A DNA stretch of 42,816 nucleotides from positions 1 through 42,816 of the IMG/VR virus record IMGVR_UViG_3300028597_000030; one strand, given 5' to 3'. Shown piece by piece: positions 1 through 42,816 of this stretch. Position 1 is the first letter of the stretch. Each line of letters starts with the position of its first letter. This DNA is from a virus. The notes under the pieces are model-generated. The model saw nothing but the letters and a program-made list of their open reading frames with translations. It did no database searches and was not told where the DNA came from. The translations under genes and the position numbers were made by a program.

Positions 1-48
1 CTTCTCCCCCGGACGTTCCTGGACGTCCAGGAACGTCCGGGGGAGAAG
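1..48. repeat. Perfect 48-bp palindrome at the contig start (snap-back artefact)
   Basis: Bases 1-48 read identically on both strands. The right half and centre recur in coding sequence at the right end of the window, where the natural palindrome is only about 20 bp (GTTCCTGGACGTCCAGGAAC). Bases 1-13 match the reverse complement of 36-48 and do not match the sequence that precedes this point at 42678-42690. I infer an assembly or read snap-back at a natural palindrome, not a real hairpin end. Confidence 0.8.
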
Positions 49-139
49 CGGGACACGGAGGGTCACGTCACCATCGGTAACAAGGTGTACGCCGTGGGGC
101 CCAGGTACCGGGACCGGTACGGGGATCTCTGGGACACGG
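14..139. repeat. Left copy of the 126-bp terminal overlap
   Basis: Identical over its length to 42691-42816. It lies inside a coding sequence that is open across the join, so the molecule closes into a circle of 42,677 bp (14 to 42690). A 126-base overlap inside a gene is more like an assembler overlap than a biological terminal repeat, but the sequence alone cannot separate the two. Confidence 0.9.
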
Positions 140-252
140 GCATGGTGAACGGCGTGGCCCGCGCGGTATCCGCTGGGTTCCGCGTGCGGTCCTTCTCCAA
201 CACGCTGGCCGCCGTGGTCAACTCCTACGGGCCGTTGACCCGTATCAACTGA
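14..252 (+). CDS. C-terminal part of the gene split by the contig ends
   Basis: This is the downstream part of the gene that starts at 42351. Joining 42690 to 14 keeps one open frame, and the protein ends with residues GPLTRIN and a TGA at 250-252. The complete protein would be close to 197 residues. I recognise no family. The rejoined sequence has two similar stretches, each with a short glycine- and valine-rich beginning (KGALVTI near the start, KGDRVKV near residue 80), that look like small beta-barrel repeats. The conserved palindrome at 264-297 follows the stop. Confidence 0.8.
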
Positions 253-263
253 CCCACCCAAGG

Positions 264-297
264 AGGGACCAGCTACTCACGTGAGTAGCTGGTCCCT
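264..297 (+). terminator. CTCACGTGAG palindrome, copy 1, terminator-like
   Basis: Perfect 34-bp inverted repeat (AGGGACCAGCTACTCAC and its complement) followed by TTTT. It lies between the stop at 252 and the start at 316. A GC-rich stem with a U run fits a rho-independent terminator. The core matches 14 other copies. Confidence 0.7.
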
Positions 298-315
298 TTT
301 CGTGTTTGGAGACTC

Positions 316-507
316 ATGGCAACCGTGACTCAGCGAGTAATCGACAGGATCTATAGCCCTCCGCTGGGGACCATCCGGGAGGCCGGCCCCGGGGTGGAGT
401 TCATCGTGTTCCGCTCCGCCACCCAGCGGAACGACTGGCCCCGTATCTGGGAGGCCCTGGGAGTGGCGTACGTCCGTGGCGCCACGGTGGGGCTGAGGGG
501 GGACTGA
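316..507 (+). CDS. Hypothetical protein, 63 aa
   Basis: Starts at ATG behind TTTGGAGAC, just downstream of a terminator-like palindrome, and is followed within 2 bp by the next gene. No signal peptide, membrane segment or known motif is visible. It begins an early-type cluster of short genes that leads into the replication genes. Function unknown. Confidence 0.6.
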   Translation: MATVTQRVIDRIYSPPLGTIREAGPGVEFIVFRSATQRNDWPRIWEALGVAYVRGATVGLRGD

Positions 508-508
508 C

Positions 509-691
509 ATGGGCCCCTGGGAGGAGTGGCTGGACAAACTCATGGACGTCAACAAGTTCCGTGTTCGCAAGGTGGGGGGCCGCTGGCGTGTCTACGCGCC
601 CGGGTACGTCCTCCGCACCGTGGCCGTTGCTGACTCTTGGGAGTCAGCTATGAGCTACGCCACCAAGCTGGCCAAGAGGAGGACCCGATGA
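509..691 (+). CDS. Hypothetical basic protein, 60 aa
   Basis: ATG start with a G-rich ribosome site (GAGGGGGGAC) in the end of the gene before. The protein is basic and tryptophan-rich (KVGGRWRVYAPG) and ends in KLAKRRTR, which could bind nucleic acid. Its end overlaps the next start by 4 bp, so translation is probably coupled. No family recognised. Confidence 0.6.
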   Translation: MGPWEEWLDKLMDVNKFRVRKVGGRWRVYAPGYVLRTVAVADSWESAMSYATKLAKRRTR

Positions 692-870
692 GGGCATACC
701 GCAAGACCACCAGGCATCCCGTGTGTCTGTACTTCACGGACCAGGAGGCCCTCCGCCTGGTCCAGGAACTCACCACGGCGTACCCCGTGGAGGACTGGTC
801 AGACATGCCGATGATGACCAGGCTCCTGAACGCGCTGGAGACCACCCGCAAGGGGGGTCACCGTGGCTAA
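688..870 (+). CDS. Hypothetical protein, 60 aa
   Basis: ATGA overlap with the gene before and a good upstream AGAGGAGGA. An in-frame ORF extends further upstream to 637, but this start has the ribosome site. The sequence (LYFTDQEALRLVQEL) looks like a small helical protein. It overlaps the nuclease gene by 8 bp. Function unknown. Confidence 0.6.
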   Translation: MRAYRKTTRHPVCLYFTDQEALRLVQELTTAYPVEDWSDMPMMTRLLNALETTRKGGHRG

Positions 871-1405
871 CCCGTCCAAGGCCCGGGGGACTGCCTGGGA
901 GTCCGCTATCCGGGACTACCTGAACGAATCGCTGGGCCTCTACTGGCCGGACTGGCGGGAACGCAAGCGCAACGGGATGACCCAGTGGCGCAACCCCATG
1001 GACCCCGCCAACATCAAGCGCCAGGCCCAGGAGGGCGCCAAGGACGTGGGGGACCTCCACGCCTGGCCGTTCGTCCTGGAGGCCAAGGACGTCAAGAATC
1101 CGGCCGTACCCGCGTGGATGCGCCAGGCCCGGGTGGAGGCGTTCAACGCTGGGTTTCCGTACTACGTGGTGTGCCACAAGCTCCGGGGCCGCCACGTGTC
1201 GCACGGGTGGGTGTACCTGGACGTTCGGACGTTCACCGCTGTCCGTCTGGCGCTGGGCATGCCGGCCCGTGAGTTCTGGGATTGGTACGGGTTCGTGGAT
1301 TCCAAGCCCCTCCGGGGTATCGACACGTCGCGTTGGTACTGGGGGACCAGCATGGCCCACCTGGCCCAGATCATCGGGGACGTACGGGAGGCTGGCAGCA
1401 AGTGA
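863..1405 (+). CDS. PD-(D/E)XK nuclease, Holliday-junction-resolvase-like
   Basis: A 180-aa protein with the pattern of small resolvase-type nucleases: GTAWESAIRDYL near residues 9-20 with acidic E13, GDLHAW with D64, then EAKD at 73-76, giving the E-x-K of a PD-(D/E)XK active site. Such phage enzymes cut branched DNA during replication and packaging. The GTG start has an AAGGGGGG site upstream. It stands two genes before the primase-helicase, which fits DNA metabolism. The exact substrate is an inference. Confidence 0.65.
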   Translation: MANPSKARGTAWESAIRDYLNESLGLYWPDWRERKRNGMTQWRNPMDPANIKRQAQEGAKDVGDLHAWPFVLEAKDVKNPAVPAWMRQARVEAFNAGFPYYVVCHKLRGRHVSHGWVYLDVRTFTAVRLALGMPAREFWDWYGFVDSKPLRGIDTSRWYWGTSMAHLAQIIGDVREAGSK

Positions 1406-1587
1406 GCAACTATGAGATCCGGGTACAGGAGCCCAGCGACGTAGCCAAGTCGTACGGCATGGATTACCCACTGTTCGTCGTCTGGGACACGGTGACGGAC
1501 AAGCGTGTCCCGTTCGGCAACTACCGCGAACGTGCCAGGGCCGTGGAGCGCGTACAGCGCATGGAGTCGCGGGCCACGGGCCGCTGA
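1402..1587 (+). CDS. Hypothetical protein, 61 aa
   Basis: GTGA start overlapping the nuclease stop, so probably translationally coupled. The protein reads VSNYEIRVQEPSDVAKSYG and ends in an arginine-rich helix (ERARAVERVQRMESRATGR). The stop codon itself lies inside the dispersed GGGCCGCTGACCCCAGAG box. No family recognised. Confidence 0.55.
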   Translation: MSNYEIRVQEPSDVAKSYGMDYPLFVVWDTVTDKRVPFGNYRERARAVERVQRMESRATGR

Positions 1588-1595
1588 CCCCAGAG
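1578..1595 (+). repeat. GCTGAC box, copy 1
   Basis: GGGCCGCTGACCCCAGAG. The TGA of the box is the stop codon of the gene ending at 1587, and the box is 25 bp before the primase-helicase start. One of about ten copies of this dispersed element. Confidence 0.6.
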
Positions 1596-1619
1596 ACCCC
1601 AGCGAACGGAAGGAATCAC

Positions 1620-4070
1620 ATGATCTTCAAGGACATCCTGGCCCGGTTCGCTGAGGTGACGGAGGAGGCGGACGGGGGTTACCTGGCGCGTTGCCCGGGA
1701 CACGACGACTCCAGTCCGTCCCTCCGGATCTGGCGTGGGGAGGACCTCAAGGTCCGGCTCACGTGCCGTGCCGGTTGTGACACCAAGGACGTCATCAAGG
1801 CCGTTGACCTCTCCTGGGAGGCCCTGTTCAACGCTGAGGGGGAGGGCTCCACGGTCGCCAAGGAGCCCCCCTCCCTGGTCTCCCGCCCGTCGCTCCTGGC
1901 CTCCCTGGCCCGCTACGTGGACGACACGGCGGAGGGCCTGGCGGACCCGGAGGACGACACGGCGGCCAAGGCCCGCACGTATCTGGCCGTACGGTTCGGC
2001 GTGGACCAGGACCTGGCCAGTGATCTGGAGCTGGGCGTGGACGACGGCCAGGCGGCCCCGTATTTCACCGCACGCTCCGCCGCTTACCGGGCGTTCCCCC
2101 GTCTCACGGTCCCCCTCATGAACTTTGAGGGGAACCCCCACGGCCTCCAGGGTCGGGACCTCTCCGGGGACTGCCCCGGGAGGTGGGTCTCCCTCAAGAA
2201 CCCCAAGGGGGAGCGCTGGGGCCAGTACGGCGTGTTCCGGGGTCAGGGAGGCTACGGGGTCACCATCGTCTCTGAGGGCCCCGGAGACGGCCTTACGGTG
2301 GCCGCCGTGGGCTACGACGCCGTGTGCATCCGGGGGGCCGCCCTCACGGCCTCCCCCGAACTGCTCAAGGAGCTTGCCCATGGCCTCCAGGGTCAGCTTG
2401 TCATCGTGGCCGGAGATGGGGACAAGGCCGGCCAGCGCTTCAACCGTGCCCTTGCGGAGGGGCTTGGCGCGCACGGTATCCAGGTCCGTTCCCTGGCGCT
2501 CCCTGGGGGTGCCGGTGACGTCACGGCCTGGCGCGAGTCAGACCCTCAAGGCTTCCCGTTCGCGCTCCACAAGGGCGTCAAGGAGGCCGGCCCGGTACCC
2601 CCAGCGGATGGTCCTGGCGATGAGCCCTCCGCCTCCGTGGCCGTGGAGCGAACTGGAACGGTAACCGTCTCGTCGGACCAGGGCGTAGAGGCCCTGGAGC
2701 TCCTCAAGGCACTCACGAACCGGTACGGAGCGTCCGACACGCTGAACGCTCACGCGCTGGTGGCGTGGACGGACGGCCGGATCAAGTTTGCTCCGGGTCT
2801 GGGGTTCTACGTGTGGAACGGCCAGGTCTGGGAGCGTTCGGAGGTCAAGGTCCGGCAGGAGATTCACCGCATGGGGGCCGCCCTCATGCTCTCCGGTTCG
2901 GAGGAGGGCCGTAAGGCGTCCAAGGGCTTCACCATGAGGACGAACATCGACAACCTCATGGTGGAGCTCCGCAGCGTCCCCAGCGTCCACGTGGATGCGG
3001 CGGAGTTCGACTCCAAGCCGGACCTCCTCAGCTTCCGGAACGGCACGGTGGAGCTCCGCACGGGGACGCTGCGGCCCCACGCCAAGGAGGATCTCCTCAC
3101 CTACTGCCTCACCATCGACTATGACCCGGACGCCAAGTGTGGCCGGTGGGAGTCGTTCCTGGCGGAGATCTTCCCGGAGAACCCGGATCTGGTTCCGTAC
3201 GTCCAGCGTCTGGTGGGCTACGGCATCACCGGGTACACCGACGAACAGTGTTTCTGTGTGCTCTGGGGGAAGGGTGCCAACGGTAAGAGTGTCCTCACGG
3301 ACACCCTCACGGACGTGTTCGGGGCCATCTCCAAGACCACCCCGTTCTCCACGTTTGAGGAGAAGCCCTCCGGCGGCATCCCGAACGACATCGCGGCCCT
3401 CCGGGGCTCCCGCCTTGTCATGGCCAGCGAGGGTGACAGCGGTAAGGCCATGTCGGAGGCCATCCTCAAGCGGGCCTCCGGTAAGGACAAGATGACGGCC
3501 CGGTTCATGCGCCAGGAGTTCTTCACGTTCACCCCCACGTTCCTCATCATGTTGGCCACCAACCACAAGCCCAAGTTCCGGGGCCAGGATGAGGGTCTCT
3601 GGCGACGCGTCAAGATGATCCCGTTCAAGCGTTGGTTCGCTCCGCACGAGAGGGACTACACGCTGGACAAGAAGCTCCAGGCGGAGGCGGAGGGCATCGC
3701 TGCCTGGGCCGTCCGTGGGGCCGTGGAGTGGCTCGCAAACGGCCTCCAGGACCCGGAGAGCATCACGGCGGCCAGCAAGGAGTACCGGGAGACGTCGGAC
3801 GCCCTGGCGGGGTTCCTCCCGGGCGTCATGGTCAAGGATGACTCCGCTCCGCCGCTGAACGGTACGGAGGCGTTTAACGCCTACCTGGACTGGTGTGAGG
3901 CGGAGAACCTCCCTGCCCGGGAGCGCTGGACGCGTCGGACCTTCTACGACGCGATGGAGGAGCGCGGGATCACCCGTAAGAAGACTGCCAAGGGTATTGC
4001 GCTGGTAGGTGTCGCCATGGCGCACGCCCCGGTGGCCGTGGCCGGCCCGGGGATCTTCTCCCAGTCCTGA
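1620..4070 (+). CDS. DNA primase-helicase (TOPRIM primase plus SF3 helicase)
   Basis: An 816-aa replication protein. The N-terminus carries a CHC2-like zinc site (C25, H28, C49, C53 in CPGHDD and CRAGC). A TOPRIM fold follows, with VSEGPGD near 217-223 and AGDGDKAG near 264-271, where E219, D266 and D268 would bind metal. A superfamily III helicase of the P4/D5 type follows, with Walker A GKGANGKS near residue 550. In one polypeptide it would prime and unwind phage DNA for the polymerase at 4852. The ATG is preceded by GGAAGGAATCAC. Its length is normal for fused phage primase-helicases. Confidence 0.9.
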   Translation: MIFKDILARFAEVTEEADGGYLARCPGHDDSSPSLRIWRGEDLKVRLTCRAGCDTKDVIKAVDLSWEALFNAEGEGSTVAKEPPSLVSRPSLLASLARYVDDTAEGLADPEDDTAAKARTYLAVRFGVDQDLASDLELGVDDGQAAPYFTARSAAYRAFPRLTVPLMNFEGNPHGLQGRDLSGDCPGRWVSLKNPKGERWGQYGVFRGQGGYGVTIVSEGPGDGLTVAAVGYDAVCIRGAALTASPELLKELAHGLQGQLVIVAGDGDKAGQRFNRALAEGLGAHGIQVRSLALPGGAGDVTAWRESDPQGFPFALHKGVKEAGPVPPADGPGDEPSASVAVERTGTVTVSSDQGVEALELLKALTNRYGASDTLNAHALVAWTDGRIKFAPGLGFYVWNGQVWERSEVKVRQEIHRMGAALMLSGSEEGRKASKGFTMRTNIDNLMVELRSVPSVHVDAAEFDSKPDLLSFRNGTVELRTGTLRPHAKEDLLTYCLTIDYDPDAKCGRWESFLAEIFPENPDLVPYVQRLVGYGITGYTDEQCFCVLWGKGANGKSVLTDTLTDVFGAISKTTPFSTFEEKPSGGIPNDIAALRGSRLVMASEGDSGKAMSEAILKRASGKDKMTARFMRQEFFTFTPTFLIMLATNHKPKFRGQDEGLWRRVKMIPFKRWFAPHERDYTLDKKLQAEAEGIAAWAVRGAVEWLANGLQDPESITAASKEYRETSDALAGFLPGVMVKDDSAPPLNGTEAFNAYLDWCEAENLPARERWTRRTFYDAMEERGITRKKTAKGIALVGVAMAHAPVAVAGPGIFSQS

Positions 4071-4084
4071 CACACCAGACAACC

Positions 4085-4120
4085 AAGGGACCAGCCACTC
4101 ACGTGAGTGGCTGGTCCCTT
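4085..4120 (+). terminator. CTCACGTGAG palindrome, copy 2
   Basis: Perfect 36-bp inverted repeat with CCACTCACGTGAGTGG at its centre, followed by CTTCACG. It is identical, with its flanks ACCAAGGG and CCCTTC, to copy 3 on the other side of the methylase gene. A partial repeat TCACGTGAGGAG follows directly and supplies the next ribosome site. Confidence 0.65.
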
Positions 4121-4136
4121 CACGTGAGGAGAGATC

Positions 4137-4784
4137 TTGACCATTCGAGTGTTGGACCTCTGCTGTTGCTCCGGGGCCGTCAGTAAGGGGTTCATGGATG
4201 CCGGAGCGGAGTACGTGGAGGGTTGGGACATCGTGGACCGACCCAGGTACCCGTACGCGTTCCACCAGGGGGATGCGCTGGAGGTCCTCCGGGACGTCGC
4301 GTACCTCCGGACGTTCGGCTTCATTCACATCTCCCCGCCGTGCCAGGCCAAGTGCACGCTCACGCTGGGTTCGAACGCCCGGTTCGGTAAGACCTACGTG
4401 GACATCTACCCGGAGGTCCGGGACCTGATGTACGCCAGCGGCGTTCCGGGGTCCATAGAGAACCCCAGTAGCCGGCCGGACATGGTCCTTTGCGGAGAGA
4501 TGTTCGGTCTCGGCGTCATCCGTCACCGCAAGTTTGAGCTGGTGAACTGGTCCGCCTCCAAGCCTGTTCACGTCAAGCACCGGGGGCGTGTCCGTGGTTG
4601 GCGTCACGGCGTGTACTACGACGGCCCGTACGTCCAGGCGTACGGCAACGGTGGCGGTAAGGCGGACGTGCCGGAGCTCCAGGAGGCCATGGGAATCCAC
4701 TGGACCGACGTCCGAAAGGAGCTCACGGAGGCAATCCCGCCGGCGTATGGGGAGTACATCCTCCGGCGCTTCCTGGCCGCCTGA
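4137..4784 (+). CDS. C5-cytosine-type DNA methyltransferase
   Basis: A 215-aa protein with an AdoMet-binding start VLDLCCCSGAVSKGF (motif I, residues 5-19), HISPPCQ at 64-70 with the catalytic-type Cys69 (motif IV), and ENP at 108-110 (motif VI). It is shorter than host C5 methylases and has little room for a target-recognition domain, as in several actinophage methylases. It probably modifies phage DNA against host restriction. The TTG start has GAGGAGAG 5 bp upstream. The gene is bracketed by two identical 36-bp palindromes, so it may be an exchangeable cassette. Confidence 0.8.
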   Translation: MTIRVLDLCCCSGAVSKGFMDAGAEYVEGWDIVDRPRYPYAFHQGDALEVLRDVAYLRTFGFIHISPPCQAKCTLTLGSNARFGKTYVDIYPEVRDLMYASGVPGSIENPSSRPDMVLCGEMFGLGVIRHRKFELVNWSASKPVHVKHRGRVRGWRHGVYYDGPYVQAYGNGGGKADVPELQEAMGIHWTDVRKELTEAIPPAYGEYILRRFLAA

Positions 4785-4795
4785 CTCAGATCACC

Positions 4796-4831
4796 AAGGG
4801 ACCAGCCACTCACGTGAGTGGCTGGTCCCTT
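4796..4831 (+). terminator. CTCACGTGAG palindrome, copy 3
   Basis: Perfect 36-bp inverted repeat identical to copy 2 and followed by CTTG. It lies between the methylase stop and the polymerase ribosome site AAGGAGAG. Confidence 0.65.
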
Positions 4832-4851
4832 CTTGCGTAAGGAGAGACCAA

Positions 4852-6720
4852 GTGCGCGCGTACAACCACGGCATTGCCGGTGACAACGTAACGGTGTTCG
4901 TCCCGGAGACCCCCGGGGATCTGGTCCACTTCAAAGACTGGTGGGCCCACTCGAACAGCCACATCGCGCTGGACACGGAGACCACCGGCCTTGACATCTT
5001 CTCCGTCGGCCATCGCCTCCGTACGGTCCAGTTCGGGGACGCCAACACGGCGTGGGTCATCCACTGGGAGCGTGGGGGCCTGTTCGTGGAGGCCGTGGTG
5101 GAGTTCTTCCGCCGCTTCCGCCGTACCCTCCTCATCCATAATGCCCCGTATGACTGGCTGGTTCTGGGCCGACACACCGGCCTACGTCTGGAGTGGCTTG
5201 CCGGACACACCCGGGACACCCAGGTCCTGGCCAAGCTGGTGGACCCCCGCCAACCCCAGGAGGGCGGCATCGGGGCGGCCCTCAAGCCTCTCAGTGCCTT
5301 CTACGTGGACCCCACGGCCCCCGACACCCAGGGGGATCTCACGGCGGTGTTCCGCTCGCTGGGCCTCACCAAGGCCACCGGGTGGGCCGGTATCCCGCTG
5401 GACCACCCGACCTACAACCTGTACGCCGGCCTGGACGTCATCCTCACGGCACGCCTGGCCCCCATCCTGGAGGCGGAGCTGGATCGCCTGGGGGTCCGTC
5501 CTGTCCTGGTGGAGTACGAACATGAGGTACTCCACATCTGCGCTGAGATGCAGCGCAAGGGCATGGTCCTTGACCTGGAGTACGCGGAAACCCTCTCCAG
5601 CAAGTTGGCGGAGATTGAGGACCAGTACAGCAAGGTGGCCCGGCGCTACGGCGTGGAGTCCGTCAACGCTCCGAAGCAAATTGCGGAGGCCCTCCTGGGC
5701 ATGGGGGAGGACCTCATCCTCCCGGGCAACACGGCGCCGGAGTACACGGCCGGCGGAGCCATCAAGGTGGACAAGCCGGTTCTGTTCTACCTGGCGGACC
5801 TGGACACCAAGGACGGCTCCCGCCTGAACGTCCGCAAGCCCAACCCCCTGGCGGAGGCCATCATCCGGGCCAAGAGGTCCGGCAAGTGGCGCAAGACGTA
5901 CGCGGACACGTTCCTGGAGACCGTGGACCCAGACGGACGCATCCACCCGAACATCCAGACCCTCCAGGCCCGCACGGGACGTATGAGCGTCACCAGGCCG
6001 GCCCTCCAGACCCTCCCGTCATCGGACCAGATGATCCGTAGGGCCCTCCTGGCGGAGGAGGGTGGCGTCATGATCTCCACCGACTTTGCGGCCATCGAAA
6101 TGCGCGTGTTGGCCGCACTGGCGGACGTGAAACAGATGAAGCGGGCCATCCTGGCAGGGGAGGACCTCCACGAGTACACGGCGCGTCTCGTGTTCGGAGA
6201 CGGGTTCACCCCCAAGCACCGGAAGCTCTGTAAGGGCGTGGGGTTCGGCAAGGTCTACGGGGGCGGCGCGGCCACCATCGCGCGTCAGACCGGTGCGCCT
6301 ATGGAGGACGTCCAGCGGGCCATCCGGGCGTATGACCGTGTGTACCCGGAGATCAAGCGCGCGTCTGCTCGCTGGCAGCGTGATGCGTTCGCCAACGGGA
6401 TGGTGACCATCTCCGCCACCGGCCGGCGTCTCCCGCTGGACCGGGACCGTACGTACGCCGTGGTGAACTACGCGTGCCAGAGTGCGGCCCGTGACTGCCT
6501 GGGCCAGGCCCTGGTGACGATGAAGGAGAAGGGCCTCCTGGAGTACCTCCGCCTGCCCATCCACGATGAGGTCCTTGCGTCGGCCCCCAAGGAGGACGCT
6601 GCGGACGTCGCGCGGGCCATTGAGGAGTGCATGACGTTCAACCTGTTCGGTGTCCCGGTGGCCGCTGAGGCGGAGATAGGCAAGCGCTCTTGGGGCTCCC
6701 TCTACGGGGCGGACTACTGA
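4852..6720 (+). CDS. DNA polymerase, family A
   Basis: A 622-aa replicative polymerase. A 3'-5' exonuclease domain starts with DTETTGLD (D41, E43). The polymerase domain has motif A (STDFAAIEMRVLA, near residue 410), motif B (RKLCKGVGFGKVYGGG, near 457) and motif C (HDEVL, near 571). There is no 5'-3' exonuclease domain, as is usual for phage enzymes. The GTG start follows AAGGAGAGACCA. An open frame extends upstream across the palindrome and the methylase gene, but this start is the one with a ribosome site. It works with the primase-helicase upstream. Confidence 0.92.
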   Translation: MRAYNHGIAGDNVTVFVPETPGDLVHFKDWWAHSNSHIALDTETTGLDIFSVGHRLRTVQFGDANTAWVIHWERGGLFVEAVVEFFRRFRRTLLIHNAPYDWLVLGRHTGLRLEWLAGHTRDTQVLAKLVDPRQPQEGGIGAALKPLSAFYVDPTAPDTQGDLTAVFRSLGLTKATGWAGIPLDHPTYNLYAGLDVILTARLAPILEAELDRLGVRPVLVEYEHEVLHICAEMQRKGMVLDLEYAETLSSKLAEIEDQYSKVARRYGVESVNAPKQIAEALLGMGEDLILPGNTAPEYTAGGAIKVDKPVLFYLADLDTKDGSRLNVRKPNPLAEAIIRAKRSGKWRKTYADTFLETVDPDGRIHPNIQTLQARTGRMSVTRPALQTLPSSDQMIRRALLAEEGGVMISTDFAAIEMRVLAALADVKQMKRAILAGEDLHEYTARLVFGDGFTPKHRKLCKGVGFGKVYGGGAATIARQTGAPMEDVQRAIRAYDRVYPEIKRASARWQRDAFANGMVTISATGRRLPLDRDRTYAVVNYACQSAARDCLGQALVTMKEKGLLEYLRLPIHDEVLASAPKEDAADVARAIEECMTFNLFGVPVAAEAEIGKRSWGSLYGADY

Positions 6721-6747
6721 GCCCCTACTTGTGAGGGAGTTGTGAAC

Positions 6748-6779
6748 GGTCCTCCACATCCTCATGGACGTGGAGGACC
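6748..6779 (+). terminator. Hairpin after the DNA polymerase
   Basis: GGTCCTCCAC and GTGGAGGACC form a perfect 10-bp stem with a 12-nt loop 27 bp after the polymerase stop. No T run follows. It directly abuts palindrome copy 4. Probable transcript end or mRNA-stabilising stem. Confidence 0.45.
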
Positions 6780-6802
6780 ACCTCCTCACGTGAGTAGCTG
6801 GT
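6777..6802. repeat. CTCACGTGAG palindrome, copy 4 (imperfect arms)
   Basis: ACCACCTCCTCAC and GTGAGTAGCTGGT. The core is intact but the two arms belong to different arm types, so a hairpin would be weak. This favours a protein-binding role for the core. Confidence 0.6.
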
Positions 6803-7044
6803 GTTCCGCCTCACATCGGGCAAGAATTTTTCGAACACGCCCCAACCGGCAAGATCAAGGCCCGGACCCCCTATACCGAAGGTAACGATGCCTCCGGAAT
6901 AGGGGGTTCCCTTCGTTCCCAAGGTGGATGTCAAGTCACGCCTTGGATTTTCACGCATCCATCACAACCGCCGGCACGTCTAGTAGGTGAATCGGGGTTG
7001 TGTGCACCTACTCACGCGTGTTCCTATCCGATCGAACACCACAT

Positions 7045-7068
7045 CTCACGGGGTGCGCACTCCGTGAG
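7045..7068. promoter_or_regulatory. Operator-like 24-bp palindrome
   Basis: CTCACGGGGTGC followed by GCACTCCGTGAG, with a single mismatch between arms. The outer CTCACG and CGTGAG echo the dispersed CTCACGTGAG core, but here they are separated. It lies about 150 bp before the sigma-factor start. Confidence 0.4.
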
Positions 7069-7167
7069 CTGGGACCGGACTAGGGCTTGGTTCCCCATGC
7101 CCATCTGCCTCCGCATCCGGAGGTCCTAGCTCACGCTTGCGCATGCCGTAGCGCCACGCCCTTGTCC

Positions 7168-7188
7168 GGGCCGCTCACACCAGAGCAC
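7168..7188 (+). repeat. GCTGAC box, variant copy 2
   Basis: GGGCCGCTCACACCAGAGCAC, with one change in the GCTGAC core. It lies 28 bp upstream of the sigma-factor-like gene. Confidence 0.5.
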
Positions 7189-7216
7189 ATGCCAACAACG
7201 GACACGGGAGTAGACA

Positions 7217-8083
7217 GTGGCGCTTACCGCCAAGACCATCACGGACGCCAAGGCCGGAGACCTGGAGGCCGTCCAGGCCGTCACGGCGGCCACGGACCGC
7301 ATCATCGGTTCCCTGGCCAACGATGCCGCCAACAAGGGCGGCAAGGGCCACATGCACGTGGCCACGCTAAAGGAGGAGCTGGAGGCGGAGGGTCGCCTGG
7401 CACTCTGGGAGGCCATCTCCCGCTGGGAGGGTGACCACCACTCCGGCGCCACCCCGGAGACGTTCCTGTTCCAGCGCATCAAGGGCGCCATCCACGAGTG
7501 CCTCCAGCGCACGGTGAACCCCGGTGCGGACCTGGACGCCCTCCGTGTCTTCACCCAGTGCCTCCGGGTGGCGGACGGGAACCTGGACCTGGCCGCTGAG
7601 CTTTGCACAACCCTCCCGGAGAAGGGCCGCCGGCTCTCCCTGGATAGGGCCCAGGCGGCCAAGTTGGCATACCAGGGGGCCCGGAGCCTGGACGCTCCCC
7701 TCCCGGGTTCGGAGGACGGCTCCCAGACCCTGGGGGACACCCTGGCGGAACTGGTCCCCTATGACGTGCCGGAGGACCTCCTGGACCCCAGCGACGTCAC
7801 GGCCCGCCAGCGCACTCTCCGGCTGACCATCTTCCGTGCCGTGTTCGGCTCCCTCTCGGAGTTCCGCCAGGGCGTCCTCAAGATCCGGGCGGAGTACGGC
7901 CAGGGCGTGGACCTGGACATGGACACGGAGGACGTCCGGGAGATGGCCCGGGACCGGGGCCTCAAGGGTGAGGGCATCCTCCCCGCCCGTGAGGAGGTCA
8001 ACGACGCGTGGCGCAAGGGCATCAAGCAACTCCGGGAGTCCCTCCCCGTGGACGTCCTCTACCCCGCCCGTACGGGCCGCTGA
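7217..8083 (+). CDS. RNA polymerase sigma-70-like factor
   Basis: A 288-aa protein with sigma-like architecture. A region 2-like segment (AEGRLALWEAISRW, then PETFLFQRIKGAI) lies near residues 57-92. A central segment has SLDAPLPG and TLGDTLAEL, the usual lead-in to regions 3 and 4. A region 4-like helix pair follows (FGSLSEFRQGVLKIRAEYG). Phage sigma factors redirect host RNA polymerase to phage promoters. The GTG start has GGAG upstream. The long leader implies tight control. The box GGGCCGCTGACCCCAGAG overlaps its stop. The assignment rests on pattern and could be weaker than it looks. Confidence 0.6.
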   Translation: MALTAKTITDAKAGDLEAVQAVTAATDRIIGSLANDAANKGGKGHMHVATLKEELEAEGRLALWEAISRWEGDHHSGATPETFLFQRIKGAIHECLQRTVNPGADLDALRVFTQCLRVADGNLDLAAELCTTLPEKGRRLSLDRAQAAKLAYQGARSLDAPLPGSEDGSQTLGDTLAELVPYDVPEDLLDPSDVTARQRTLRLTIFRAVFGSLSEFRQGVLKIRAEYGQGVDLDMDTEDVREMARDRGLKGEGILPAREEVNDAWRKGIKQLRESLPVDVLYPARTGR

Positions 8084-8094
8084 CCCCAGAGCAC
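8074..8094 (+). repeat. GCTGAC box, copy 3
   Basis: GGGCCGCTGACCCCAGAGCAC. The TGA is the stop codon of the sigma-like gene, and the next ATG is 27 bp downstream. Confidence 0.6.
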
Positions 8095-8121
8095 ACGGCA
8101 CACCAACAAGGAGAGAACATC

Positions 8122-8313
8122 ATGGCGAACACCAAGACGTACGCGCTGGCGCTGGGTGGCACGGTGGAGGTGACCATCCTCCGGGGAGGAGAGAGGGAGG
8201 TGGCTGACCTCCACTTCCGGAACCGGGAGGGCCAGACCGTGGCCACCGTCTACCGGCCGGTGGCCCAGGCCCGGGAGATGGTGGCCGGCCTCAAGGACGT
8301 CACGGCCCAGTGA
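8122..8313 (+). CDS. Hypothetical protein, 63 aa
   Basis: ATG start behind AAGGAGAGAACATC. A small mostly beta protein (KTYALALGGTVEVTILRGG) with no recognised family. The stop overlaps the next gene (GTGA). Confidence 0.6.
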   Translation: MANTKTYALALGGTVEVTILRGGEREVADLHFRNREGQTVATVYRPVAQAREMVAGLKDVTAQ

Positions 8314-8816
8314 GGCGACTACCCGTAACCCCCCTGGAGGCCGCTGGGTTCCCCAGGGGGTACCTCCCCGGAACTGGCTACGTCTCCGGAGCGGGTCACC
8401 CGGCCACCCGACGTAACCCCGCCCTGGACGCCAAGCTCCGGGCGGAGATCAAGGACCGCTACTACACCGGCCGGATGAGTTGTCCGGCCGTACCCGGAAC
8501 CGTCAGACGGAGGAGAGACCCGGTGCTGAACGTACGGGACATCAGGGAGGCGGAGCTGGTCACGGCCAGCGGGGAGCGCATCCTGGTCCGGGAGGTGAAC
8601 GGGAAGGTCACCCTGGCCGTACCGAACCACACGGACGCCAAGCTGACCCTGGTGGAGCTCAAGGCCCTGGGTGAGACCCTGGTCCAGATGGCCAACCATG
8701 GCCGGGAGAGCCGGGACCCGCTCCTGGAGAGGGTCAAGGCCACGGAGGCGGAGTTCTTCCGCTCCAAGGGCGTGCAGGACCCCTGGGCCGGCTACTCCGG
8801 ACGGGAGTTCTCCTGA
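8310..8816 (+). CDS. Hypothetical protein, 168 aa (start uncertain)
   Basis: The open frame begins with a GTG that overlaps the stop before it but has no ribosome site. A strong site, GGAGGAGAG, stands before an in-frame GTG at 8523, which would give a 97-aa protein (VLNVRDIREAELV onward). The upstream 71 codons look coding (NPALDAKLRAEIKDRYY), so either a coupled long form or both forms may exist. Family unknown. Confidence 0.5.
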   Translation: MRRLPVTPLEAAGFPRGYLPGTGYVSGAGHPATRRNPALDAKLRAEIKDRYYTGRMSCPAVPGTVRRRRDPVLNVRDIREAELVTASGERILVREVNGKVTLAVPNHTDAKLTLVELKALGETLVQMANHGRESRDPLLERVKATEAEFFRSKGVQDPWAGYSGREFS

Positions 8817-9169
8817 TGGCCATGGACCTCACCCCGGACCCCCGGGAGTCCAAGCTCCCCAAGTGGGCCCAGTCGGAGCTCAGCTCCTTCCGGATGGTTG
8901 TCCGTTCCCTGGAGGCCGCCCTGGCGGAGGCCAAGGGCAACATCACGGACTCCGGTGTCCATGTTGTGGACTACATCAGAGGTAACACTCCGCTACCGGA
9001 GGACGCGCGAGTGGCGTGGGACCTCCCCCTGGCGGAGGAGCCGGCGCCCCGCCGGAGCATCCAGTGTTACCGGGAGGCCGGTTGGCTATGGATGCAGGGC
9101 TCCCACGGACTCCAGATCCAGCCCCAGGCGTCCAACCTCACCAAGATCCGACTGGAGGACTCCAGGTGA
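8816..9169 (+). CDS. Hypothetical protein, 117 aa
   Basis: TGATG overlap with the gene before. The N-terminal half is helical (SSFRMVVRSLEAALAEA) and the C-terminal half looks beta-rich (SIQCYREAGWLWMQGSHG). The form is common among small actinophage genes without known function. It overlaps the lipoprotein start. Confidence 0.6.
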   Translation: MAMDLTPDPRESKLPKWAQSELSSFRMVVRSLEAALAEAKGNITDSGVHVVDYIRGNTPLPEDARVAWDLPLAEEPAPRRSIQCYREAGWLWMQGSHGLQIQPQASNLTKIRLEDSR

Positions 9170-9372
9170 ACGTCTACACCCGAACCATCCTCGCGGCGGC
9201 CCTGGTGGCCCTCCTCCTCCAGATCCTCACCGGATGTGACTCCGGCCCGGAGTGCCTGGACTACGACACCCAGGTAGTCCCCACCACCACGTTCGTCAAC
9301 GGCAAGGTGGTCCACGGCACCACCGTAGTTACCACGTGCACGCGCTACGCGGAGCCCACGGCCGGCCAGTGA
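9166..9372 (+). CDS. Small phage lipoprotein
   Basis: A 68-aa protein with a short basic start (VNVYTRT), a hydrophobic stretch (ILAAALVALLLQ) and a lipobox ILTGC at about residues 20-24. It would be exported and anchored on the outer face of the membrane by a lipidated cysteine. Two further cysteines (ECLDY, TTCTRY) could form a disulphide. Small lipoproteins beside immunity genes in Gram-positive phages often block superinfecting phage DNA. That role here is an inference from type and place. The palindrome at 9381 follows. Confidence 0.65.
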   Translation: MNVYTRTILAAALVALLLQILTGCDSGPECLDYDTQVVPTTTFVNGKVVHGTTVVTTCTRYAEPTAGQ

Positions 9373-9380
9373 CCCATCCC

Positions 9381-9416
9381 AGGGGACCAGCTACTCACGT
9401 GAGTGGCTGGTCCCCT
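9381..9416 (+). terminator. CTCACGTGAG palindrome, copy 5, terminator-like
   Basis: A 36-bp inverted repeat with one T/G wobble between arms, followed by TTTCG. It separates the lipoprotein from the candidate regulator and pairs with copy 6 on the other side of that gene. Confidence 0.7.
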
Positions 9417-9439
9417 TTCGTGTTGCGTGAGTAGGTGCC

Positions 9440-9468
9440 TTGACCCCCACTACGGGTCTGTGTATTCT
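9440..9468 (+). promoter_or_regulatory. Sigma-70-type promoter before the 456-aa gene
   Basis: TTGACC (9440-9445), a 17-bp spacer and TATTCT (9463-9468). Both boxes and the spacing fit the host housekeeping sigma factor. The predicted transcript would start about 35 nt before the ATG. A half palindrome GTGAGTAGGTG lies just upstream, at 9427-9437. Confidence 0.7.
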
Positions 9469-9509
9469 GGCGTTCCGCCCGGGTGGTCCGGGGGAGTGAG
9501 GAGAAGGTC

Positions 9510-10880
9510 ATGACGAACAAGGTGGCGAAGCTGGTGGCCGGCCTCAGCCCCCGTATGGTGGAGGCCATCAAGGGCGCCGCCCGGAACCCCGGTGGGAGCA
9601 TCGGTCGGCGGAACCTGGGCAACGGCGGAGGCACGTACGGTGCGCTGGGTCGCCGCGAGCTCCTCGCTCCGGGGGCGGACGGATGGTACGCGCTTACGGA
9701 GCTGGGCTGGGCCGTGGCGGAGGCCCTGGGTATGGAGATCCCGGAGGGCACCCTGGAGGAGCTCCGGGAGGAGGCGGAGAAGGTGAAATACCACCAGGCC
9801 CAGAAGGCTTGGGAGGACTCCGTGGAGGCGGATGACGTCGATGAGGACGCCATGGACTCCGCCAAACAGAATGCGTTCGACACGGTCCGTGAGGAGGGGC
9901 TGGAGCCCTACTCCACCCGCTGGTATGAGGTCGCGTACGCGACGTACCACTACTGGGTTGACCAGAACGAGGGGGAGCGTCGCGTGGCCCAGGAGGCCGC
10001 TGACGCTGAGGAGGAGACCGTGGAGACCCAGGAGGAAACCGTGGAGGCCGTGGAGGCCCAGGAGCTGGTCATCCCCAAGGGAATCCGGTTCGACACGGGG
10101 GAGGCCGGCCGTACGGCGTCCGACGCGTATAAGGCCCTCATGGCGGAGCGCATGGCGATCCGGGTGGAGGACGTCAAGAGGGGGGATCACGTGCGCCTCA
10201 CTCCCACGGCGCCCTGGCTCCCCATCACGGCGGACGCTCACGCGTCGCACATGCGGGGCCACGTCTACCTGATGAGCGGCCAGCACGTAGCCACCCGACC
10301 CATCGGGGCCAGGGTCCTCCGCCACAACAAGGAGGAGTGTGCACGGGTGATGTATGAGGTGGCTGACCAGTACCCCGGGGCCACGGTGGAGCTCCCGGAG
10401 ACCCGCGTGGAGCGCCGGGACCAGCCCACGGAGGAGGAGCTGGAGGCCATGGTGGGGACGGTCCGGACGGACTCCCGTGGGCTCCGCTACCGGGTGGATG
10501 GCCTCAAGGCCAAGTCCCAAAGCCGGTGGAGTCCCCGCTCCGTCACGGTGTGGGGCCGTTGCGTGGAGGACAAGCCCCAGGGTCGCTACGCCAACACCAC
10601 GTGGTACGGCGCCTACTGCGCTGAGATCTTCACGTACGGGGAGAACTGGGAGGCTGAGCAGGAGGCCCAGCGCGCACCCAAGGCCCGCACGTTCACCGAC
10701 GGAGAGGGTGGGACGTTCACGCTGGAGGTCAACGGCGCCACCGTGACGGCCAAGGACGTGACGGAGGACGGAGAGGAGGCCACGGCAACCACGTTCCCGT
10801 CCGTGGAGGAGGCGGAGGCGTTCGTGGTCTCCACGGTGGCGGAACTGGCCGAAGACGGATGGACCGAGCAGTCCGAATGA
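9510..10880 (+). CDS. Candidate regulator with winged-helix-like N-terminus, 456 aa
   Basis: ATG behind GAGGAGAAGGTC. Residues about 5-72 (LSPRMVEAIKGAA, then RRELLAPGADGWYALTELG) resemble a winged-helix DNA-binding fold. An acidic stretch near 170-185 (DAEEETVETQEETVEAVEA) links to a C-terminal half of unknown family. It has its own promoter and terminator-like palindromes on both sides, so it is an independent transcription unit, as expected for a gene expressed in the prophage. Its place near the integrase and lipoprotein makes it my best candidate for the lysogeny repressor, but no homology is claimed. Confidence 0.5.
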   Translation: MTNKVAKLVAGLSPRMVEAIKGAARNPGGSIGRRNLGNGGGTYGALGRRELLAPGADGWYALTELGWAVAEALGMEIPEGTLEELREEAEKVKYHQAQKAWEDSVEADDVDEDAMDSAKQNAFDTVREEGLEPYSTRWYEVAYATYHYWVDQNEGERRVAQEAADAEEETVETQEETVEAVEAQELVIPKGIRFDTGEAGRTASDAYKALMAERMAIRVEDVKRGDHVRLTPTAPWLPITADAHASHMRGHVYLMSGQHVATRPIGARVLRHNKEECARVMYEVADQYPGATVELPETRVERRDQPTEEELEAMVGTVRTDSRGLRYRVDGLKAKSQSRWSPRSVTVWGRCVEDKPQGRYANTTWYGAYCAEIFTYGENWEAEQEAQRAPKARTFTDGEGGTFTLEVNGATVTAKDVTEDGEEATATTFPSVEEAEAFVVSTVAELAEDGWTEQSE

Positions 10881-10889
10881 GCAACCCCC

Positions 10890-10925
10890 AGGGGACCAGC
10901 TACTCACGTGAGTAGCTGGTCCCCT
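10890..10925 (+). terminator. CTCACGTGAG palindrome, copy 6, terminator-like
   Basis: Perfect 36-bp inverted repeat followed by TTCTTG, 9 bp after the stop of the 456-aa gene. Good rho-independent terminator form. Confidence 0.7.
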
Positions 10926-11167
10926 TTCTTGTGTCCTCCTGTCTGACACCCTGTCAGAAACTCTCTGGCATATGCACTGGACTCGCACGCGTGTTCGATA
11001 CAAGATGGCCGTCCGTCACTCGAACGGGTGAAAGGTTCGCCCAGTGTGACGAAAATCCGCCACGGTGCGCAGGTTAAAGAAGAGACAAAGGATTCAGGAG
11101 GAGTACAGGTAACTGGCCGCTACTGGCGGTAAGCGGAGCGCAAAATGTGACCCTGGGGAGGGTGTAA
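10926..11167 (+). promoter_or_regulatory. Intergenic control region
   Basis: About 240 bp without a gene. It holds an operator-like dyad TCTGACA-CCC-TGTCAGA at 10942-10958, a possible -10 (TACAAG near 11001) and a small CCGC/GCGG stem near 11120. The base composition is less GC-rich than its surroundings. It probably carries the promoter of the 11168 gene and a regulator site. Confidence 0.4.
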
Positions 11168-11620
11168 GTGTTGGCCAAGAGATTCCCCCGACTGGAGACC
11201 CCCACGGTGCGCGTAAGCATCGAGACTCTCGAACGGGACGCGCGGGGGGTGGCCGCCTGGGGAGTGCTGGAGGTACCCCCGCCAGCGGAGGAGTACGTCT
11301 ACACCGCCGGGGAGCTCCGCCGCACGCTGGTGGCCTACGGGGCCGCCGTGGGGGTCATGATGAGCCGCTCCCATGCGGAGGAGTTCAGGCTGGTGGCGCA
11401 CGGCATGTTCACCGGCCGGCTCCTGGGCCTCTATCACCTCCAGTGGTGCCCAGCGGCCCGCCGGTTCCTCCCGGCCAACCAAGGCCCCATGACTGCCTGG
11501 CCACCCGTGGAGGAGCTCCCGCTGGAGGTCCTGGCCGGAGCGGCCATCCACGCCATGGACCCCATCCCGTTCCCGGGTGGGCCCCAGGTCATCCACCACC
11601 CGGTAGCGTCCGCCTCATGA
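11168..11620 (+). CDS. Hypothetical protein, 150 aa
   Basis: GTG start with GGGGAGGG 5 bp upstream. The protein has a likely helical centre (GELRRTLVAYGAAVGVMMSRSHAEEF) and ends PHPVASAS-like without motifs I can name. It sits between the candidate regulator and the ATPase, in the region expected to govern lysogeny. Function unknown. Confidence 0.6.
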   Translation: MLAKRFPRLETPTVRVSIETLERDARGVAAWGVLEVPPPAEEYVYTAGELRRTLVAYGAAVGVMMSRSHAEEFRLVAHGMFTGRLLGLYHLQWCPAARRFLPANQGPMTAWPPVEELPLEVLAGAAIHAMDPIPFPGGPQVIHHPVASAS

Positions 11621-11874
11621 GGGTCACATGGATCATCGTTGGCGCTGGGGTAGGGGGGCGGACCGTGGAGGACGTGGAGGAGGCCGTCCAGGCCGTCCAG
11701 GGGGCCGTCCGGGAGTCGCTGGCTCCCCATCCTCCGGAGGTGGCCGCCAAGGTCCTCCACGGGGCCTGGGGGCCGCTGAGGGCCGCACTGGTGACCGATG
11801 GTCGGATGGCTGTCAGTCAAGGCCGGAGCTGGTCCAGTTCTTCGGGGGGAATCTCCGTGGAACTACTTCCCTAG
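11617..11874 (+). CDS. Hypothetical protein, 85 aa
   Basis: ATGA overlap with the gene before. It starts MRVTWIIVGAGVGG and continues with an alanine- and valine-rich helix (VEDVEEAVQAVQGAVRESL). The short start is glycine-rich but not a full nucleotide-binding motif. Function unknown. Confidence 0.5.
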   Translation: MRVTWIIVGAGVGGRTVEDVEEAVQAVQGAVRESLAPHPPEVAAKVLHGAWGPLRAALVTDGRMAVSQGRSWSSSSGGISVELLP

Positions 11875-11888
11875 CGTGAGTAAGTGAC

Positions 11889-11901
11889 TACGCTGGTCCC
11901 C
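11889..11901 (+). promoter_or_regulatory. Possible leaderless promoter of the ATPase gene
   Basis: TACGCT at 11889-11894 stands 7 bp before the ATG at 11902, and there is no ribosome site. The spacing would place the transcription start on the A of ATG. No clear -35 is seen. Confidence 0.35.
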
Positions 11902-12477
11902 ATGACAGCAACCGATTACGCACCCGCACATCAGCTGGTCCAGGGCCCCGTCCACGCCCAGGGATGGGGCTCCGTGGGGTTCCTCCTGGATGACGCCAGC
12001 GCGGTCCGCCAATGCCGGCGGGCCGCCCGCTGGATGCTGGGTGCCTGGGGACTGGGTCCGGTCAAGGTTCTGGTGGAGGACGTGGAGCTGGTGGTCTCCG
12101 AGCTGGTGACGAACGCTCAGCGCTACGCCGGAGACGCCTACCACGCCGGTAGCTTCACGGTGTGGGCCCCGGGGGACCGTGTGGTCATCACGGTGCATGA
12201 CAAGGGTGACCTCCCGTGGATCACCAACTGGTGGACGGAATCCACCACGGAGGGCCGCGAGGAGTGGCACGACTGGGTGAACGACATCGCGGCCACCGGG
12301 GGCCGTGGCCTGGCGCTGGTCCGGGACGTCCTGGCCACATATGAGGGCACCCTGGACGTGGTGGGGGACCAGGATCTCCGCATGCCGGGGAAGGTGTTCC
12401 GGGCCACGCTCCCGCTCCCGGAGAGGTTCTGGAGGGCCAGGCCCAGGGACCCGTTCTACGACTGGGCCACGGCCTAG
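11902..12477 (+). CDS. HATPase-domain protein, anti-sigma (RsbW)-like
   Basis: A 191-aa protein with GHKL ATPase motifs: N box SELVTNAQRY (E67, N71), G1 box VHDKG (D100) and G2 box GGRGLALVRD (133-142). This is the single-domain type common in Streptomyces, where members act as anti-sigma kinases or developmental regulators. No histidine-kinase dimerisation or membrane segment is present. It lies in the lysogeny region and may act on a host or phage sigma factor, which is an inference. It looks acquired from a host genome. An in-frame GTG at 11884 is an alternative start. Confidence 0.75.
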   Translation: MTATDYAPAHQLVQGPVHAQGWGSVGFLLDDASAVRQCRRAARWMLGAWGLGPVKVLVEDVELVVSELVTNAQRYAGDAYHAGSFTVWAPGDRVVITVHDKGDLPWITNWWTESTTEGREEWHDWVNDIAATGGRGLALVRDVLATYEGTLDVVGDQDLRMPGKVFRATLPLPERFWRARPRDPFYDWATA

Positions 12478-12487
12478 GATCGGAGGC
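12475..12487 (+). promoter_or_regulatory. Possible leaderless promoter of the zinc-ribbon gene
   Basis: TAGGAT at 12475-12480, a good actinobacterial -10, overlaps the ATPase stop codon and lies 7 bp before the ATG at 12488. GGAGG is also present but only 1 bp from the ATG, too close for normal use. Confidence 0.4.
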
Positions 12488-12823
12488 ATGACCAGCGATT
12501 CAGACACGTGTGCCAGGTGTGACCGGACGGCCCAGGACCTCCTCTGTGCGGCATGCGGGGAGCTCCTCCGGCGCGCACGGCGCAAGCAACGGAGCAAGGA
12601 GACCCTCACCCCGGAGGAGAAGGACGCTTACCGCGCGTACCGACGTGCGTACATGGCCCGCCAGCGAGCGGCGGAGCGGGAGGCGGACCCGGACGGGTAC
12701 CTGGCCCGGAGAGCGGAGGAGCAACGGGCCTGGAGAGAGGCCAACCCAGAGAAGGCCCGGGAGATGAACGCTGCGCACAACCGGGACTACAGACAGAGGG
12801 CCAAGGGCCGCCCAGAGCAGTGA
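12488..12823 (+). CDS. Zinc-ribbon, basic coiled protein, 111 aa
   Basis: The N-terminus has CARC and CAAC pairs (residues about 8-25), which would bind zinc. The rest is highly charged and helical (YRAYRRAYMARQRAAERE; NPEKAREMNAAHNRDY). This resembles the N-terminal repeats seen before HNH or endonuclease VII domains, but no catalytic domain follows. It may be a DNA-binding accessory protein or a shortened endonuclease. It lies just before attP and the integrase. Confidence 0.5.
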   Translation: MTSDSDTCARCDRTAQDLLCAACGELLRRARRKQRSKETLTPEEKDAYRAYRRAYMARQRAAEREADPDGYLARRAEEQRAWREANPEKAREMNAAHNRDYRQRAKGRPEQ

Positions 12824-12825
12824 AC

Positions 12826-12851
12826 AACCCCCGTCCATGAGGGCGGGGGTT
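12826..12851 (+). terminator. Hairpin terminator upstream of attP
   Basis: AACCCCCG and CGGGGGTT pair around a 10-nt loop directly after the stop at 12823. Only a weak T run (TGTTTC) follows. Confidence 0.5.
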
Positions 12852-12874
12852 CGCTGTTTCCGCTGGTCAAGCCT

Positions 12875-12924
12875 GGTGTACCCTGTGGGGGAGCCGCTAA
12901 GGCGTAGCCCCCACGGGGGATACC
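12875..12924. other. attP: Candidate attP site
   Basis: Imperfect inverted repeat of about 50 bp centred at 12899/12900: GTGGGGG (12885-12891) mirrors CCCCCAC (12908-12914) around AGCCGCTAAGGCGTAG. Attachment sites of large serine integrases are imperfect dyads of this size, and in phiC31 attP lies immediately upstream of int, as here. The crossover dinucleotide could be AA at the centre. It could instead be an int promoter hairpin. Confidence 0.5.
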
Positions 12925-12956
12925 ATCGGACCATGAGACTAGGAGTCGTGACCGGT

Positions 12957-14672
12957 ATGGACGTCCACGCCGGAGTGTATGGCCGCCAGTCCTTGAGGCG
13001 GGCCAACAAGTCAGAGGTGAGTACGGAGGACCAGCTCAAGAAGGGCGTGGCCAGGGCCCGGGAGCTGGGCGCCTCCAGCATCGCCACGTATGAGGACCTG
13101 GGTATATCCGCGTTCTCCGGGGCGGAACGCCCTGACTTTGAACGCATGCTGGCTGACTGCCGTGCCGGCCGGCTGAATGTCGTCATCGTGTACTACGTGT
13201 CCCGCTTCTCCCGCCTGGAGGTAGCCGACGCCCTCCCCGTGTGCCAGGAGCTCCTCAACCTGGGCGTGACCATCGTGAGCCTTACGGAGGGCACGTTCAA
13301 GCGGGACAACATCATGGACCTAATTCATCTCATCTTCCGCCTGGACGCCGCACACCAGGAGTCCAAGAACAAATCCGTGGCCGTCAAGAGCGCCAAGGCC
13401 ACGGCCAAGGAGCTGGGAGGCTGGTCCGGCCCCGCACCGTACGGGTTCGAGACCTATGAAGACGTCATGACCCGTACCGGTCAAGATGGCCGCTCCCGCT
13501 CTATCGTGATCAAGCGTCTCCGCCCGAACAAGGAGGAGTGCGCCATCGTTGCCACCCACGTGTTCGCCCCCGTCATCGCCCACATGGACACGCCCTATGA
13601 CCCTGGATACATGCGCTTCCACCCCGGGTCTGTCTCCGGAGTAACCACCAACCTGAACCGGCTCTCCATCCCTACTCGCGGAGCGAAAGTGGGGAAAGAA
13701 CGGGCCGCCTCCCAGTGGGACCGCAAGACCGTGGGCCGCATCCTCCAGGACCCCCGGTTCATCGGGTACATGGCCGAACCGGTCTATGACAAGGAGGCCC
13801 GGGGCCGCAAGGTGACCGGATACCGGGTCATCCGGGACGACGACGGGCACCCCGTCAAGGCCCCGTGGGACCCCATCGTGGACCCCGGGGAGTTCTGGCG
13901 CGTCCAGGAGTGGCTCCAGGGCCGGCGGACCTCCAGCGCGAACAACAAGGGGGACTCCCTCCTCTCCGGACTGGGCCTCATGCGCTGCCTCTGCGGCGCC
14001 ACATGGAAGGCCACGCGCTACCCGGCCACCAAGACCCACCCGGAGGGCCAGCGGGCCTACCGGTGCAACATCGGACAGCGGGACACCCAGGTCCACACGG
14101 GGACCCCCACCATCGGCATGGACGCCCTGGACAACTACGTGGCGAACCGGATCTTCTCCCTCATCCGGGCCGCTGAGGACGATGAGGACGCCCTCCTCAT
14201 CCTCGCTGAGGTCCAGGAGCGCTACTCCCGCAAGCTGGAGACCCCGGAGACGTCCGGGGAGCGCCAGACCCTCCTCACGGAGCGTGCAGAGGTACGCCAG
14301 GGCCTGGAGGAGCTCTACGACGAACGCGACGCCGGAGGGTTCCGGACGGACATCGGCAGGCGCCGGTTCCTCAAGTCGGAGACAGCGCTGGCGGAGCGGC
14401 TGGAGGGCCTGGACAAGCGACTGGAGGAGCTGGAGGCCGGCAAGGAGCGTCCCCTCCCGCTGGCCCAGTGGCAAGCCTGGGGTGAGGACCCCACGGGCCC
14501 GGGGAGCTGGTGGTCCAAGCGCACCCTGGAGGAGCGCAGGGAGTTCGTCCAGCTCTGGATCAAGAGCATCACCATCCGGCCACTGGCGCGTCCCCGGGTG
14601 GCGGAGCCACTGAGCCGGCGGGTGCGGATCGAGTGGCACCGGCCCACGGAGGAGCTGGGAGCTGTGGCGTAG
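12957..14672 (+). CDS. int: Large serine integrase, phiC31 type
   Basis: A 571-aa serine recombinase. The start at 12957 puts the nucleophile in YGRQS at Ser12, exactly as I recall for phiC31 integrase, and AGGAG lies 11 bp upstream. A start at ATG 12933, 7 bp after TACCAT, is possible if the mRNA is leaderless. Resolvase domain: VYYVSRFSRLEVADAL, then MDLIHLIFRLDA. The recombinase and zinc domains follow, with CLCGATWK and a later cysteine (YRCNIG), and a coiled region near the C-terminus. It would integrate the phage at the candidate attP directly upstream. Confidence 0.92.
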   Translation: MDVHAGVYGRQSLRRANKSEVSTEDQLKKGVARARELGASSIATYEDLGISAFSGAERPDFERMLADCRAGRLNVVIVYYVSRFSRLEVADALPVCQELLNLGVTIVSLTEGTFKRDNIMDLIHLIFRLDAAHQESKNKSVAVKSAKATAKELGGWSGPAPYGFETYEDVMTRTGQDGRSRSIVIKRLRPNKEECAIVATHVFAPVIAHMDTPYDPGYMRFHPGSVSGVTTNLNRLSIPTRGAKVGKERAASQWDRKTVGRILQDPRFIGYMAEPVYDKEARGRKVTGYRVIRDDDGHPVKAPWDPIVDPGEFWRVQEWLQGRRTSSANNKGDSLLSGLGLMRCLCGATWKATRYPATKTHPEGQRAYRCNIGQRDTQVHTGTPTIGMDALDNYVANRIFSLIRAAEDDEDALLILAEVQERYSRKLETPETSGERQTLLTERAEVRQGLEELYDERDAGGFRTDIGRRRFLKSETALAERLEGLDKRLEELEAGKERPLPLAQWQAWGEDPTGPGSWWSKRTLEERREFVQLWIKSITIRPLARPRVAEPLSRRVRIEWHRPTEELGAVA

Positions 14673-14686
14673 GCCACTCTCAGATG

Positions 14687-14722
14687 AGGACCCGTACTGC
14701 TCATATGAGCGGTGCGGGTCCT
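14687..14722 (+). terminator. Integrase terminator
   Basis: A 36-bp inverted repeat (AGGACCCGTACTGCTCAT and ATGAGCGGTGCGGGTCCT) with GU-compatible mismatches, followed by TTCT, 14 bp after the integrase stop. It has the general shape of the CTCACGTGAG repeats but a different centre (CTCATATGAG). Confidence 0.65.
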
Positions 14723-14760
14723 TTCTATGTCACGAAACGGTAACGGACCCCTGGGCCGGA

Positions 14761-14940
14761 GTGACGTTCGGCGGGAGCCGTGACGTTCAGCGCGCGGGAG
14801 CGGGGCCTCCACACCCTCTCTGACCAGTCAAGATGATGGTAGTGACGTTTGAGGTAGTGATCTGAGTACTACATAAGAAAACCTATAGGCATCCCCGGAT
14901 GACGGTCACGAACGTCACTTCGTCATCGGCCCCTCCCGGG
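14761..14940 (+). promoter_or_regulatory. Duplicated regulatory element, copy A
   Basis: About 160 bp shared with 38549-38712. It contains three direct GTGACGTT motifs (14761, 14780, 14842) and one inverted AACGTCAC (14911), the invariant block CATAAGAAAACCTATAG (14872-14888), and ATGACG/CGTCAT half-sites just downstream. It stands between the integrase terminator and the first gene before the late module. Candidate promoter with operators, perhaps read by the phage sigma factor. An origin with iterons is an alternative. Confidence 0.6.
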
Positions 14941-15002
14941 CCCCTCGCTGGGCCGCCGGCCCCGGATCACTGGGAGCACTCACACGCTTCCAGGAGGTCC
15001 CC

Positions 15003-15560
15003 ATGCGAGTCTTCCGTGTCGGTCACCGCTGGCACATCCGCCCCCACCTGAACATGCCCACGGGCCCGTACGCGTTCGGGTTCACAAACTTCCCGGACTA
15101 CGTGGCGGAGCGCATAAACGCCATGCGCTGGTGTCACCAGGGAGGCACCCACCCGTCTCCACGTAGTGACGGCCTGGGGGAGATCAAGCCCACGGAGGTG
15201 TGCGGGTTCGCCTCCCTGGAGGCCCTGGAGGACTGGTTTGAGCACCACTGGCGCATCCGCCTCCATCAGGTGGGCTACCGGATCACGGAGTACGACGTCC
15301 CGGAGGACCACGTCCGCCAGGGGCGGTACCAGGTGGTGTTCACCCCGGTCCACGCCGTGGCCAAGCTCCATCACACGCTGGCCCCCGGGTGCGAGTGGCT
15401 CCACGGCGGGGAGGACCCGGAGGAGGACAAGCTCTGCACGTCCGTGATGGCGCTCCGTACGTTCTTCCATGAGGAGCCCATGGCGGAGGACGTGGTCCCC
15501 CGGACGGACCTCCCGCGCTCACGCCGGCTGGCCCCATCACGGGCCGCTGACACCAGATAA
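15003..15560 (+). CDS. Hypothetical protein, 185 aa
   Basis: ATG behind CAGGAGGTCC. The protein has many aromatic and histidine residues (FGFTNFPDYVAERINAMRW; WFEHHWRIRLHQVGYRI) and no known motif. It is the first gene after regulatory element A. Its last codons (RAADTR) are encoded by a GCTGAC box, so the C-terminus was probably altered when this junction formed. Function unknown. Confidence 0.6.
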   Translation: MRVFRVGHRWHIRPHLNMPTGPYAFGFTNFPDYVAERINAMRWCHQGGTHPSPRSDGLGEIKPTEVCGFASLEALEDWFEHHWRIRLHQVGYRITEYDVPEDHVRQGRYQVVFTPVHAVAKLHHTLAPGCEWLHGGEDPEEDKLCTSVMALRTFFHEEPMAEDVVPRTDLPRSRRLAPSRAADTR

Positions 15561-15564
15561 CTAC
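15541..15564 (+). repeat. GCTGAC box, copy 4
   Basis: GGGCCGCTGACACCAGATAACTAC. Here the TGA is out of frame, and the box is translated and supplies a TAA at 15558-15560. Confidence 0.6.
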
Positions 15565-15610
15565 TACAGAGGGAGCCGGGGGCTTGATCGCCACCCGATG
15601 GCCCTCCGCT

Positions 15611-15647
15611 CCAGGCTCCTCCGTCTCTCTCCCGGAGTTGAGCCTGG
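15611..15647 (+). terminator. Hairpin before the tRNA cluster
   Basis: CCAGGCTC pairs with GAGCCTGG, with an inner CTCCG/CGGAG pair. It lies 7 bp before the first tRNA-like sequence. It could be a processing stem or a terminator. No T run. Confidence 0.35.
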
Positions 15648-15654
15648 GGCCAAC

Positions 15655-15723
15655 GTCTCCGTAGCTCAGTGGCCAGAGCGGGCCCGCAAGGGATGCGCGT
15701 GGGTTCGAATCCCACCGGAGACG
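15655..15723 (+). pseudogene. tRNA-like sequence with abnormal anticodon arm
   Basis: Acceptor arms GTCTCCG/CGGAGAC, D arm GCTC/GAGC and T arm GTGGG-TTCGAAT-CCCAC are all perfect, but only 19 nt separate the D and T arms instead of about 22. The middle forms CCC-GCAA-GGG, a tetraloop hairpin with no U33 and no 7-nt anticodon loop. It is either a decayed tRNA or a tRNA-shaped RNA with another role. Confidence 0.6.
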
Positions 15724-15862
15724 CAAGGACCACCTGGACTGGCCCGTGACTGGGCGACCCGGGGAAGTCCCAGGGGGTCTCATGATGAGCCCCTCCCCAG
15801 TAGGGCGCCTAGTCAGCGTCACGAACCGGAGGGAGAGCCGGTAGGAGTCCGGTCCCCCGCCC

Positions 15863-15936
15863 ACTTCCGTAGCTCAATTGGATAGAGCTCTGGCCTCTTA
15901 AGCCGGGTGTTGCGGGTTCGAATCCCGCCGGAAGTA
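15863..15936 (+). tRNA. tRNA-Lys (CTT)
   Basis: Cloverleaf by eye: acceptor ACTTCCG/CGGAAGT, D stem GCTC/GAGC, anticodon stem CTGGC/GCCGG with loop CTCTTAA (anticodon CTT, reads AAG), T arm GCGGG-TTCGAAT-CCCGC, discriminator A. No CCA is encoded. AAG is the dominant lysine codon in this genome. Confidence 0.9.
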
Positions 15937-15993
15937 CTGGAGGTCGCGCCACGCATGGCGTGGGTAACGTCCTAGCAGGAGGACGCCTCCCCA

Positions 15994-16066
15994 TGGTCTG
16001 TAGCTCAACTGGCAGAGCACCGGATTGTTACTCCGGGGGTTCCTGGTTCGAACCCAGGCGGACCAG
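15994..16066 (+). tRNA. tRNA-Asn (GTT)
   Basis: Acceptor TGGTCTG/CGGACCA, D stem GCTC/GAGC, anticodon stem CCGGA/TCCGG with loop TTGTTAC (anticodon GTT), T arm CCTGG-TTCGAAC-CCAGG, discriminator G. CCA is not encoded. The last bases GGACCAG are also the left arm sequence of the conserved palindrome family, and copy 7 begins directly at its 3' end. Confidence 0.9.
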
Positions 16067-16082
16067 CCACTCACGTGAGTGG
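16067..16082. repeat. CTCACGTGAG palindrome, copy 7
   Basis: CCACTCACGTGAGTGG is perfect, but the right outer arm (GTGCCC) no longer matches GGACCAG on the left, which belongs to tRNA-Asn. It lies between the tRNA and the first HNH gene. Confidence 0.65.
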
Positions 16083-16106
16083 GTGCCCTGGAGAGAGGAC
16101 CGCAGC

Positions 16107-16400
16107 ATGGCCCAGCGCAACACGCGCTCCACACGAAAACGACGCGATGTCATCGCGCACGGGCCGGACGCTGCGGCCTCCCTCCGGAGGCAGATCCGTA
16201 GTGAGTTCCAGCGCCACGGCGTCAAGCCTCGCTGCGCTCACTGCCCCAAGGAGTTCCTCCCCTCCGGGGTGGAGGTGGACCACATCGTCCCCATCCACAA
16301 GGGCGGCCAGGACACGGAGGATAACGTCCAGGTCCTGTGCGTCTCCTGTCACTGGGTCAAGACCCATGCTGACTGCGGGTACACCACCCCCTTGTTCTGA
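16107..16400 (+). CDS. HNH endonuclease
   Basis: A 97-aa protein with a basic N-terminus and a compact HNH fold: CAHC, then VEVDHIVPIHKGGQDTEDN and CVSCHWVKTH. Two CxxC pairs bind zinc, and the DH pair and distal N and H form the active site. The ATG has GAGAGAGGAC upstream. HNH proteins beside terminase genes in cos phages stimulate cutting at cos, so a packaging role is likely, though a free-standing homing role cannot be excluded. Confidence 0.85.
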   Translation: MAQRNTRSTRKRRDVIAHGPDAAASLRRQIRSEFQRHGVKPRCAHCPKEFLPSGVEVDHIVPIHKGGQDTEDNVQVLCVSCHWVKTHADCGYTTPLF

Positions 16401-16448
16401 CCCTCCCCCTTACGGCCTGTACCTGGGGGCTAGTGGGGAGGGCCTGGG

Positions 16449-16492
16449 ACCCCCCTGGCGCCTGCCCCTACCCGGGGTGTGCCCAGGGGGGT
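16449..16492. repeat. Inverted repeat between the two HNH genes
   Basis: ACCCCCCTGG (16449-16458) is the exact complement of CCAGGGGGGT (16483-16492). The 120-bp gap is very C- and G-rich and is otherwise empty. It may be a hairpin or a packaging (cos) site element. Confidence 0.35.
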
Positions 16493-16521
16493 ACTGCCAT
16501 GCCTACCCCTTGGGGTGCCCT

Positions 16522-16923
16522 ATGCCACGCCGGCCACGCAAGCCATGCTCACAGCCTGGATGCTCAGCGCTGACCGATGGTGGTCCGTGCGATGAGCACA
16601 AGCGCAAGCGTGAAGCGCAGCGTGACACCAGCGCATACCGCACGACGCGATGGCAGCGCGTACGCAAGAGGTTCCTCTACCTGAACCCTTGGTGTGCCCT
16701 GTGTACCAAGCAAGCCAACGTGGCGGACCACTGGCCAGTGTCCAGGCGTGACCTGGTGGCCAAGGGTGAGGCAGACCCCGACGCTCACAAGCACTTGAGA
16801 CCCCTCTGTGTCTCGTGCCACAACCGTGAGACGGCCAGGCTCCAGCCTGGTGGGTTCGTCGCTGCTAACGCGCGTCCCGTCGTCCCGTTCTTCCGTCCAC
16901 CGACCCCGGGGGGTGGGGGGTGA
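16522..16923 (+). CDS. HNH endonuclease, second copy
   Basis: A 133-aa protein. It begins with a zinc-ribbon (CSQPGCSALTDGGPCDEH), then WQRVRKRFLYLNPWCALC, VADHWPVSRRD and LRPLCVSCHNRET. This is the HNH form found next to small terminases of many siphoviruses. ATG is 2 bp after a CCCT stretch with no strong ribosome site, so the start is the first plausible one. It probably assists terminase at cos. Confidence 0.85.
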   Translation: MPRRPRKPCSQPGCSALTDGGPCDEHKRKREAQRDTSAYRTTRWQRVRKRFLYLNPWCALCTKQANVADHWPVSRRDLVAKGEADPDAHKHLRPLCVSCHNRETARLQPGGFVAANARPVVPFFRPPTPGGGG

Positions 16924-17115
16924 CCCCCGGCCCGTTGCCTGGCTGAACGGCAGGGAGGTGAGCGCACGATATGGCTCATCAGACCATTCTTGTGGAATCC
17001 CCCGGAGTTTGAGCGTTGGCCCAGGTGGGCCGCTCCTCCACGTCGCTGACCAGGGCAGACGGTAACCCACCTTGCCCCGGTATGTCCGCCGCTCCAACCG
17101 ACCCGGGAGGCGTCT
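16924..17115 (+). other. Gap before terminase, possible cos region
   Basis: About 190 bp without a gene, between the second HNH gene and the small terminase gene. It contains GGGTGGGGGGTGACCCCC at its start and a ribosome site GGGAGG at its end. cos sites of HNH-terminase phages often lie here. I see no motif that proves it. Confidence 0.3.
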
Positions 17116-17616
17116 ATGAGCGTCTCCGGCGCCAAGCCCAAGCCTCACCTCCAGGCCGTCCGTGAGGGCACGTTCCGTGCGGATCGCCAGACGGAGGGCG
17201 CCCGGTTCGCCCCGGTGGACCCGGTGGAGCCTGACTGGGCAGAGGTCTTCCCCTCCGCCTCCCGTGGAGCCCTGGCCAAGGAGGCCAAGGAGCTCCGGGA
17301 CTACGCGGCCACCCTGTGGGCACGCATCGTGCCGGCCCTGGTGGTCTCCACCGGCCTCACTGAGACTCAGCGGGAGACCGTGACGGACTACGTGGTCACG
17401 GCCACCCGTATCTGGCAGGGGGAGCGTGCGCTCACTCGCCAGGGCATGGTGGTACAGACGGAGCGAGGGATGGTCAAGAACCCCTGGACCTCCGTCCTGA
17501 ACGCCTACCGCTCCCACTTCCGCTCGCTGACTGGTGAGCTTGGCCTGTCTCCGTCATCGGCCTCCCGCATTGCGGCCCCCGATACAGGAGACGACGATGA
17601 CGACACATTCGACTGA
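17116..17616 (+). CDS. Terminase small subunit, P27 family
   Basis: A 166-aa protein with the helical core of P27-type small terminases (WARIVPALVVSTGLTETQRE; NPWTSVLNAYRSHFRSLTGELGLSPSSASRI) and an acidic tail DDDDDTFD. It would bind phage DNA and load the large subunit. It overlaps the large-subunit start by 20 bp, and the ribosome site for that gene lies within it. Confidence 0.85.
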   Translation: MSVSGAKPKPHLQAVREGTFRADRQTEGARFAPVDPVEPDWAEVFPSASRGALAKEAKELRDYAATLWARIVPALVVSTGLTETQRETVTDYVVTATRIWQGERALTRQGMVVQTERGMVKNPWTSVLNAYRSHFRSLTGELGLSPSSASRIAAPDTGDDDDDTFD

Positions 17617-19315
17617 CTCTCTGGGTCTCTGGACCCAGCAACTCCCCGTGCCCTACGCCTCCTTGCTGGAGCTGGGCATGACGGAGGAGGAGATCAAGGA
17701 CTCCTGGGAGCGTCGGCCCCTCCACTGGACGTGCCAGGCACCGGACCACCCGGGGGCCTACTTCTCCGTGGAGCATGCCGCCCGTGCGCTCAAGGCCGTG
17801 GAGTCGTTCAAGCACACCAAGGGCCGATGGGGTGGCTCCCCGTTGAAGCTCCAGACCTGGCAACGGGTCTGGATCATCTTCCCCATCTTCGGATGGGTGT
17901 ATTTCGATGAGGACATTCAGCGCGTGATCCGGGTTATCCGGTCCGCCTGGGTGGAGATCCCCCGCAAGGCCGGCAAGTCCACGCTGTCCTCCGGCATCGC
18001 GCTAACCCTCCTCCTGGCGGACCGGGAGATGGGTGCGGAGGTATACGCTGCGGCCGGCTCTCTGGAGCAAGCGGGCCGTGTCGCGGAGGACTGCAAGCGC
18101 ATGGCCATGACGTCCAAGGCCGTACGTGGCCGCGTGGACGTCCTCCGGAACGTCATCCGGGTACCCCGTACCGGGGGCGTGTTCCGCCCCCTCTCCAAGG
18201 TTGCTGAGACGGCCCACGGCCTGAACGTATCCGGTGCCATCGTCGATGAGGTCCACGTCCACAAGTCGCGCGATCTCATCGACGCTATCGAGACCGGTAC
18301 GGGCGCCCGGGACCAACCCCTCATTGTCTACATCACCACGGCGGATGAGGGCGTGGAGGGCTCCATCTACGACGAGAAGCACACGTATACCCTCCGGTGT
18401 GCGGAGCGCGTTGTGGTGGACACCCAGCAGTACGGAGTGATCTGGGCCGCCGCTGCTGACGCTGACCCGTTCGACCCGGAGACCTGGCAGCGCGCCAATC
18501 CGGGCCTGGGCGTGTCCCCCTCGCTCTCGTATATCCAGCGGGAGGCGAACAAGGCCAAGGCCACCCCCTCCTATCTCCCCACGTTCCTCCGGCTCTCGCT
18601 GAATCGACGGATGCGCGCTGCCACCCGGTGGCTACCACAACCGCTCTGGGATGCCAACGCCGGCACCGTGGATGAGAAGAGGTTCCGCTACCGCCGTGCC
18701 TGGGGTGGCGTGGACCTCTCCGCCGTGTCGGACCTCTCCGCCTGGGTGATGGCCGTGGAGTCCCGCCAAAAGGGCGTGGAGCTGGAGCTGGTCTCCCGTT
18801 TCTGGCTCCCGGAGGAGCGGCTGGACCACCTGGAGGCCCAGTGCCACGTCCCCTTGCGCCAGTGGGCCAAGGAGGGGTGGCTGACCCTCACGGAGGGGGA
18901 CGCCATCGACTACTCCGCCATTGAGAAACAGATCATTGCGGACTGTAGGCGACTGGACGTTCAGCGCGTGTCGTATGACCGGATGTTCGCTGGCCAGATG
19001 GTCCAGCGACTGGAGGTCAAGACCCGGGGTGTGGACGTGGTCCCCGTAGCACAGACGTACCTAGGCATGTCCCCCGGCTCCAAGGAGCTGGAGCGGCTCC
19101 TCCGTGAGGGCCAGGTCCGCCACGGCGGTAACCCCATCCTCCGGTGGAACGCCTTGTGTGCGGAGGTCTACACCGACGGGAACGACAACATCCGCCCGGT
19201 GAAGCCAGACCGGAATAAGTCGTCCTCCCGCATCGACGGTATCGCGGCCTCCGTGATGGCCCTGGACGGGTACGTCCGGCGCCCCATCCGTAAGGCCCGT
19301 GCGGCCAGCGCATGA
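17597..19315 (+). CDS. Terminase large subunit
   Basis: A 572-aa packaging motor. The ATPase has Walker A-like PRKAGKSTLSSG and Walker B-like SGAIVDEVHVH. The C-terminal nuclease has acidic residues (WGGVDLSAVSDLSAW, then DGIAAS near the end). The ATG at 17597 follows ACAGGAGACGACG. An upstream in-frame ATG at 17534 lacks a ribosome site. It pumps DNA into the prohead through the portal encoded next. Confidence 0.92.
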   Translation: MTTHSTDSLGLWTQQLPVPYASLLELGMTEEEIKDSWERRPLHWTCQAPDHPGAYFSVEHAARALKAVESFKHTKGRWGGSPLKLQTWQRVWIIFPIFGWVYFDEDIQRVIRVIRSAWVEIPRKAGKSTLSSGIALTLLLADREMGAEVYAAAGSLEQAGRVAEDCKRMAMTSKAVRGRVDVLRNVIRVPRTGGVFRPLSKVAETAHGLNVSGAIVDEVHVHKSRDLIDAIETGTGARDQPLIVYITTADEGVEGSIYDEKHTYTLRCAERVVVDTQQYGVIWAAAADADPFDPETWQRANPGLGVSPSLSYIQREANKAKATPSYLPTFLRLSLNRRMRAATRWLPQPLWDANAGTVDEKRFRYRRAWGGVDLSAVSDLSAWVMAVESRQKGVELELVSRFWLPEERLDHLEAQCHVPLRQWAKEGWLTLTEGDAIDYSAIEKQIIADCRRLDVQRVSYDRMFAGQMVQRLEVKTRGVDVVPVAQTYLGMSPGSKELERLLREGQVRHGGNPILRWNALCAEVYTDGNDNIRPVKPDRNKSSSRIDGIAASVMALDGYVRRPIRKARAASA

Positions 19316-19329
19316 CCAACCTTGACCAC

Positions 19330-19345
19330 CTCCTCACGTGAGGAG
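19330..19345. repeat. CTCACGTGAG palindrome, copy 8
   Basis: CTCCTCACGTGAGGAG, with the third arm type and no long outer stem or T run. TTGACC lies 3 bp upstream (19322-19327), so the palindrome would fall in a promoter spacer, but no good -10 follows. It lies just before the portal ribosome site. Confidence 0.65.
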
Positions 19346-19365
19346 CTGAACCCCCGGAGGTGACC

Positions 19366-20781
19366 GTGGCGGAGACTCCGCTTGAGGCCGTCCGGCGCCT
19401 CCACGCCAAGCTGGAGAAGCGCAAGGCGTACGCACAGAAATGGTCCGACTACTACGAAGGTAAGCGGCCCCTGCTGTTCGCTTCACCGGAGTTCTCCCAG
19501 CTCTCCGGAGGGCTGTTCGATGGCTTCTCGGATAACTGGTGTCAGGTGGTCCCGGACGCCATGGTAGAGCGCCTCTGCCCGATGGGGTTCCGTCTGGAGG
19601 ACGGGACCCTGGACAAGGCCGCATGGCGCGCGTGGCGTGCGAGTGAGTGCGACGTGGAGTTCGGTCTGGCGGCCCTGGAGGCTCTCCTGGCCGGACGCTC
19701 CTACGTGATGGTGTGGCGTCCCGACGGGATCACTACAGAGATCACGTTTGAGCACTCCTCCCAGGCCATCGTGGAGTACATCCCCGGGCGTAGGCGCGTG
19801 CGCAAGCAAGCCCTCAAGGTCTGGACGGACGGAGCGCTGGATTACGCGGTACTGATCACGCCCTCCGTGGTGTATCGGTTCGAGCGTAGGGCCGATGGCA
19901 TGACGGAGTGGATACCCCGGGTCACCGGCCTGGCCCGCTCCGAAAAGGCTCACCTCCCCAACCCCATGGGGGAGGTTTTCATGGTGGAGCTCCCGAACCG
20001 GTCCCGCCTCCGTGGTAAGCCCCGGAGCGAGATCGAGACCGTAGCCCCGCTCCAGGACGCCATTAACACCATCTGGGCTCACCTCCTCACGGCCTCCGAT
20101 GCCATCGCGCTCCCCGCGCGGGTGGTCCTGGGCATGGACCGGCCTACCCGTGAGATCACGGACGATGAGGGGGAGGTGGTGGGTGAGGAGGACCTCCCCA
20201 TTGCCCCGTTCCGCCGTGACCGGTTGCTCTGGCTGGAGGGCCGTGACGCGTCCATCGCTGAATTCTCAGCGGCGGACCTCACCAACTACACCAACGTCAT
20301 TGAGGTGGCCGTCCGGCATGTGGCCGCTCAGACCAGGACGCCGGCCAGTTACCTGACTGGTGAGATCTCCAACGTATCGGCGGACACGCTCACGGCCACG
20401 GAGTCCGGCCTGGTGGCCAAGGTCCAGGAGGTGCAGCGTCACCTTGGCGCGGCCCTCCGAGAGGTCATGCGCCTGGAGGCCCTGGCCGCTGGTGAGGTTG
20501 GCCGGGCGGAGGCCCTGGCGCTGGGAACGGTGGTGTGGCGCGATGCCCAGTTCCGTTCTGACGCGCAGTACGCGGATGCGCTGACCAAGTTCAAGGCCAT
20601 CGGCGTCCCGGATGAGGCTCTCTGGGAGCGCATCCCGGGTGTGACCCCGGACCAGATCGAACGATGGAAGACCATGCGCACGGACCAGGCTGCGGCCATC
20701 GTCGGTGGGGACCTGGCATCCATGTTCGGTGGCAAGCCGGGCCAGGCAGACGATGAGGAGGGCATGCCTCCCACTGAGTAG
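19366..20781 (+). CDS. Portal protein
   Basis: A 471-aa portal of the SPP1 gp6-like class. Typical segments are YYEGKRPLLFASPEF, NWCQVVPDAMVERL, then a central domain (NTIWAHLLTASDAIALPARVVLG) and SYLTGEISNVSADTLTATE, a common portal motif. It forms the ring at the capsid vertex. The GTG at 19366 is 5 bp after GGAGG. The GTG at 19360 overlaps that site and is unlikely. It directly follows terminase. Confidence 0.9.
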   Translation: MAETPLEAVRRLHAKLEKRKAYAQKWSDYYEGKRPLLFASPEFSQLSGGLFDGFSDNWCQVVPDAMVERLCPMGFRLEDGTLDKAAWRAWRASECDVEFGLAALEALLAGRSYVMVWRPDGITTEITFEHSSQAIVEYIPGRRRVRKQALKVWTDGALDYAVLITPSVVYRFERRADGMTEWIPRVTGLARSEKAHLPNPMGEVFMVELPNRSRLRGKPRSEIETVAPLQDAINTIWAHLLTASDAIALPARVVLGMDRPTREITDDEGEVVGEEDLPIAPFRRDRLLWLEGRDASIAEFSAADLTNYTNVIEVAVRHVAAQTRTPASYLTGEISNVSADTLTATESGLVAKVQEVQRHLGAALREVMRLEALAAGEVGRAEALALGTVVWRDAQFRSDAQYADALTKFKAIGVPDEALWERIPGVTPDQIERWKTMRTDQAAAIVGGDLASMFGGKPGQADDEEGMPPTE

Positions 20782-20791
20782 GGGGTGGCCC

Positions 20792-21844
20792 GTGGCAGAC
20801 GGTACGGGAGACCTGGGGGGCCTCACAGAGGCACCCTCCAGGAGCTCCTCACCGGCCCGCTCACGTGCTCTGGCAGAGGCCCGGTACTCCCAGACCCAGA
20901 GCATCACTAGAGGCGTCCTAGCGGCCATACAGAGCCTTTGGGGGGACGTCTCCCCGGACCGCATCCTAGCGGCCCTGGCGGGAGAGGCCGGCTCAGCCAT
21001 TCTGAGTGCCGTGATCATGGGCCAGCTTTCCGTGGCCCAGGGGGCTCAAGCCTTTGTAGCCAGCGCGATGCTGGCCCAGGGCGCCTCCTCCACGGCTGCT
21101 GGCCTCCTGGTCCCCGGCCAACTGGCGGGGTATGCGGCGGATGGCCGCTCGCTGGCCACCCTCCTGTACCTCCCAGGACTCACCACGGCCCGCGCGCTGG
21201 CCTCCGGCATGACAGCGGAGGCCGCCTCCGTGATGGGCCTCAACCAGATGGCCCGCCTAGTCTCTACCACCCTCGCGGACACGTCCCGAACGGCAACGCA
21301 AGTCGCGATGACTGCCACGCCCTCATGCGTGTCCTACGTCCGTGTGGTGAAGCTCCCCGCATGCTCCCGGTGCATCATCCTGGCCGGCCGTCAGTACACC
21401 TACTCCACCGGCTTCAAGCGCCATCCCAAGTGCGATTGCGGCATGGAACCCATGTCTGACGCTGAGTGGAAAGCCTCCGCCTCACCTAAGTCTCTGTATC
21501 AAGCCATGACCCCGGAGGAGCGACTCCAACGGTTCGGCCAGGCTGGTGTGGAGGCCATGGACAACGGGGCGGACATGGCCCAGGTGGTCAACGTGACCGG
21601 ACGCAAGGGCGGACTCACGGAGGTGGAGGTCTACGGCCGTAAGGTCCAGGCCACCCGTGAGGGCACTACCCGGCGGGGCCTGGGCGCCAAGGCCATGGAC
21701 ACGGCCTTTGAGAGACAAGCGGGCGGGACCCGGTACGCACGTACCAAGGCCCCCCGGCTCACGCCGGCGGAGATCCTCCGTCAAGCGAAGAACGACAGAG
21801 AACACCAAGTGCGCCTCCTCAAGAGGTACGGATACATCCAATAA
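20792..21844 (+). CDS. MuF-like minor capsid / head morphogenesis protein
   Basis: A 350-aa protein after the portal gene. GTG start with AGGGGGTGG upstream. The diagnostic part is near the centre: CSRCIILAGRQYTYSTGF followed by HPKCDC, a metal-binding pattern of head-morphogenesis proteins. The N-terminal half is helical and alanine-rich. Such proteins enter the prohead and help assembly or ejection. Confidence 0.75.
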   Translation: MADGTGDLGGLTEAPSRSSSPARSRALAEARYSQTQSITRGVLAAIQSLWGDVSPDRILAALAGEAGSAILSAVIMGQLSVAQGAQAFVASAMLAQGASSTAAGLLVPGQLAGYAADGRSLATLLYLPGLTTARALASGMTAEAASVMGLNQMARLVSTTLADTSRTATQVAMTATPSCVSYVRVVKLPACSRCIILAGRQYTYSTGFKRHPKCDCGMEPMSDAEWKASASPKSLYQAMTPEERLQRFGQAGVEAMDNGADMAQVVNVTGRKGGLTEVEVYGRKVQATREGTTRRGLGAKAMDTAFERQAGGTRYARTKAPRLTPAEILRQAKNDREHQVRLLKRYGYIQ

Positions 21845-21858
21845 GGAGCGATTCCAGG

Positions 21859-22476
21859 ATGCCGGAAAACCCGAACCCGAACGGCCCCACTGACCAGGGC
21901 ACCAAGGACGGAGACCTGGGCCAGGGCGGCCAGGGCAACCCCAACCCGAACGGCCCGGAGGGCCAGGAGGACAAGGGGGAGGGCGGAGACGAGAAGCTGG
22001 GTGAGGCCGGCGTCAAGGCCCTCCAGGCGGAGCGCGATGCTCGCAAGGAGGCGGAGGCCACGGTCAAGGCCCAGGAGGCCAAGGTCACGGAGCTGGAGGC
22101 GGAGGTCAAGCGGCTCCAGCGCGCGAACGCTGCGGTGAAGGGGACCGACCTGGAGGCCATCCGCACGGAGATCCGGGCGGAGTTCCAGACCCAGCTCCTG
22201 GAGGCGCAGATCCAGGCGGAGGCCAAGGGCAAGGTCCAGGAGTCCGCCGAGGTGGTCACGCGTTACCCGGAGTTCTTCAAGGACCTCAAGGCCGGCGACG
22301 CCGACGGGATCACCAAGGCCGTGGAGAAGCTCCTGGCGGCCAAGAAGTACCTGGCCGTGACCAGCGACGCTCCCCAGGGCTGGGGCGACGTCGGTGGGGG
22401 TCAGCGTGGAGAGGTAGGGGTCGAACCCACCTCCCCGGAGGCCCGCCTCCGGCGCGCGTACGGCGCAAGCAAGTAA
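21859..22476 (+). CDS. Capsid scaffolding protein
   Basis: A 205-aa highly charged protein. It has a low-complexity start rich in Asn, Pro and Gly (NPNGPTDQ) and a long coiled coil (KEAEATVKAQEAKVTELEAE). The C-terminus is basic (RLRRAYGASK), as needed to contact the capsid. Position directly before the major capsid gene supports scaffolding. No protease domain is visible. Confidence 0.8.
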   Translation: MPENPNPNGPTDQGTKDGDLGQGGQGNPNPNGPEGQEDKGEGGDEKLGEAGVKALQAERDARKEAEATVKAQEAKVTELEAEVKRLQRANAAVKGTDLEAIRTEIRAEFQTQLLEAQIQAEAKGKVQESAEVVTRYPEFFKDLKAGDADGITKAVEKLLAAKKYLAVTSDAPQGWGDVGGGQRGEVGVEPTSPEARLRRAYGASK

Positions 22477-22480
22477 CCTC

Positions 22481-22504
22481 CCAGCTCCTCACGTGAGGAG
22501 CTGG
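22481..22504. repeat. CTCACGTGAG palindrome, copy 9
   Basis: CCAGCTCCTCAC and its exact complement, 24 bp, with no T run. It lies between scaffolding and major capsid genes, where partial termination or processing could raise capsid expression. Confidence 0.65.
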
Positions 22505-22527
22505 TTCCATCTCACAAGGAGTGACAC

Positions 22528-23472
22528 ATGGCGCTGACTCTCACGGAGGCGGCCAAGCTCTCTCAGGATGACCTCCAGCGGGGTGTTCTGGAGCTGTTCG
22601 TCCAGGAGTCCAGCATCCTGGACCGCATCCCGTTCCTCACCATCGAAGGCAACGCGTACGCGTACAACGAGGAGGCCACGCTCCCGGGCGTGGAGTTCCG
22701 TTCGGTGAACGAGGGTTACGCGGAGTCCACCGGCACCGTGAACCCCAAGAGCGAGCGTCTCGTCATCCTGGGTGGTGACGCCGACGTGGACACGTTCATT
22801 GTCAAGACCCGGGGCAACCTGAACGACCAGCGGGCCATCCAGACCCGGCTCAAGGTCAAGGCCGTCTCTTACAAGTTCCAGGACCACTTCTTCAACGGGG
22901 ACACTGCCGTGGACCCCAAGGGGTTCGACGGCCTCAAGAAGCGGCTCACCGGCTCCCAGGTCCTGGCCGCTGACACCAACGGCATGGCCCCGGTGGCCGG
23001 CGGCCATGACTTCATGGACGCCCTGGATGCCCTCATCGCCTCCGTCCCGGGTCTGAACGGCTCGAACGGTGCCATCTACGCGAACCGATCCGTCATCGCG
23101 GCCATCAAGTCGTCCGCGCGGCGCCTGGGTGGCGTGGAGTTCATCAAGGACGCCCTCACCTCCAAGATGGTCGCCACCTACAACGGCGTGGCCCTCCTGG
23201 ACCCGGGCCAGACCCCCCAGGGTGCGGACATCCTCCCGATGACGGAGACCCAGGGCACGGCCACGAACGCCTCCAGCGTCTACGCGGTCAAGTTCGGCCA
23301 GGACGAGACGGACCAGGCCGTCACCGGCCTCACCAACGGTGGTGTGACCGTGCGCGACCTGGGGGAGCTGGACTCCAAGCCGGTATACCGCACCCGCCTG
23401 GAGTTCTTCACCGGCCTGGCCGTGTTCGGCGGCAAGGGTGCGGCCCGCCTCACCGGCGTCACTGCCAAGTAA
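22528..23472 (+). CDS. Major capsid protein, HK97 fold
   Basis: A 314-aa protein. Typical features: N-terminal helix (LTEAAKLSQDDLQRGVLELF), an extended E-loop-like part (NEEATLPGVEFRSVNEGY), a spine helix near 95-115, and a P-domain with NRSVIAAIKSSARRLGG. It has no long N-terminal extension, consistent with a separate scaffold. ATG follows AAGGAGTGACAC. Confidence 0.88.
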   Translation: MALTLTEAAKLSQDDLQRGVLELFVQESSILDRIPFLTIEGNAYAYNEEATLPGVEFRSVNEGYAESTGTVNPKSERLVILGGDADVDTFIVKTRGNLNDQRAIQTRLKVKAVSYKFQDHFFNGDTAVDPKGFDGLKKRLTGSQVLAADTNGMAPVAGGHDFMDALDALIASVPGLNGSNGAIYANRSVIAAIKSSARRLGGVEFIKDALTSKMVATYNGVALLDPGQTPQGADILPMTETQGTATNASSVYAVKFGQDETDQAVTGLTNGGVTVRDLGELDSKPVYRTRLEFFTGLAVFGGKGAARLTGVTAK

Positions 23473-23482
23473 GGGGGAGGGC

Positions 23483-23641
23483 ATGGCTACGGCCCGCAAG
23501 ACCAAGCCTGCCCTCCCGGACCCGCATGACAGTGATCCGTGTCCCGCTCCCAGGCTGGAGGGCTTCACCGCTCTTCGGCCCGGGGGTGAGCCGGCCACCA
23601 TCGTGCGCTGCCAGGAGTGCGGGGCTCAGACAACCAAGTAA
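23483..23641 (+). CDS. Small zinc-ribbon-like protein, 52 aa
   Basis: ATG behind GGGGGAGG, 10 bp after the capsid stop. The protein ends VRCQECGAQTTK and has an earlier DPCPAP, so it may hold a zinc with few ligands. Its position between capsid and connector genes suggests a head accessory, but no family is recognised. Confidence 0.6.
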   Translation: MATARKTKPALPDPHDSDPCPAPRLEGFTALRPGGEPATIVRCQECGAQTTK

Positions 23642-23653
23642 GGGGGTAGGGGT

Positions 23654-24187
23654 ATGGCGCTGCCTCCTCTCGCCACGCCGGAGCAACTTGCAGCGTGGAT
23701 GCAGACTGATGTGACCAGCCTCCCCGGCGACCCCGTGATGGTGCTGGCCGTGGCCTCCCGTGTGGTGCGCAAGCGCGCACGCCAGTGGTTCACGGTCGCC
23801 ACCACCTCCCCGGAGCTCTACCCCCGTGATGGGTACGTGGAGCCTCCCCAGCGTCCGGTCCGGTCTATCCAGGCCGTAGTGGACGTGGATACAGGGGAGG
23901 TCATCACGCACCGGTACCGGCGTGGCCGCATCTACGTGGCCCCGCACGTGGAGGCCGTCAAAGTCACGTACACGCACGGGTACGCGGACGTGCCGGAGGA
24001 CGTTCTGGCCATCGTGCTGGGGTGTGCCTCCCGGGTCTTGAGCAACCCTGACAACCTCCGCCAGGAGACCGTGGGGAGTGTCTCGCTCACCTACGCTGCG
24101 GAGACCCTGGACGCCTCCCTCTCTGAGAGGGACCGGGATCTCCTGGACGACTACCGCCGTGGTGTGTCGGTGGTGAGTGTCGGATGA
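23654..24187 (+). CDS. Head-tail adaptor (gp6-like connector)
   Basis: A 177-aa protein that starts LATPEQLAAWMQTDV, the usual opening of gp6-like connectors, and contains VKVTYTHGYADVPEDVLAIVLGCASR, also typical. It attaches below the portal. It overlaps the next gene by 4 bp. GGGGGTAGGGGT precedes ATG. Confidence 0.8.
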   Translation: MALPPLATPEQLAAWMQTDVTSLPGDPVMVLAVASRVVRKRARQWFTVATTSPELYPRDGYVEPPQRPVRSIQAVVDVDTGEVITHRYRRGRIYVAPHVEAVKVTYTHGYADVPEDVLAIVLGCASRVLSNPDNLRQETVGSVSLTYAAETLDASLSERDRDLLDDYRRGVSVVSVG

Positions 24188-24528
24188 GCCTGGCCTACCG
24201 GGACACGTTCGTCCGGGTCCGGGCCCCGCTGGTGACGGACCGGTACGGCAACACCACCACGGAGAGGGACTGGTCCCGTGCGGAGCGGCTCCCTGTCTCC
24301 GGGGTGGAGGTCCAGCCGGACGGCTCCAGCGAGACCACCGGGGACCGGGAGCTGGTCCTCACCGGATGGAAGATCTATTCGCCCCGGGGGAGGGGCCTGG
24401 ACCTCCTCAAGTCGGACCGTGTGGAGTACGACGGAATGACCCTGGAGGTGGATGGCGAGATTGGCCGGCACAAGCTACGGGGCCGTGTCCACCACGTGGA
24501 GGTTCGAGTGAGGAGGGTGACAGGCTGA
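24184..24528 (+). CDS. Head-tail stopper / connector
   Basis: A 114-aa mostly beta protein (DTFVRVRAPLVTDRYGN; VSGVEVQPDGSSETTG) of the form and position of phage head-closure proteins. ATGA overlap with the adaptor. It would seal the packaged head until the tail joins. Confidence 0.65.
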   Translation: MSLAYRDTFVRVRAPLVTDRYGNTTTERDWSRAERLPVSGVEVQPDGSSETTGDRELVLTGWKIYSPRGRGLDLLKSDRVEYDGMTLEVDGEIGRHKLRGRVHHVEVRVRRVTG

Positions 24529-24779
24529 TGGCCGCACGCATCCGAATGAACTGGAATGCCGTTCAGGACCTCCTCAAGGCTCCGGCAACCCAGGAGCTGA
24601 TCAAGGAGAAGACACGGGATATCGACCGGGCCGTCAACGGCAACGGCGGTAGGTCCCGCGTTGACTTCTCCGCTGAGGGGGAGCGCGCACGTGGCGCCGT
24701 GATCGCCGGTTACGAACCGGGGGCCACGGCGGAGTCCACGCGGCGTCAGCTTCTCCAGGCCCTGGACGGGGGTGAGTAG
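24528..24779 (+). CDS. Tail-neck component, HK97 gp10-like (probable)
   Basis: An 83-aa protein with start overlapping the stopper stop by 1 bp. It begins with a helix pair (MNWNAVQDLLKAPATQELIK) and a later RGAVIAGYEPGATAES. Position and helix content match short gp10-like neck proteins, but the sequence match is weak. Confidence 0.55.
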   Translation: MAARIRMNWNAVQDLLKAPATQELIKEKTRDIDRAVNGNGGRSRVDFSAEGERARGAVIAGYEPGATAESTRRQLLQALDGGE

Positions 24780-25174
24780 TGCCCAGGCCCATCGTCCGTT
24801 TCCCGGACGCCGTGGCGCTGGTGTGTGACTACCTCCGTACGGCCCTCTCCGGGCCTCCCGTGGGCTCCAGGGTGCCAGATCCCATGCCACGCGTGTTCGT
24901 CCGTGTGGAGCGCATCGGGGGCCTCCGTGGCCTAGTTACGGACCGGCCCCGCATCGACGTTGAAGCTTGGGCCGACACGGAGGCGGGAGCGGCGGACCTC
25001 TGTGAGGACGCGCGCATGTACCTCCTAGCGATGTCCGGCAAGCGGGGTGAGGCCACCGTTTCCAAGGTCTCAGAGGTAAGTGGCCCCATGTGGCTACCGG
25101 ACGCCTCCACTGGACGCCCCAAGTACGCGTTCGCCGTGGAGTTCACCATGAGAGGAACACAGCATGTCGGGTAA
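24779..25174 (+). CDS. Tail terminator
   Basis: A 131-aa protein of tail-terminator size and order. It has FPDAVALVCDYLRTAL, RVFVRVERIGG and RPRIDVEAWADTEAGAADLC, the alpha-beta layout of this family. It caps the tail tube. GTG overlaps the stop before it, and the gene overlaps the major tail gene by 11 bp. Confidence 0.75.
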   Translation: MPRPIVRFPDAVALVCDYLRTALSGPPVGSRVPDPMPRVFVRVERIGGLRGLVTDRPRIDVEAWADTEAGAADLCEDARMYLLAMSGKRGEATVSKVSEVSGPMWLPDASTGRPKYAFAVEFTMRGTQHVG

Positions 25175-25736
25175 CACCGCTAACCCCCGTCTCTGGGAAG
25201 GTGCGGATCTCTGGACGGCCCCGCTGGGGACCGCGCTCCCCACGGATCTGGTCACGGAGATGACCACCGTTCCCGCGTGGAAGGCCGTGGGCCTCCTCTC
25301 GGAGGACGGAGCCAGCGAGTCGCGGGATGAGGACTCCAGCGACTTCTACGCCTGGGGCGGCAAGCTGGTCCGGGTCAAGCGCTCCAAGCACAAGCGCACC
25401 ATCACGGTCACCTGCCTGGAGGACAACCTGGTGGTGTTCGGCCTGGTGAACCCGGGTTCCGAGGTGACCACCGTGAACGGTGTGAACACGCGGAAGATCA
25501 AGATCCCCAAGAGCGAGAAGGTTGCTTTCTGCCTGGAGCTCCAGGACGGGGACATCACGCGGCGCCGGTTCATCCCCACCGGGGAGGTCACCAATGTGGG
25601 TGAGGTCGCGCTGAGTGACTCCGCCCTCCAGGCGTTCGAGCTGACCATCACCATCTTCCCGGACGCCGATGACGTCCTCTACCAGGACATCGACAACGAC
25701 CCCCAGGGGAACGTCCCGGAGGTTCCGGCCGGCTGA
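25164..25736 (+). CDS. Major tail protein
   Basis: A 190-aa protein: NPRLWEGADLWTAPLGTALP at the start and WKAVGLLSEDGASESRD typical of tail-tube subunits, then beta strands (RTITVTCLEDNLVVFGLV). AGAGGAACACAGC precedes ATG. Expressed strongly in most phages. A palindrome follows and may act as a transcript end or stabiliser. Confidence 0.88.
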   Translation: MSGNTANPRLWEGADLWTAPLGTALPTDLVTEMTTVPAWKAVGLLSEDGASESRDEDSSDFYAWGGKLVRVKRSKHKRTITVTCLEDNLVVFGLVNPGSEVTTVNGVNTRKIKIPKSEKVAFCLELQDGDITRRRFIPTGEVTNVGEVALSDSALQAFELTITIFPDADDVLYQDIDNDPQGNVPEVPAG

Positions 25737-25746
25737 CCCTGGCCCC

Positions 25747-25768
25747 CAGCTACTCACGTGAGTAGCTG
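25747..25768. repeat. CTCACGTGAG palindrome, copy 10
   Basis: CAGCTACTCAC and its complement, 22 bp, after the major tail gene. No T run. Confidence 0.65.
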
Positions 25769-25845
25769 ACCCGGAGTGGCCGTGTCCTGGGTGGGGCACG
25801 GCCACTCTGTAACCACCCACCACCGCCCGATGAGGAGACCACATC

Positions 25846-26109
25846 ATGGCCAAGGACACCAAGAAGAACGACGCCACCGGCACCCCCACCGACGTGGAGT
25901 TCAACGGAGAGACCTACAGCGTCCCGCCGGCCGATGACTGGGACATCGACGTCCTGGAGGCCATCGATGACCAGCGCATGACCCACGCGCTCAAGGCCCT
26001 CCTGGGGGAGGACCAGTACGCAACGTTCCGCAAGGGCAACCGCAAGGTGTCGGCCCTGGGTGAGTTCCTGAACGTCGCCGGAGAGGCCGTCAAGGCGGGA
26101 AACTCCTAA
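25846..26109 (+). CDS. Tail assembly chaperone, short form (gpG-like)
   Basis: An 87-aa protein behind GATGAGGAGACCACATC. It contains VEFNGETYSVPPADDWDIDVLEA, as is common for these chaperones. It binds the tape measure during tail assembly. A slippery heptamer six bases before its stop codon allows a longer fusion product. Confidence 0.8.
   Translation: MAKDTKKNDATGTPTDVEFNGETYSVPPADDWDIDVLEAIDDQRMTHALKALLGEDQYATFRKGNRKVSALGEFLNVAGEAVKAGNS
26097..26103 (+). promoter_or_regulatory. Programmed -1 ribosomal frameshift site
   Basis: G GGA AAC in the reading frame of the short chaperone (codons GGA at 26098, AAC at 26101). The tRNAs can re-pair after one step back. The new frame has no stop until 26489. 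This is the conserved G/GT arrangement of siphovirus tails. Confidence 0.85.
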
Positions 26110-26489
26110 GCCTCCTGCCGTTCCTCCGGGAGTACGGGGATGAGGTGGAGGCGGACCTGGCGTTCCGTGGGGTGGACCTCCTGGACCTCTGGAGAGGCCA
26201 GGTCACTCCACGGAAGCTGGACGTCATGATCCGGGGGCTTCCCCCGGACTCCGCTACCCGTATCGCGATGAACGGTAAGGAGCCGCTCTGGTCCCGTACG
26301 GACTACATCCTTGCGGACCTCATCGACTCGAACAACGGGGTGGCGTGGCTGGTGGCGAACCAGGACGCGCCCCAGTGGAAGCGTAGCCAGTTCCCGGACC
26401 CGTACCCACGGCCCGGTGACACACCTAAGAAGCGTGTGATTACAGAGGCGGACCTCAAGGCGTTCCGCGAACGAACTACCAAGAGGTGA
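26103..26489 (+). CDS. Tail assembly chaperone, frameshift extension (gpGT-like)
   Basis: No independent ribosome site or ATG is near its start. After the -1 shift the frame continues LLSLLPFLREYGDEVEADL and ends FRERTTKR, so the fusion would be about 214 aa (25846-26103 joined to 26103-26489). The extension contacts tail tube subunits in the known system. Confidence 0.82.
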   Translation, partial: LLSLLPFLREYGDEVEADLAFRGVDLLDLWRGQVTPRKLDVMIRGLPPDSATRIAMNGKEPLWSRTDYILADLIDSNNGVAWLVANQDAPQWKRSQFPDPYPRPGDTPKKRVITEADLKAFRERTTKR

Positions 26490-26492
26490 CCA

Positions 26493-29400
26493 ATGCCCGC
26501 TCCTGAGATTGCCGTGGCGTATGTGTCGGTGGTCCCCTCCCTCCAGGGGTTCGCTGGGGACCTCCGGCGCCAAGTGGTGGGCCCCACGGAGGAGGCCGGC
26601 TCCACGGCCGGTGAGGGGTTCGGCTCCAAGCTCAAGGCCGGCATCCTCGCTGGGGCCCTGGCCGCTGGGGCCGTGGGAGCCAAGGCCCTCTCCGATGCAT
26701 TCGAACAGGCCAGCATCACCAAGAAGGTCCAGGCCCAGCTTGGCGCCACCTCCAAGGAGGCGGCCAAGTACGGCAAGGTGGCCGGCCAGTTGTACACCAA
26801 GGGTGTGGTGGACAACTTTGAGGCCGGAGCGGAGGCCATCAAGGCAACCGTCCAGGGCGGCCTTGTCCCGCCGGACGCCACGAACAAGCAACTGGAGAGC
26901 ATCGCCACCAAGATGTCCGACGTGGCCACCACGTTCGGCACCGACATGTCGATGCAGACCCAGGCCGTCTCCGCCATGCTCAAGAACAAGATGGCACCGG
27001 ACGCTGAGGCAGCGCTGGACACTATCGCGTACGGGTTCCAGAAACTGGGCCCTAACGCTGAGGACCTCCTGGAGACGTTCCAGGAGTACTCCGTCCAGCT
27101 CCGTAAGCTGGGCCTGGACTCCAATGATGCCCTGGGGCTGTTCAGTCAGGGCCTCCAGGCCGGCGCCCGGGACACGGACATCATCGCGGATGCGTTCAAG
27201 GAATTCTCCATCCGCGCCATCGACATGAGTGACTCCTCCCGAGAGGCGTACAAAGCCCTGCGCCTGGACGCCAAGGAGATGGAGGCCCAGATAGGCAAGG
27301 GTGGGGAGTCCGCCCGTGCCGGCCTGGATAAGGTCCTGGACAAGCTCCGGGAAATGAAGGACCCCGTTAAGCGGGAGGCCGCCGCCGTGGGCCTTTTCGG
27401 AACCCAGGCGGAGGACCTCGGAACGGCCCTCCTGGCGCTGGACCCCTCCAAGGCCGTTGGCACGCTGGGTAAGGTAGGTGGTACCGCCAGGGAGATGGGC
27501 AAGACCCTCCGCTCCGGCCCCCTCTATGAACTGAAAACGTTCAAGCGGGAGCTGGAACAAGGGCTGGTCAACTTCATGGGTGCCCAGGTCATCCCGGCCA
27601 TCAAGGACAGCATCACGGCCCTTAAGGAGATGGCCAACTGGGGTCGCACAGCGTTCCAGTGGGTCAAGGACATCAGCCCCTGGCTTGCCCCGTTCGCTCT
27701 CGGTATCGCTGGCGTGACGCTGGCGCTGAACGCCCAGAAAATCATGGTGGCCCTCACCACGGGTGTGTTCGCCACCTATCGGGCCGCCATCCTGGTGGGC
27801 ACGGCCATCACCAACGGACTGGCGGGAGCCCAGGCCCTCCTCAACGCGGTGATGGCGCTGAACCCGTTCGTCCTGGTGGCCATCGCTGTAGCGGCGTTCG
27901 TCGCAGCGATCATCGTGGCCTACAACAAAGTCGGATGGTTCCGGGATCTGGTGGACGCCGCTTTCAAGGCCATCGGTGCCGTGGTGACGTGGCTCTGGGA
28001 GAAGGCCATCAAGCCCACGTTCGACCTTATCGGCGAAATCTTCATGTGGCTCTACACGCTGGTGGCCGTCATCGTGATCGGACCCATCATCGTCCTGGTG
28101 GAGCTCCTGGGCGCCGTGTTCTCCTGGCTCTGGGAGAAGGCCATCAAGCCGGCCCTCAAGGCCATTGGAGACTTCTTTAAGTGGCTTTGGGACAAGGCCA
28201 TCAAGCCGGTGATCGGGTACTTCAAGGAGGGCCTCCGGGTCCTGGGCTCAGTCTTCAAGTGGCTGTATGAGAAGGGCGTAAAGCCTCCGCTTAACGCCAT
28301 CGCGGATGCCGCAAAGTGGGTCTGGGATAAGGGCGTCAAGCCGGCGTTCAACCGGCTTAAGGACGGCCTCAAGGCCGTGGGTGACGCGTTCAAGTCGGCC
28401 AAGGAGTTCATCTCCAAGCAATGGTCCAAGCTCTCCGATATCGCCAAGAAGCCGGTGGGCTTTGTAATCAACCATGTGTACAACGAGGGCATCGTTCCCC
28501 TGTGGAACAAGGTTGCCAAGGTGGTGGGCGGTAAGACCCTGGGTACCCTCAAGGGCTTTGCCAAGGGCGGCATCCTCGCTGGGAGGTCCTCCTGGCGCGA
28601 TGGGGATGACCAACTGGTCCCCATGCGCAAGGGTGAGGGTGTCTACGTCTCAGAGGCCATGCGAGACCCGTATGAGCGTGCGCGCCTCCATGCTGTGAAC
28701 CAGGCAGCGATGAGGGGTCAGTCTCTCTCCCGCTACCAGGGCGGCCAGGGCTACGCCAAGGGCGGCATCGTCGGTACCATCGGTGACTGGACCAAGAGCG
28801 CGTGGGACTGGGGCAAGGACACCGTTGGGGGATTCCTCAACAAGGGGTTCGGGGCCGTCAAGGGCATGTTGGACGGCCTCCCGGGTGCCAACACCGGGTG
28901 GGGCTCCCTCATCAAGGAGGTTCCGCTCTCCTGGATCAAGAGCCTTACCGCGCTGGGCAAGGACAAGGAGTCCAAGCTCACCGGAGGGCCCGGGGTCAAG
29001 TCGGCACTGGCTTGGGCCAAGGCTCAGGCAGGCAAGCCGTACCAGTGGGGTGGAGCGGGTAACCCGTCGTTCGACTGTTCCGGTTTCATGTCCAGCATCC
29101 AGAAAAAGATCATGGGTCAGAACCCCAAGGGGCGCCTTTGGTCCACGTTCTCATTCCAGGGTGACCAGGCTCCGGCCGGATGGGTTCGGGGGCTCAAGGC
29201 TCCGTTCATGATCGGCATCACGAACGCCAACAAGGGCCACACGGCCGGCACCCTCGCTGGTGTCAACGTGGAGAGCCGTGGCGGGGATGGTGTGGTGGTC
29301 GGTCCGGGTGCCCGGGGTTACGACTCCAGCCTGTTCAACGCTGTCTACGGGTTCGCTCCCTCCAAGAAGTACGACAGCGGCGGGTGGCTTATGCCCGGTG

Positions 29401-29633
29401 CCCGACCCACGGTCAACGCAACCGGCAAGCCGGAACCGGTGTTCACCGCTGAGCAGTGGTCCAGCATTCACACGCTGGCCCAGCGGGGAGCCTCCGGCGC
29501 CCTCTCGCTTGACGGAGCCAGGGTCACCCTGGTCACGGAGGGCGGGAGCTTTGAGGCGTACGTGGATGCACGTGCGGACGAACGGATCAATGAGGGCCTG
29601 GTCAATCCGGCCGGCCTGGGAAGGACGCTGTAA
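26493..29633 (+). CDS. Tape measure protein with C-terminal NlpC/P60-like domain
   Basis: A 1046-aa protein. N-terminal part typical of tape measures (SLQGFAGDLRRQVVGPTEEA). A hydrophobic segment near 405-490 (FVLVAIAVAAFVAAIIVAY) is followed by repeated WLWEKAIKP-like units. Near residues 835-940 a peptidase-like domain has FDCSGF (catalytic-type Cys) and GHTAG (His). Tail length scales with this protein, and the peptidase may open peptidoglycan on entry. ATG follows AAGAGGTGACCA. Confidence 0.9.
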   Translation: MPAPEIAVAYVSVVPSLQGFAGDLRRQVVGPTEEAGSTAGEGFGSKLKAGILAGALAAGAVGAKALSDAFEQASITKKVQAQLGATSKEAAKYGKVAGQLYTKGVVDNFEAGAEAIKATVQGGLVPPDATNKQLESIATKMSDVATTFGTDMSMQTQAVSAMLKNKMAPDAEAALDTIAYGFQKLGPNAEDLLETFQEYSVQLRKLGLDSNDALGLFSQGLQAGARDTDIIADAFKEFSIRAIDMSDSSREAYKALRLDAKEMEAQIGKGGESARAGLDKVLDKLREMKDPVKREAAAVGLFGTQAEDLGTALLALDPSKAVGTLGKVGGTAREMGKTLRSGPLYELKTFKRELEQGLVNFMGAQVIPAIKDSITALKEMANWGRTAFQWVKDISPWLAPFALGIAGVTLALNAQKIMVALTTGVFATYRAAILVGTAITNGLAGAQALLNAVMALNPFVLVAIAVAAFVAAIIVAYNKVGWFRDLVDAAFKAIGAVVTWLWEKAIKPTFDLIGEIFMWLYTLVAVIVIGPIIVLVELLGAVFSWLWEKAIKPALKAIGDFFKWLWDKAIKPVIGYFKEGLRVLGSVFKWLYEKGVKPPLNAIADAAKWVWDKGVKPAFNRLKDGLKAVGDAFKSAKEFISKQWSKLSDIAKKPVGFVINHVYNEGIVPLWNKVAKVVGGKTLGTLKGFAKGGILAGRSSWRDGDDQLVPMRKGEGVYVSEAMRDPYERARLHAVNQAAMRGQSLSRYQGGQGYAKGGIVGTIGDWTKSAWDWGKDTVGGFLNKGFGAVKGMLDGLPGANTGWGSLIKEVPLSWIKSLTALGKDKESKLTGGPGVKSALAWAKAQAGKPYQWGGAGNPSFDCSGFMSSIQKKIMGQNPKGRLWSTFSFQGDQAPAGWVRGLKAPFMIGITNANKGHTAGTLAGVNVESRGGDGVVVGPGARGYDSSLFNAVYGFAPSKKYDSGGWLMPGARPTVNATGKPEPVFTAEQWSSIHTLAQRGASGALSLDGARVTLVTEGGSFEAYVDARADERINEGLVNPAGLGRTL

Positions 29634-29636
29634 CGA

Positions 29637-29843
29637 ATGAGTACCCCCACGGAGGACCCCATCGTGGTCACGGACCCGTATGAGATCCCTCAGACGGAGG
29701 AGACCACCGACGAAAACGGGGACACCACGCTGGTGGGCTACCCGTCGGACGGAGCCATCCCGGTGGAGGCTCCGGCGGACACCACCAGCGACGGAGCCCC
29801 CGCTCCGGCCCCGGGGGACGGTAACGAACCCCAGGGCGCGTAA
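29637..29843 (+). CDS. Hypothetical acidic protein, 68 aa
   Basis: Starts 3 bp after the tape-measure stop. Rich in Asp, Glu, Pro and Thr (TDPYEIPQTEETTDENGD) and probably disordered. It may be a tail accessory by position. No family recognised. Confidence 0.55.
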   Translation: MSTPTEDPIVVTDPYEIPQTEETTDENGDTTLVGYPSDGAIPVEAPADTTSDGAPAPAPGDGNEPQGA

Positions 29844-29849
29844 GTCACC

Positions 29850-29879
29850 GGCCCAGCTACTCACGTGAGTAGCTGGGCC
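29850..29879. repeat. CTCACGTGAG palindrome, copy 11
   Basis: A 30-bp perfect inverted repeat with outer arms GGCCC rather than GGGAC. The change is matched on both sides, showing selection for dyad symmetry. Confidence 0.65.
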
Positions 29880-29898
29880 CCCTCCGAGAGATGGACAC

Positions 29899-32157
29899 AT
29901 GGCGTTCCCTAACCCGAACCTTCTCCCCAGTGATGCGGCCACGTTCGAGAGCGGGACGCATTCGTGGTTGGAGCCCACCTCCAACACCACACTTGCCGTG
30001 GTATCCGGCCAGTACCTGGAGGGCTCCCAGTCGCTCCGGTTCACCGCTACCTCCGCCGGCACGGTCCAGGCGTATTCCCCGTACGTCACGGCCACCCCGG
30101 GCAAGACCTACGTGGCCCGCATTCCCACCCGCATCGGCACGGCTGGAGCCGGTAAGAAGTTCACCGCGCGGCTCCTGTTCTACCCGGCCACGGGTGCCAA
30201 CATAGGGTCTTTCAACTCCAGCGTGACGCCCTCCTCCACCAGTTCCGGGTGGTCTGCAAACAACTATCCAGCCGTGTCCGCCGTGGCCCCGGAGGGTGGG
30301 GTCCGCATGCGTATCGCGCTCATCGCTGAGGGCCTGGCCGCCGGGGAATCCGTCAACATCGACGATGTGTACTTGGGTGAGGCGCCGCAGATCACCGGCA
30401 ACCTGTACCCGTACTCCGTCCAGTCGATGGAGTCCGGAATAAGCGAGTGGCAGAGTAGCGGGACCACCCTCGCCACGCTCAGTTGGGGGAGTGGCACCCG
30501 GTATGACGGTACGCGCTGCCTGGGAGTCCAGGCCAACAGCGTGGGGTTCCAGTACGCGCGTCCCACCACGTACGTGCCGGTAACCGCTGGCAAGGAGTAC
30601 GTTGGGGAGTTCTGGGTCTACAGTCCCGTTGCTACCTCCGTGGACCTCCTGGTCACGTGGCACAACGACACTGGCACGGAGGTAGGCCGGCTCACCTCTA
30701 CACGCACCCTCAGCGGAGGCGCCTGGGGGTACATGATCGGTGTTCAGGTGGCACCCCAGGGAGCCACCCAGGCCCGCATATGGTGCCGGCCCACATCCAC
30801 GGCCATCGGGGACACGTTCTACCTGGATGAGGTGGCCCTCAAGCCTGCCCCGAACCCCCAGGGCAACCTCCTCACGTATGACGAATACTCCACGGAGTCC
30901 ACGCTCCCCGCCTGGACCTGGACGGACGCCACTTACGACAGGGTGTACTACACGTCATCCATCACGGACGGCCGGTACACCCTCTCCGTCACACCGACGT
31001 CCAAGACCACGGTATCGGGCACCCTTGACAGGCTGGTCCCGGTGACGGCCGGCCAGACCTACCAGCTCCGGACCATGATCCTGAGACACAACCCCACTAG
31101 TGAGGTCATAAGCCTCACCGGGCGGGTTCGGGTGGACTGGTTCGATGACAACGGGGCCATGGTCCAGGCGGACGTCCCGGACCAGTTCTACAGCGTGACC
31201 AGCTCCGTCGCGTACTCCGGCATGCTGGTGGCTGAGACCCGGACATGCCCAGCGGGAGCCACACGGGCCCGGGTGGGAGTGGAGATTGACCACTCCACCT
31301 CACTGGCTGACTTCTACTACGTGGACCAGATCCAGCTTTACCCGTCGGACCCGCTGTACACGTTGAACGCCAACAACGGCATCGGGGCCGTCACGCTGAG
31401 AATCAACTATCAGCCTGGGTCATCACCCACCTCCATCACCATCCGCCGGGTGGACGCCGATGGTTCGCTGACCCCCCTCCGGGGCTACGGCCAGGAGTAT
31501 GACCGTGCCCCGTACACCACCTCTCCCGTGGTGGTGGAGGACTATGAGGCCCCCCTGGGGAGTCGGATCTGGTACGTCGCGGAGTGGTACAACTCCTCCG
31601 GCGTCCTGGTCGCACGGCTCCAGACCCAGATCATCACGGCCCCCGTCCTGGCCGATGGGGATTACGTGTGGTTCAAGTCTCCGGGCCTCCCGGCCATGAA
31701 CGTCATGGTGATGATGGAGACCGCAGTCAAGTGGGACCGGGCCGCCCGTAGCGCAGCACTGACCATCGTGGGCCGGCGGAACCCCGTCCAGATCACGGAC
31801 GTCCGTGGAGGCCGCACCGGGTCGCTATCCATCCTCATCTGGGATGAGCCCAGTCAGGTCCTGTTTGACCAGCTCCTGGACCCGGGCCTCCCGGTGCTCA
31901 TTCAGGCCATGCCCGGGTACGGACTCCCCGGCAACCTCTACGTGTCGGTGGGGGACTCCTCCACGGAGTCCGTGGTGAACGTCGCCAGCGATGAGGGTTG
32001 GCGCTGGACCCTGGCCGTGAGCGAGATTGACCGGCCGGAGGGCGGCCTCCAGGGCTCCGCCGCAGGTACATGGCAGGACGTCATGGCCACCAACGCGGAC
32101 TGGGGCGCCGTGGACGCCACGTTCGGTAACTGGGCCCAGGTGCTCACCAACGAATGA
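29899..32157 (+). CDS. Minor tail protein, large, 752 aa
   Basis: Begins NPNLLPSDAATFESGTHSW and contains at least three similar modules with jelly-roll carbohydrate-binding character: SQSLRFTATSAGTVQAYSPY, GTRCLGVQANSVGFQYARP and RYTLSVTPTSKTTVSG, each followed by a V(P/T)G/AGK or AGQTY segment. It probably binds cell-wall sugars at the tail tip. The C-terminal part is different (VKWDRAARSAALTIVGRRNP), as in proteins that attach to the tail. Confidence 0.75.
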   Translation: MAFPNPNLLPSDAATFESGTHSWLEPTSNTTLAVVSGQYLEGSQSLRFTATSAGTVQAYSPYVTATPGKTYVARIPTRIGTAGAGKKFTARLLFYPATGANIGSFNSSVTPSSTSSGWSANNYPAVSAVAPEGGVRMRIALIAEGLAAGESVNIDDVYLGEAPQITGNLYPYSVQSMESGISEWQSSGTTLATLSWGSGTRYDGTRCLGVQANSVGFQYARPTTYVPVTAGKEYVGEFWVYSPVATSVDLLVTWHNDTGTEVGRLTSTRTLSGGAWGYMIGVQVAPQGATQARIWCRPTSTAIGDTFYLDEVALKPAPNPQGNLLTYDEYSTESTLPAWTWTDATYDRVYYTSSITDGRYTLSVTPTSKTTVSGTLDRLVPVTAGQTYQLRTMILRHNPTSEVISLTGRVRVDWFDDNGAMVQADVPDQFYSVTSSVAYSGMLVAETRTCPAGATRARVGVEIDHSTSLADFYYVDQIQLYPSDPLYTLNANNGIGAVTLRINYQPGSSPTSITIRRVDADGSLTPLRGYGQEYDRAPYTTSPVVVEDYEAPLGSRIWYVAEWYNSSGVLVARLQTQIITAPVLADGDYVWFKSPGLPAMNVMVMMETAVKWDRAARSAALTIVGRRNPVQITDVRGGRTGSLSILIWDEPSQVLFDQLLDPGLPVLIQAMPGYGLPGNLYVSVGDSSTESVVNVASDEGWRWTLAVSEIDRPEGGLQGSAAGTWQDVMATNADWGAVDATFGNWAQVLTNE

Positions 32158-32164
32158 CCCGCTG

Positions 32165-32196
32165 GGGACCAGCTACTCACGTGAGTGGCTGGTCCC
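32165..32196. repeat. CTCACGTGAG palindrome, copy 12
   Basis: GGGACCAGCTACTCAC and GTGAGTGGCTGGTCCC, with one T/G wobble as in copy 5. No T run. Between two tail genes. Confidence 0.65.
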
Positions 32197-32222
32197 TCCG
32201 GGGACCCCCAAGGAGGGCCCAC

Positions 32223-33341
32223 ATGCTTGCTACGTCGTCCCGCTGGGCCAAGGCCCTCACCGGTAGTCACGGCCTGGCCGTCAAGGTCAACGCGCTCTAC
32301 AACGGGGCAGTGACCAAGGAGGGCCTGGGGTTCACGGAGGGCTCCGTCAAGGTCGACCGTGGCAGCGAGACACGACGTTCCCTGTCGCTGACCCTCCCGG
32401 ACCCCCGTGACTTTCCCGTGGACCCCACGGACACGTACGGGGTGTACGGCCAGCGTCTCTACGTGGAGCGTGGCATCCGGTACCTGGACGGCTCCACGGA
32501 GCTGGTCCCGATGGGAACGTTTGTGATCACCGGGGTCTCCGGCAACATCCACACGGGCCCGCTCACGGTCACCGGGGCCGGCCTGGAGCTCCTGGTGAAG
32601 CGGTCCAAGTATGAGGCCGCAGCGTCCACGAACGGCCGGACGGCCAACTTGTTCGTGGAGCAAGCCATCCAGGAGGCCATTCCCGGGGCTTCATTCGTCT
32701 CCACGGCCACCCGGGGGACCCGGTTCCTGGCCACCAAGACCTGGGAGGCGGACACTGAGCGCTGGGCGGCCATCAAGGACGTCGCCACGGCCATCGGGGC
32801 AGAGGTCTACTGCGACGCGTACGGCACGTTCCGGATGGTGGACGTCCCGGACGTAGACCTCCTGGGCTCCCCGGTGTGGACCGTGAATGCCGGTGAGCGT
32901 GGCGTCATGGTCGCTGCGGACGTGACCCTCTCCGGGGACGACGTATTCAACCGGGTCATTGTCACGGGGGAAAACGCGCAAGACAACGTGCCCGTGGTTA
33001 CCGGGACGGCCACCATCACGGACACGACGGACCCCCTGTACTACGGCGGCCCGTTCGGCAAGGTGACTAAGCGCGTGTCCTCCAGCCTGGTGACCACGGC
33101 CCCGGACGCCCTCACCACGGCCCAAGCCCTCCTCCGCAAGTACAGACAGGCGAATCGCTCCGTGGCCCTCTCCGCCGTTCCTAACCCCGCCCTGGACGCT
33201 GGCGACTGGATACGGGCCGACTACGGACCCGGGATCTCCCCGGAGCTCCATCTGGTCCAGTCGTTCGACATCCCGCTGTCCGTGAGTGGCGGGGCTTTCA
33301 ACATCCAGACAGTGAGCGGACGTATGGAGGCGGGGGCCTGA
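32223..33341 (+). CDS. Minor tail protein (tail-tip/hub type), 372 aa
   Basis: ATG behind AAGGAGGGCCCAC. An upstream in-frame ATG at 32154 would read through the palindrome and is not favoured. Segments such as SETRRSLSLTLPDPRDFPVD and DDVFNRVIVTGEN match tail proteins of actinophages that resemble the central hub. The C-terminal ALLRKYRQANRSVALSAVPN and DAGDWIRADY support this. Confidence 0.7.
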   Translation: MLATSSRWAKALTGSHGLAVKVNALYNGAVTKEGLGFTEGSVKVDRGSETRRSLSLTLPDPRDFPVDPTDTYGVYGQRLYVERGIRYLDGSTELVPMGTFVITGVSGNIHTGPLTVTGAGLELLVKRSKYEAAASTNGRTANLFVEQAIQEAIPGASFVSTATRGTRFLATKTWEADTERWAAIKDVATAIGAEVYCDAYGTFRMVDVPDVDLLGSPVWTVNAGERGVMVAADVTLSGDDVFNRVIVTGENAQDNVPVVTGTATITDTTDPLYYGGPFGKVTKRVSSSLVTTAPDALTTAQALLRKYRQANRSVALSAVPNPALDAGDWIRADYGPGISPELHLVQSFDIPLSVSGGAFNIQTVSGRMEAGA

Positions 33342-33598
33342 TGGCTACCAACCTGGACAAGCTTATAGGCGCCATCATCCGGACCATCCGGTCCTCCGGC
33401 GTCCTGGAGGAGAACACCCGCTCCGGCACCGTGAGCGCCGTGAGCTCCGACGGGACCGTGACCGTGACCCGTGGAGACAGCGTGTACCCCCGGGTGCGCC
33501 GACTCAGCGGATACGCGGCCCCCAAGGTGGGGGACCAAGTGATGATCCAAAAGACCTCCGCCGGCTGGATCTGCCTTGGCGCCTGGCTCACCGCGTAA
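33341..33598 (+). CDS. Small tail protein, beta-barrel-like, 85 aa
   Basis: ATG overlapping the stop before it (TGATG). The protein has SGTVSAVSSDGTVTVTRGD and APKVGDQVMIQKTSAG, which look like a short OB-type barrel used at tail tips. No firm family. Confidence 0.55.
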   Translation: MATNLDKLIGAIIRTIRSSGVLEENTRSGTVSAVSSDGTVTVTRGDSVYPRVRRLSGYAAPKVGDQVMIQKTSAGWICLGAWLTA

Positions 33599-33623
33599 CC
33601 GAACCCGATAGGAGACTCTGACA

Positions 33624-34235
33624 GTGCCTCTGACAGACCCGTACGGCCAGAACGTCCCGTACTCCACCCTCACGGACCAGGCAAACGCCCAGACCCTGGG
33701 CCAGGGCCTGGTGGAGGGCATCGTCCCCCGGACGAACATGCGCTTCAAGTCGGCCAACGTGCGTGGCGCCACCATCACCAAGCCGGTTGCCGGGATGGTG
33801 ACCTGGCTGGAGGACGTCCGCCGGCTGGAGGTCTACGACGGAACCGGGTGGTCTACCATCACGGCCGGTACCTCCGCCTGGACCACGATTCAGCTCACTC
33901 CGCCGTTCAACCACAACGGCAACAGTCAGGGTACGTTCCAGTACAGGCTCATAAACCTGTTCGGTGAGCTGGGCCTCATGTTCCGTGGCGGACTCAGCAT
34001 CCAGTACCCCGGGTCCGGTGGTCTCACGGACCTCCGTATGAACGCGTTCACCCTCCCTGCCACCGTCCGGCCCTCCACGCTCCGCACGCTGGTGGTCCCG
34101 TGCTCTGACGTTTCGTCCGAACGAATCACCCTCAAGATGGACGTCACCACGGCCGGCCTCCTGAACCTGTACGGGACCAACGGCACAACGCGTCCTCCGT
34201 GGGTGGGCTTCAACGGCGTGTTCTGTTCACTCTGA
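33624..34235 (+). CDS. Minor tail protein, possible receptor-binding, 203 aa
   Basis: GTG behind AGGAGACTCTGACA. Beta-rich, with VRGATITKPVAGMVTWLEDVRRLEVYDGTGW, a segment frequent in actinophage tail proteins, and a C-terminal jelly-roll-like half. Its place as the last tail gene before lysis fits receptor binding. Confidence 0.55.
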   Translation: MPLTDPYGQNVPYSTLTDQANAQTLGQGLVEGIVPRTNMRFKSANVRGATITKPVAGMVTWLEDVRRLEVYDGTGWSTITAGTSAWTTIQLTPPFNHNGNSQGTFQYRLINLFGELGLMFRGGLSIQYPGSGGLTDLRMNAFTLPATVRPSTLRTLVVPCSDVSSERITLKMDVTTAGLLNLYGTNGTTRPPWVGFNGVFCSL

Positions 34236-34256
34236 GCCGCTGACACCAGACAACTA
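34233..34256 (+). repeat. GCTGAC box, copy 5
   Basis: AGCCGCTGACACCAGACAACTACC, overlapping the stop of the gene before it and preceding the endolysin gene. Confidence 0.55.
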
Positions 34257-34310
34257 CCTGTGTCCCCTGCCCAGTTCTGGGTGGGGGTCCTTCTACGCCC
34301 AGGAGGGCCC

Positions 34311-35147
34311 GTGAGCAACCCCAGCAAGATCATCGCCATCGCCAAGGGTGAGGTGGGCTACCGGGAGGGCCGCTCCGCCTCCGGTGGCTACAACAACAAG
34401 AACAAGTTCTCCCCTGCTGTCCCGGGGCTGGAGTGGTCCAACTACCAGCCCTGGTGTGCCACGTTCGTCTCCTGGGCGGCCCTCCAGGCCGGCGTGGCGG
34501 ACCTCTACCCCCGTACGGCCTCCTGCCTGGTGGGTACCTCCTGGTTCAAGAAGCTGGGCCGTTTCTCGGAGTACCCCGCCATCGGCGCACAGGTGTTCTT
34601 CGGTCCGAACGGCGGGAGCCACACCGGCCTGGTCTACGACTACGACGGTACCTACGTCTACACCGTGGAGGGCAACACCAACGGGAACGGGTCCGCCGAG
34701 GGTAACGGCGTGTACCTCAAGAAGCGTCTCCGGCGCGACCCGTACGTCTACGGCTACGGGTACCCCAAGTTCTCCGAGGGCATCAAGTCGGCTGACCCCG
34801 CGTGGGCCAAGGAGGCCCCCAAGGTGGAGGCCAAACCGGTGACCAAGGCTCCGGCCAAGCCCTCCGTCTCCCTGGCCCGCATCAAGGAGGCCCGCTCCAA
34901 GGACATGCCGGCCCGTACCGGCCACGTCACCCACAAGGCCGACGTCCTCCGGGTGGAGCGTGCGCTGAACAAGGAGGGCCTCCTGGCCTCCCAGTGGGTT
35001 GACGGCTCCTGGGGCACCAAGACCCAGGAGGCGTACGACGCGTTCCGGCGCCGGATGGGCTGGACCGGTGAGGACGCCAAGGGCGCCCCGGGTAAGGCGT
35101 CCCTCTCCAAGCTGGGCCAGCGGCACGGGTTCGTGGTCAAGTCGTGA
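34311..35147 (+). CDS. Endolysin, CHAP amidase/peptidase
   Basis: A 278-aa cell-wall hydrolase. CHAP domain with WCATFVSWAALQAG (catalytic Cys) and GSHTGLVYDYDG (His), then a Pro/Lys linker (VEAKPVTKAPAKPSVS), then a C-terminal peptidoglycan-binding-like domain (ALNKEGLLASQWVDGSWG). GTG follows AGGAGGGCCC. Upstream in-frame ATG at 34260 lacks that site. It cuts peptidoglycan after the holins open the membrane. Confidence 0.85.
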   Translation: MSNPSKIIAIAKGEVGYREGRSASGGYNNKNKFSPAVPGLEWSNYQPWCATFVSWAALQAGVADLYPRTASCLVGTSWFKKLGRFSEYPAIGAQVFFGPNGGSHTGLVYDYDGTYVYTVEGNTNGNGSAEGNGVYLKKRLRRDPYVYGYGYPKFSEGIKSADPAWAKEAPKVEAKPVTKAPAKPSVSLARIKEARSKDMPARTGHVTHKADVLRVERALNKEGLLASQWVDGSWGTKTQEAYDAFRRRMGWTGEDAKGAPGKASLSKLGQRHGFVVKS

Positions 35148-35389
35148 GCGAACCCCAGGACCCGCTAGGGGTCCACATCGGGGCCCGGGAGATCTATGAC
35201 CAACTGGTGGGCATGCGTGAGGATGTCCGCTCGCTGGTCCAGGACCGTGAAGACACGGACAAGGCCCTGACAGACCATGAGGAGCGTCTCCGGAAGCTGG
35301 AGGCGTTCCGCCATGCGGCCCCCGTGGGTGCCCTCACCGGCATCCTGGGGGGCCTGGCCGCCCTGGCCAAGGCCGGCGGCCTCATCTGA
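35144..35389 (+). CDS. Holin-like membrane protein, 81 aa
   Basis: GTGA overlap with the endolysin. The N-terminal two-thirds form a charged coiled coil (VRSLVQDREDTDKALTDHEERLRKLEAF), then one C-terminal hydrophobic segment (GALTGILGGLAALAKAGGLI). The layout resembles XhlA-type lysis proteins. Probable holin partner. Confidence 0.65.
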   Translation: MSEPQDPLGVHIGAREIYDQLVGMREDVRSLVQDREDTDKALTDHEERLRKLEAFRHAAPVGALTGILGGLAALAKAGGLI

Positions 35390-35392
35390 CCC

Positions 35393-35416
35393 CCAGCTAC
35401 TCACGTGAGTAGCTGG
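35393..35416. repeat. CTCACGTGAG palindrome, copy 13
   Basis: CCAGCTACTCAC and its complement, 24 bp, between the two holin-like genes. Confidence 0.65.
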
Positions 35417-35435
35417 TCCCTACCGAGAGGAACCC

Positions 35436-35660
35436 ATGACGGACACCCGTAGGCGCACCGTGCGCACCGTATTCCAGACGGCCATCTCCCTCGCTGCGGC
35501 CATGCCGGCCATCGTGGCAGCGTCCGGCCTGGCGGAGACCTCCGGGGCCGTGGCGCTGGCGCTGGCCGTGTCCGGTGCTGTAACCCGGGTCATGGCGCTC
35601 CCCGCCGTGGAGGGCATCCTCCCGGAGTGGCTCCGCCGTGAGGGCAGCGAGCGGGTCTAA
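35436..35660 (+). CDS. Holin, two membrane segments, 74 aa
   Basis: Basic start (TDTRRRTVRTVFQ), two hydrophobic segments (AISLAAAMPAIVAASGL and SGAVALALAVSGAVTRVMAL) and a charged end (EWLRREGSERV). This is the usual actinophage holin form. Likely the main hole-forming protein beside the endolysin. Confidence 0.75.
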   Translation: MTDTRRRTVRTVFQTAISLAAAMPAIVAASGLAETSGAVALALAVSGAVTRVMALPAVEGILPEWLRREGSERV

Positions 35661-35676
35661 GGCCGCTGACACCGGA
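35661..35676 (+). repeat. GCTGAC box, copy 6
   Basis: GGCCGCTGACACCGGA directly after the holin stop and running into the hairpin before the kinase. Confidence 0.5.
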
Positions 35677-35714
35677 GGACCTCCCGACAGAGACTCATCT
35701 CACGGGAGGTCCTC
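35675..35714 (+). promoter_or_regulatory. Hairpin that buries the dNMP kinase ribosome site
   Basis: GAGGACCTCCCG (35675-35686) pairs perfectly with CGGGAGGTCCTC (35703-35714), loop 16 nt. The right arm contains the Shine-Dalgarno GGGAGGT and ends on the base before ATG. As mRNA from upstream the site would be closed. A start inside the loop would leave it open. Confidence 0.55.
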
Positions 35715-36341
35715 ATGGCCCCGCGCGCTCCGCACATCGCACTCATCGGCAAGGCCCGCTCCGGCAAGGACACGGCGGCCCAGCGGATGATCCGTACGTC
35801 CGCGTACACCCGCCTGGCGTTCGCTGACCCGCTCAAGGAGGCCCTCCTCCGCACGGACCCCCAGGTGGTCTACCCCGCGTTTCCGCTGTCGTTCCCGCAG
35901 TGGTTCGAACACACCAGGCTTTCCACGCTGGTGGAGCATCTCGGTTGGGACCGGGCCAAGGAGGAATACCCGGAGGTCCGCCGGCTCCTCCAGAACTACG
36001 GCCAGACCATCCGTGAGATGGACCCGGAGTTCTGGGTCCGGGACCTGGCCAAGAAGGTGGCCGCCGCCCACGCCTGGAACCTCCCCGTGGTGGTCACGGA
36101 CGTCCGGTACCGGAACGAGGCGGAGGCCCTCCAGCGCGCTGGCTTCTACCTGGTCCGGGTGGTCCGGCCGGACAACCCCGGTATCGGGGAGGCCGGCACC
36201 CACGCCAGTGAGACGGAGCTGGATGACTGGGAGGCGGACATCATCCTCCGTAACACTGGCACCGTGGAGACGTTCCAGCGGAACGTGGACATCCTCCTCC
36301 AGGTGGCCTCCGCCCGGCACCGCAAGGAGCCCCGCTCCTGA
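35715..36341 (+). CDS. Deoxynucleoside monophosphate kinase
   Basis: A 208-aa P-loop kinase with IALIGKARSGKDTAAQRM at residues 8-25 and the phage-type substrate region (LAFADPLKEALL). It converts dNMPs to dNDPs to supply replication. Later VVVTDVRYRNEAEAL and RVVRPDNPG fit the family. It marks the change from lysis to nucleotide metabolism. A strong terminator follows. Confidence 0.85.
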   Translation: MAPRAPHIALIGKARSGKDTAAQRMIRTSAYTRLAFADPLKEALLRTDPQVVYPAFPLSFPQWFEHTRLSTLVEHLGWDRAKEEYPEVRRLLQNYGQTIREMDPEFWVRDLAKKVAAAHAWNLPVVVTDVRYRNEAEALQRAGFYLVRVVRPDNPGIGEAGTHASETELDDWEADIILRNTGTVETFQRNVDILLQVASARHRKEPRS

Positions 36342-36346
36342 CTTCA

Positions 36347-36384
36347 AGCCCCTCTCCAGCCTCATGGCTGGAGGGGGGCTTTTT
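36347..36384 (+). terminator. Rho-independent terminator
   Basis: AGCCCCTCTCCAGCC and GGCTGGAGGGGGGCT with a TCAT loop, followed by TTTTGCG. The strongest classical terminator in the window and not of the CTCACGTGAG family. It ends the late transcript. Confidence 0.85.
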
Positions 36385-36465
36385 GCGTTCCGGGGTTGCG
36401 CTGGTGTCCAACCGTACTGTTAACTGGTGCTCCACCCGGAAACCACGGACAAAGGACACGGGACG

Positions 36466-37941
36466 ATGCGATTCAGCCGGACCAAGAGTGCTACGGGAGC
36501 CACCCAGTACCAGGCTGAGGGCGTTACGTTCCGGTACACCGTGGAGCGTGACGGTAAGGACTGGCTCCTCACTATCCGTCGCCTGGAGACGGTGGCCGGC
36601 ATCCGGGTGGCCGTCCAGGGCCGTCCGGTGGAGGAGACGACAGCGGACCGGATGACCACCTGTAAGGACATCGCCACGGAGTTTGAGGCCCTGGGGGATG
36701 GTTACCGCTCCGCTGACCACGGCCACCGTGAGCGCTTCACGGAGGCTGTCCTCCGGGCCTACGGTGACGCCAGCTCCTCACGTGAGGAGGAGGGCTTGAC
36801 CCAGGCCCCCGACTCCAGTAACGTCCCTTCTCGCAACACCACGAACGAACACACCAACCAAGGAGAGATCACCATGGCCGCCAAGACCACCACCGACACC
36901 AAGCCCTCCGCCGCTGAGATCAAGGCGGACGTGGAGACGGCCCTGGAGGCCCTCACCACGGCGGACACCCAGGACAAGGTGGACGGCCTGTCCGCCCAGA
37001 TCCAGGAGTCCCTCAAGGGCCTCCGGGTGAACCAGCGGGTCGGCCTGGAGATGCGACGCAAGGAGGCCGTGGCGGAGGCCACGGACAGGCTCAAGGAGGC
37101 GGCCAAGCCCTCCACGGAGGTCGCCACCAAGCCCAAGGCGTCCGCCTCCTGGATGGAGATGAAGGGCGGAGAGGAGGAGGCCAAGAAGCTGATGGAGGCC
37201 GGCGTCTCCCGCATCCGTGAGGGCGCGGAGATTGGCCTCAAGGCCGCTGACCTCTTCAAGGAGGTCGCGAATGTGATCTTCGTGGGCCGCCTCCGCCTGG
37301 AGAACAAGGCCGGCCTCCCGGACATCACGGGACGCTCCCAGGGTGCCCGGAACCTCTCCACGGACATGTTCACGGAGGCCAAGAAGACCGTGGCGGAGGA
37401 TCAGGTGGACCTCCTGGAGTTCCACGCCTCCCTGGCCAAGGGCGTCCAGAACCGTATGACGGACGTCACGGTGGAGTTCCTCCGGAAGCTGGCGGGGCTC
37501 TCGTGGGAGGACGCTGCGGAGCTGTTCCCGTTCCTGGCCGGAGAGGGCGTCAAGCGCATCCTGGCCAAGATGGGCCCGGAGGCCCCGGAGGACGCCGACC
37601 CGGAGACCCTGGTCCGCTACGTCTACGCACAGAACGGAATCGACCTCCCCACGGAGACCCGTGCGGAACTGGCCGCCCGCAAGCGTGCGGAGGCCAAGGA
37701 GCTGGAGAACAAGAAGGAGGAGGCCCCGGAGGGTGAGGGCGAGGGAGAGGGTGAGGGCCAGGAGGACACCCACACCCCGGCGGAGGAGAAGCTCCTGGCC
37801 GATGCCGCCAAGCTGGCCGACACGGTCAAGAAGCTGGGCGCCAAGGGCAAGAAGCTGGAGCCGGAGCTCAAGGCCGCCCTCAAGGCCCGCCTGGACGACG
37901 CCCTCAAGGAGTTGGCCGTGGCGTCCGCCGCCCTGGCGTAA
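36466..37941 (+). CDS. Upstream gene open in frame into the next gene (possible 491-aa fusion)
   Basis: ATG at 36466 follows AAAGGACACGGGACG. The first 100 or so residues look like a normal small protein (MRFSRTKSATGATQYQAEGV, then FTEAVLRAYGDAS). No stop codon follows. The frame passes through palindrome copy 14, a promoter and the ribosome site of the gene at 36874 and continues to 37941. Either a read-through fusion is made, or a stop was lost here. Residues encoded by the junction (SSSREEEGLTQAPDSSN) look non-domain. Family unknown. Confidence 0.45.
   Translation: MRFSRTKSATGATQYQAEGVTFRYTVERDGKDWLLTIRRLETVAGIRVAVQGRPVEETTADRMTTCKDIATEFEALGDGYRSADHGHRERFTEAVLRAYGDASSSREEEGLTQAPDSSNVPSRNTTNEHTNQGEITMAAKTTTDTKPSAAEIKADVETALEALTTADTQDKVDGLSAQIQESLKGLRVNQRVGLEMRRKEAVAEATDRLKEAAKPSTEVATKPKASASWMEMKGGEEEAKKLMEAGVSRIREGAEIGLKAADLFKEVANVIFVGRLRLENKAGLPDITGRSQGARNLSTDMFTEAKKTVAEDQVDLLEFHASLAKGVQNRMTDVTVEFLRKLAGLSWEDAAELFPFLAGEGVKRILAKMGPEAPEDADPETLVRYVYAQNGIDLPTETRAELAARKRAEAKELENKKEEAPEGEGEGEGEGQEDTHTPAEEKLLADAAKLADTVKKLGAKGKKLEPELKAALKARLDDALKELAVASAALA
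36774..36789. repeat. CTCACGTGAG palindrome, copy 14
   Basis: CTCCTCACGTGAGGAG, 6 bp upstream of the -35 of the promoter at 36796. Third arm type, no terminator form. It is located where a repressor or activator would bind. Confidence 0.65.
36796..36824 (+). promoter_or_regulatory. Sigma-70-type promoter before the 36874 gene
   Basis: TTGACC (36796-36801), 17-bp spacer, TAACGT (36819-36824). The -35 and spacer length match the promoter at 9440. The palindrome lies directly upstream. It would start transcription about 45 nt before the ATG at 36874. Confidence 0.65.
36874..37941 (+). CDS. Hypothetical coiled-coil protein, 355 aa
   Basis: ATG behind AAGGAGAGATCACC. Largely helical, with a charged N-terminal part (AAEIKADVETALEALTTAD), a middle segment GGEEEAKKLMEAGVSRIREG, and a Glu/Gly tract (EGEGEGEGEGQED). 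No membrane segment. It is read from its own strong promoter with an adjacent palindrome, so it should be an abundant early or regulated product. Function not recognised. Confidence 0.65.
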   Translation: MAAKTTTDTKPSAAEIKADVETALEALTTADTQDKVDGLSAQIQESLKGLRVNQRVGLEMRRKEAVAEATDRLKEAAKPSTEVATKPKASASWMEMKGGEEEAKKLMEAGVSRIREGAEIGLKAADLFKEVANVIFVGRLRLENKAGLPDITGRSQGARNLSTDMFTEAKKTVAEDQVDLLEFHASLAKGVQNRMTDVTVEFLRKLAGLSWEDAAELFPFLAGEGVKRILAKMGPEAPEDADPETLVRYVYAQNGIDLPTETRAELAARKRAEAKELENKKEEAPEGEGEGEGEGQEDTHTPAEEKLLADAAKLADTVKKLGAKGKKLEPELKAALKARLDDALKELAVASAALA

Positions 37942-37958
37942 CCCTCACCCCGCAAGCC

Positions 37959-37999
37959 GGAGCCCCTCTCCCGAACCCCCAGTGACGGAGAGGGGCTCC
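37959..37999 (+). terminator. Hairpin after the coiled-coil gene
   Basis: GGAGCCCCTCTCC and GGAGAGGGGCTCC form a perfect 13-bp stem with a 15-nt loop. No T run follows, so termination is less certain. Confidence 0.5.
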
Positions 38000-38025
38000 A
38001 CCCCGTGTAGAGGACGGAGTACACC

Positions 38026-38310
38026 GTGAGTTATCGGGAGCTGGAGGCCGTGGACGGACCACGGTTCATGACAGTTGAGGTCCTGGGTAGCGAGGAGTCC
38101 CACGCTGCCAAGCCGTGGGGCCTGGAGACCCTGTGCGGCCTCAAAGTGGACTACCCCATGGGCAAGGCAGAGCCTACGTGTGGCCGGTGCCGGGAGGACG
38201 CTGGGCTCCCCCCGGTGGGCCCGGTGGACCAGGAGGACCTCAAGGGGACCCCGGAGACCGGAGGCTACCCGGGGCCCTTCCCCACGCTGAACGGAGAGAC
38301 GGATGGCTGA
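38026..38310 (+). CDS. Zinc-finger-like protein, 94 aa
   Basis: GTG behind GGACGGAGTACACC. Residues LCGLKVDYPMGKAEPTCGRC carry C-x14-C-x2-C spacing, a possible zinc site. The C-terminus is Pro/Gly-rich. It overlaps the next gene by 8 bp. Function unknown. Confidence 0.55.
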   Translation: MSYRELEAVDGPRFMTVEVLGSEESHAAKPWGLETLCGLKVDYPMGKAEPTCGRCREDAGLPPVGPVDQEDLKGTPETGGYPGPFPTLNGETDG

Positions 38311-38446
38311 CCAGCGCAAGCGCAAGTGCGACCTCTGTGGACGGGTACGCAACGTGGAGGACCTGGAGGAGGTGACCGGAGGGACCTACGGATGCCGCCC
38401 CGGACGCCCGGGGTACCGCGAGTGTCAGGACGCGTTCGGGGGATAG
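38303..38446 (+). CDS. Small cysteine-rich protein, 47 aa
   Basis: ATG behind ACGGAGAGACGG. It reads MADQRKRKCDLCGRVRNVE and ends CRPGRPGYRECQDAFGG, so four cysteines in a likely zinc ribbon. It follows another cysteine-rich gene with overlap, which supports real coding. Function unknown. Confidence 0.55.
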   Translation: MADQRKRKCDLCGRVRNVEDLEEVTGGTYGCRPGRPGYRECQDAFGG

Positions 38447-38472
38447 CCTGAGAGGCCCTCTCCCGCCCTCAC

Positions 38473-38508
38473 AGCCCCTCTGAGCCCCAGTGGCCCAGGG
38501 GGGCTTTG
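38473..38508 (+). terminator. Terminator-like hairpin
   Basis: AGCCCC pairs with GGGGCT around an imperfect inner stem, then TTTGTC. It stands between the small genes and regulatory element B. Confidence 0.5.
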
Positions 38509-38548
38509 TCATGCCCGGAGACGGCCTCCTGGGGCCTCCTGGAGGGGC

Positions 38549-38712
38549 GTGACGGTTGTCAGCGCGCGGGGAGCCGTGGCCGGCCTCTCTGACCAGCACG
38601 AATGACGGTAGTGACGTTTTGCTAGTGATCCTGGAATGACATAAGAAAACCTATAGACAAGCCGGGATGACGGCCACGAACGTCATTCCGTCATCGGCCC
38701 CTCCCGGGCCCT
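38549..38712 (+). promoter_or_regulatory. Duplicated regulatory element, copy B
   Basis: Aligns with 14779-14940. Shared blocks include CAGCGCGCGGG, CTCTCTGACCAG, GGTAGTGACGTTT, CATAAGAAAACCTATAG (38640-38656), ATGACGGYCACGAACGTCAY and CGTCATCGGCCCCTCCCGGG. TTGCTA and TAAGAA are 17 bp apart and could be a -35/-10 pair. It lies before the exonuclease gene. Confidence 0.6.
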
Positions 38713-38722
38713 CTCTGAGCCT

Positions 38723-38738
38723 GGCCGCTGACCCCGGA
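38723..38738 (+). repeat. GCTGAC box, copy 7
   Basis: GGCCGCTGACCCCGGA, 39 bp upstream of the exonuclease start, joined to the end of regulatory element B. Confidence 0.5.
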
Positions 38739-38776
38739 CCACCGGAGGCAAGCAACCGACAGAGAGGGAGGCCCCC

Positions 38777-39616
38777 GTGGGCATCCGCACCGTGCGCAAG
38801 AGTGGCGCACGCTTCTACGTGAACCCCGCCACCCGGATCATGTACCCGGGCGTGACGTCCGTCCTGGGCATGCAACCCAAGACGTTCCTGGGCTACTGGC
38901 GCAGCAAGATGACAGCAGAACTGGCCGTCAAGTCGTTCCCGTTCCTCCAGGAGATGGTGGAGACGGCCGGCGAGGAGGCCGCTATCGCCTACCTCAAGGG
39001 TGCGGCGGACCGGTACACCAAGGCCCGCGCGTCCATCGGCAGCGAGGCTCACGACGTCTTCGAACGCCTCATTCGGGGTGAGGACGTGGGCCGCCAGCGC
39101 CAGGACCTGGAGCCCTACCGGCTCAACTTCCTGGAGTTCCTGGAGGTGGTCAAGCCGGAGCTGGTCTCCGCCGAAGACATCGCGTGGAGCGACACCCACC
39201 AGTACGCGGGATCGTATGACGTCATCATGCGTGTCCTCCTCTCCGTGGACGCCTCCGGCAACCTGTACGCCGACCCGGAGAACGGTCAGCCGTACCTCAT
39301 CATCGGGGACTGGAAGACGTCCAAGGACACCTACCCGGACGTGGCCCTCCAGATGAGTGCGTACGCGCACGCTGACAAGCTCATCGCCCCGGACGGGACG
39401 GAGCGCGCGGTCCCGGAGTTCGATGGCGCCGCAGTCCTCCACATCACGGACAAGACATGGTCCTTCAAGCCTGTCAACGCCGGCGCTGAGGTCTTCGGGT
39501 ACTTCCTGGCCCTCCGAAAGTCGTTCGACTGGGAGAGGGGCCTGGCCAAGGACGTCATCGGCCGACCGATCGCGAGTGGTGGCCGCATGGTCACCGGGAC
39601 GGAGCGACGCAAGTGA
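38777..39616 (+). CDS. RecB/Cas4-like exonuclease (PD-(D/E)XK)
   Basis: A 279-aa nuclease: GSEAHDVFERL (His of motif I), YAGSYDVIM, IIGDWKTSK (catalytic D and K) and LQMSAYAHAD (QxxxY motif). This pattern is the RecB family exonuclease used in phage recombination or DNA end processing. GTG follows AGGGAGGCCCCC. No recT partner is recognised beside it. Small genes follow with tight overlaps. Confidence 0.8.
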   Translation: MGIRTVRKSGARFYVNPATRIMYPGVTSVLGMQPKTFLGYWRSKMTAELAVKSFPFLQEMVETAGEEAAIAYLKGAADRYTKARASIGSEAHDVFERLIRGEDVGRQRQDLEPYRLNFLEFLEVVKPELVSAEDIAWSDTHQYAGSYDVIMRVLLSVDASGNLYADPENGQPYLIIGDWKTSKDTYPDVALQMSAYAHADKLIAPDGTERAVPEFDGAAVLHITDKTWSFKPVNAGAEVFGYFLALRKSFDWERGLAKDVIGRPIASGGRMVTGTERRK

Positions 39617-39681
39617 CCAACTGCCTGTGCAACCCCCAGCGTCCGGGCCTCTGCCCCGTGTGTTCCGGAGGTGGCAAGTGA
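39613..39681 (+). CDS. Tiny four-cysteine protein, 22 aa
   Basis: GTG overlapping the exonuclease stop. The product is MTNCLCNPQRPGLCPVCSGG followed by GK, with CxC and CxxC pairs that could hold one zinc. It overlaps the next gene by 4 bp. The position and compact cysteine pattern support it, but it is short. Confidence 0.4.
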   Translation: MTNCLCNPQRPGLCPVCSGGGK

Positions 39682-39899
39682 GGGACCGTACCGTCCGACG
39701 CGTGATGGACGCTGAGCGGCGCCGGAGGCTCCGCAGACGCCAGGACCTCAAGGACCTGGGATGGGTTCTCCTGGGCGTCCTGGCCCTCCTCCTGGTCATC
39801 GGCAACACGGTGGCGTACTACGCGGCGCCGTGTGACTCGCTGGGCTGGATGCCTGTCAAGTCGGCCCCGCTCCGGTGTGTGGCGGGTGAGGGCCGGTGA
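39678..39899 (+). CDS. Small membrane protein, 73 aa
   Basis: GTG with GGAGG 6 bp upstream. Arginine-rich start (RTVRRVMDAERRRRLRRRQ), then one membrane segment (WVLLGVLALLLVIGNTVAYY) and two cysteines outside (PCDSLG, LRCVAG). Inner-side positive charges predict the C-terminus outside. It could act in host-membrane takeover. Unknown family. Confidence 0.55.
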   Translation: MRDRTVRRVMDAERRRRLRRRQDLKDLGWVLLGVLALLLVIGNTVAYYAAPCDSLGWMPVKSAPLRCVAGEGR

Positions 39900-40228
39900 G
39901 CGTCCCGAAGATCACCAACGCCAGGGAGTACGGAGAGGCCATAGCGGAACTGTTCGCGCTGGCCCGGCCGGATGGCAAGGGTCGAGTATCGGACCTCCTC
40001 ACCGGCATCGTGGAGTACACCCAGGAGGATACCAAGGCCCGCCTGGAGGTCCCGGCTCCCGCTGGTATGTCCCGCCAGGAGGCCGTGGCGCTGGCCATTC
40101 AGCACGTGGAGAAGATGGCCACGAACGCCCGGGGCTACCAGGATGGCAACTCCCTGGCCACCAAGACCCAGGCCGTATCCACGTTCGTGGAGCTCCTCCT
40201 GGGGGAGACCAGCTCCTCACGTGAGTAG
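39896..40228 (+). CDS. Hypothetical protein, 110 aa
   Basis: GTGA overlap with the gene before. Helical, with AREYGEAIAELFALARPDGKG and EVPAPAGMSRQEAVALAIQ. The last residues (ETSSSRE) are encoded by palindrome copy 15, so the stop TAG comes from the repeat. No family recognised. Confidence 0.55.
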   Translation: MSVPKITNAREYGEAIAELFALARPDGKGRVSDLLTGIVEYTQEDTKARLEVPAPAGMSRQEAVALAIQHVEKMATNARGYQDGNSLATKTQAVSTFVELLLGETSSSRE

Positions 40229-40233
40229 CTGGT
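40208..40233. repeat. CTCACGTGAG palindrome, copy 15
   Basis: ACCAGCTCCTCAC and GTGAGTAGCTGGT, one mismatch between arms. It overlaps the 3' end of the gene at 39896. Confidence 0.6.
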
Positions 40234-40238
40234 GAATC

Positions 40239-40260
40239 TGGGCCGCTGACCCCAGAGAAC
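40239..40260 (+). repeat. GCTGAC box, copy 8
   Basis: TGGGCCGCTGACCCCAGAGAAC, 6 bp after palindrome copy 15. This is the only junction where full forms of both repeat families meet. Confidence 0.6.
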
Positions 40261-40276
40261 CAGGCAGAAACCCGAT

Positions 40277-40318
40277 GAGGCCCGGAGAGGGTGACACACC
40301 AACCCCTCTCCGGGCCTC
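40277..40318 (+). promoter_or_regulatory. Leader hairpin of the directionality-factor gene
   Basis: GAGGCCCGGAGAGGG and CCCTCTCCGGGCCTC form a perfect 15-bp stem around a 12-nt loop. It lies 30 bp before the start codon, with no T run. It could limit expression by attenuation or mRNA structure. Confidence 0.5.
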
Positions 40319-40348
40319 CGCCATGCCTACCCCAGGAGAACACAGACC

Positions 40349-41098
40349 ATGGCCATGAAGATCTGGCAGACGGACCCGGAGAACAAGCCCCAGGAGTCCG
40401 CCTCCCGTAACGCGGACCTGGACGGACTGGTCAGCACCGGCACCCAGGACGCCGACGGGAACCCCGTCTCCCTGGACACGTTCCGGTTCGCCACGTCGAA
40501 CCCCGCCCTGGCCGACGCCATCGCGGAACTGTTCGGGGGAACCCCCGTGGAGACCTCCCGGACGTCTGACCACTTCATCGACGTCATCACGACCCGGGAC
40601 AAGCTCCTGGTCATCGTGGACGGCCCCCAGGGTCTCTACAGCGACATGAAGCGCTGGCACAACGGCAAGTTGGCCCACCACTGTGACGGGATGGCGTTCC
40701 TCTCGCACGCCAAGGAGAACATGGTGGGCAAGGCGTGCGGGTGTCCGGAGCTGTTCGTGGAGCGCAAGGAGGCCGCGCGGGATGGCATCGGCCCTTCCCC
40801 CTCCATCGACCTGACGTTCAGGCCGGCGGATGACCCGGACCTGGGCACGTTCAAGCTGCACACCGGGTCCTGGGGCCTGGCCAAGGTCCTCCACCAGGCG
40901 GAGGAGAAGCTGGAGCGCATCGACGGCCCCGCCCTGGTGGAGATCTCCCTGGAGCTGGTGGAGTTCACCATCAAGAAGGGTCCCAAGAAGGGGACCAAGG
41001 TGAGCTACTACCTCCCCAAGATCCGGCCCATCAAGGCGTACGCGGACGCCGTGGCGGATGACCCCACGGAGGACTACGAAGGGGAGGCCCCGTTCTAG
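40349..41098 (+). CDS. Recombination directionality factor, phiC31 gp3-like
   Basis: A 249-aa protein. The start MKIWQTDPENKPQ and later GTFKLHTGSWGLAKVLHQAEE and VEISLELVEFT agree with my memory of the gp3 family of phiC31 and its relatives, which binds the serine integrase and turns it from integration to excision. Cys-rich GKACGCPELF is near residue 130. ATG follows AGGAGAACACAGACC. It stands in the early gene region, not beside int, as in phiC31. A search is needed for certainty. Confidence 0.7.
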   Translation: MAMKIWQTDPENKPQESASRNADLDGLVSTGTQDADGNPVSLDTFRFATSNPALADAIAELFGGTPVETSRTSDHFIDVITTRDKLLVIVDGPQGLYSDMKRWHNGKLAHHCDGMAFLSHAKENMVGKACGCPELFVERKEAARDGIGPSPSIDLTFRPADDPDLGTFKLHTGSWGLAKVLHQAEEKLERIDGPALVEISLELVEFTIKKGPKKGTKVSYYLPKIRPIKAYADAVADDPTEDYEGEAPF

Positions 41099-41117
41099 TC
41101 CGCTGACCCCGGAGCAC
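41099..41117 (+). repeat. GCTGAC box, copy 9
   Basis: TCCGCTGACCCCGGAGCAC immediately after the directionality-factor stop. It includes GGAG, which serves as the ribosome site of the next small gene. Confidence 0.5.
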
Positions 41118-41122
41118 TGGGC

Positions 41123-41296
41123 ATGAACGCACCCCAGGGCCCCAGCGTCGCACCCCGGATACTGCCTCCACGTCAGTGCCCGGGGTGCCCTCCCGGCAAC
41201 ACCCTCCCGGTACTTCCCGGTGAGGTTGCATGCGGCACCCATGTCTGGTGGGCCGCTGACAACGGTGCACAGAGTTGCATCGACGATGACTACTGA
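41123..41296 (+). CDS. Small cysteine-rich protein, 57 aa
   Basis: ATG 8 bp after GGAG. It reads QCPGCPPGNTLPVLPGEVAC and later CxTHVWWAADNGAQSC-like, with four or five cysteines and a WWAAD segment, and ends IDDDY. The frame fills a gap that otherwise looks empty and ends in front of the next ribosome site. A 9-bp stem lies inside it (GCACCCCGG/CCGGGGTGC, 41150-41188), which is a possible alternative reading as RNA. Confidence 0.5.
   Translation: MNAPQGPSVAPRILPPRQCPGCPPGNTLPVLPGEVACGTHVWWAADNGAQSCIDDDY
41250..41270 (+). repeat. GCTGAC box, copy 10 (variant)
   Basis: GGGCCGCTGACAACGGTGCAC, within the small cysteine-rich gene and 37 bp before the next start. Confidence 0.45.
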
Positions 41297-41306
41297 GGAG
41301 AGACTC

Positions 41307-41522
41307 ATGGCCTTCTACATCGTTTCGAACCCCGCCAACGCGTCCGGTGAGGCCGGCGGGTTCGTGGCCGCCGTGGTCCGGGCCGGTGGCCGTGTCCAGG
41401 CCCGCAAGCTGATCACGGAGTCCACCGGGCACTCCTCCACGGAGCTGGTGGTCACCAAGCTGGAGGACGGCCGGAACGTCCCGAACGGCGTCATCCTCAC
41501 CGACTACTCCACCAGCGAGTGA
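41307..41522 (+). CDS. Hypothetical protein, 71 aa
   Basis: ATG behind GAGGAGAGACTC. It begins MAFYIVSNPANASGEAGGFV and ends LTDYSTSE, a small alpha-beta protein. It overlaps the next start by 1 bp. No known family. Confidence 0.6.
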   Translation: MAFYIVSNPANASGEAGGFVAAVVRAGGRVQARKLITESTGHSSTELVVTKLEDGRNVPNGVILTDYSTSE

Positions 41523-41704
41523 TGGCCGGTAGCCCCGTCCTGGACCACTTCAAGGAGGCCCTCCCGTTCGCGTCCGATGAGGCCGTAGCCCTCCCGCTCT
41601 GGGAGTACGCGCCGGAGGCCCGTAAGGCCGTTCTCAGCGAGCGACGCCGGCGGGGCCTCCTCCAGGACCCGGAGGACGTCACGGTGGACCCCCTGTACCA
41701 CTAA
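41522..41704 (+). CDS. Hypothetical protein, 60 aa
   Basis: TGATG overlap with the gene before. Sequence: SPVLDHFKEALPFASDEAVA, then APEARKAVLSERRRRGLLQD. Short, mixed charge, no motif. Confidence 0.55.
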   Translation: MAGSPVLDHFKEALPFASDEAVALPLWEYAPEARKAVLSERRRRGLLQDPEDVTVDPLYH

Positions 41705-41710
41705 CCCCTT

Positions 41711-41771
41711 GGCCCCATCTTCCCAACCGGGAGGGTGGGGCCTTGAGGCAGTAGGAGCCCCGTTCGGGGCT
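41711..41771 (+). terminator. Two consecutive hairpins
   Basis: GGCCCCATCTTCCC pairs with GGGAGGGTGGGGCC (GU pairs allowed) around AACC at 41711-41742, and AGCCCC-GTTC-GGGGCT follows at 41756-41771. The second ends 8 bp before the next ribosome site. Possible terminator plus leader stem. Confidence 0.5.
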
Positions 41772-41789
41772 GGAGAGACGGAGAGACGC

Positions 41790-42032
41790 ATGGCTACGGC
41801 ATCGTTCACCACAGGGTCGGAGACCATCACCCACAAGACCATCCACCTGGAGCTCACGGAGGAGGAGGCCCAGGCCCTGGCGTGCGTACTGGGCAAGGTC
41901 GGTGGAAAGCCGGAGGGCCGACGGGGGACCACGGAGGGCGTCCTCCGGGCCCTGGAGCGCACGGGGGTCAAGTGGTTCGGGACGCCGACCCTCAAGGACC
42001 TCAAGGGCTCCCTCACGTTCGGGGAGGTCTGA
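41790..42032 (+). CDS. Hypothetical protein, 80 aa
   Basis: ATG with GGAGAG upstream. It has HLELTEEEAQALACVLGKVGG, a helix common in small phage regulators, and ends DLKGSLTFGEV. No DNA-binding motif can be named. Confidence 0.6.
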   Translation: MATASFTTGSETITHKTIHLELTEEEAQALACVLGKVGGKPEGRRGTTEGVLRALERTGVKWFGTPTLKDLKGSLTFGEV

Positions 42033-42034
42033 GC

Positions 42035-42340
42035 ATGGCCAAACGTGGCACCATCACGGACTACTCCGGGGAGCCCATCCGGCCCGGGGACCTCATCGCG
42101 TACGCCTGCCGAGAGTCCAACCGGGTGCGCATGGCCGACGCCTACGTCCTGGACACCAAGACCGAGAAGTTCAAGGGCCGCCTCATCCCGTTCCTGCTGG
42201 TCAAGCCCACCGGGGCGGAGTCCGGGTTCACCCGACGTAAGTCCATGCGGTCCGTCTGGATCGTGGTGGAACACGTCCGGCTCATCGAAAGTGACTCGCT
42301 GAGCCCCCAGGAACTGGCCAACCTGCTGAACGGCAAGTGA
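42035..42340 (+). CDS. Hypothetical protein, 101 aa
   Basis: ATG behind GGGGAGGTCTGAGC. It starts AKRGTITDYSGEPIRPGDLI and has beta-strand patterns (RLIPFLLVKPTGAE; VWIVVEHVRLIES), like small SH3- or OB-type barrels in early phage genes. Function unknown. Confidence 0.6.
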   Translation: MAKRGTITDYSGEPIRPGDLIAYACRESNRVRMADAYVLDTKTEKFKGRLIPFLLVKPTGAESGFTRRKSMRSVWIVVEHVRLIESDSLSPQELANLLNGK

Positions 42341-42350
42341 GGAGAGAGAC

Positions 42351-42816
42351 ATGACGGAGTTCAACAAGGGCGCCCTGGTCACCATCACGGGGGACTACAA
42401 GCGTGCCCAGTACACCGTGGAGGCCGGCCCGTTCAAGGCCATCGCCGTGGACCACGGGTGCTACGTGCTGGAGGGTCCGGGAGGAAACCACCGATGGGTG
42501 GCCGCCCATCGGCTGGAGGCGTACCGGGACAAGCCGGAGGGCTACCGCAAGGGGGACCGCGTCAAGGTGGGCACCCACGGCCTCCTGGGCATGGGCACCC
42601 TCATGGACGGCCCGTTCCGCCAGGCCAGCGGCCAGGTCTGCTGGCTGGTCCTCACGGACTCCCCGGCCAACCACGTCATGGTCCCGGAGGCGTTCCTGGA
42701 CGTCCAGGAACGTCCGGGGGAGAAGCGGGACACGGAGGGTCACGTCACCATCGGTAACAAGGTGTACGCCGTGGGGCCCAGGTACCGGGACCGGTACGGG
42801 GATCTCTGGGACACGG
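42351..42816 (+). CDS. N-terminal part of the gene split by the contig ends
   Basis: ATG behind AGGAGAGAGAC, in frame through the window end and, after closing the circle, through bases 14-252. It begins MTEFNKGALVTITGDYKRAQ. A second similar block (EGYRKGDRVKVGTHGLLGMG) follows near residue 75. The whole protein is close to 197 aa. No recognised family. Confidence 0.75.
   Translation, partial: MTEFNKGALVTITGDYKRAQYTVEAGPFKAIAVDHGCYVLEGPGGNHRWVAAHRLEAYRDKPEGYRKGDRVKVGTHGLLGMGTLMDGPFRQASGQVCWLVLTDSPANHVMVPEAFLDVQERPGEKRDTEGHVTIGNKVYAVGPRYRDRYGDLWDT
42691..42816. repeat. Right copy of the 126-bp terminal overlap
   Basis: Exact match to 14-139. Removing one copy gives a circle that preserves the interrupted gene. 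Confidence 0.9.

Follow-up and report, generated by a model that had tools for sequence, protein, structure and literature searches.

The repressor sites of phage phiC31, known from the original operator work, are named conserved inverted repeats (CIRs). In this phage the repressor sites are multiple and dispersed, and the repressor exists as three isoforms (PMC4557955). In mycobacteriophages, the stoperators occur predominantly in one orientation, aligned with transcription (PMC6550527), and the non-operator stoperator sites of L5 are asymmetric (PMC4557955). Here, we analyzed a 42,816-nucleotide stretch of viral DNA (IMG/VR record IMGVR_UViG_3300028597_000030, referred to in its entirety as the window) that contains 15 dispersed palindromes. 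As judged from their sequences, these palindromes belong to the phiC31 CIR/c-repressor system, already known, with outer arms of their own.

Results

Identity of the phage

In a search with a 20-kb query, the window matched the Streptomyces phages AbbeyMikolon and Nesbitt, as well as the left part of SF1, at about 81% across 65% of the query. Nearly all AbbeyMikolon genes, including those for the serine integrase and the RDF, had a counterpart in the window, and the circular order was the same. These sequence comparisons place the window among the phiC31-like Streptomyces phages, as a relative of AbbeyMikolon and Nesbitt, and it is presumably temperate. One gene spans both ends of the record, pointing to a near-complete genome that is circularly permuted. 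IMG/VR also contained fragments from this phage population, and single-protein searches of that resource with the c repressor returned just same-population fragments or AbbeyMikolon. The genome collection yielded no prophage with window-type arms; a match to a Verrucomicrobium contig, where the palindrome occurred just once in the 8-kb locus, was dismissed as chance.

The palindrome family

A preliminary description of this DNA had listed 15 identical 10-bp cores, all of which were present at the listed coordinates as exact copies of CTCACGTGAG (sites are named below by the first position of the core). The same description had named a random-model count as a possible refutation; when run as dinucleotide shuffles of the window, this count gave a mean of 0.10 copies and a maximum of 1, against the 15 observed. 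The window contained just two one-mismatch neighbors of the core (4119 and 35699), which is about the chance level, and this scarcity of near-miss copies shows the family to be all-or-none. Half-site counts in the window defined a preferred 24-bp operator, CCAGC(T/C)(A/C)CTCACGTGAG(T/G)(A/G)GCTGG. The claim that the arms change together and that dyad symmetry is maintained was borne out, though not as an absolute rule: in 26 of 30 cases the bases at positions -1 and -2 matched between the two halves of the dyad, whereas re-pairing left arms with the right arms of other sites gave an expectation of 18.0 (p = 0.001), with breaks at position -1 in sites 6785 and 40216 and T.G at position -2 in sites 9394 and 32176. 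Using the same null, symmetry beyond chance also was observed at positions -8 to -13 (p = 0.015).

The sites span the whole genome, early and late regions alike, as first described. Operator 1 (269-292, core 276-285) lies within an 18-pair hairpin that is followed by CCCTTTTCG. Operators 2 (4091-4114, core 4098-4107) and 3 (4802-4825, core 4809-4818) each form a 16-pair hairpin and occupy the primase/methyltransferase and methyltransferase/polymerase gaps, respectively, whereas operator 4 (6778-6801, core 6785-6794), located 3' of the DNA polymerase gene, has asymmetric arms. Operators 5 (9387-9410, core 9394-9403) and 6 (10896-10919, core 10903-10912) consist of 16-pair hairpins with T-rich tails, and operator 7 (16063-16086, core 16070-16079) adjoins the 3' end of tRNA-Asn (15994-16069). 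Among the structural genes, operator 8 (19326-19349, core 19333-19342) is in the terminase/portal gap, operator 9 (22481-22504, core 22488-22497) separates the scaffold and major capsid genes, operator 10 (25746-25769, core 25753-25762) is 3' of the major tail protein gene, and two more are in gaps between tail genes (operator 11 at 29853-29876, core 29860-29869; operator 12 at 32169-32192, core 32176-32185, a long hairpin without a T tail). Operator 13 (35393-35416, core 35400-35409) occupies a gap in the lysis region, operator 14 (36770-36793, core 36777-36786) is located 88 bp 5' of the repressor start, and operator 15 (40209-40232, core 40216-40225) is 5' of the RDF gene and adjoins a promoter-like repeat at 40240. 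The statement that all sites lie at gene ends or in gaps was almost correct: 13 sites were found 1 to 65 bp, mostly 11 to 28 bp, 3' of a stop codon or tRNA end; site 40216 shares sequence with the last codons of ORF 39896-40228, and site 36777 is within an open frame (36427-37941) continuous in frame with the repressor. Two operator half-sites also were identified: CACCTACTCACG at 7005-7018 (plus strand) has a counterpart in AbbeyMikolon and corresponds to a full CIR in phiC31, and CACCTACTCACGC at 9424-9437 (minus strand) adjoins operator 5 in a region where, in phiC31, a pair of full CIRs (34785 and 34824) lies 39 bp apart.

The same core in phiC31 and its relatives

The genome of phiC31 (NC_001978) contained 15 exact copies of CTCACGTGAG, mostly intergenic, with one just 5' of the c gene and one inside c. 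Exact counting in eight other c-repressor phages, a search of related genomes proposed in the preliminary description, gave 16 copies in BT1, 14 in TG1, 15 in Vash, 14 in Shawty, 14 in Lilbooboo, 10 in AbbeyMikolon, 9 in Nesbitt, and 5 in Euratis. A short blastn search with the palindrome as query returned no match among phages or plasmids, as expected for short queries. The CIRs had been suggested as a comparison, and they are the correct one, but the accompanying statement that the sequence is different must be withdrawn because the core is identical and the arms alone differ. These arms are about CaaCCTA in phiC31 versus CCAGCTA in the window; position -4 is C in 26/30 phiC31 half-sites and G in 26/30 window half-sites. 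Arms of the phiC31 type (CCTAC) were absent from the window operators; arms vary within the family and are not needed for membership. Like phiC31 (a Lomovskayavirus, as are BT1 and TG1), the window holds 15 palindromic, intergenic copies of the identical 10-bp core, a site within the open frame that leads into the repressor (36777, resembling phiC31 19776 inside c), and a c-family repressor gene between those for a dNMP kinase and an exonuclease-type protein, and its genome order is the same.

The nearest sequenced relatives, AbbeyMikolon and Nesbitt (Abbeymikolonvirus), share the identical core but have CCACCAC arms, fewer exact cores (9 to 10), and two late sites in which the core is changed to CTCACATGAG or CTCACACGAG. 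Eleven of the 12 operator-like sites in AbbeyMikolon were located in gene junctions that also hold a window site (p = 1e-6 to 4e-8 by chance, depending on the assumed number of junctions), and four window sites lacked a counterpart at the same AbbeyMikolon junction.

The c-family repressor

The gene at 36874-37941 (plus strand) encodes a c-family lysogeny repressor, the predicted ligand of the operators. Its product matched Pfam PF25746, Phage_Repressor_c ("Streptomyces phage repressor protein c"), with an E value of 6.9e-69 and 233 bits (cut-off of 27), and it exhibited 60% identity to the Nesbitt immunity repressor but just about 30% identity, over 167 aa, to phiC31 c. The frame 5' of this gene (36427-36873, plus strand) is open for 149 codons with no stop and has coding-like GC3; it possibly encodes part of a longer repressor isoform, as in phiC31, or a separate gene. 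By position alone, site 36777 corresponds to the operator at the repressor gene of the phiC31 system. Environmental contigs with c homologues had the same core adjoining the gene. An AlphaFold model of the repressor (mean pLDDT of 76) gave no PDB match, and a profile-sequence search with the repressor returned noise only, with no DNA-binding domain found. The protein at 9483/9510, previously proposed as the binder, had no family match and was rejected in favor of the c-family protein.

Operator divergence tracks repressor divergence

De novo searches revealed that c-encoding phages without the core hold dispersed families of their own. The CCYACTCTCAAGAGTRGG type was found in Sebastisaurus (13 copies) and Heather (6 copies), CACCCCT-N8-AGGGGTG in Sycamore (16 copies) and similarly in Shaeky, and CACCTAG-N8-CTAGGTG in Shady (13 copies). 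Euratis had nine copies of the odd-centered CTCACSGTGAG, with an extra central base pair, and the search of Dubu yielded no convincing operator family. For 15 phages, with the operator motifs of distant phages aligned on their dyads by eye-chosen patterns, half-site distance correlated with repressor distance (rho = 0.82, Mantel p = 0.0005). The relationship persisted when DNA polymerase distance was controlled (partial r = 0.75, p = 0.001), whereas operator versus polymerase distance with the repressor controlled gave -0.31. This tracking is the strongest evidence here pointing to c as the protein that would read the sites.

Hairpins and T-rich tails

Sites 276, 4098, 4809, 9394, and 10903 form hairpins of 16 to 18 pairs near -33 kcal/mol. 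A terminator scan was passed by 9394 and 10903, and the tail of 276 was seen by inspection. The combination of a G+C-rich stem and a U-rich tail was limited to a subset of the window sites, with most late sites lacking it. For 127 exact-core sites in ten phages, T-rich stretches near the dyad were more frequent downstream than upstream (p = 6.5e-5), and no such bias was present 26 to 41 bp away. In the same ten phages, a fully paired outer stem was present in 12 of 14 tailed sites versus 11 of 113 untailed sites (p = 5e-9), and in 1 of 3 for the minus-strand control; the sites for this comparison were picked by tail alone, and the p-values are optimistic since orthologous sites are non-independent. 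Long paired outer stems were found in 6 of 15 window sites versus 1 of 15 in phiC31. Some operators probably double as intrinsic terminators, and the simplest reading of this anatomy is that a subset of the operators lies within intrinsic terminators while most late sites, being tailless, are operators only.

Discussion

We conclude with high confidence that this phage's c-type lysogeny repressor has the 15 palindromes as its dispersed operators and that they have co-evolved with it. In the mechanism that we infer, the repressor, probably dimeric or of higher order, would bind the core and the lineage-specific arms at every site of the lysogen and would silence lytic transcription by occluding promoters and/or blocking elongation. 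Binding at site 36777 would control the repressor's own gene, and the lysogen would be immune to phages that share the arms. Early sites 276, 9394, and 10903, and perhaps 4098 and 4809, are predicted to be embedded in intrinsic terminators, at which transcripts would end as long as the repressor is not bound.

The hairpin data raise the question of whether the palindromes are merely intrinsic terminators, for which the RNA hairpin would count and no protein would read the DNA. Consistent with this view, 13 sites are close behind a gene end, five early sites fold near -33 kcal/mol, and downstream T-rich tails accompany paired outer stems. Termination as the sole function nevertheless is very unlikely: the core would form the hairpin tip, yet it is invariant in 15/15 copies and across genera, which RNA pairing does not need; at sites 6785, 16070, 19333, 36777, and 40216 the stem is interrupted and a T tail is lacking; site 36777 falls within an open frame; and the motif changes along with the repressor. 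The last point also bears on the notion that another phage protein (for replication, packaging, or the nucleoid, or the 9510 protein) occupies the sites and that the c repressor acts elsewhere. A distribution across the whole genome, early and late, would suit such a protein, but the 9510 candidate matches no family, operator distance follows the repressor and not the polymerase once the repressor is controlled, and phiC31, with its established multiple dispersed repressor sites (PMC4557955), has the same core; we judge this explanation to be extremely improbable. Scarcely credible is a mobile or selfish palindromic repeat that spread by duplication without a regulatory role. Copies at unlinked positions are indeed highly alike, in places over 34 bp, but positions were kept between genera while the arms changed genome-wide, and near-miss copies did not exceed chance.

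Returning to operators of the c repressor, we rate at about even chances the further proposal that phiC31-like phages have a conserved class of composite sites, in which one dyad serves the repressor as an operator at the DNA level and acts at the RNA level as an intrinsic terminator, with the outer stem kept by RNA pairing, the inner arms kept by repressor specificity, and the arm sets turning over together into new immunity groups. If this is true, one composite element of about 40 bp would halt transcription with or without the repressor.

With the window phage, the phiC31 immunity system would reach a further lineage, one whose operators have arms of their own. AbbeyMikolon, TG1, Euratis, Sebastisaurus, the Sycamore/Shady type, and this phage make up a natural series, across which a repressor family has changed in step with its 6 to 20 genomic sites. 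This series opens two questions to testing: how c, with a predicted fold lacking a PDB match, reads DNA, and by what route a phage can alter a dozen scattered operators simultaneously. The divergent specificities might also yield orthogonal repressor-operator pairs for Streptomyces laboratory strains. Among other systems, R4 and phiScoe also are temperate Streptomyces phages, and at least eight intergenic repressor sites are described for this type (PMC10276819); R4-type records were absent among the c-homologue matches. The mycobacteriophage stoperators, offered earlier as a parallel, are apt as a functional analogy: those of cluster A (L5 and Bxb1) likewise are many dispersed repressor sites, with cognate motifs that diverge along with the repressor (PMC6550527). 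The likeness does not extend to the sites themselves, as stoperators have a predominant orientation (PMC6550527) and lack symmetry at the L5 non-operator sites (PMC4557955), whereas the window sites are palindromic at the core in 15/15 cases, and the window repressor belongs to Phage_Repressor_c and not to the L5 type.

Repeat families and non-coding regions

A second repeat family in the window, GGGCCGCTGACMCCAGANNACT, was found in 10 copies at ≤3 mismatches, compared to an expected 0.14 (positions 1578, 7168, 8074, 14950, 15541, 34234, 35660, 38722, 40240, and 41097). All 10 copies lie on the + strand, making this a directional family, and a gene or tRNA start mostly follows some tens of bases downstream. 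These repeats are candidate phage-specific lytic promoters. In every phiC31-like phage examined, the genes for DNA polymerase and the sigma-like protein are separated by a non-coding gap of 470 to 500 bp (6720-7217 in the window, 32121-32601 and 29483-29958 in the compared phage genomes L007 and L008, respectively). The gap contains conserved blocks in addition to CIRs in these phages and is a candidate non-coding RNA or replication origin.

The c repressor and its probable operators

The predicted fold of the c repressor (36874-37941) is almost all-helical, and comparison with the PDB found no relative (best E of 0.5). The c repressors would be a DNA-binding family without known structure. 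Euratis (L014) carries nine palindromes with one additional central base, CTCACSGTGAG (2182, 5401, 10380, 14162, 18249, 22627, 28796, 31706, and 32944; that at 14162 is without arms), alongside five even-centered palindromes, consistent with a possible change in operator spacing. The c-encoding phages Sycamore (L013), Shaeky (L015), Shady (L021), Sebastisaurus (L017), and Heather (L020), which lack the phiC31 core, possess dispersed palindrome families of their own that apparently represent undescribed operator types. Among the compared records, that of phage SF1 (L005, NC_028807) contains two complete structural gene sets and is AbbeyMikolon-like in its left 17 kb and not in the remainder; this record appears to be a chimeric assembly.

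At operator 7 (16063-16086), the left arm is also the 3' end of the gene for tRNA-Asn (15994-16069); this half-site thus serves as the tRNA acceptor end as well. Two half-sites, CACCTACTCACG, that are not palindromic and carry arms of the phiC31 type are also present in the window (7005-7018, + strand; 9424-9437, - strand), and both are retained in AbbeyMikolon and Nesbitt. At these places, phiC31 possesses second full CIRs.

Follow-up and report, generated by a model that had tools for sequence, protein, structure and literature searches.

A phage-specific HATPase of the RsbW/SpoIIAB kind and its phiC31 gp26-type neighbour at the integration site of Streptomyces phages: a possible regulatory pair

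RsbW, UsfX and SpoIIAB are anti-sigma factors and serine kinases. Proteins that consist of a HATPase domain only form an abundant class in Streptomyces, with at least 26 in S. coelicolor, and stand-alone HATPases regulate the physiology of these bacteria (PMC9137472). Host development contains phage infection and protects Streptomyces (PMC10117723), and phages of Bacillota alter dormancy through sigma factors (PMC9429907). Our literature search found no paper on a phage switch of the anti-sigma type in Streptomyces, and searches on gp26, the early promoters of phiC31 and Streptomyces phage HATPases returned nothing relevant. Here we analyse a HATPase gene in a stretch of viral DNA of 42,816 nucleotides (the whole of IMG/VR record IMGVR_UViG_3300028597_000030; hereafter the window), together with the gene immediately upstream, which encodes a small protein first seen in phage phiC31 (Table 1).

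A phage family of single-domain HATPases

The reading frame of the HATPase gene is open from a GTG at 11884; the start was placed at ATG 11902 because the alignment of relatives begins there. Pfam assigned the 191-aa protein to HATPase_c_2 (41.5 bits against a cut-off of 27.4) and to HATPase_c (33.7 bits), with no HisKA or phosphoacceptor domain beside them, and it belongs to PHROG 23818 (1.4e-58). It is a GHKL/HATPase_c_2 protein with a Bergerat fold and intact N, G1 and G2 boxes. As E67, N71, D100-K101 and the G134-R-G box are invariant across the phage members, the protein could plausibly bind ATP and carry out kinase chemistry. Lid length differs among members, and phage-specific motifs (GSVGF; LLPN..W.H..RDPW) mark the ends of most of them. 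The AlphaFold2 (AF2) model was predicted with intermediate confidence (pLDDT 71), the lid, tail and terminal motif segments being poorly modelled. Close pairs gave dN/dS values of about 0.08-0.3, a sign of purifying selection, which argues that the reading frame is a real, functioning gene and not a product of chance.

When a profile of 11 phage members was compared with the PDB, SpoIIAB and RsbW were the top matches (2e-4 to 1e-3). Consistent with this, a fold search with the AF2 model placed RsbW (TM by target 0.84-0.90), UsfX (with RsfB or SigF) and SpoIIAB ahead of histidine kinases, an order seen across the Pfam, profile and fold searches, so that RsbW/SpoIIAB is the closest class by both profile and fold. 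The NCBIfam model for the RsbA anti-sigma family (NF041045) matched all 11 members, every one under its curated cut-off (34.9 against 210 bits), which leaves the phage protein outside that family. An earlier note on this DNA had proposed a single-domain HATPase of anti-sigma type; together, the Pfam, profile, fold and NCBIfam searches bear this out and place the protein with RsbW, SpoIIAB and UsfX. We disregarded a PDB sequence match to the designed protein RPB_PLP3_R6, which was judged an artefact of repeats or designed helices. PADLOC returned no match, leaving a reading of the locus as a defence system unsupported.

Viral searches with the single HATPase sequence found nothing; searches with an alignment retrieved relatives. 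The family is carried by four named phage types (Nesbitt/AbbeyMikolon, Rowa, Shawty and the window), by IMG/VR contigs and by one Streptomyces prophage, with identities of 56% for Nesbitt gp53 and for AbbeyMikolon, 39% for Rowa and 37% for Shawty. When HATPases of hosts and of other phages were added to one tree with the family, it came out as monophyletic (support 99/99) on a long stem. Only one of 199 Streptomyces genomes held a match at E<=1e-20, located in a prophage that is collinear with the full length of the window, and no close relative outside prophages, as recent host capture would leave, was found in the 199 genomes at that threshold. The protein, which the earlier note had described as host-like, belongs to an old phage-specific clade and is no recent copy of a host gene. 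At the DNA level, megablast showed no near relative for the module itself; the structural genes of the window are related to those of Abbeymikolonvirus and SF1 (about 82% DNA identity).

The HATPases of Raleigh and ToastyFinz formed another group in the same tree. Unrelated single-domain HATPases were observed in Raleigh (L009:3905-4273), ToastyFinz (L010:3920-4354) and SF1 (L012:17475-17924), and the Streptomyces phages appear to have acquired such proteins repeatedly. Two annotated starts appear to lie too far downstream, by 33 codons in Shawty gp53 (L003:6501-7058) and by 6 codons in Nesbitt gp52 (L002:6216).

The integration site and the small partner

The four genes from 11168 to 12823 appear to form a separate transcription unit, bounded by the palindrome upstream and the hairpin downstream. 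Its first gene is conserved in the Abbeymikolonvirus group and partly in contig L017, and the inverted repeat with its GA-A-GATGG block is likewise retained ahead of the unit in Nesbitt and in the G191 prophage. In this prophage, whose attL/attR core is GTGAAGGCGTA, the integrase lies at one end and the HATPase unit at the other, at the attR edge, about 0.4 kb from host DNA. The location in a "lysogeny region" held in part: the attP core and serine integrase follow the unit directly, whereas the c repressor and the RDF are encoded elsewhere. Since the repressor gene is 24 kb from the HATPase gene, only the integration half of such a region is adjacent.

Table 1 Features of the window relevant to the HATPase locus
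Feature	Coordinates	Strand	Remarks
Phage sigma-like protein	7217..8083	+	phrog_32691; candidate but disfavoured HATPase target
36-bp perfect palindrome	10890..10925	+	Terminator-like; upstream boundary of unit; -33.6 kcal/mol, z -7.9
Inverted repeat GTTCGA-N21-TCGAAC	10993..11025	+	Spans conserved GA-A-GATGG block; putative regulated promoter
First gene of unit	11168..11620	+	150 aa; phrog_28535; overlaps partner start by 4 nt
Small partner gene	11617..11874	+	85 aa; phiC31 gp26 C-terminal-domain family; phrog_19898; 27 nt upstream of HATPase ATG
HATPase gene	11902..12477	+	ATG start; 191 aa; N box S66-E67-L-V-T-N71, G1 V98-H-D100-K-G, G2 G134-R-G-L
Last gene of unit	12488..12823	+	111 aa; phrog_34075; Nesbitt gp54-like
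Strong hairpin, likely terminator	12822..12858	+	Between unit and attP; z -3.3; also kept in Nesbitt (z -4.6)
attP core	12899..12911	.	Deduced from attL/attR of related prophage (GTGAAGGCGTA)
Serine integrase	12933..14672	+	Frame open from 12837; in-frame ATGs 12933, 12957
phiC31-type c repressor	36427-37941
gp3-like RDF	40349-41098
TCACGTGA palindromes	264-297, 4085-4120, 4796-4831, 6785, 9393, 10890-10925, 16067, 19330, 22481, 25747, 29850, 32175, 35393, 36774, 40216

Some 15 palindromes with TCACGTGA at their centre, most of them apparently intergenic and spanning up to 36 bp in all, are scattered over the window (16 matches against about 0.4 expected). They are candidate operators of the phiC31-type c repressor, and some are also terminator-like. 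The palindromic sequence that opens the record (1-48, CGTTCCTGGACGTC..) is found again near its end (42691-42712).

The small partner gene lies directly upstream of the HATPase gene in 12 of 12 lineages (the window, Nesbitt/AbbeyMikolon, Rowa, Shawty, L014-16, L017, L018, L019, L020, L021-24 and the prophage). Like the HATPase gene, it is under purifying selection. AF2 predicted a confident bb-aa-bb fold (pLDDT 96), for which the PDB held no match better than E 1.5; it was tried as STAS, as DUF397 and as a fold known from the PDB, none of which matched. The C-terminal half of phiC31 gp26 superimposed closely (Foldseek TM 0.95). In phiC31, gp26 (L006:5737-6261) consists of a GntR winged helix-turn-helix (wHTH; Pfam 60.8 bits) followed in frame by the partner domain, although this join might reflect an over-long start call and not a true fusion. 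Because the domain also occurs without the HATPase (phiC31, TG1, Dubu and contigs L027, L031 and L034), it must have a role of its own. It is commoner than the HATPase among phages and is the older and more widespread of the two. The evolutionary distances of partner and HATPase correlate (r 0.84), which may only reflect common descent. The linkage is strict, yet linkage is not interaction.

Of 394 Streptomyces genomes, 29 held weaker relatives of the partner (E<=0.001); several of these relatives are stand-alone genes that encode about 90 aa. One chromosomal relative (L082, around 8016) adjoins, on inspection of the sequence by eye, a conservon-like set of kinase, roadblock and G protein genes. 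Some phages carry a second, antisense partner copy just before the integrase (L021:2906-3187(-), L027:7167-7460(-), L008 near 4022-4267), so that both copies converge; the window has none. The idea that phiC31 gp27/gp28 represent a split HATPase was rejected, as phiC31 gave no HATPase profile match.

Candidate targets of the HATPase

We tentatively rank first, as possible rather than probable, that the HATPase is an ATP-dependent switch or kinase which acts with its gp26-type partner on SigB-type regulation of the host. Under this model, an RsbW/SpoIIAB-type ATP-binding protein, predicted to be an anti-sigma factor and serine kinase, would function as a pair with the product of the gene immediately upstream. 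The partner would replace the STAS antagonist of ordinary partner-switch modules and either bind the HATPase or be phosphorylated by it. Free HATPase would then bind host SigB/F-family sigma factors or phosphorylate their anti-anti-sigma factors, shifting the stress or sporulation programme of the infected or lysogenic cell to the advantage of the phage. The basis, as far as sequence can indicate, is the fold class, the intact ATP site, the phage-specific family, the strict partner linkage and the bounded unit at the attR edge of the prophage; the correlated distances of the two genes, their purifying selection and the conserved inverted repeat and end hairpin of the unit also speak for it, and the anti-sigma kinship of the HATPase and its independence of the phage sigma suggest a target in the host. 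Counted against it are a partner that is not STAS-like and has its own role without the HATPase, a distance correlation that may stem from common descent, and the pLDDT of 71 for the HATPase model. The neighbour of the HATPase matched nothing in Pfam and differs in fold from a STAS anti-anti-sigma factor, no STAS-like gene was seen among the window genes scanned, and no SigB/F-type sigma gene is adjacent, the distant sigma-like gene at 7217 being the only sigma candidate. The specific proposal of a two-protein phage switch, made at the prophage edge, in which the new-fold gp26 domain replaces STAS as antagonist or substrate of an RsbW-type kinase and rewires the sigma factors of Streptomyces development and stress, is distinctly doubtful.

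Ranked second, and somewhat unlikely, is that the HATPase acts inside the phage only, controlling the gp26-type partner as a transcription regulator and so, indirectly, early phage transcription or the choice between lysis and lysogeny. The greater age and spread of the partner and its GntR fusion in phiC31 suggest such a target, and the conserved inverted repeat upstream of the unit is in keeping with it. However, the partner lacks a DNA-binding domain in the window and the other HATPase phages, the phiC31 fusion may be the start-call artefact mentioned above, and Dubu, TG1 and phiC31 do without a HATPase. The further suggestion that the HATPase targets, as an anti-sigma factor, the sigma-like protein of the phage itself was not favoured and is very unlikely. 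Although the two genes occur together in most HATPase phages, the sigma is also found in phiC31, TG1, phiBT1 and many more phages without the HATPase, and was undetectable in one HATPase-bearing contig of 43 kb. Moreover, the sigma-like protein matched sigma region 2 only, with no match to region 3 or 4, whereas SpoIIAB-type proteins grip region 3. About equally unlikely is a moron-type gene for lysogenic conversion, sited next to the attachment site, that benefits the host cell without direct use in phage growth: a bounded unit at the prophage edge would fit, but morons are patchy and recently gained, and the HATPase is kept across diverged phage genera at one constant position alongside a fixed partner and integrase.

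A phage-specific RsbW-type HATPase with its partner by the integration site makes phage tuning of the host stress or sporulation programme, our preferred reading, testable. The pair also offers an initial clue to the function of phiC31 gp26, which adjoins a much-used integrase.

Comparison with known systems

In common with RsbW, SpoIIAB and UsfX, its best profile and fold matches, the phage protein is a single Bergerat-fold domain that retains the N-box E/N, the G1 D and the G2 glycines. It differs in its low identity (about 17%), a lid that is both long and variable, phage-specific segments at its N and C termini, a non-STAS neighbour and the lack of a SigB-type sigma gene nearby. SspH (PMC9137472) and the RsbA family (NF041045), which exemplify the HATPase-only proteins of Streptomyces, are likewise stand-alone actinobacterial HATPase_c_2 proteins with N, G1 and G2 boxes, whereas the phage HATPase forms a separate clade on a long stem and its host matches are weak and partial. 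The family itself is already known as PHROGs clusters without a function. PHROG 23818, Nesbitt gp53, Shawty gp53 and Rowa gp57 share its site ahead of attP and int, while their annotations give no function and lack the link to the partner; the name "histidine kinase" for Shawty gp53 is misleading because there is no HisKA domain or receiver. Raleigh and ToastyFinz are also Streptomyces phages with a single-domain HATPase, but theirs is a separate lineage downstream of a divergent HTH regulator, with no gp26-type partner seen. The partner corresponds to the C-terminal half of phiC31 gp26 (phrog_19898), whereas phiC31 lacks the HATPase and its gp26 carries the N-terminal GntR domain in frame. 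The phage HATPase is thus new in its clade and in its non-STAS partner, and its core is common to RsbW-like HATPase-only proteins.
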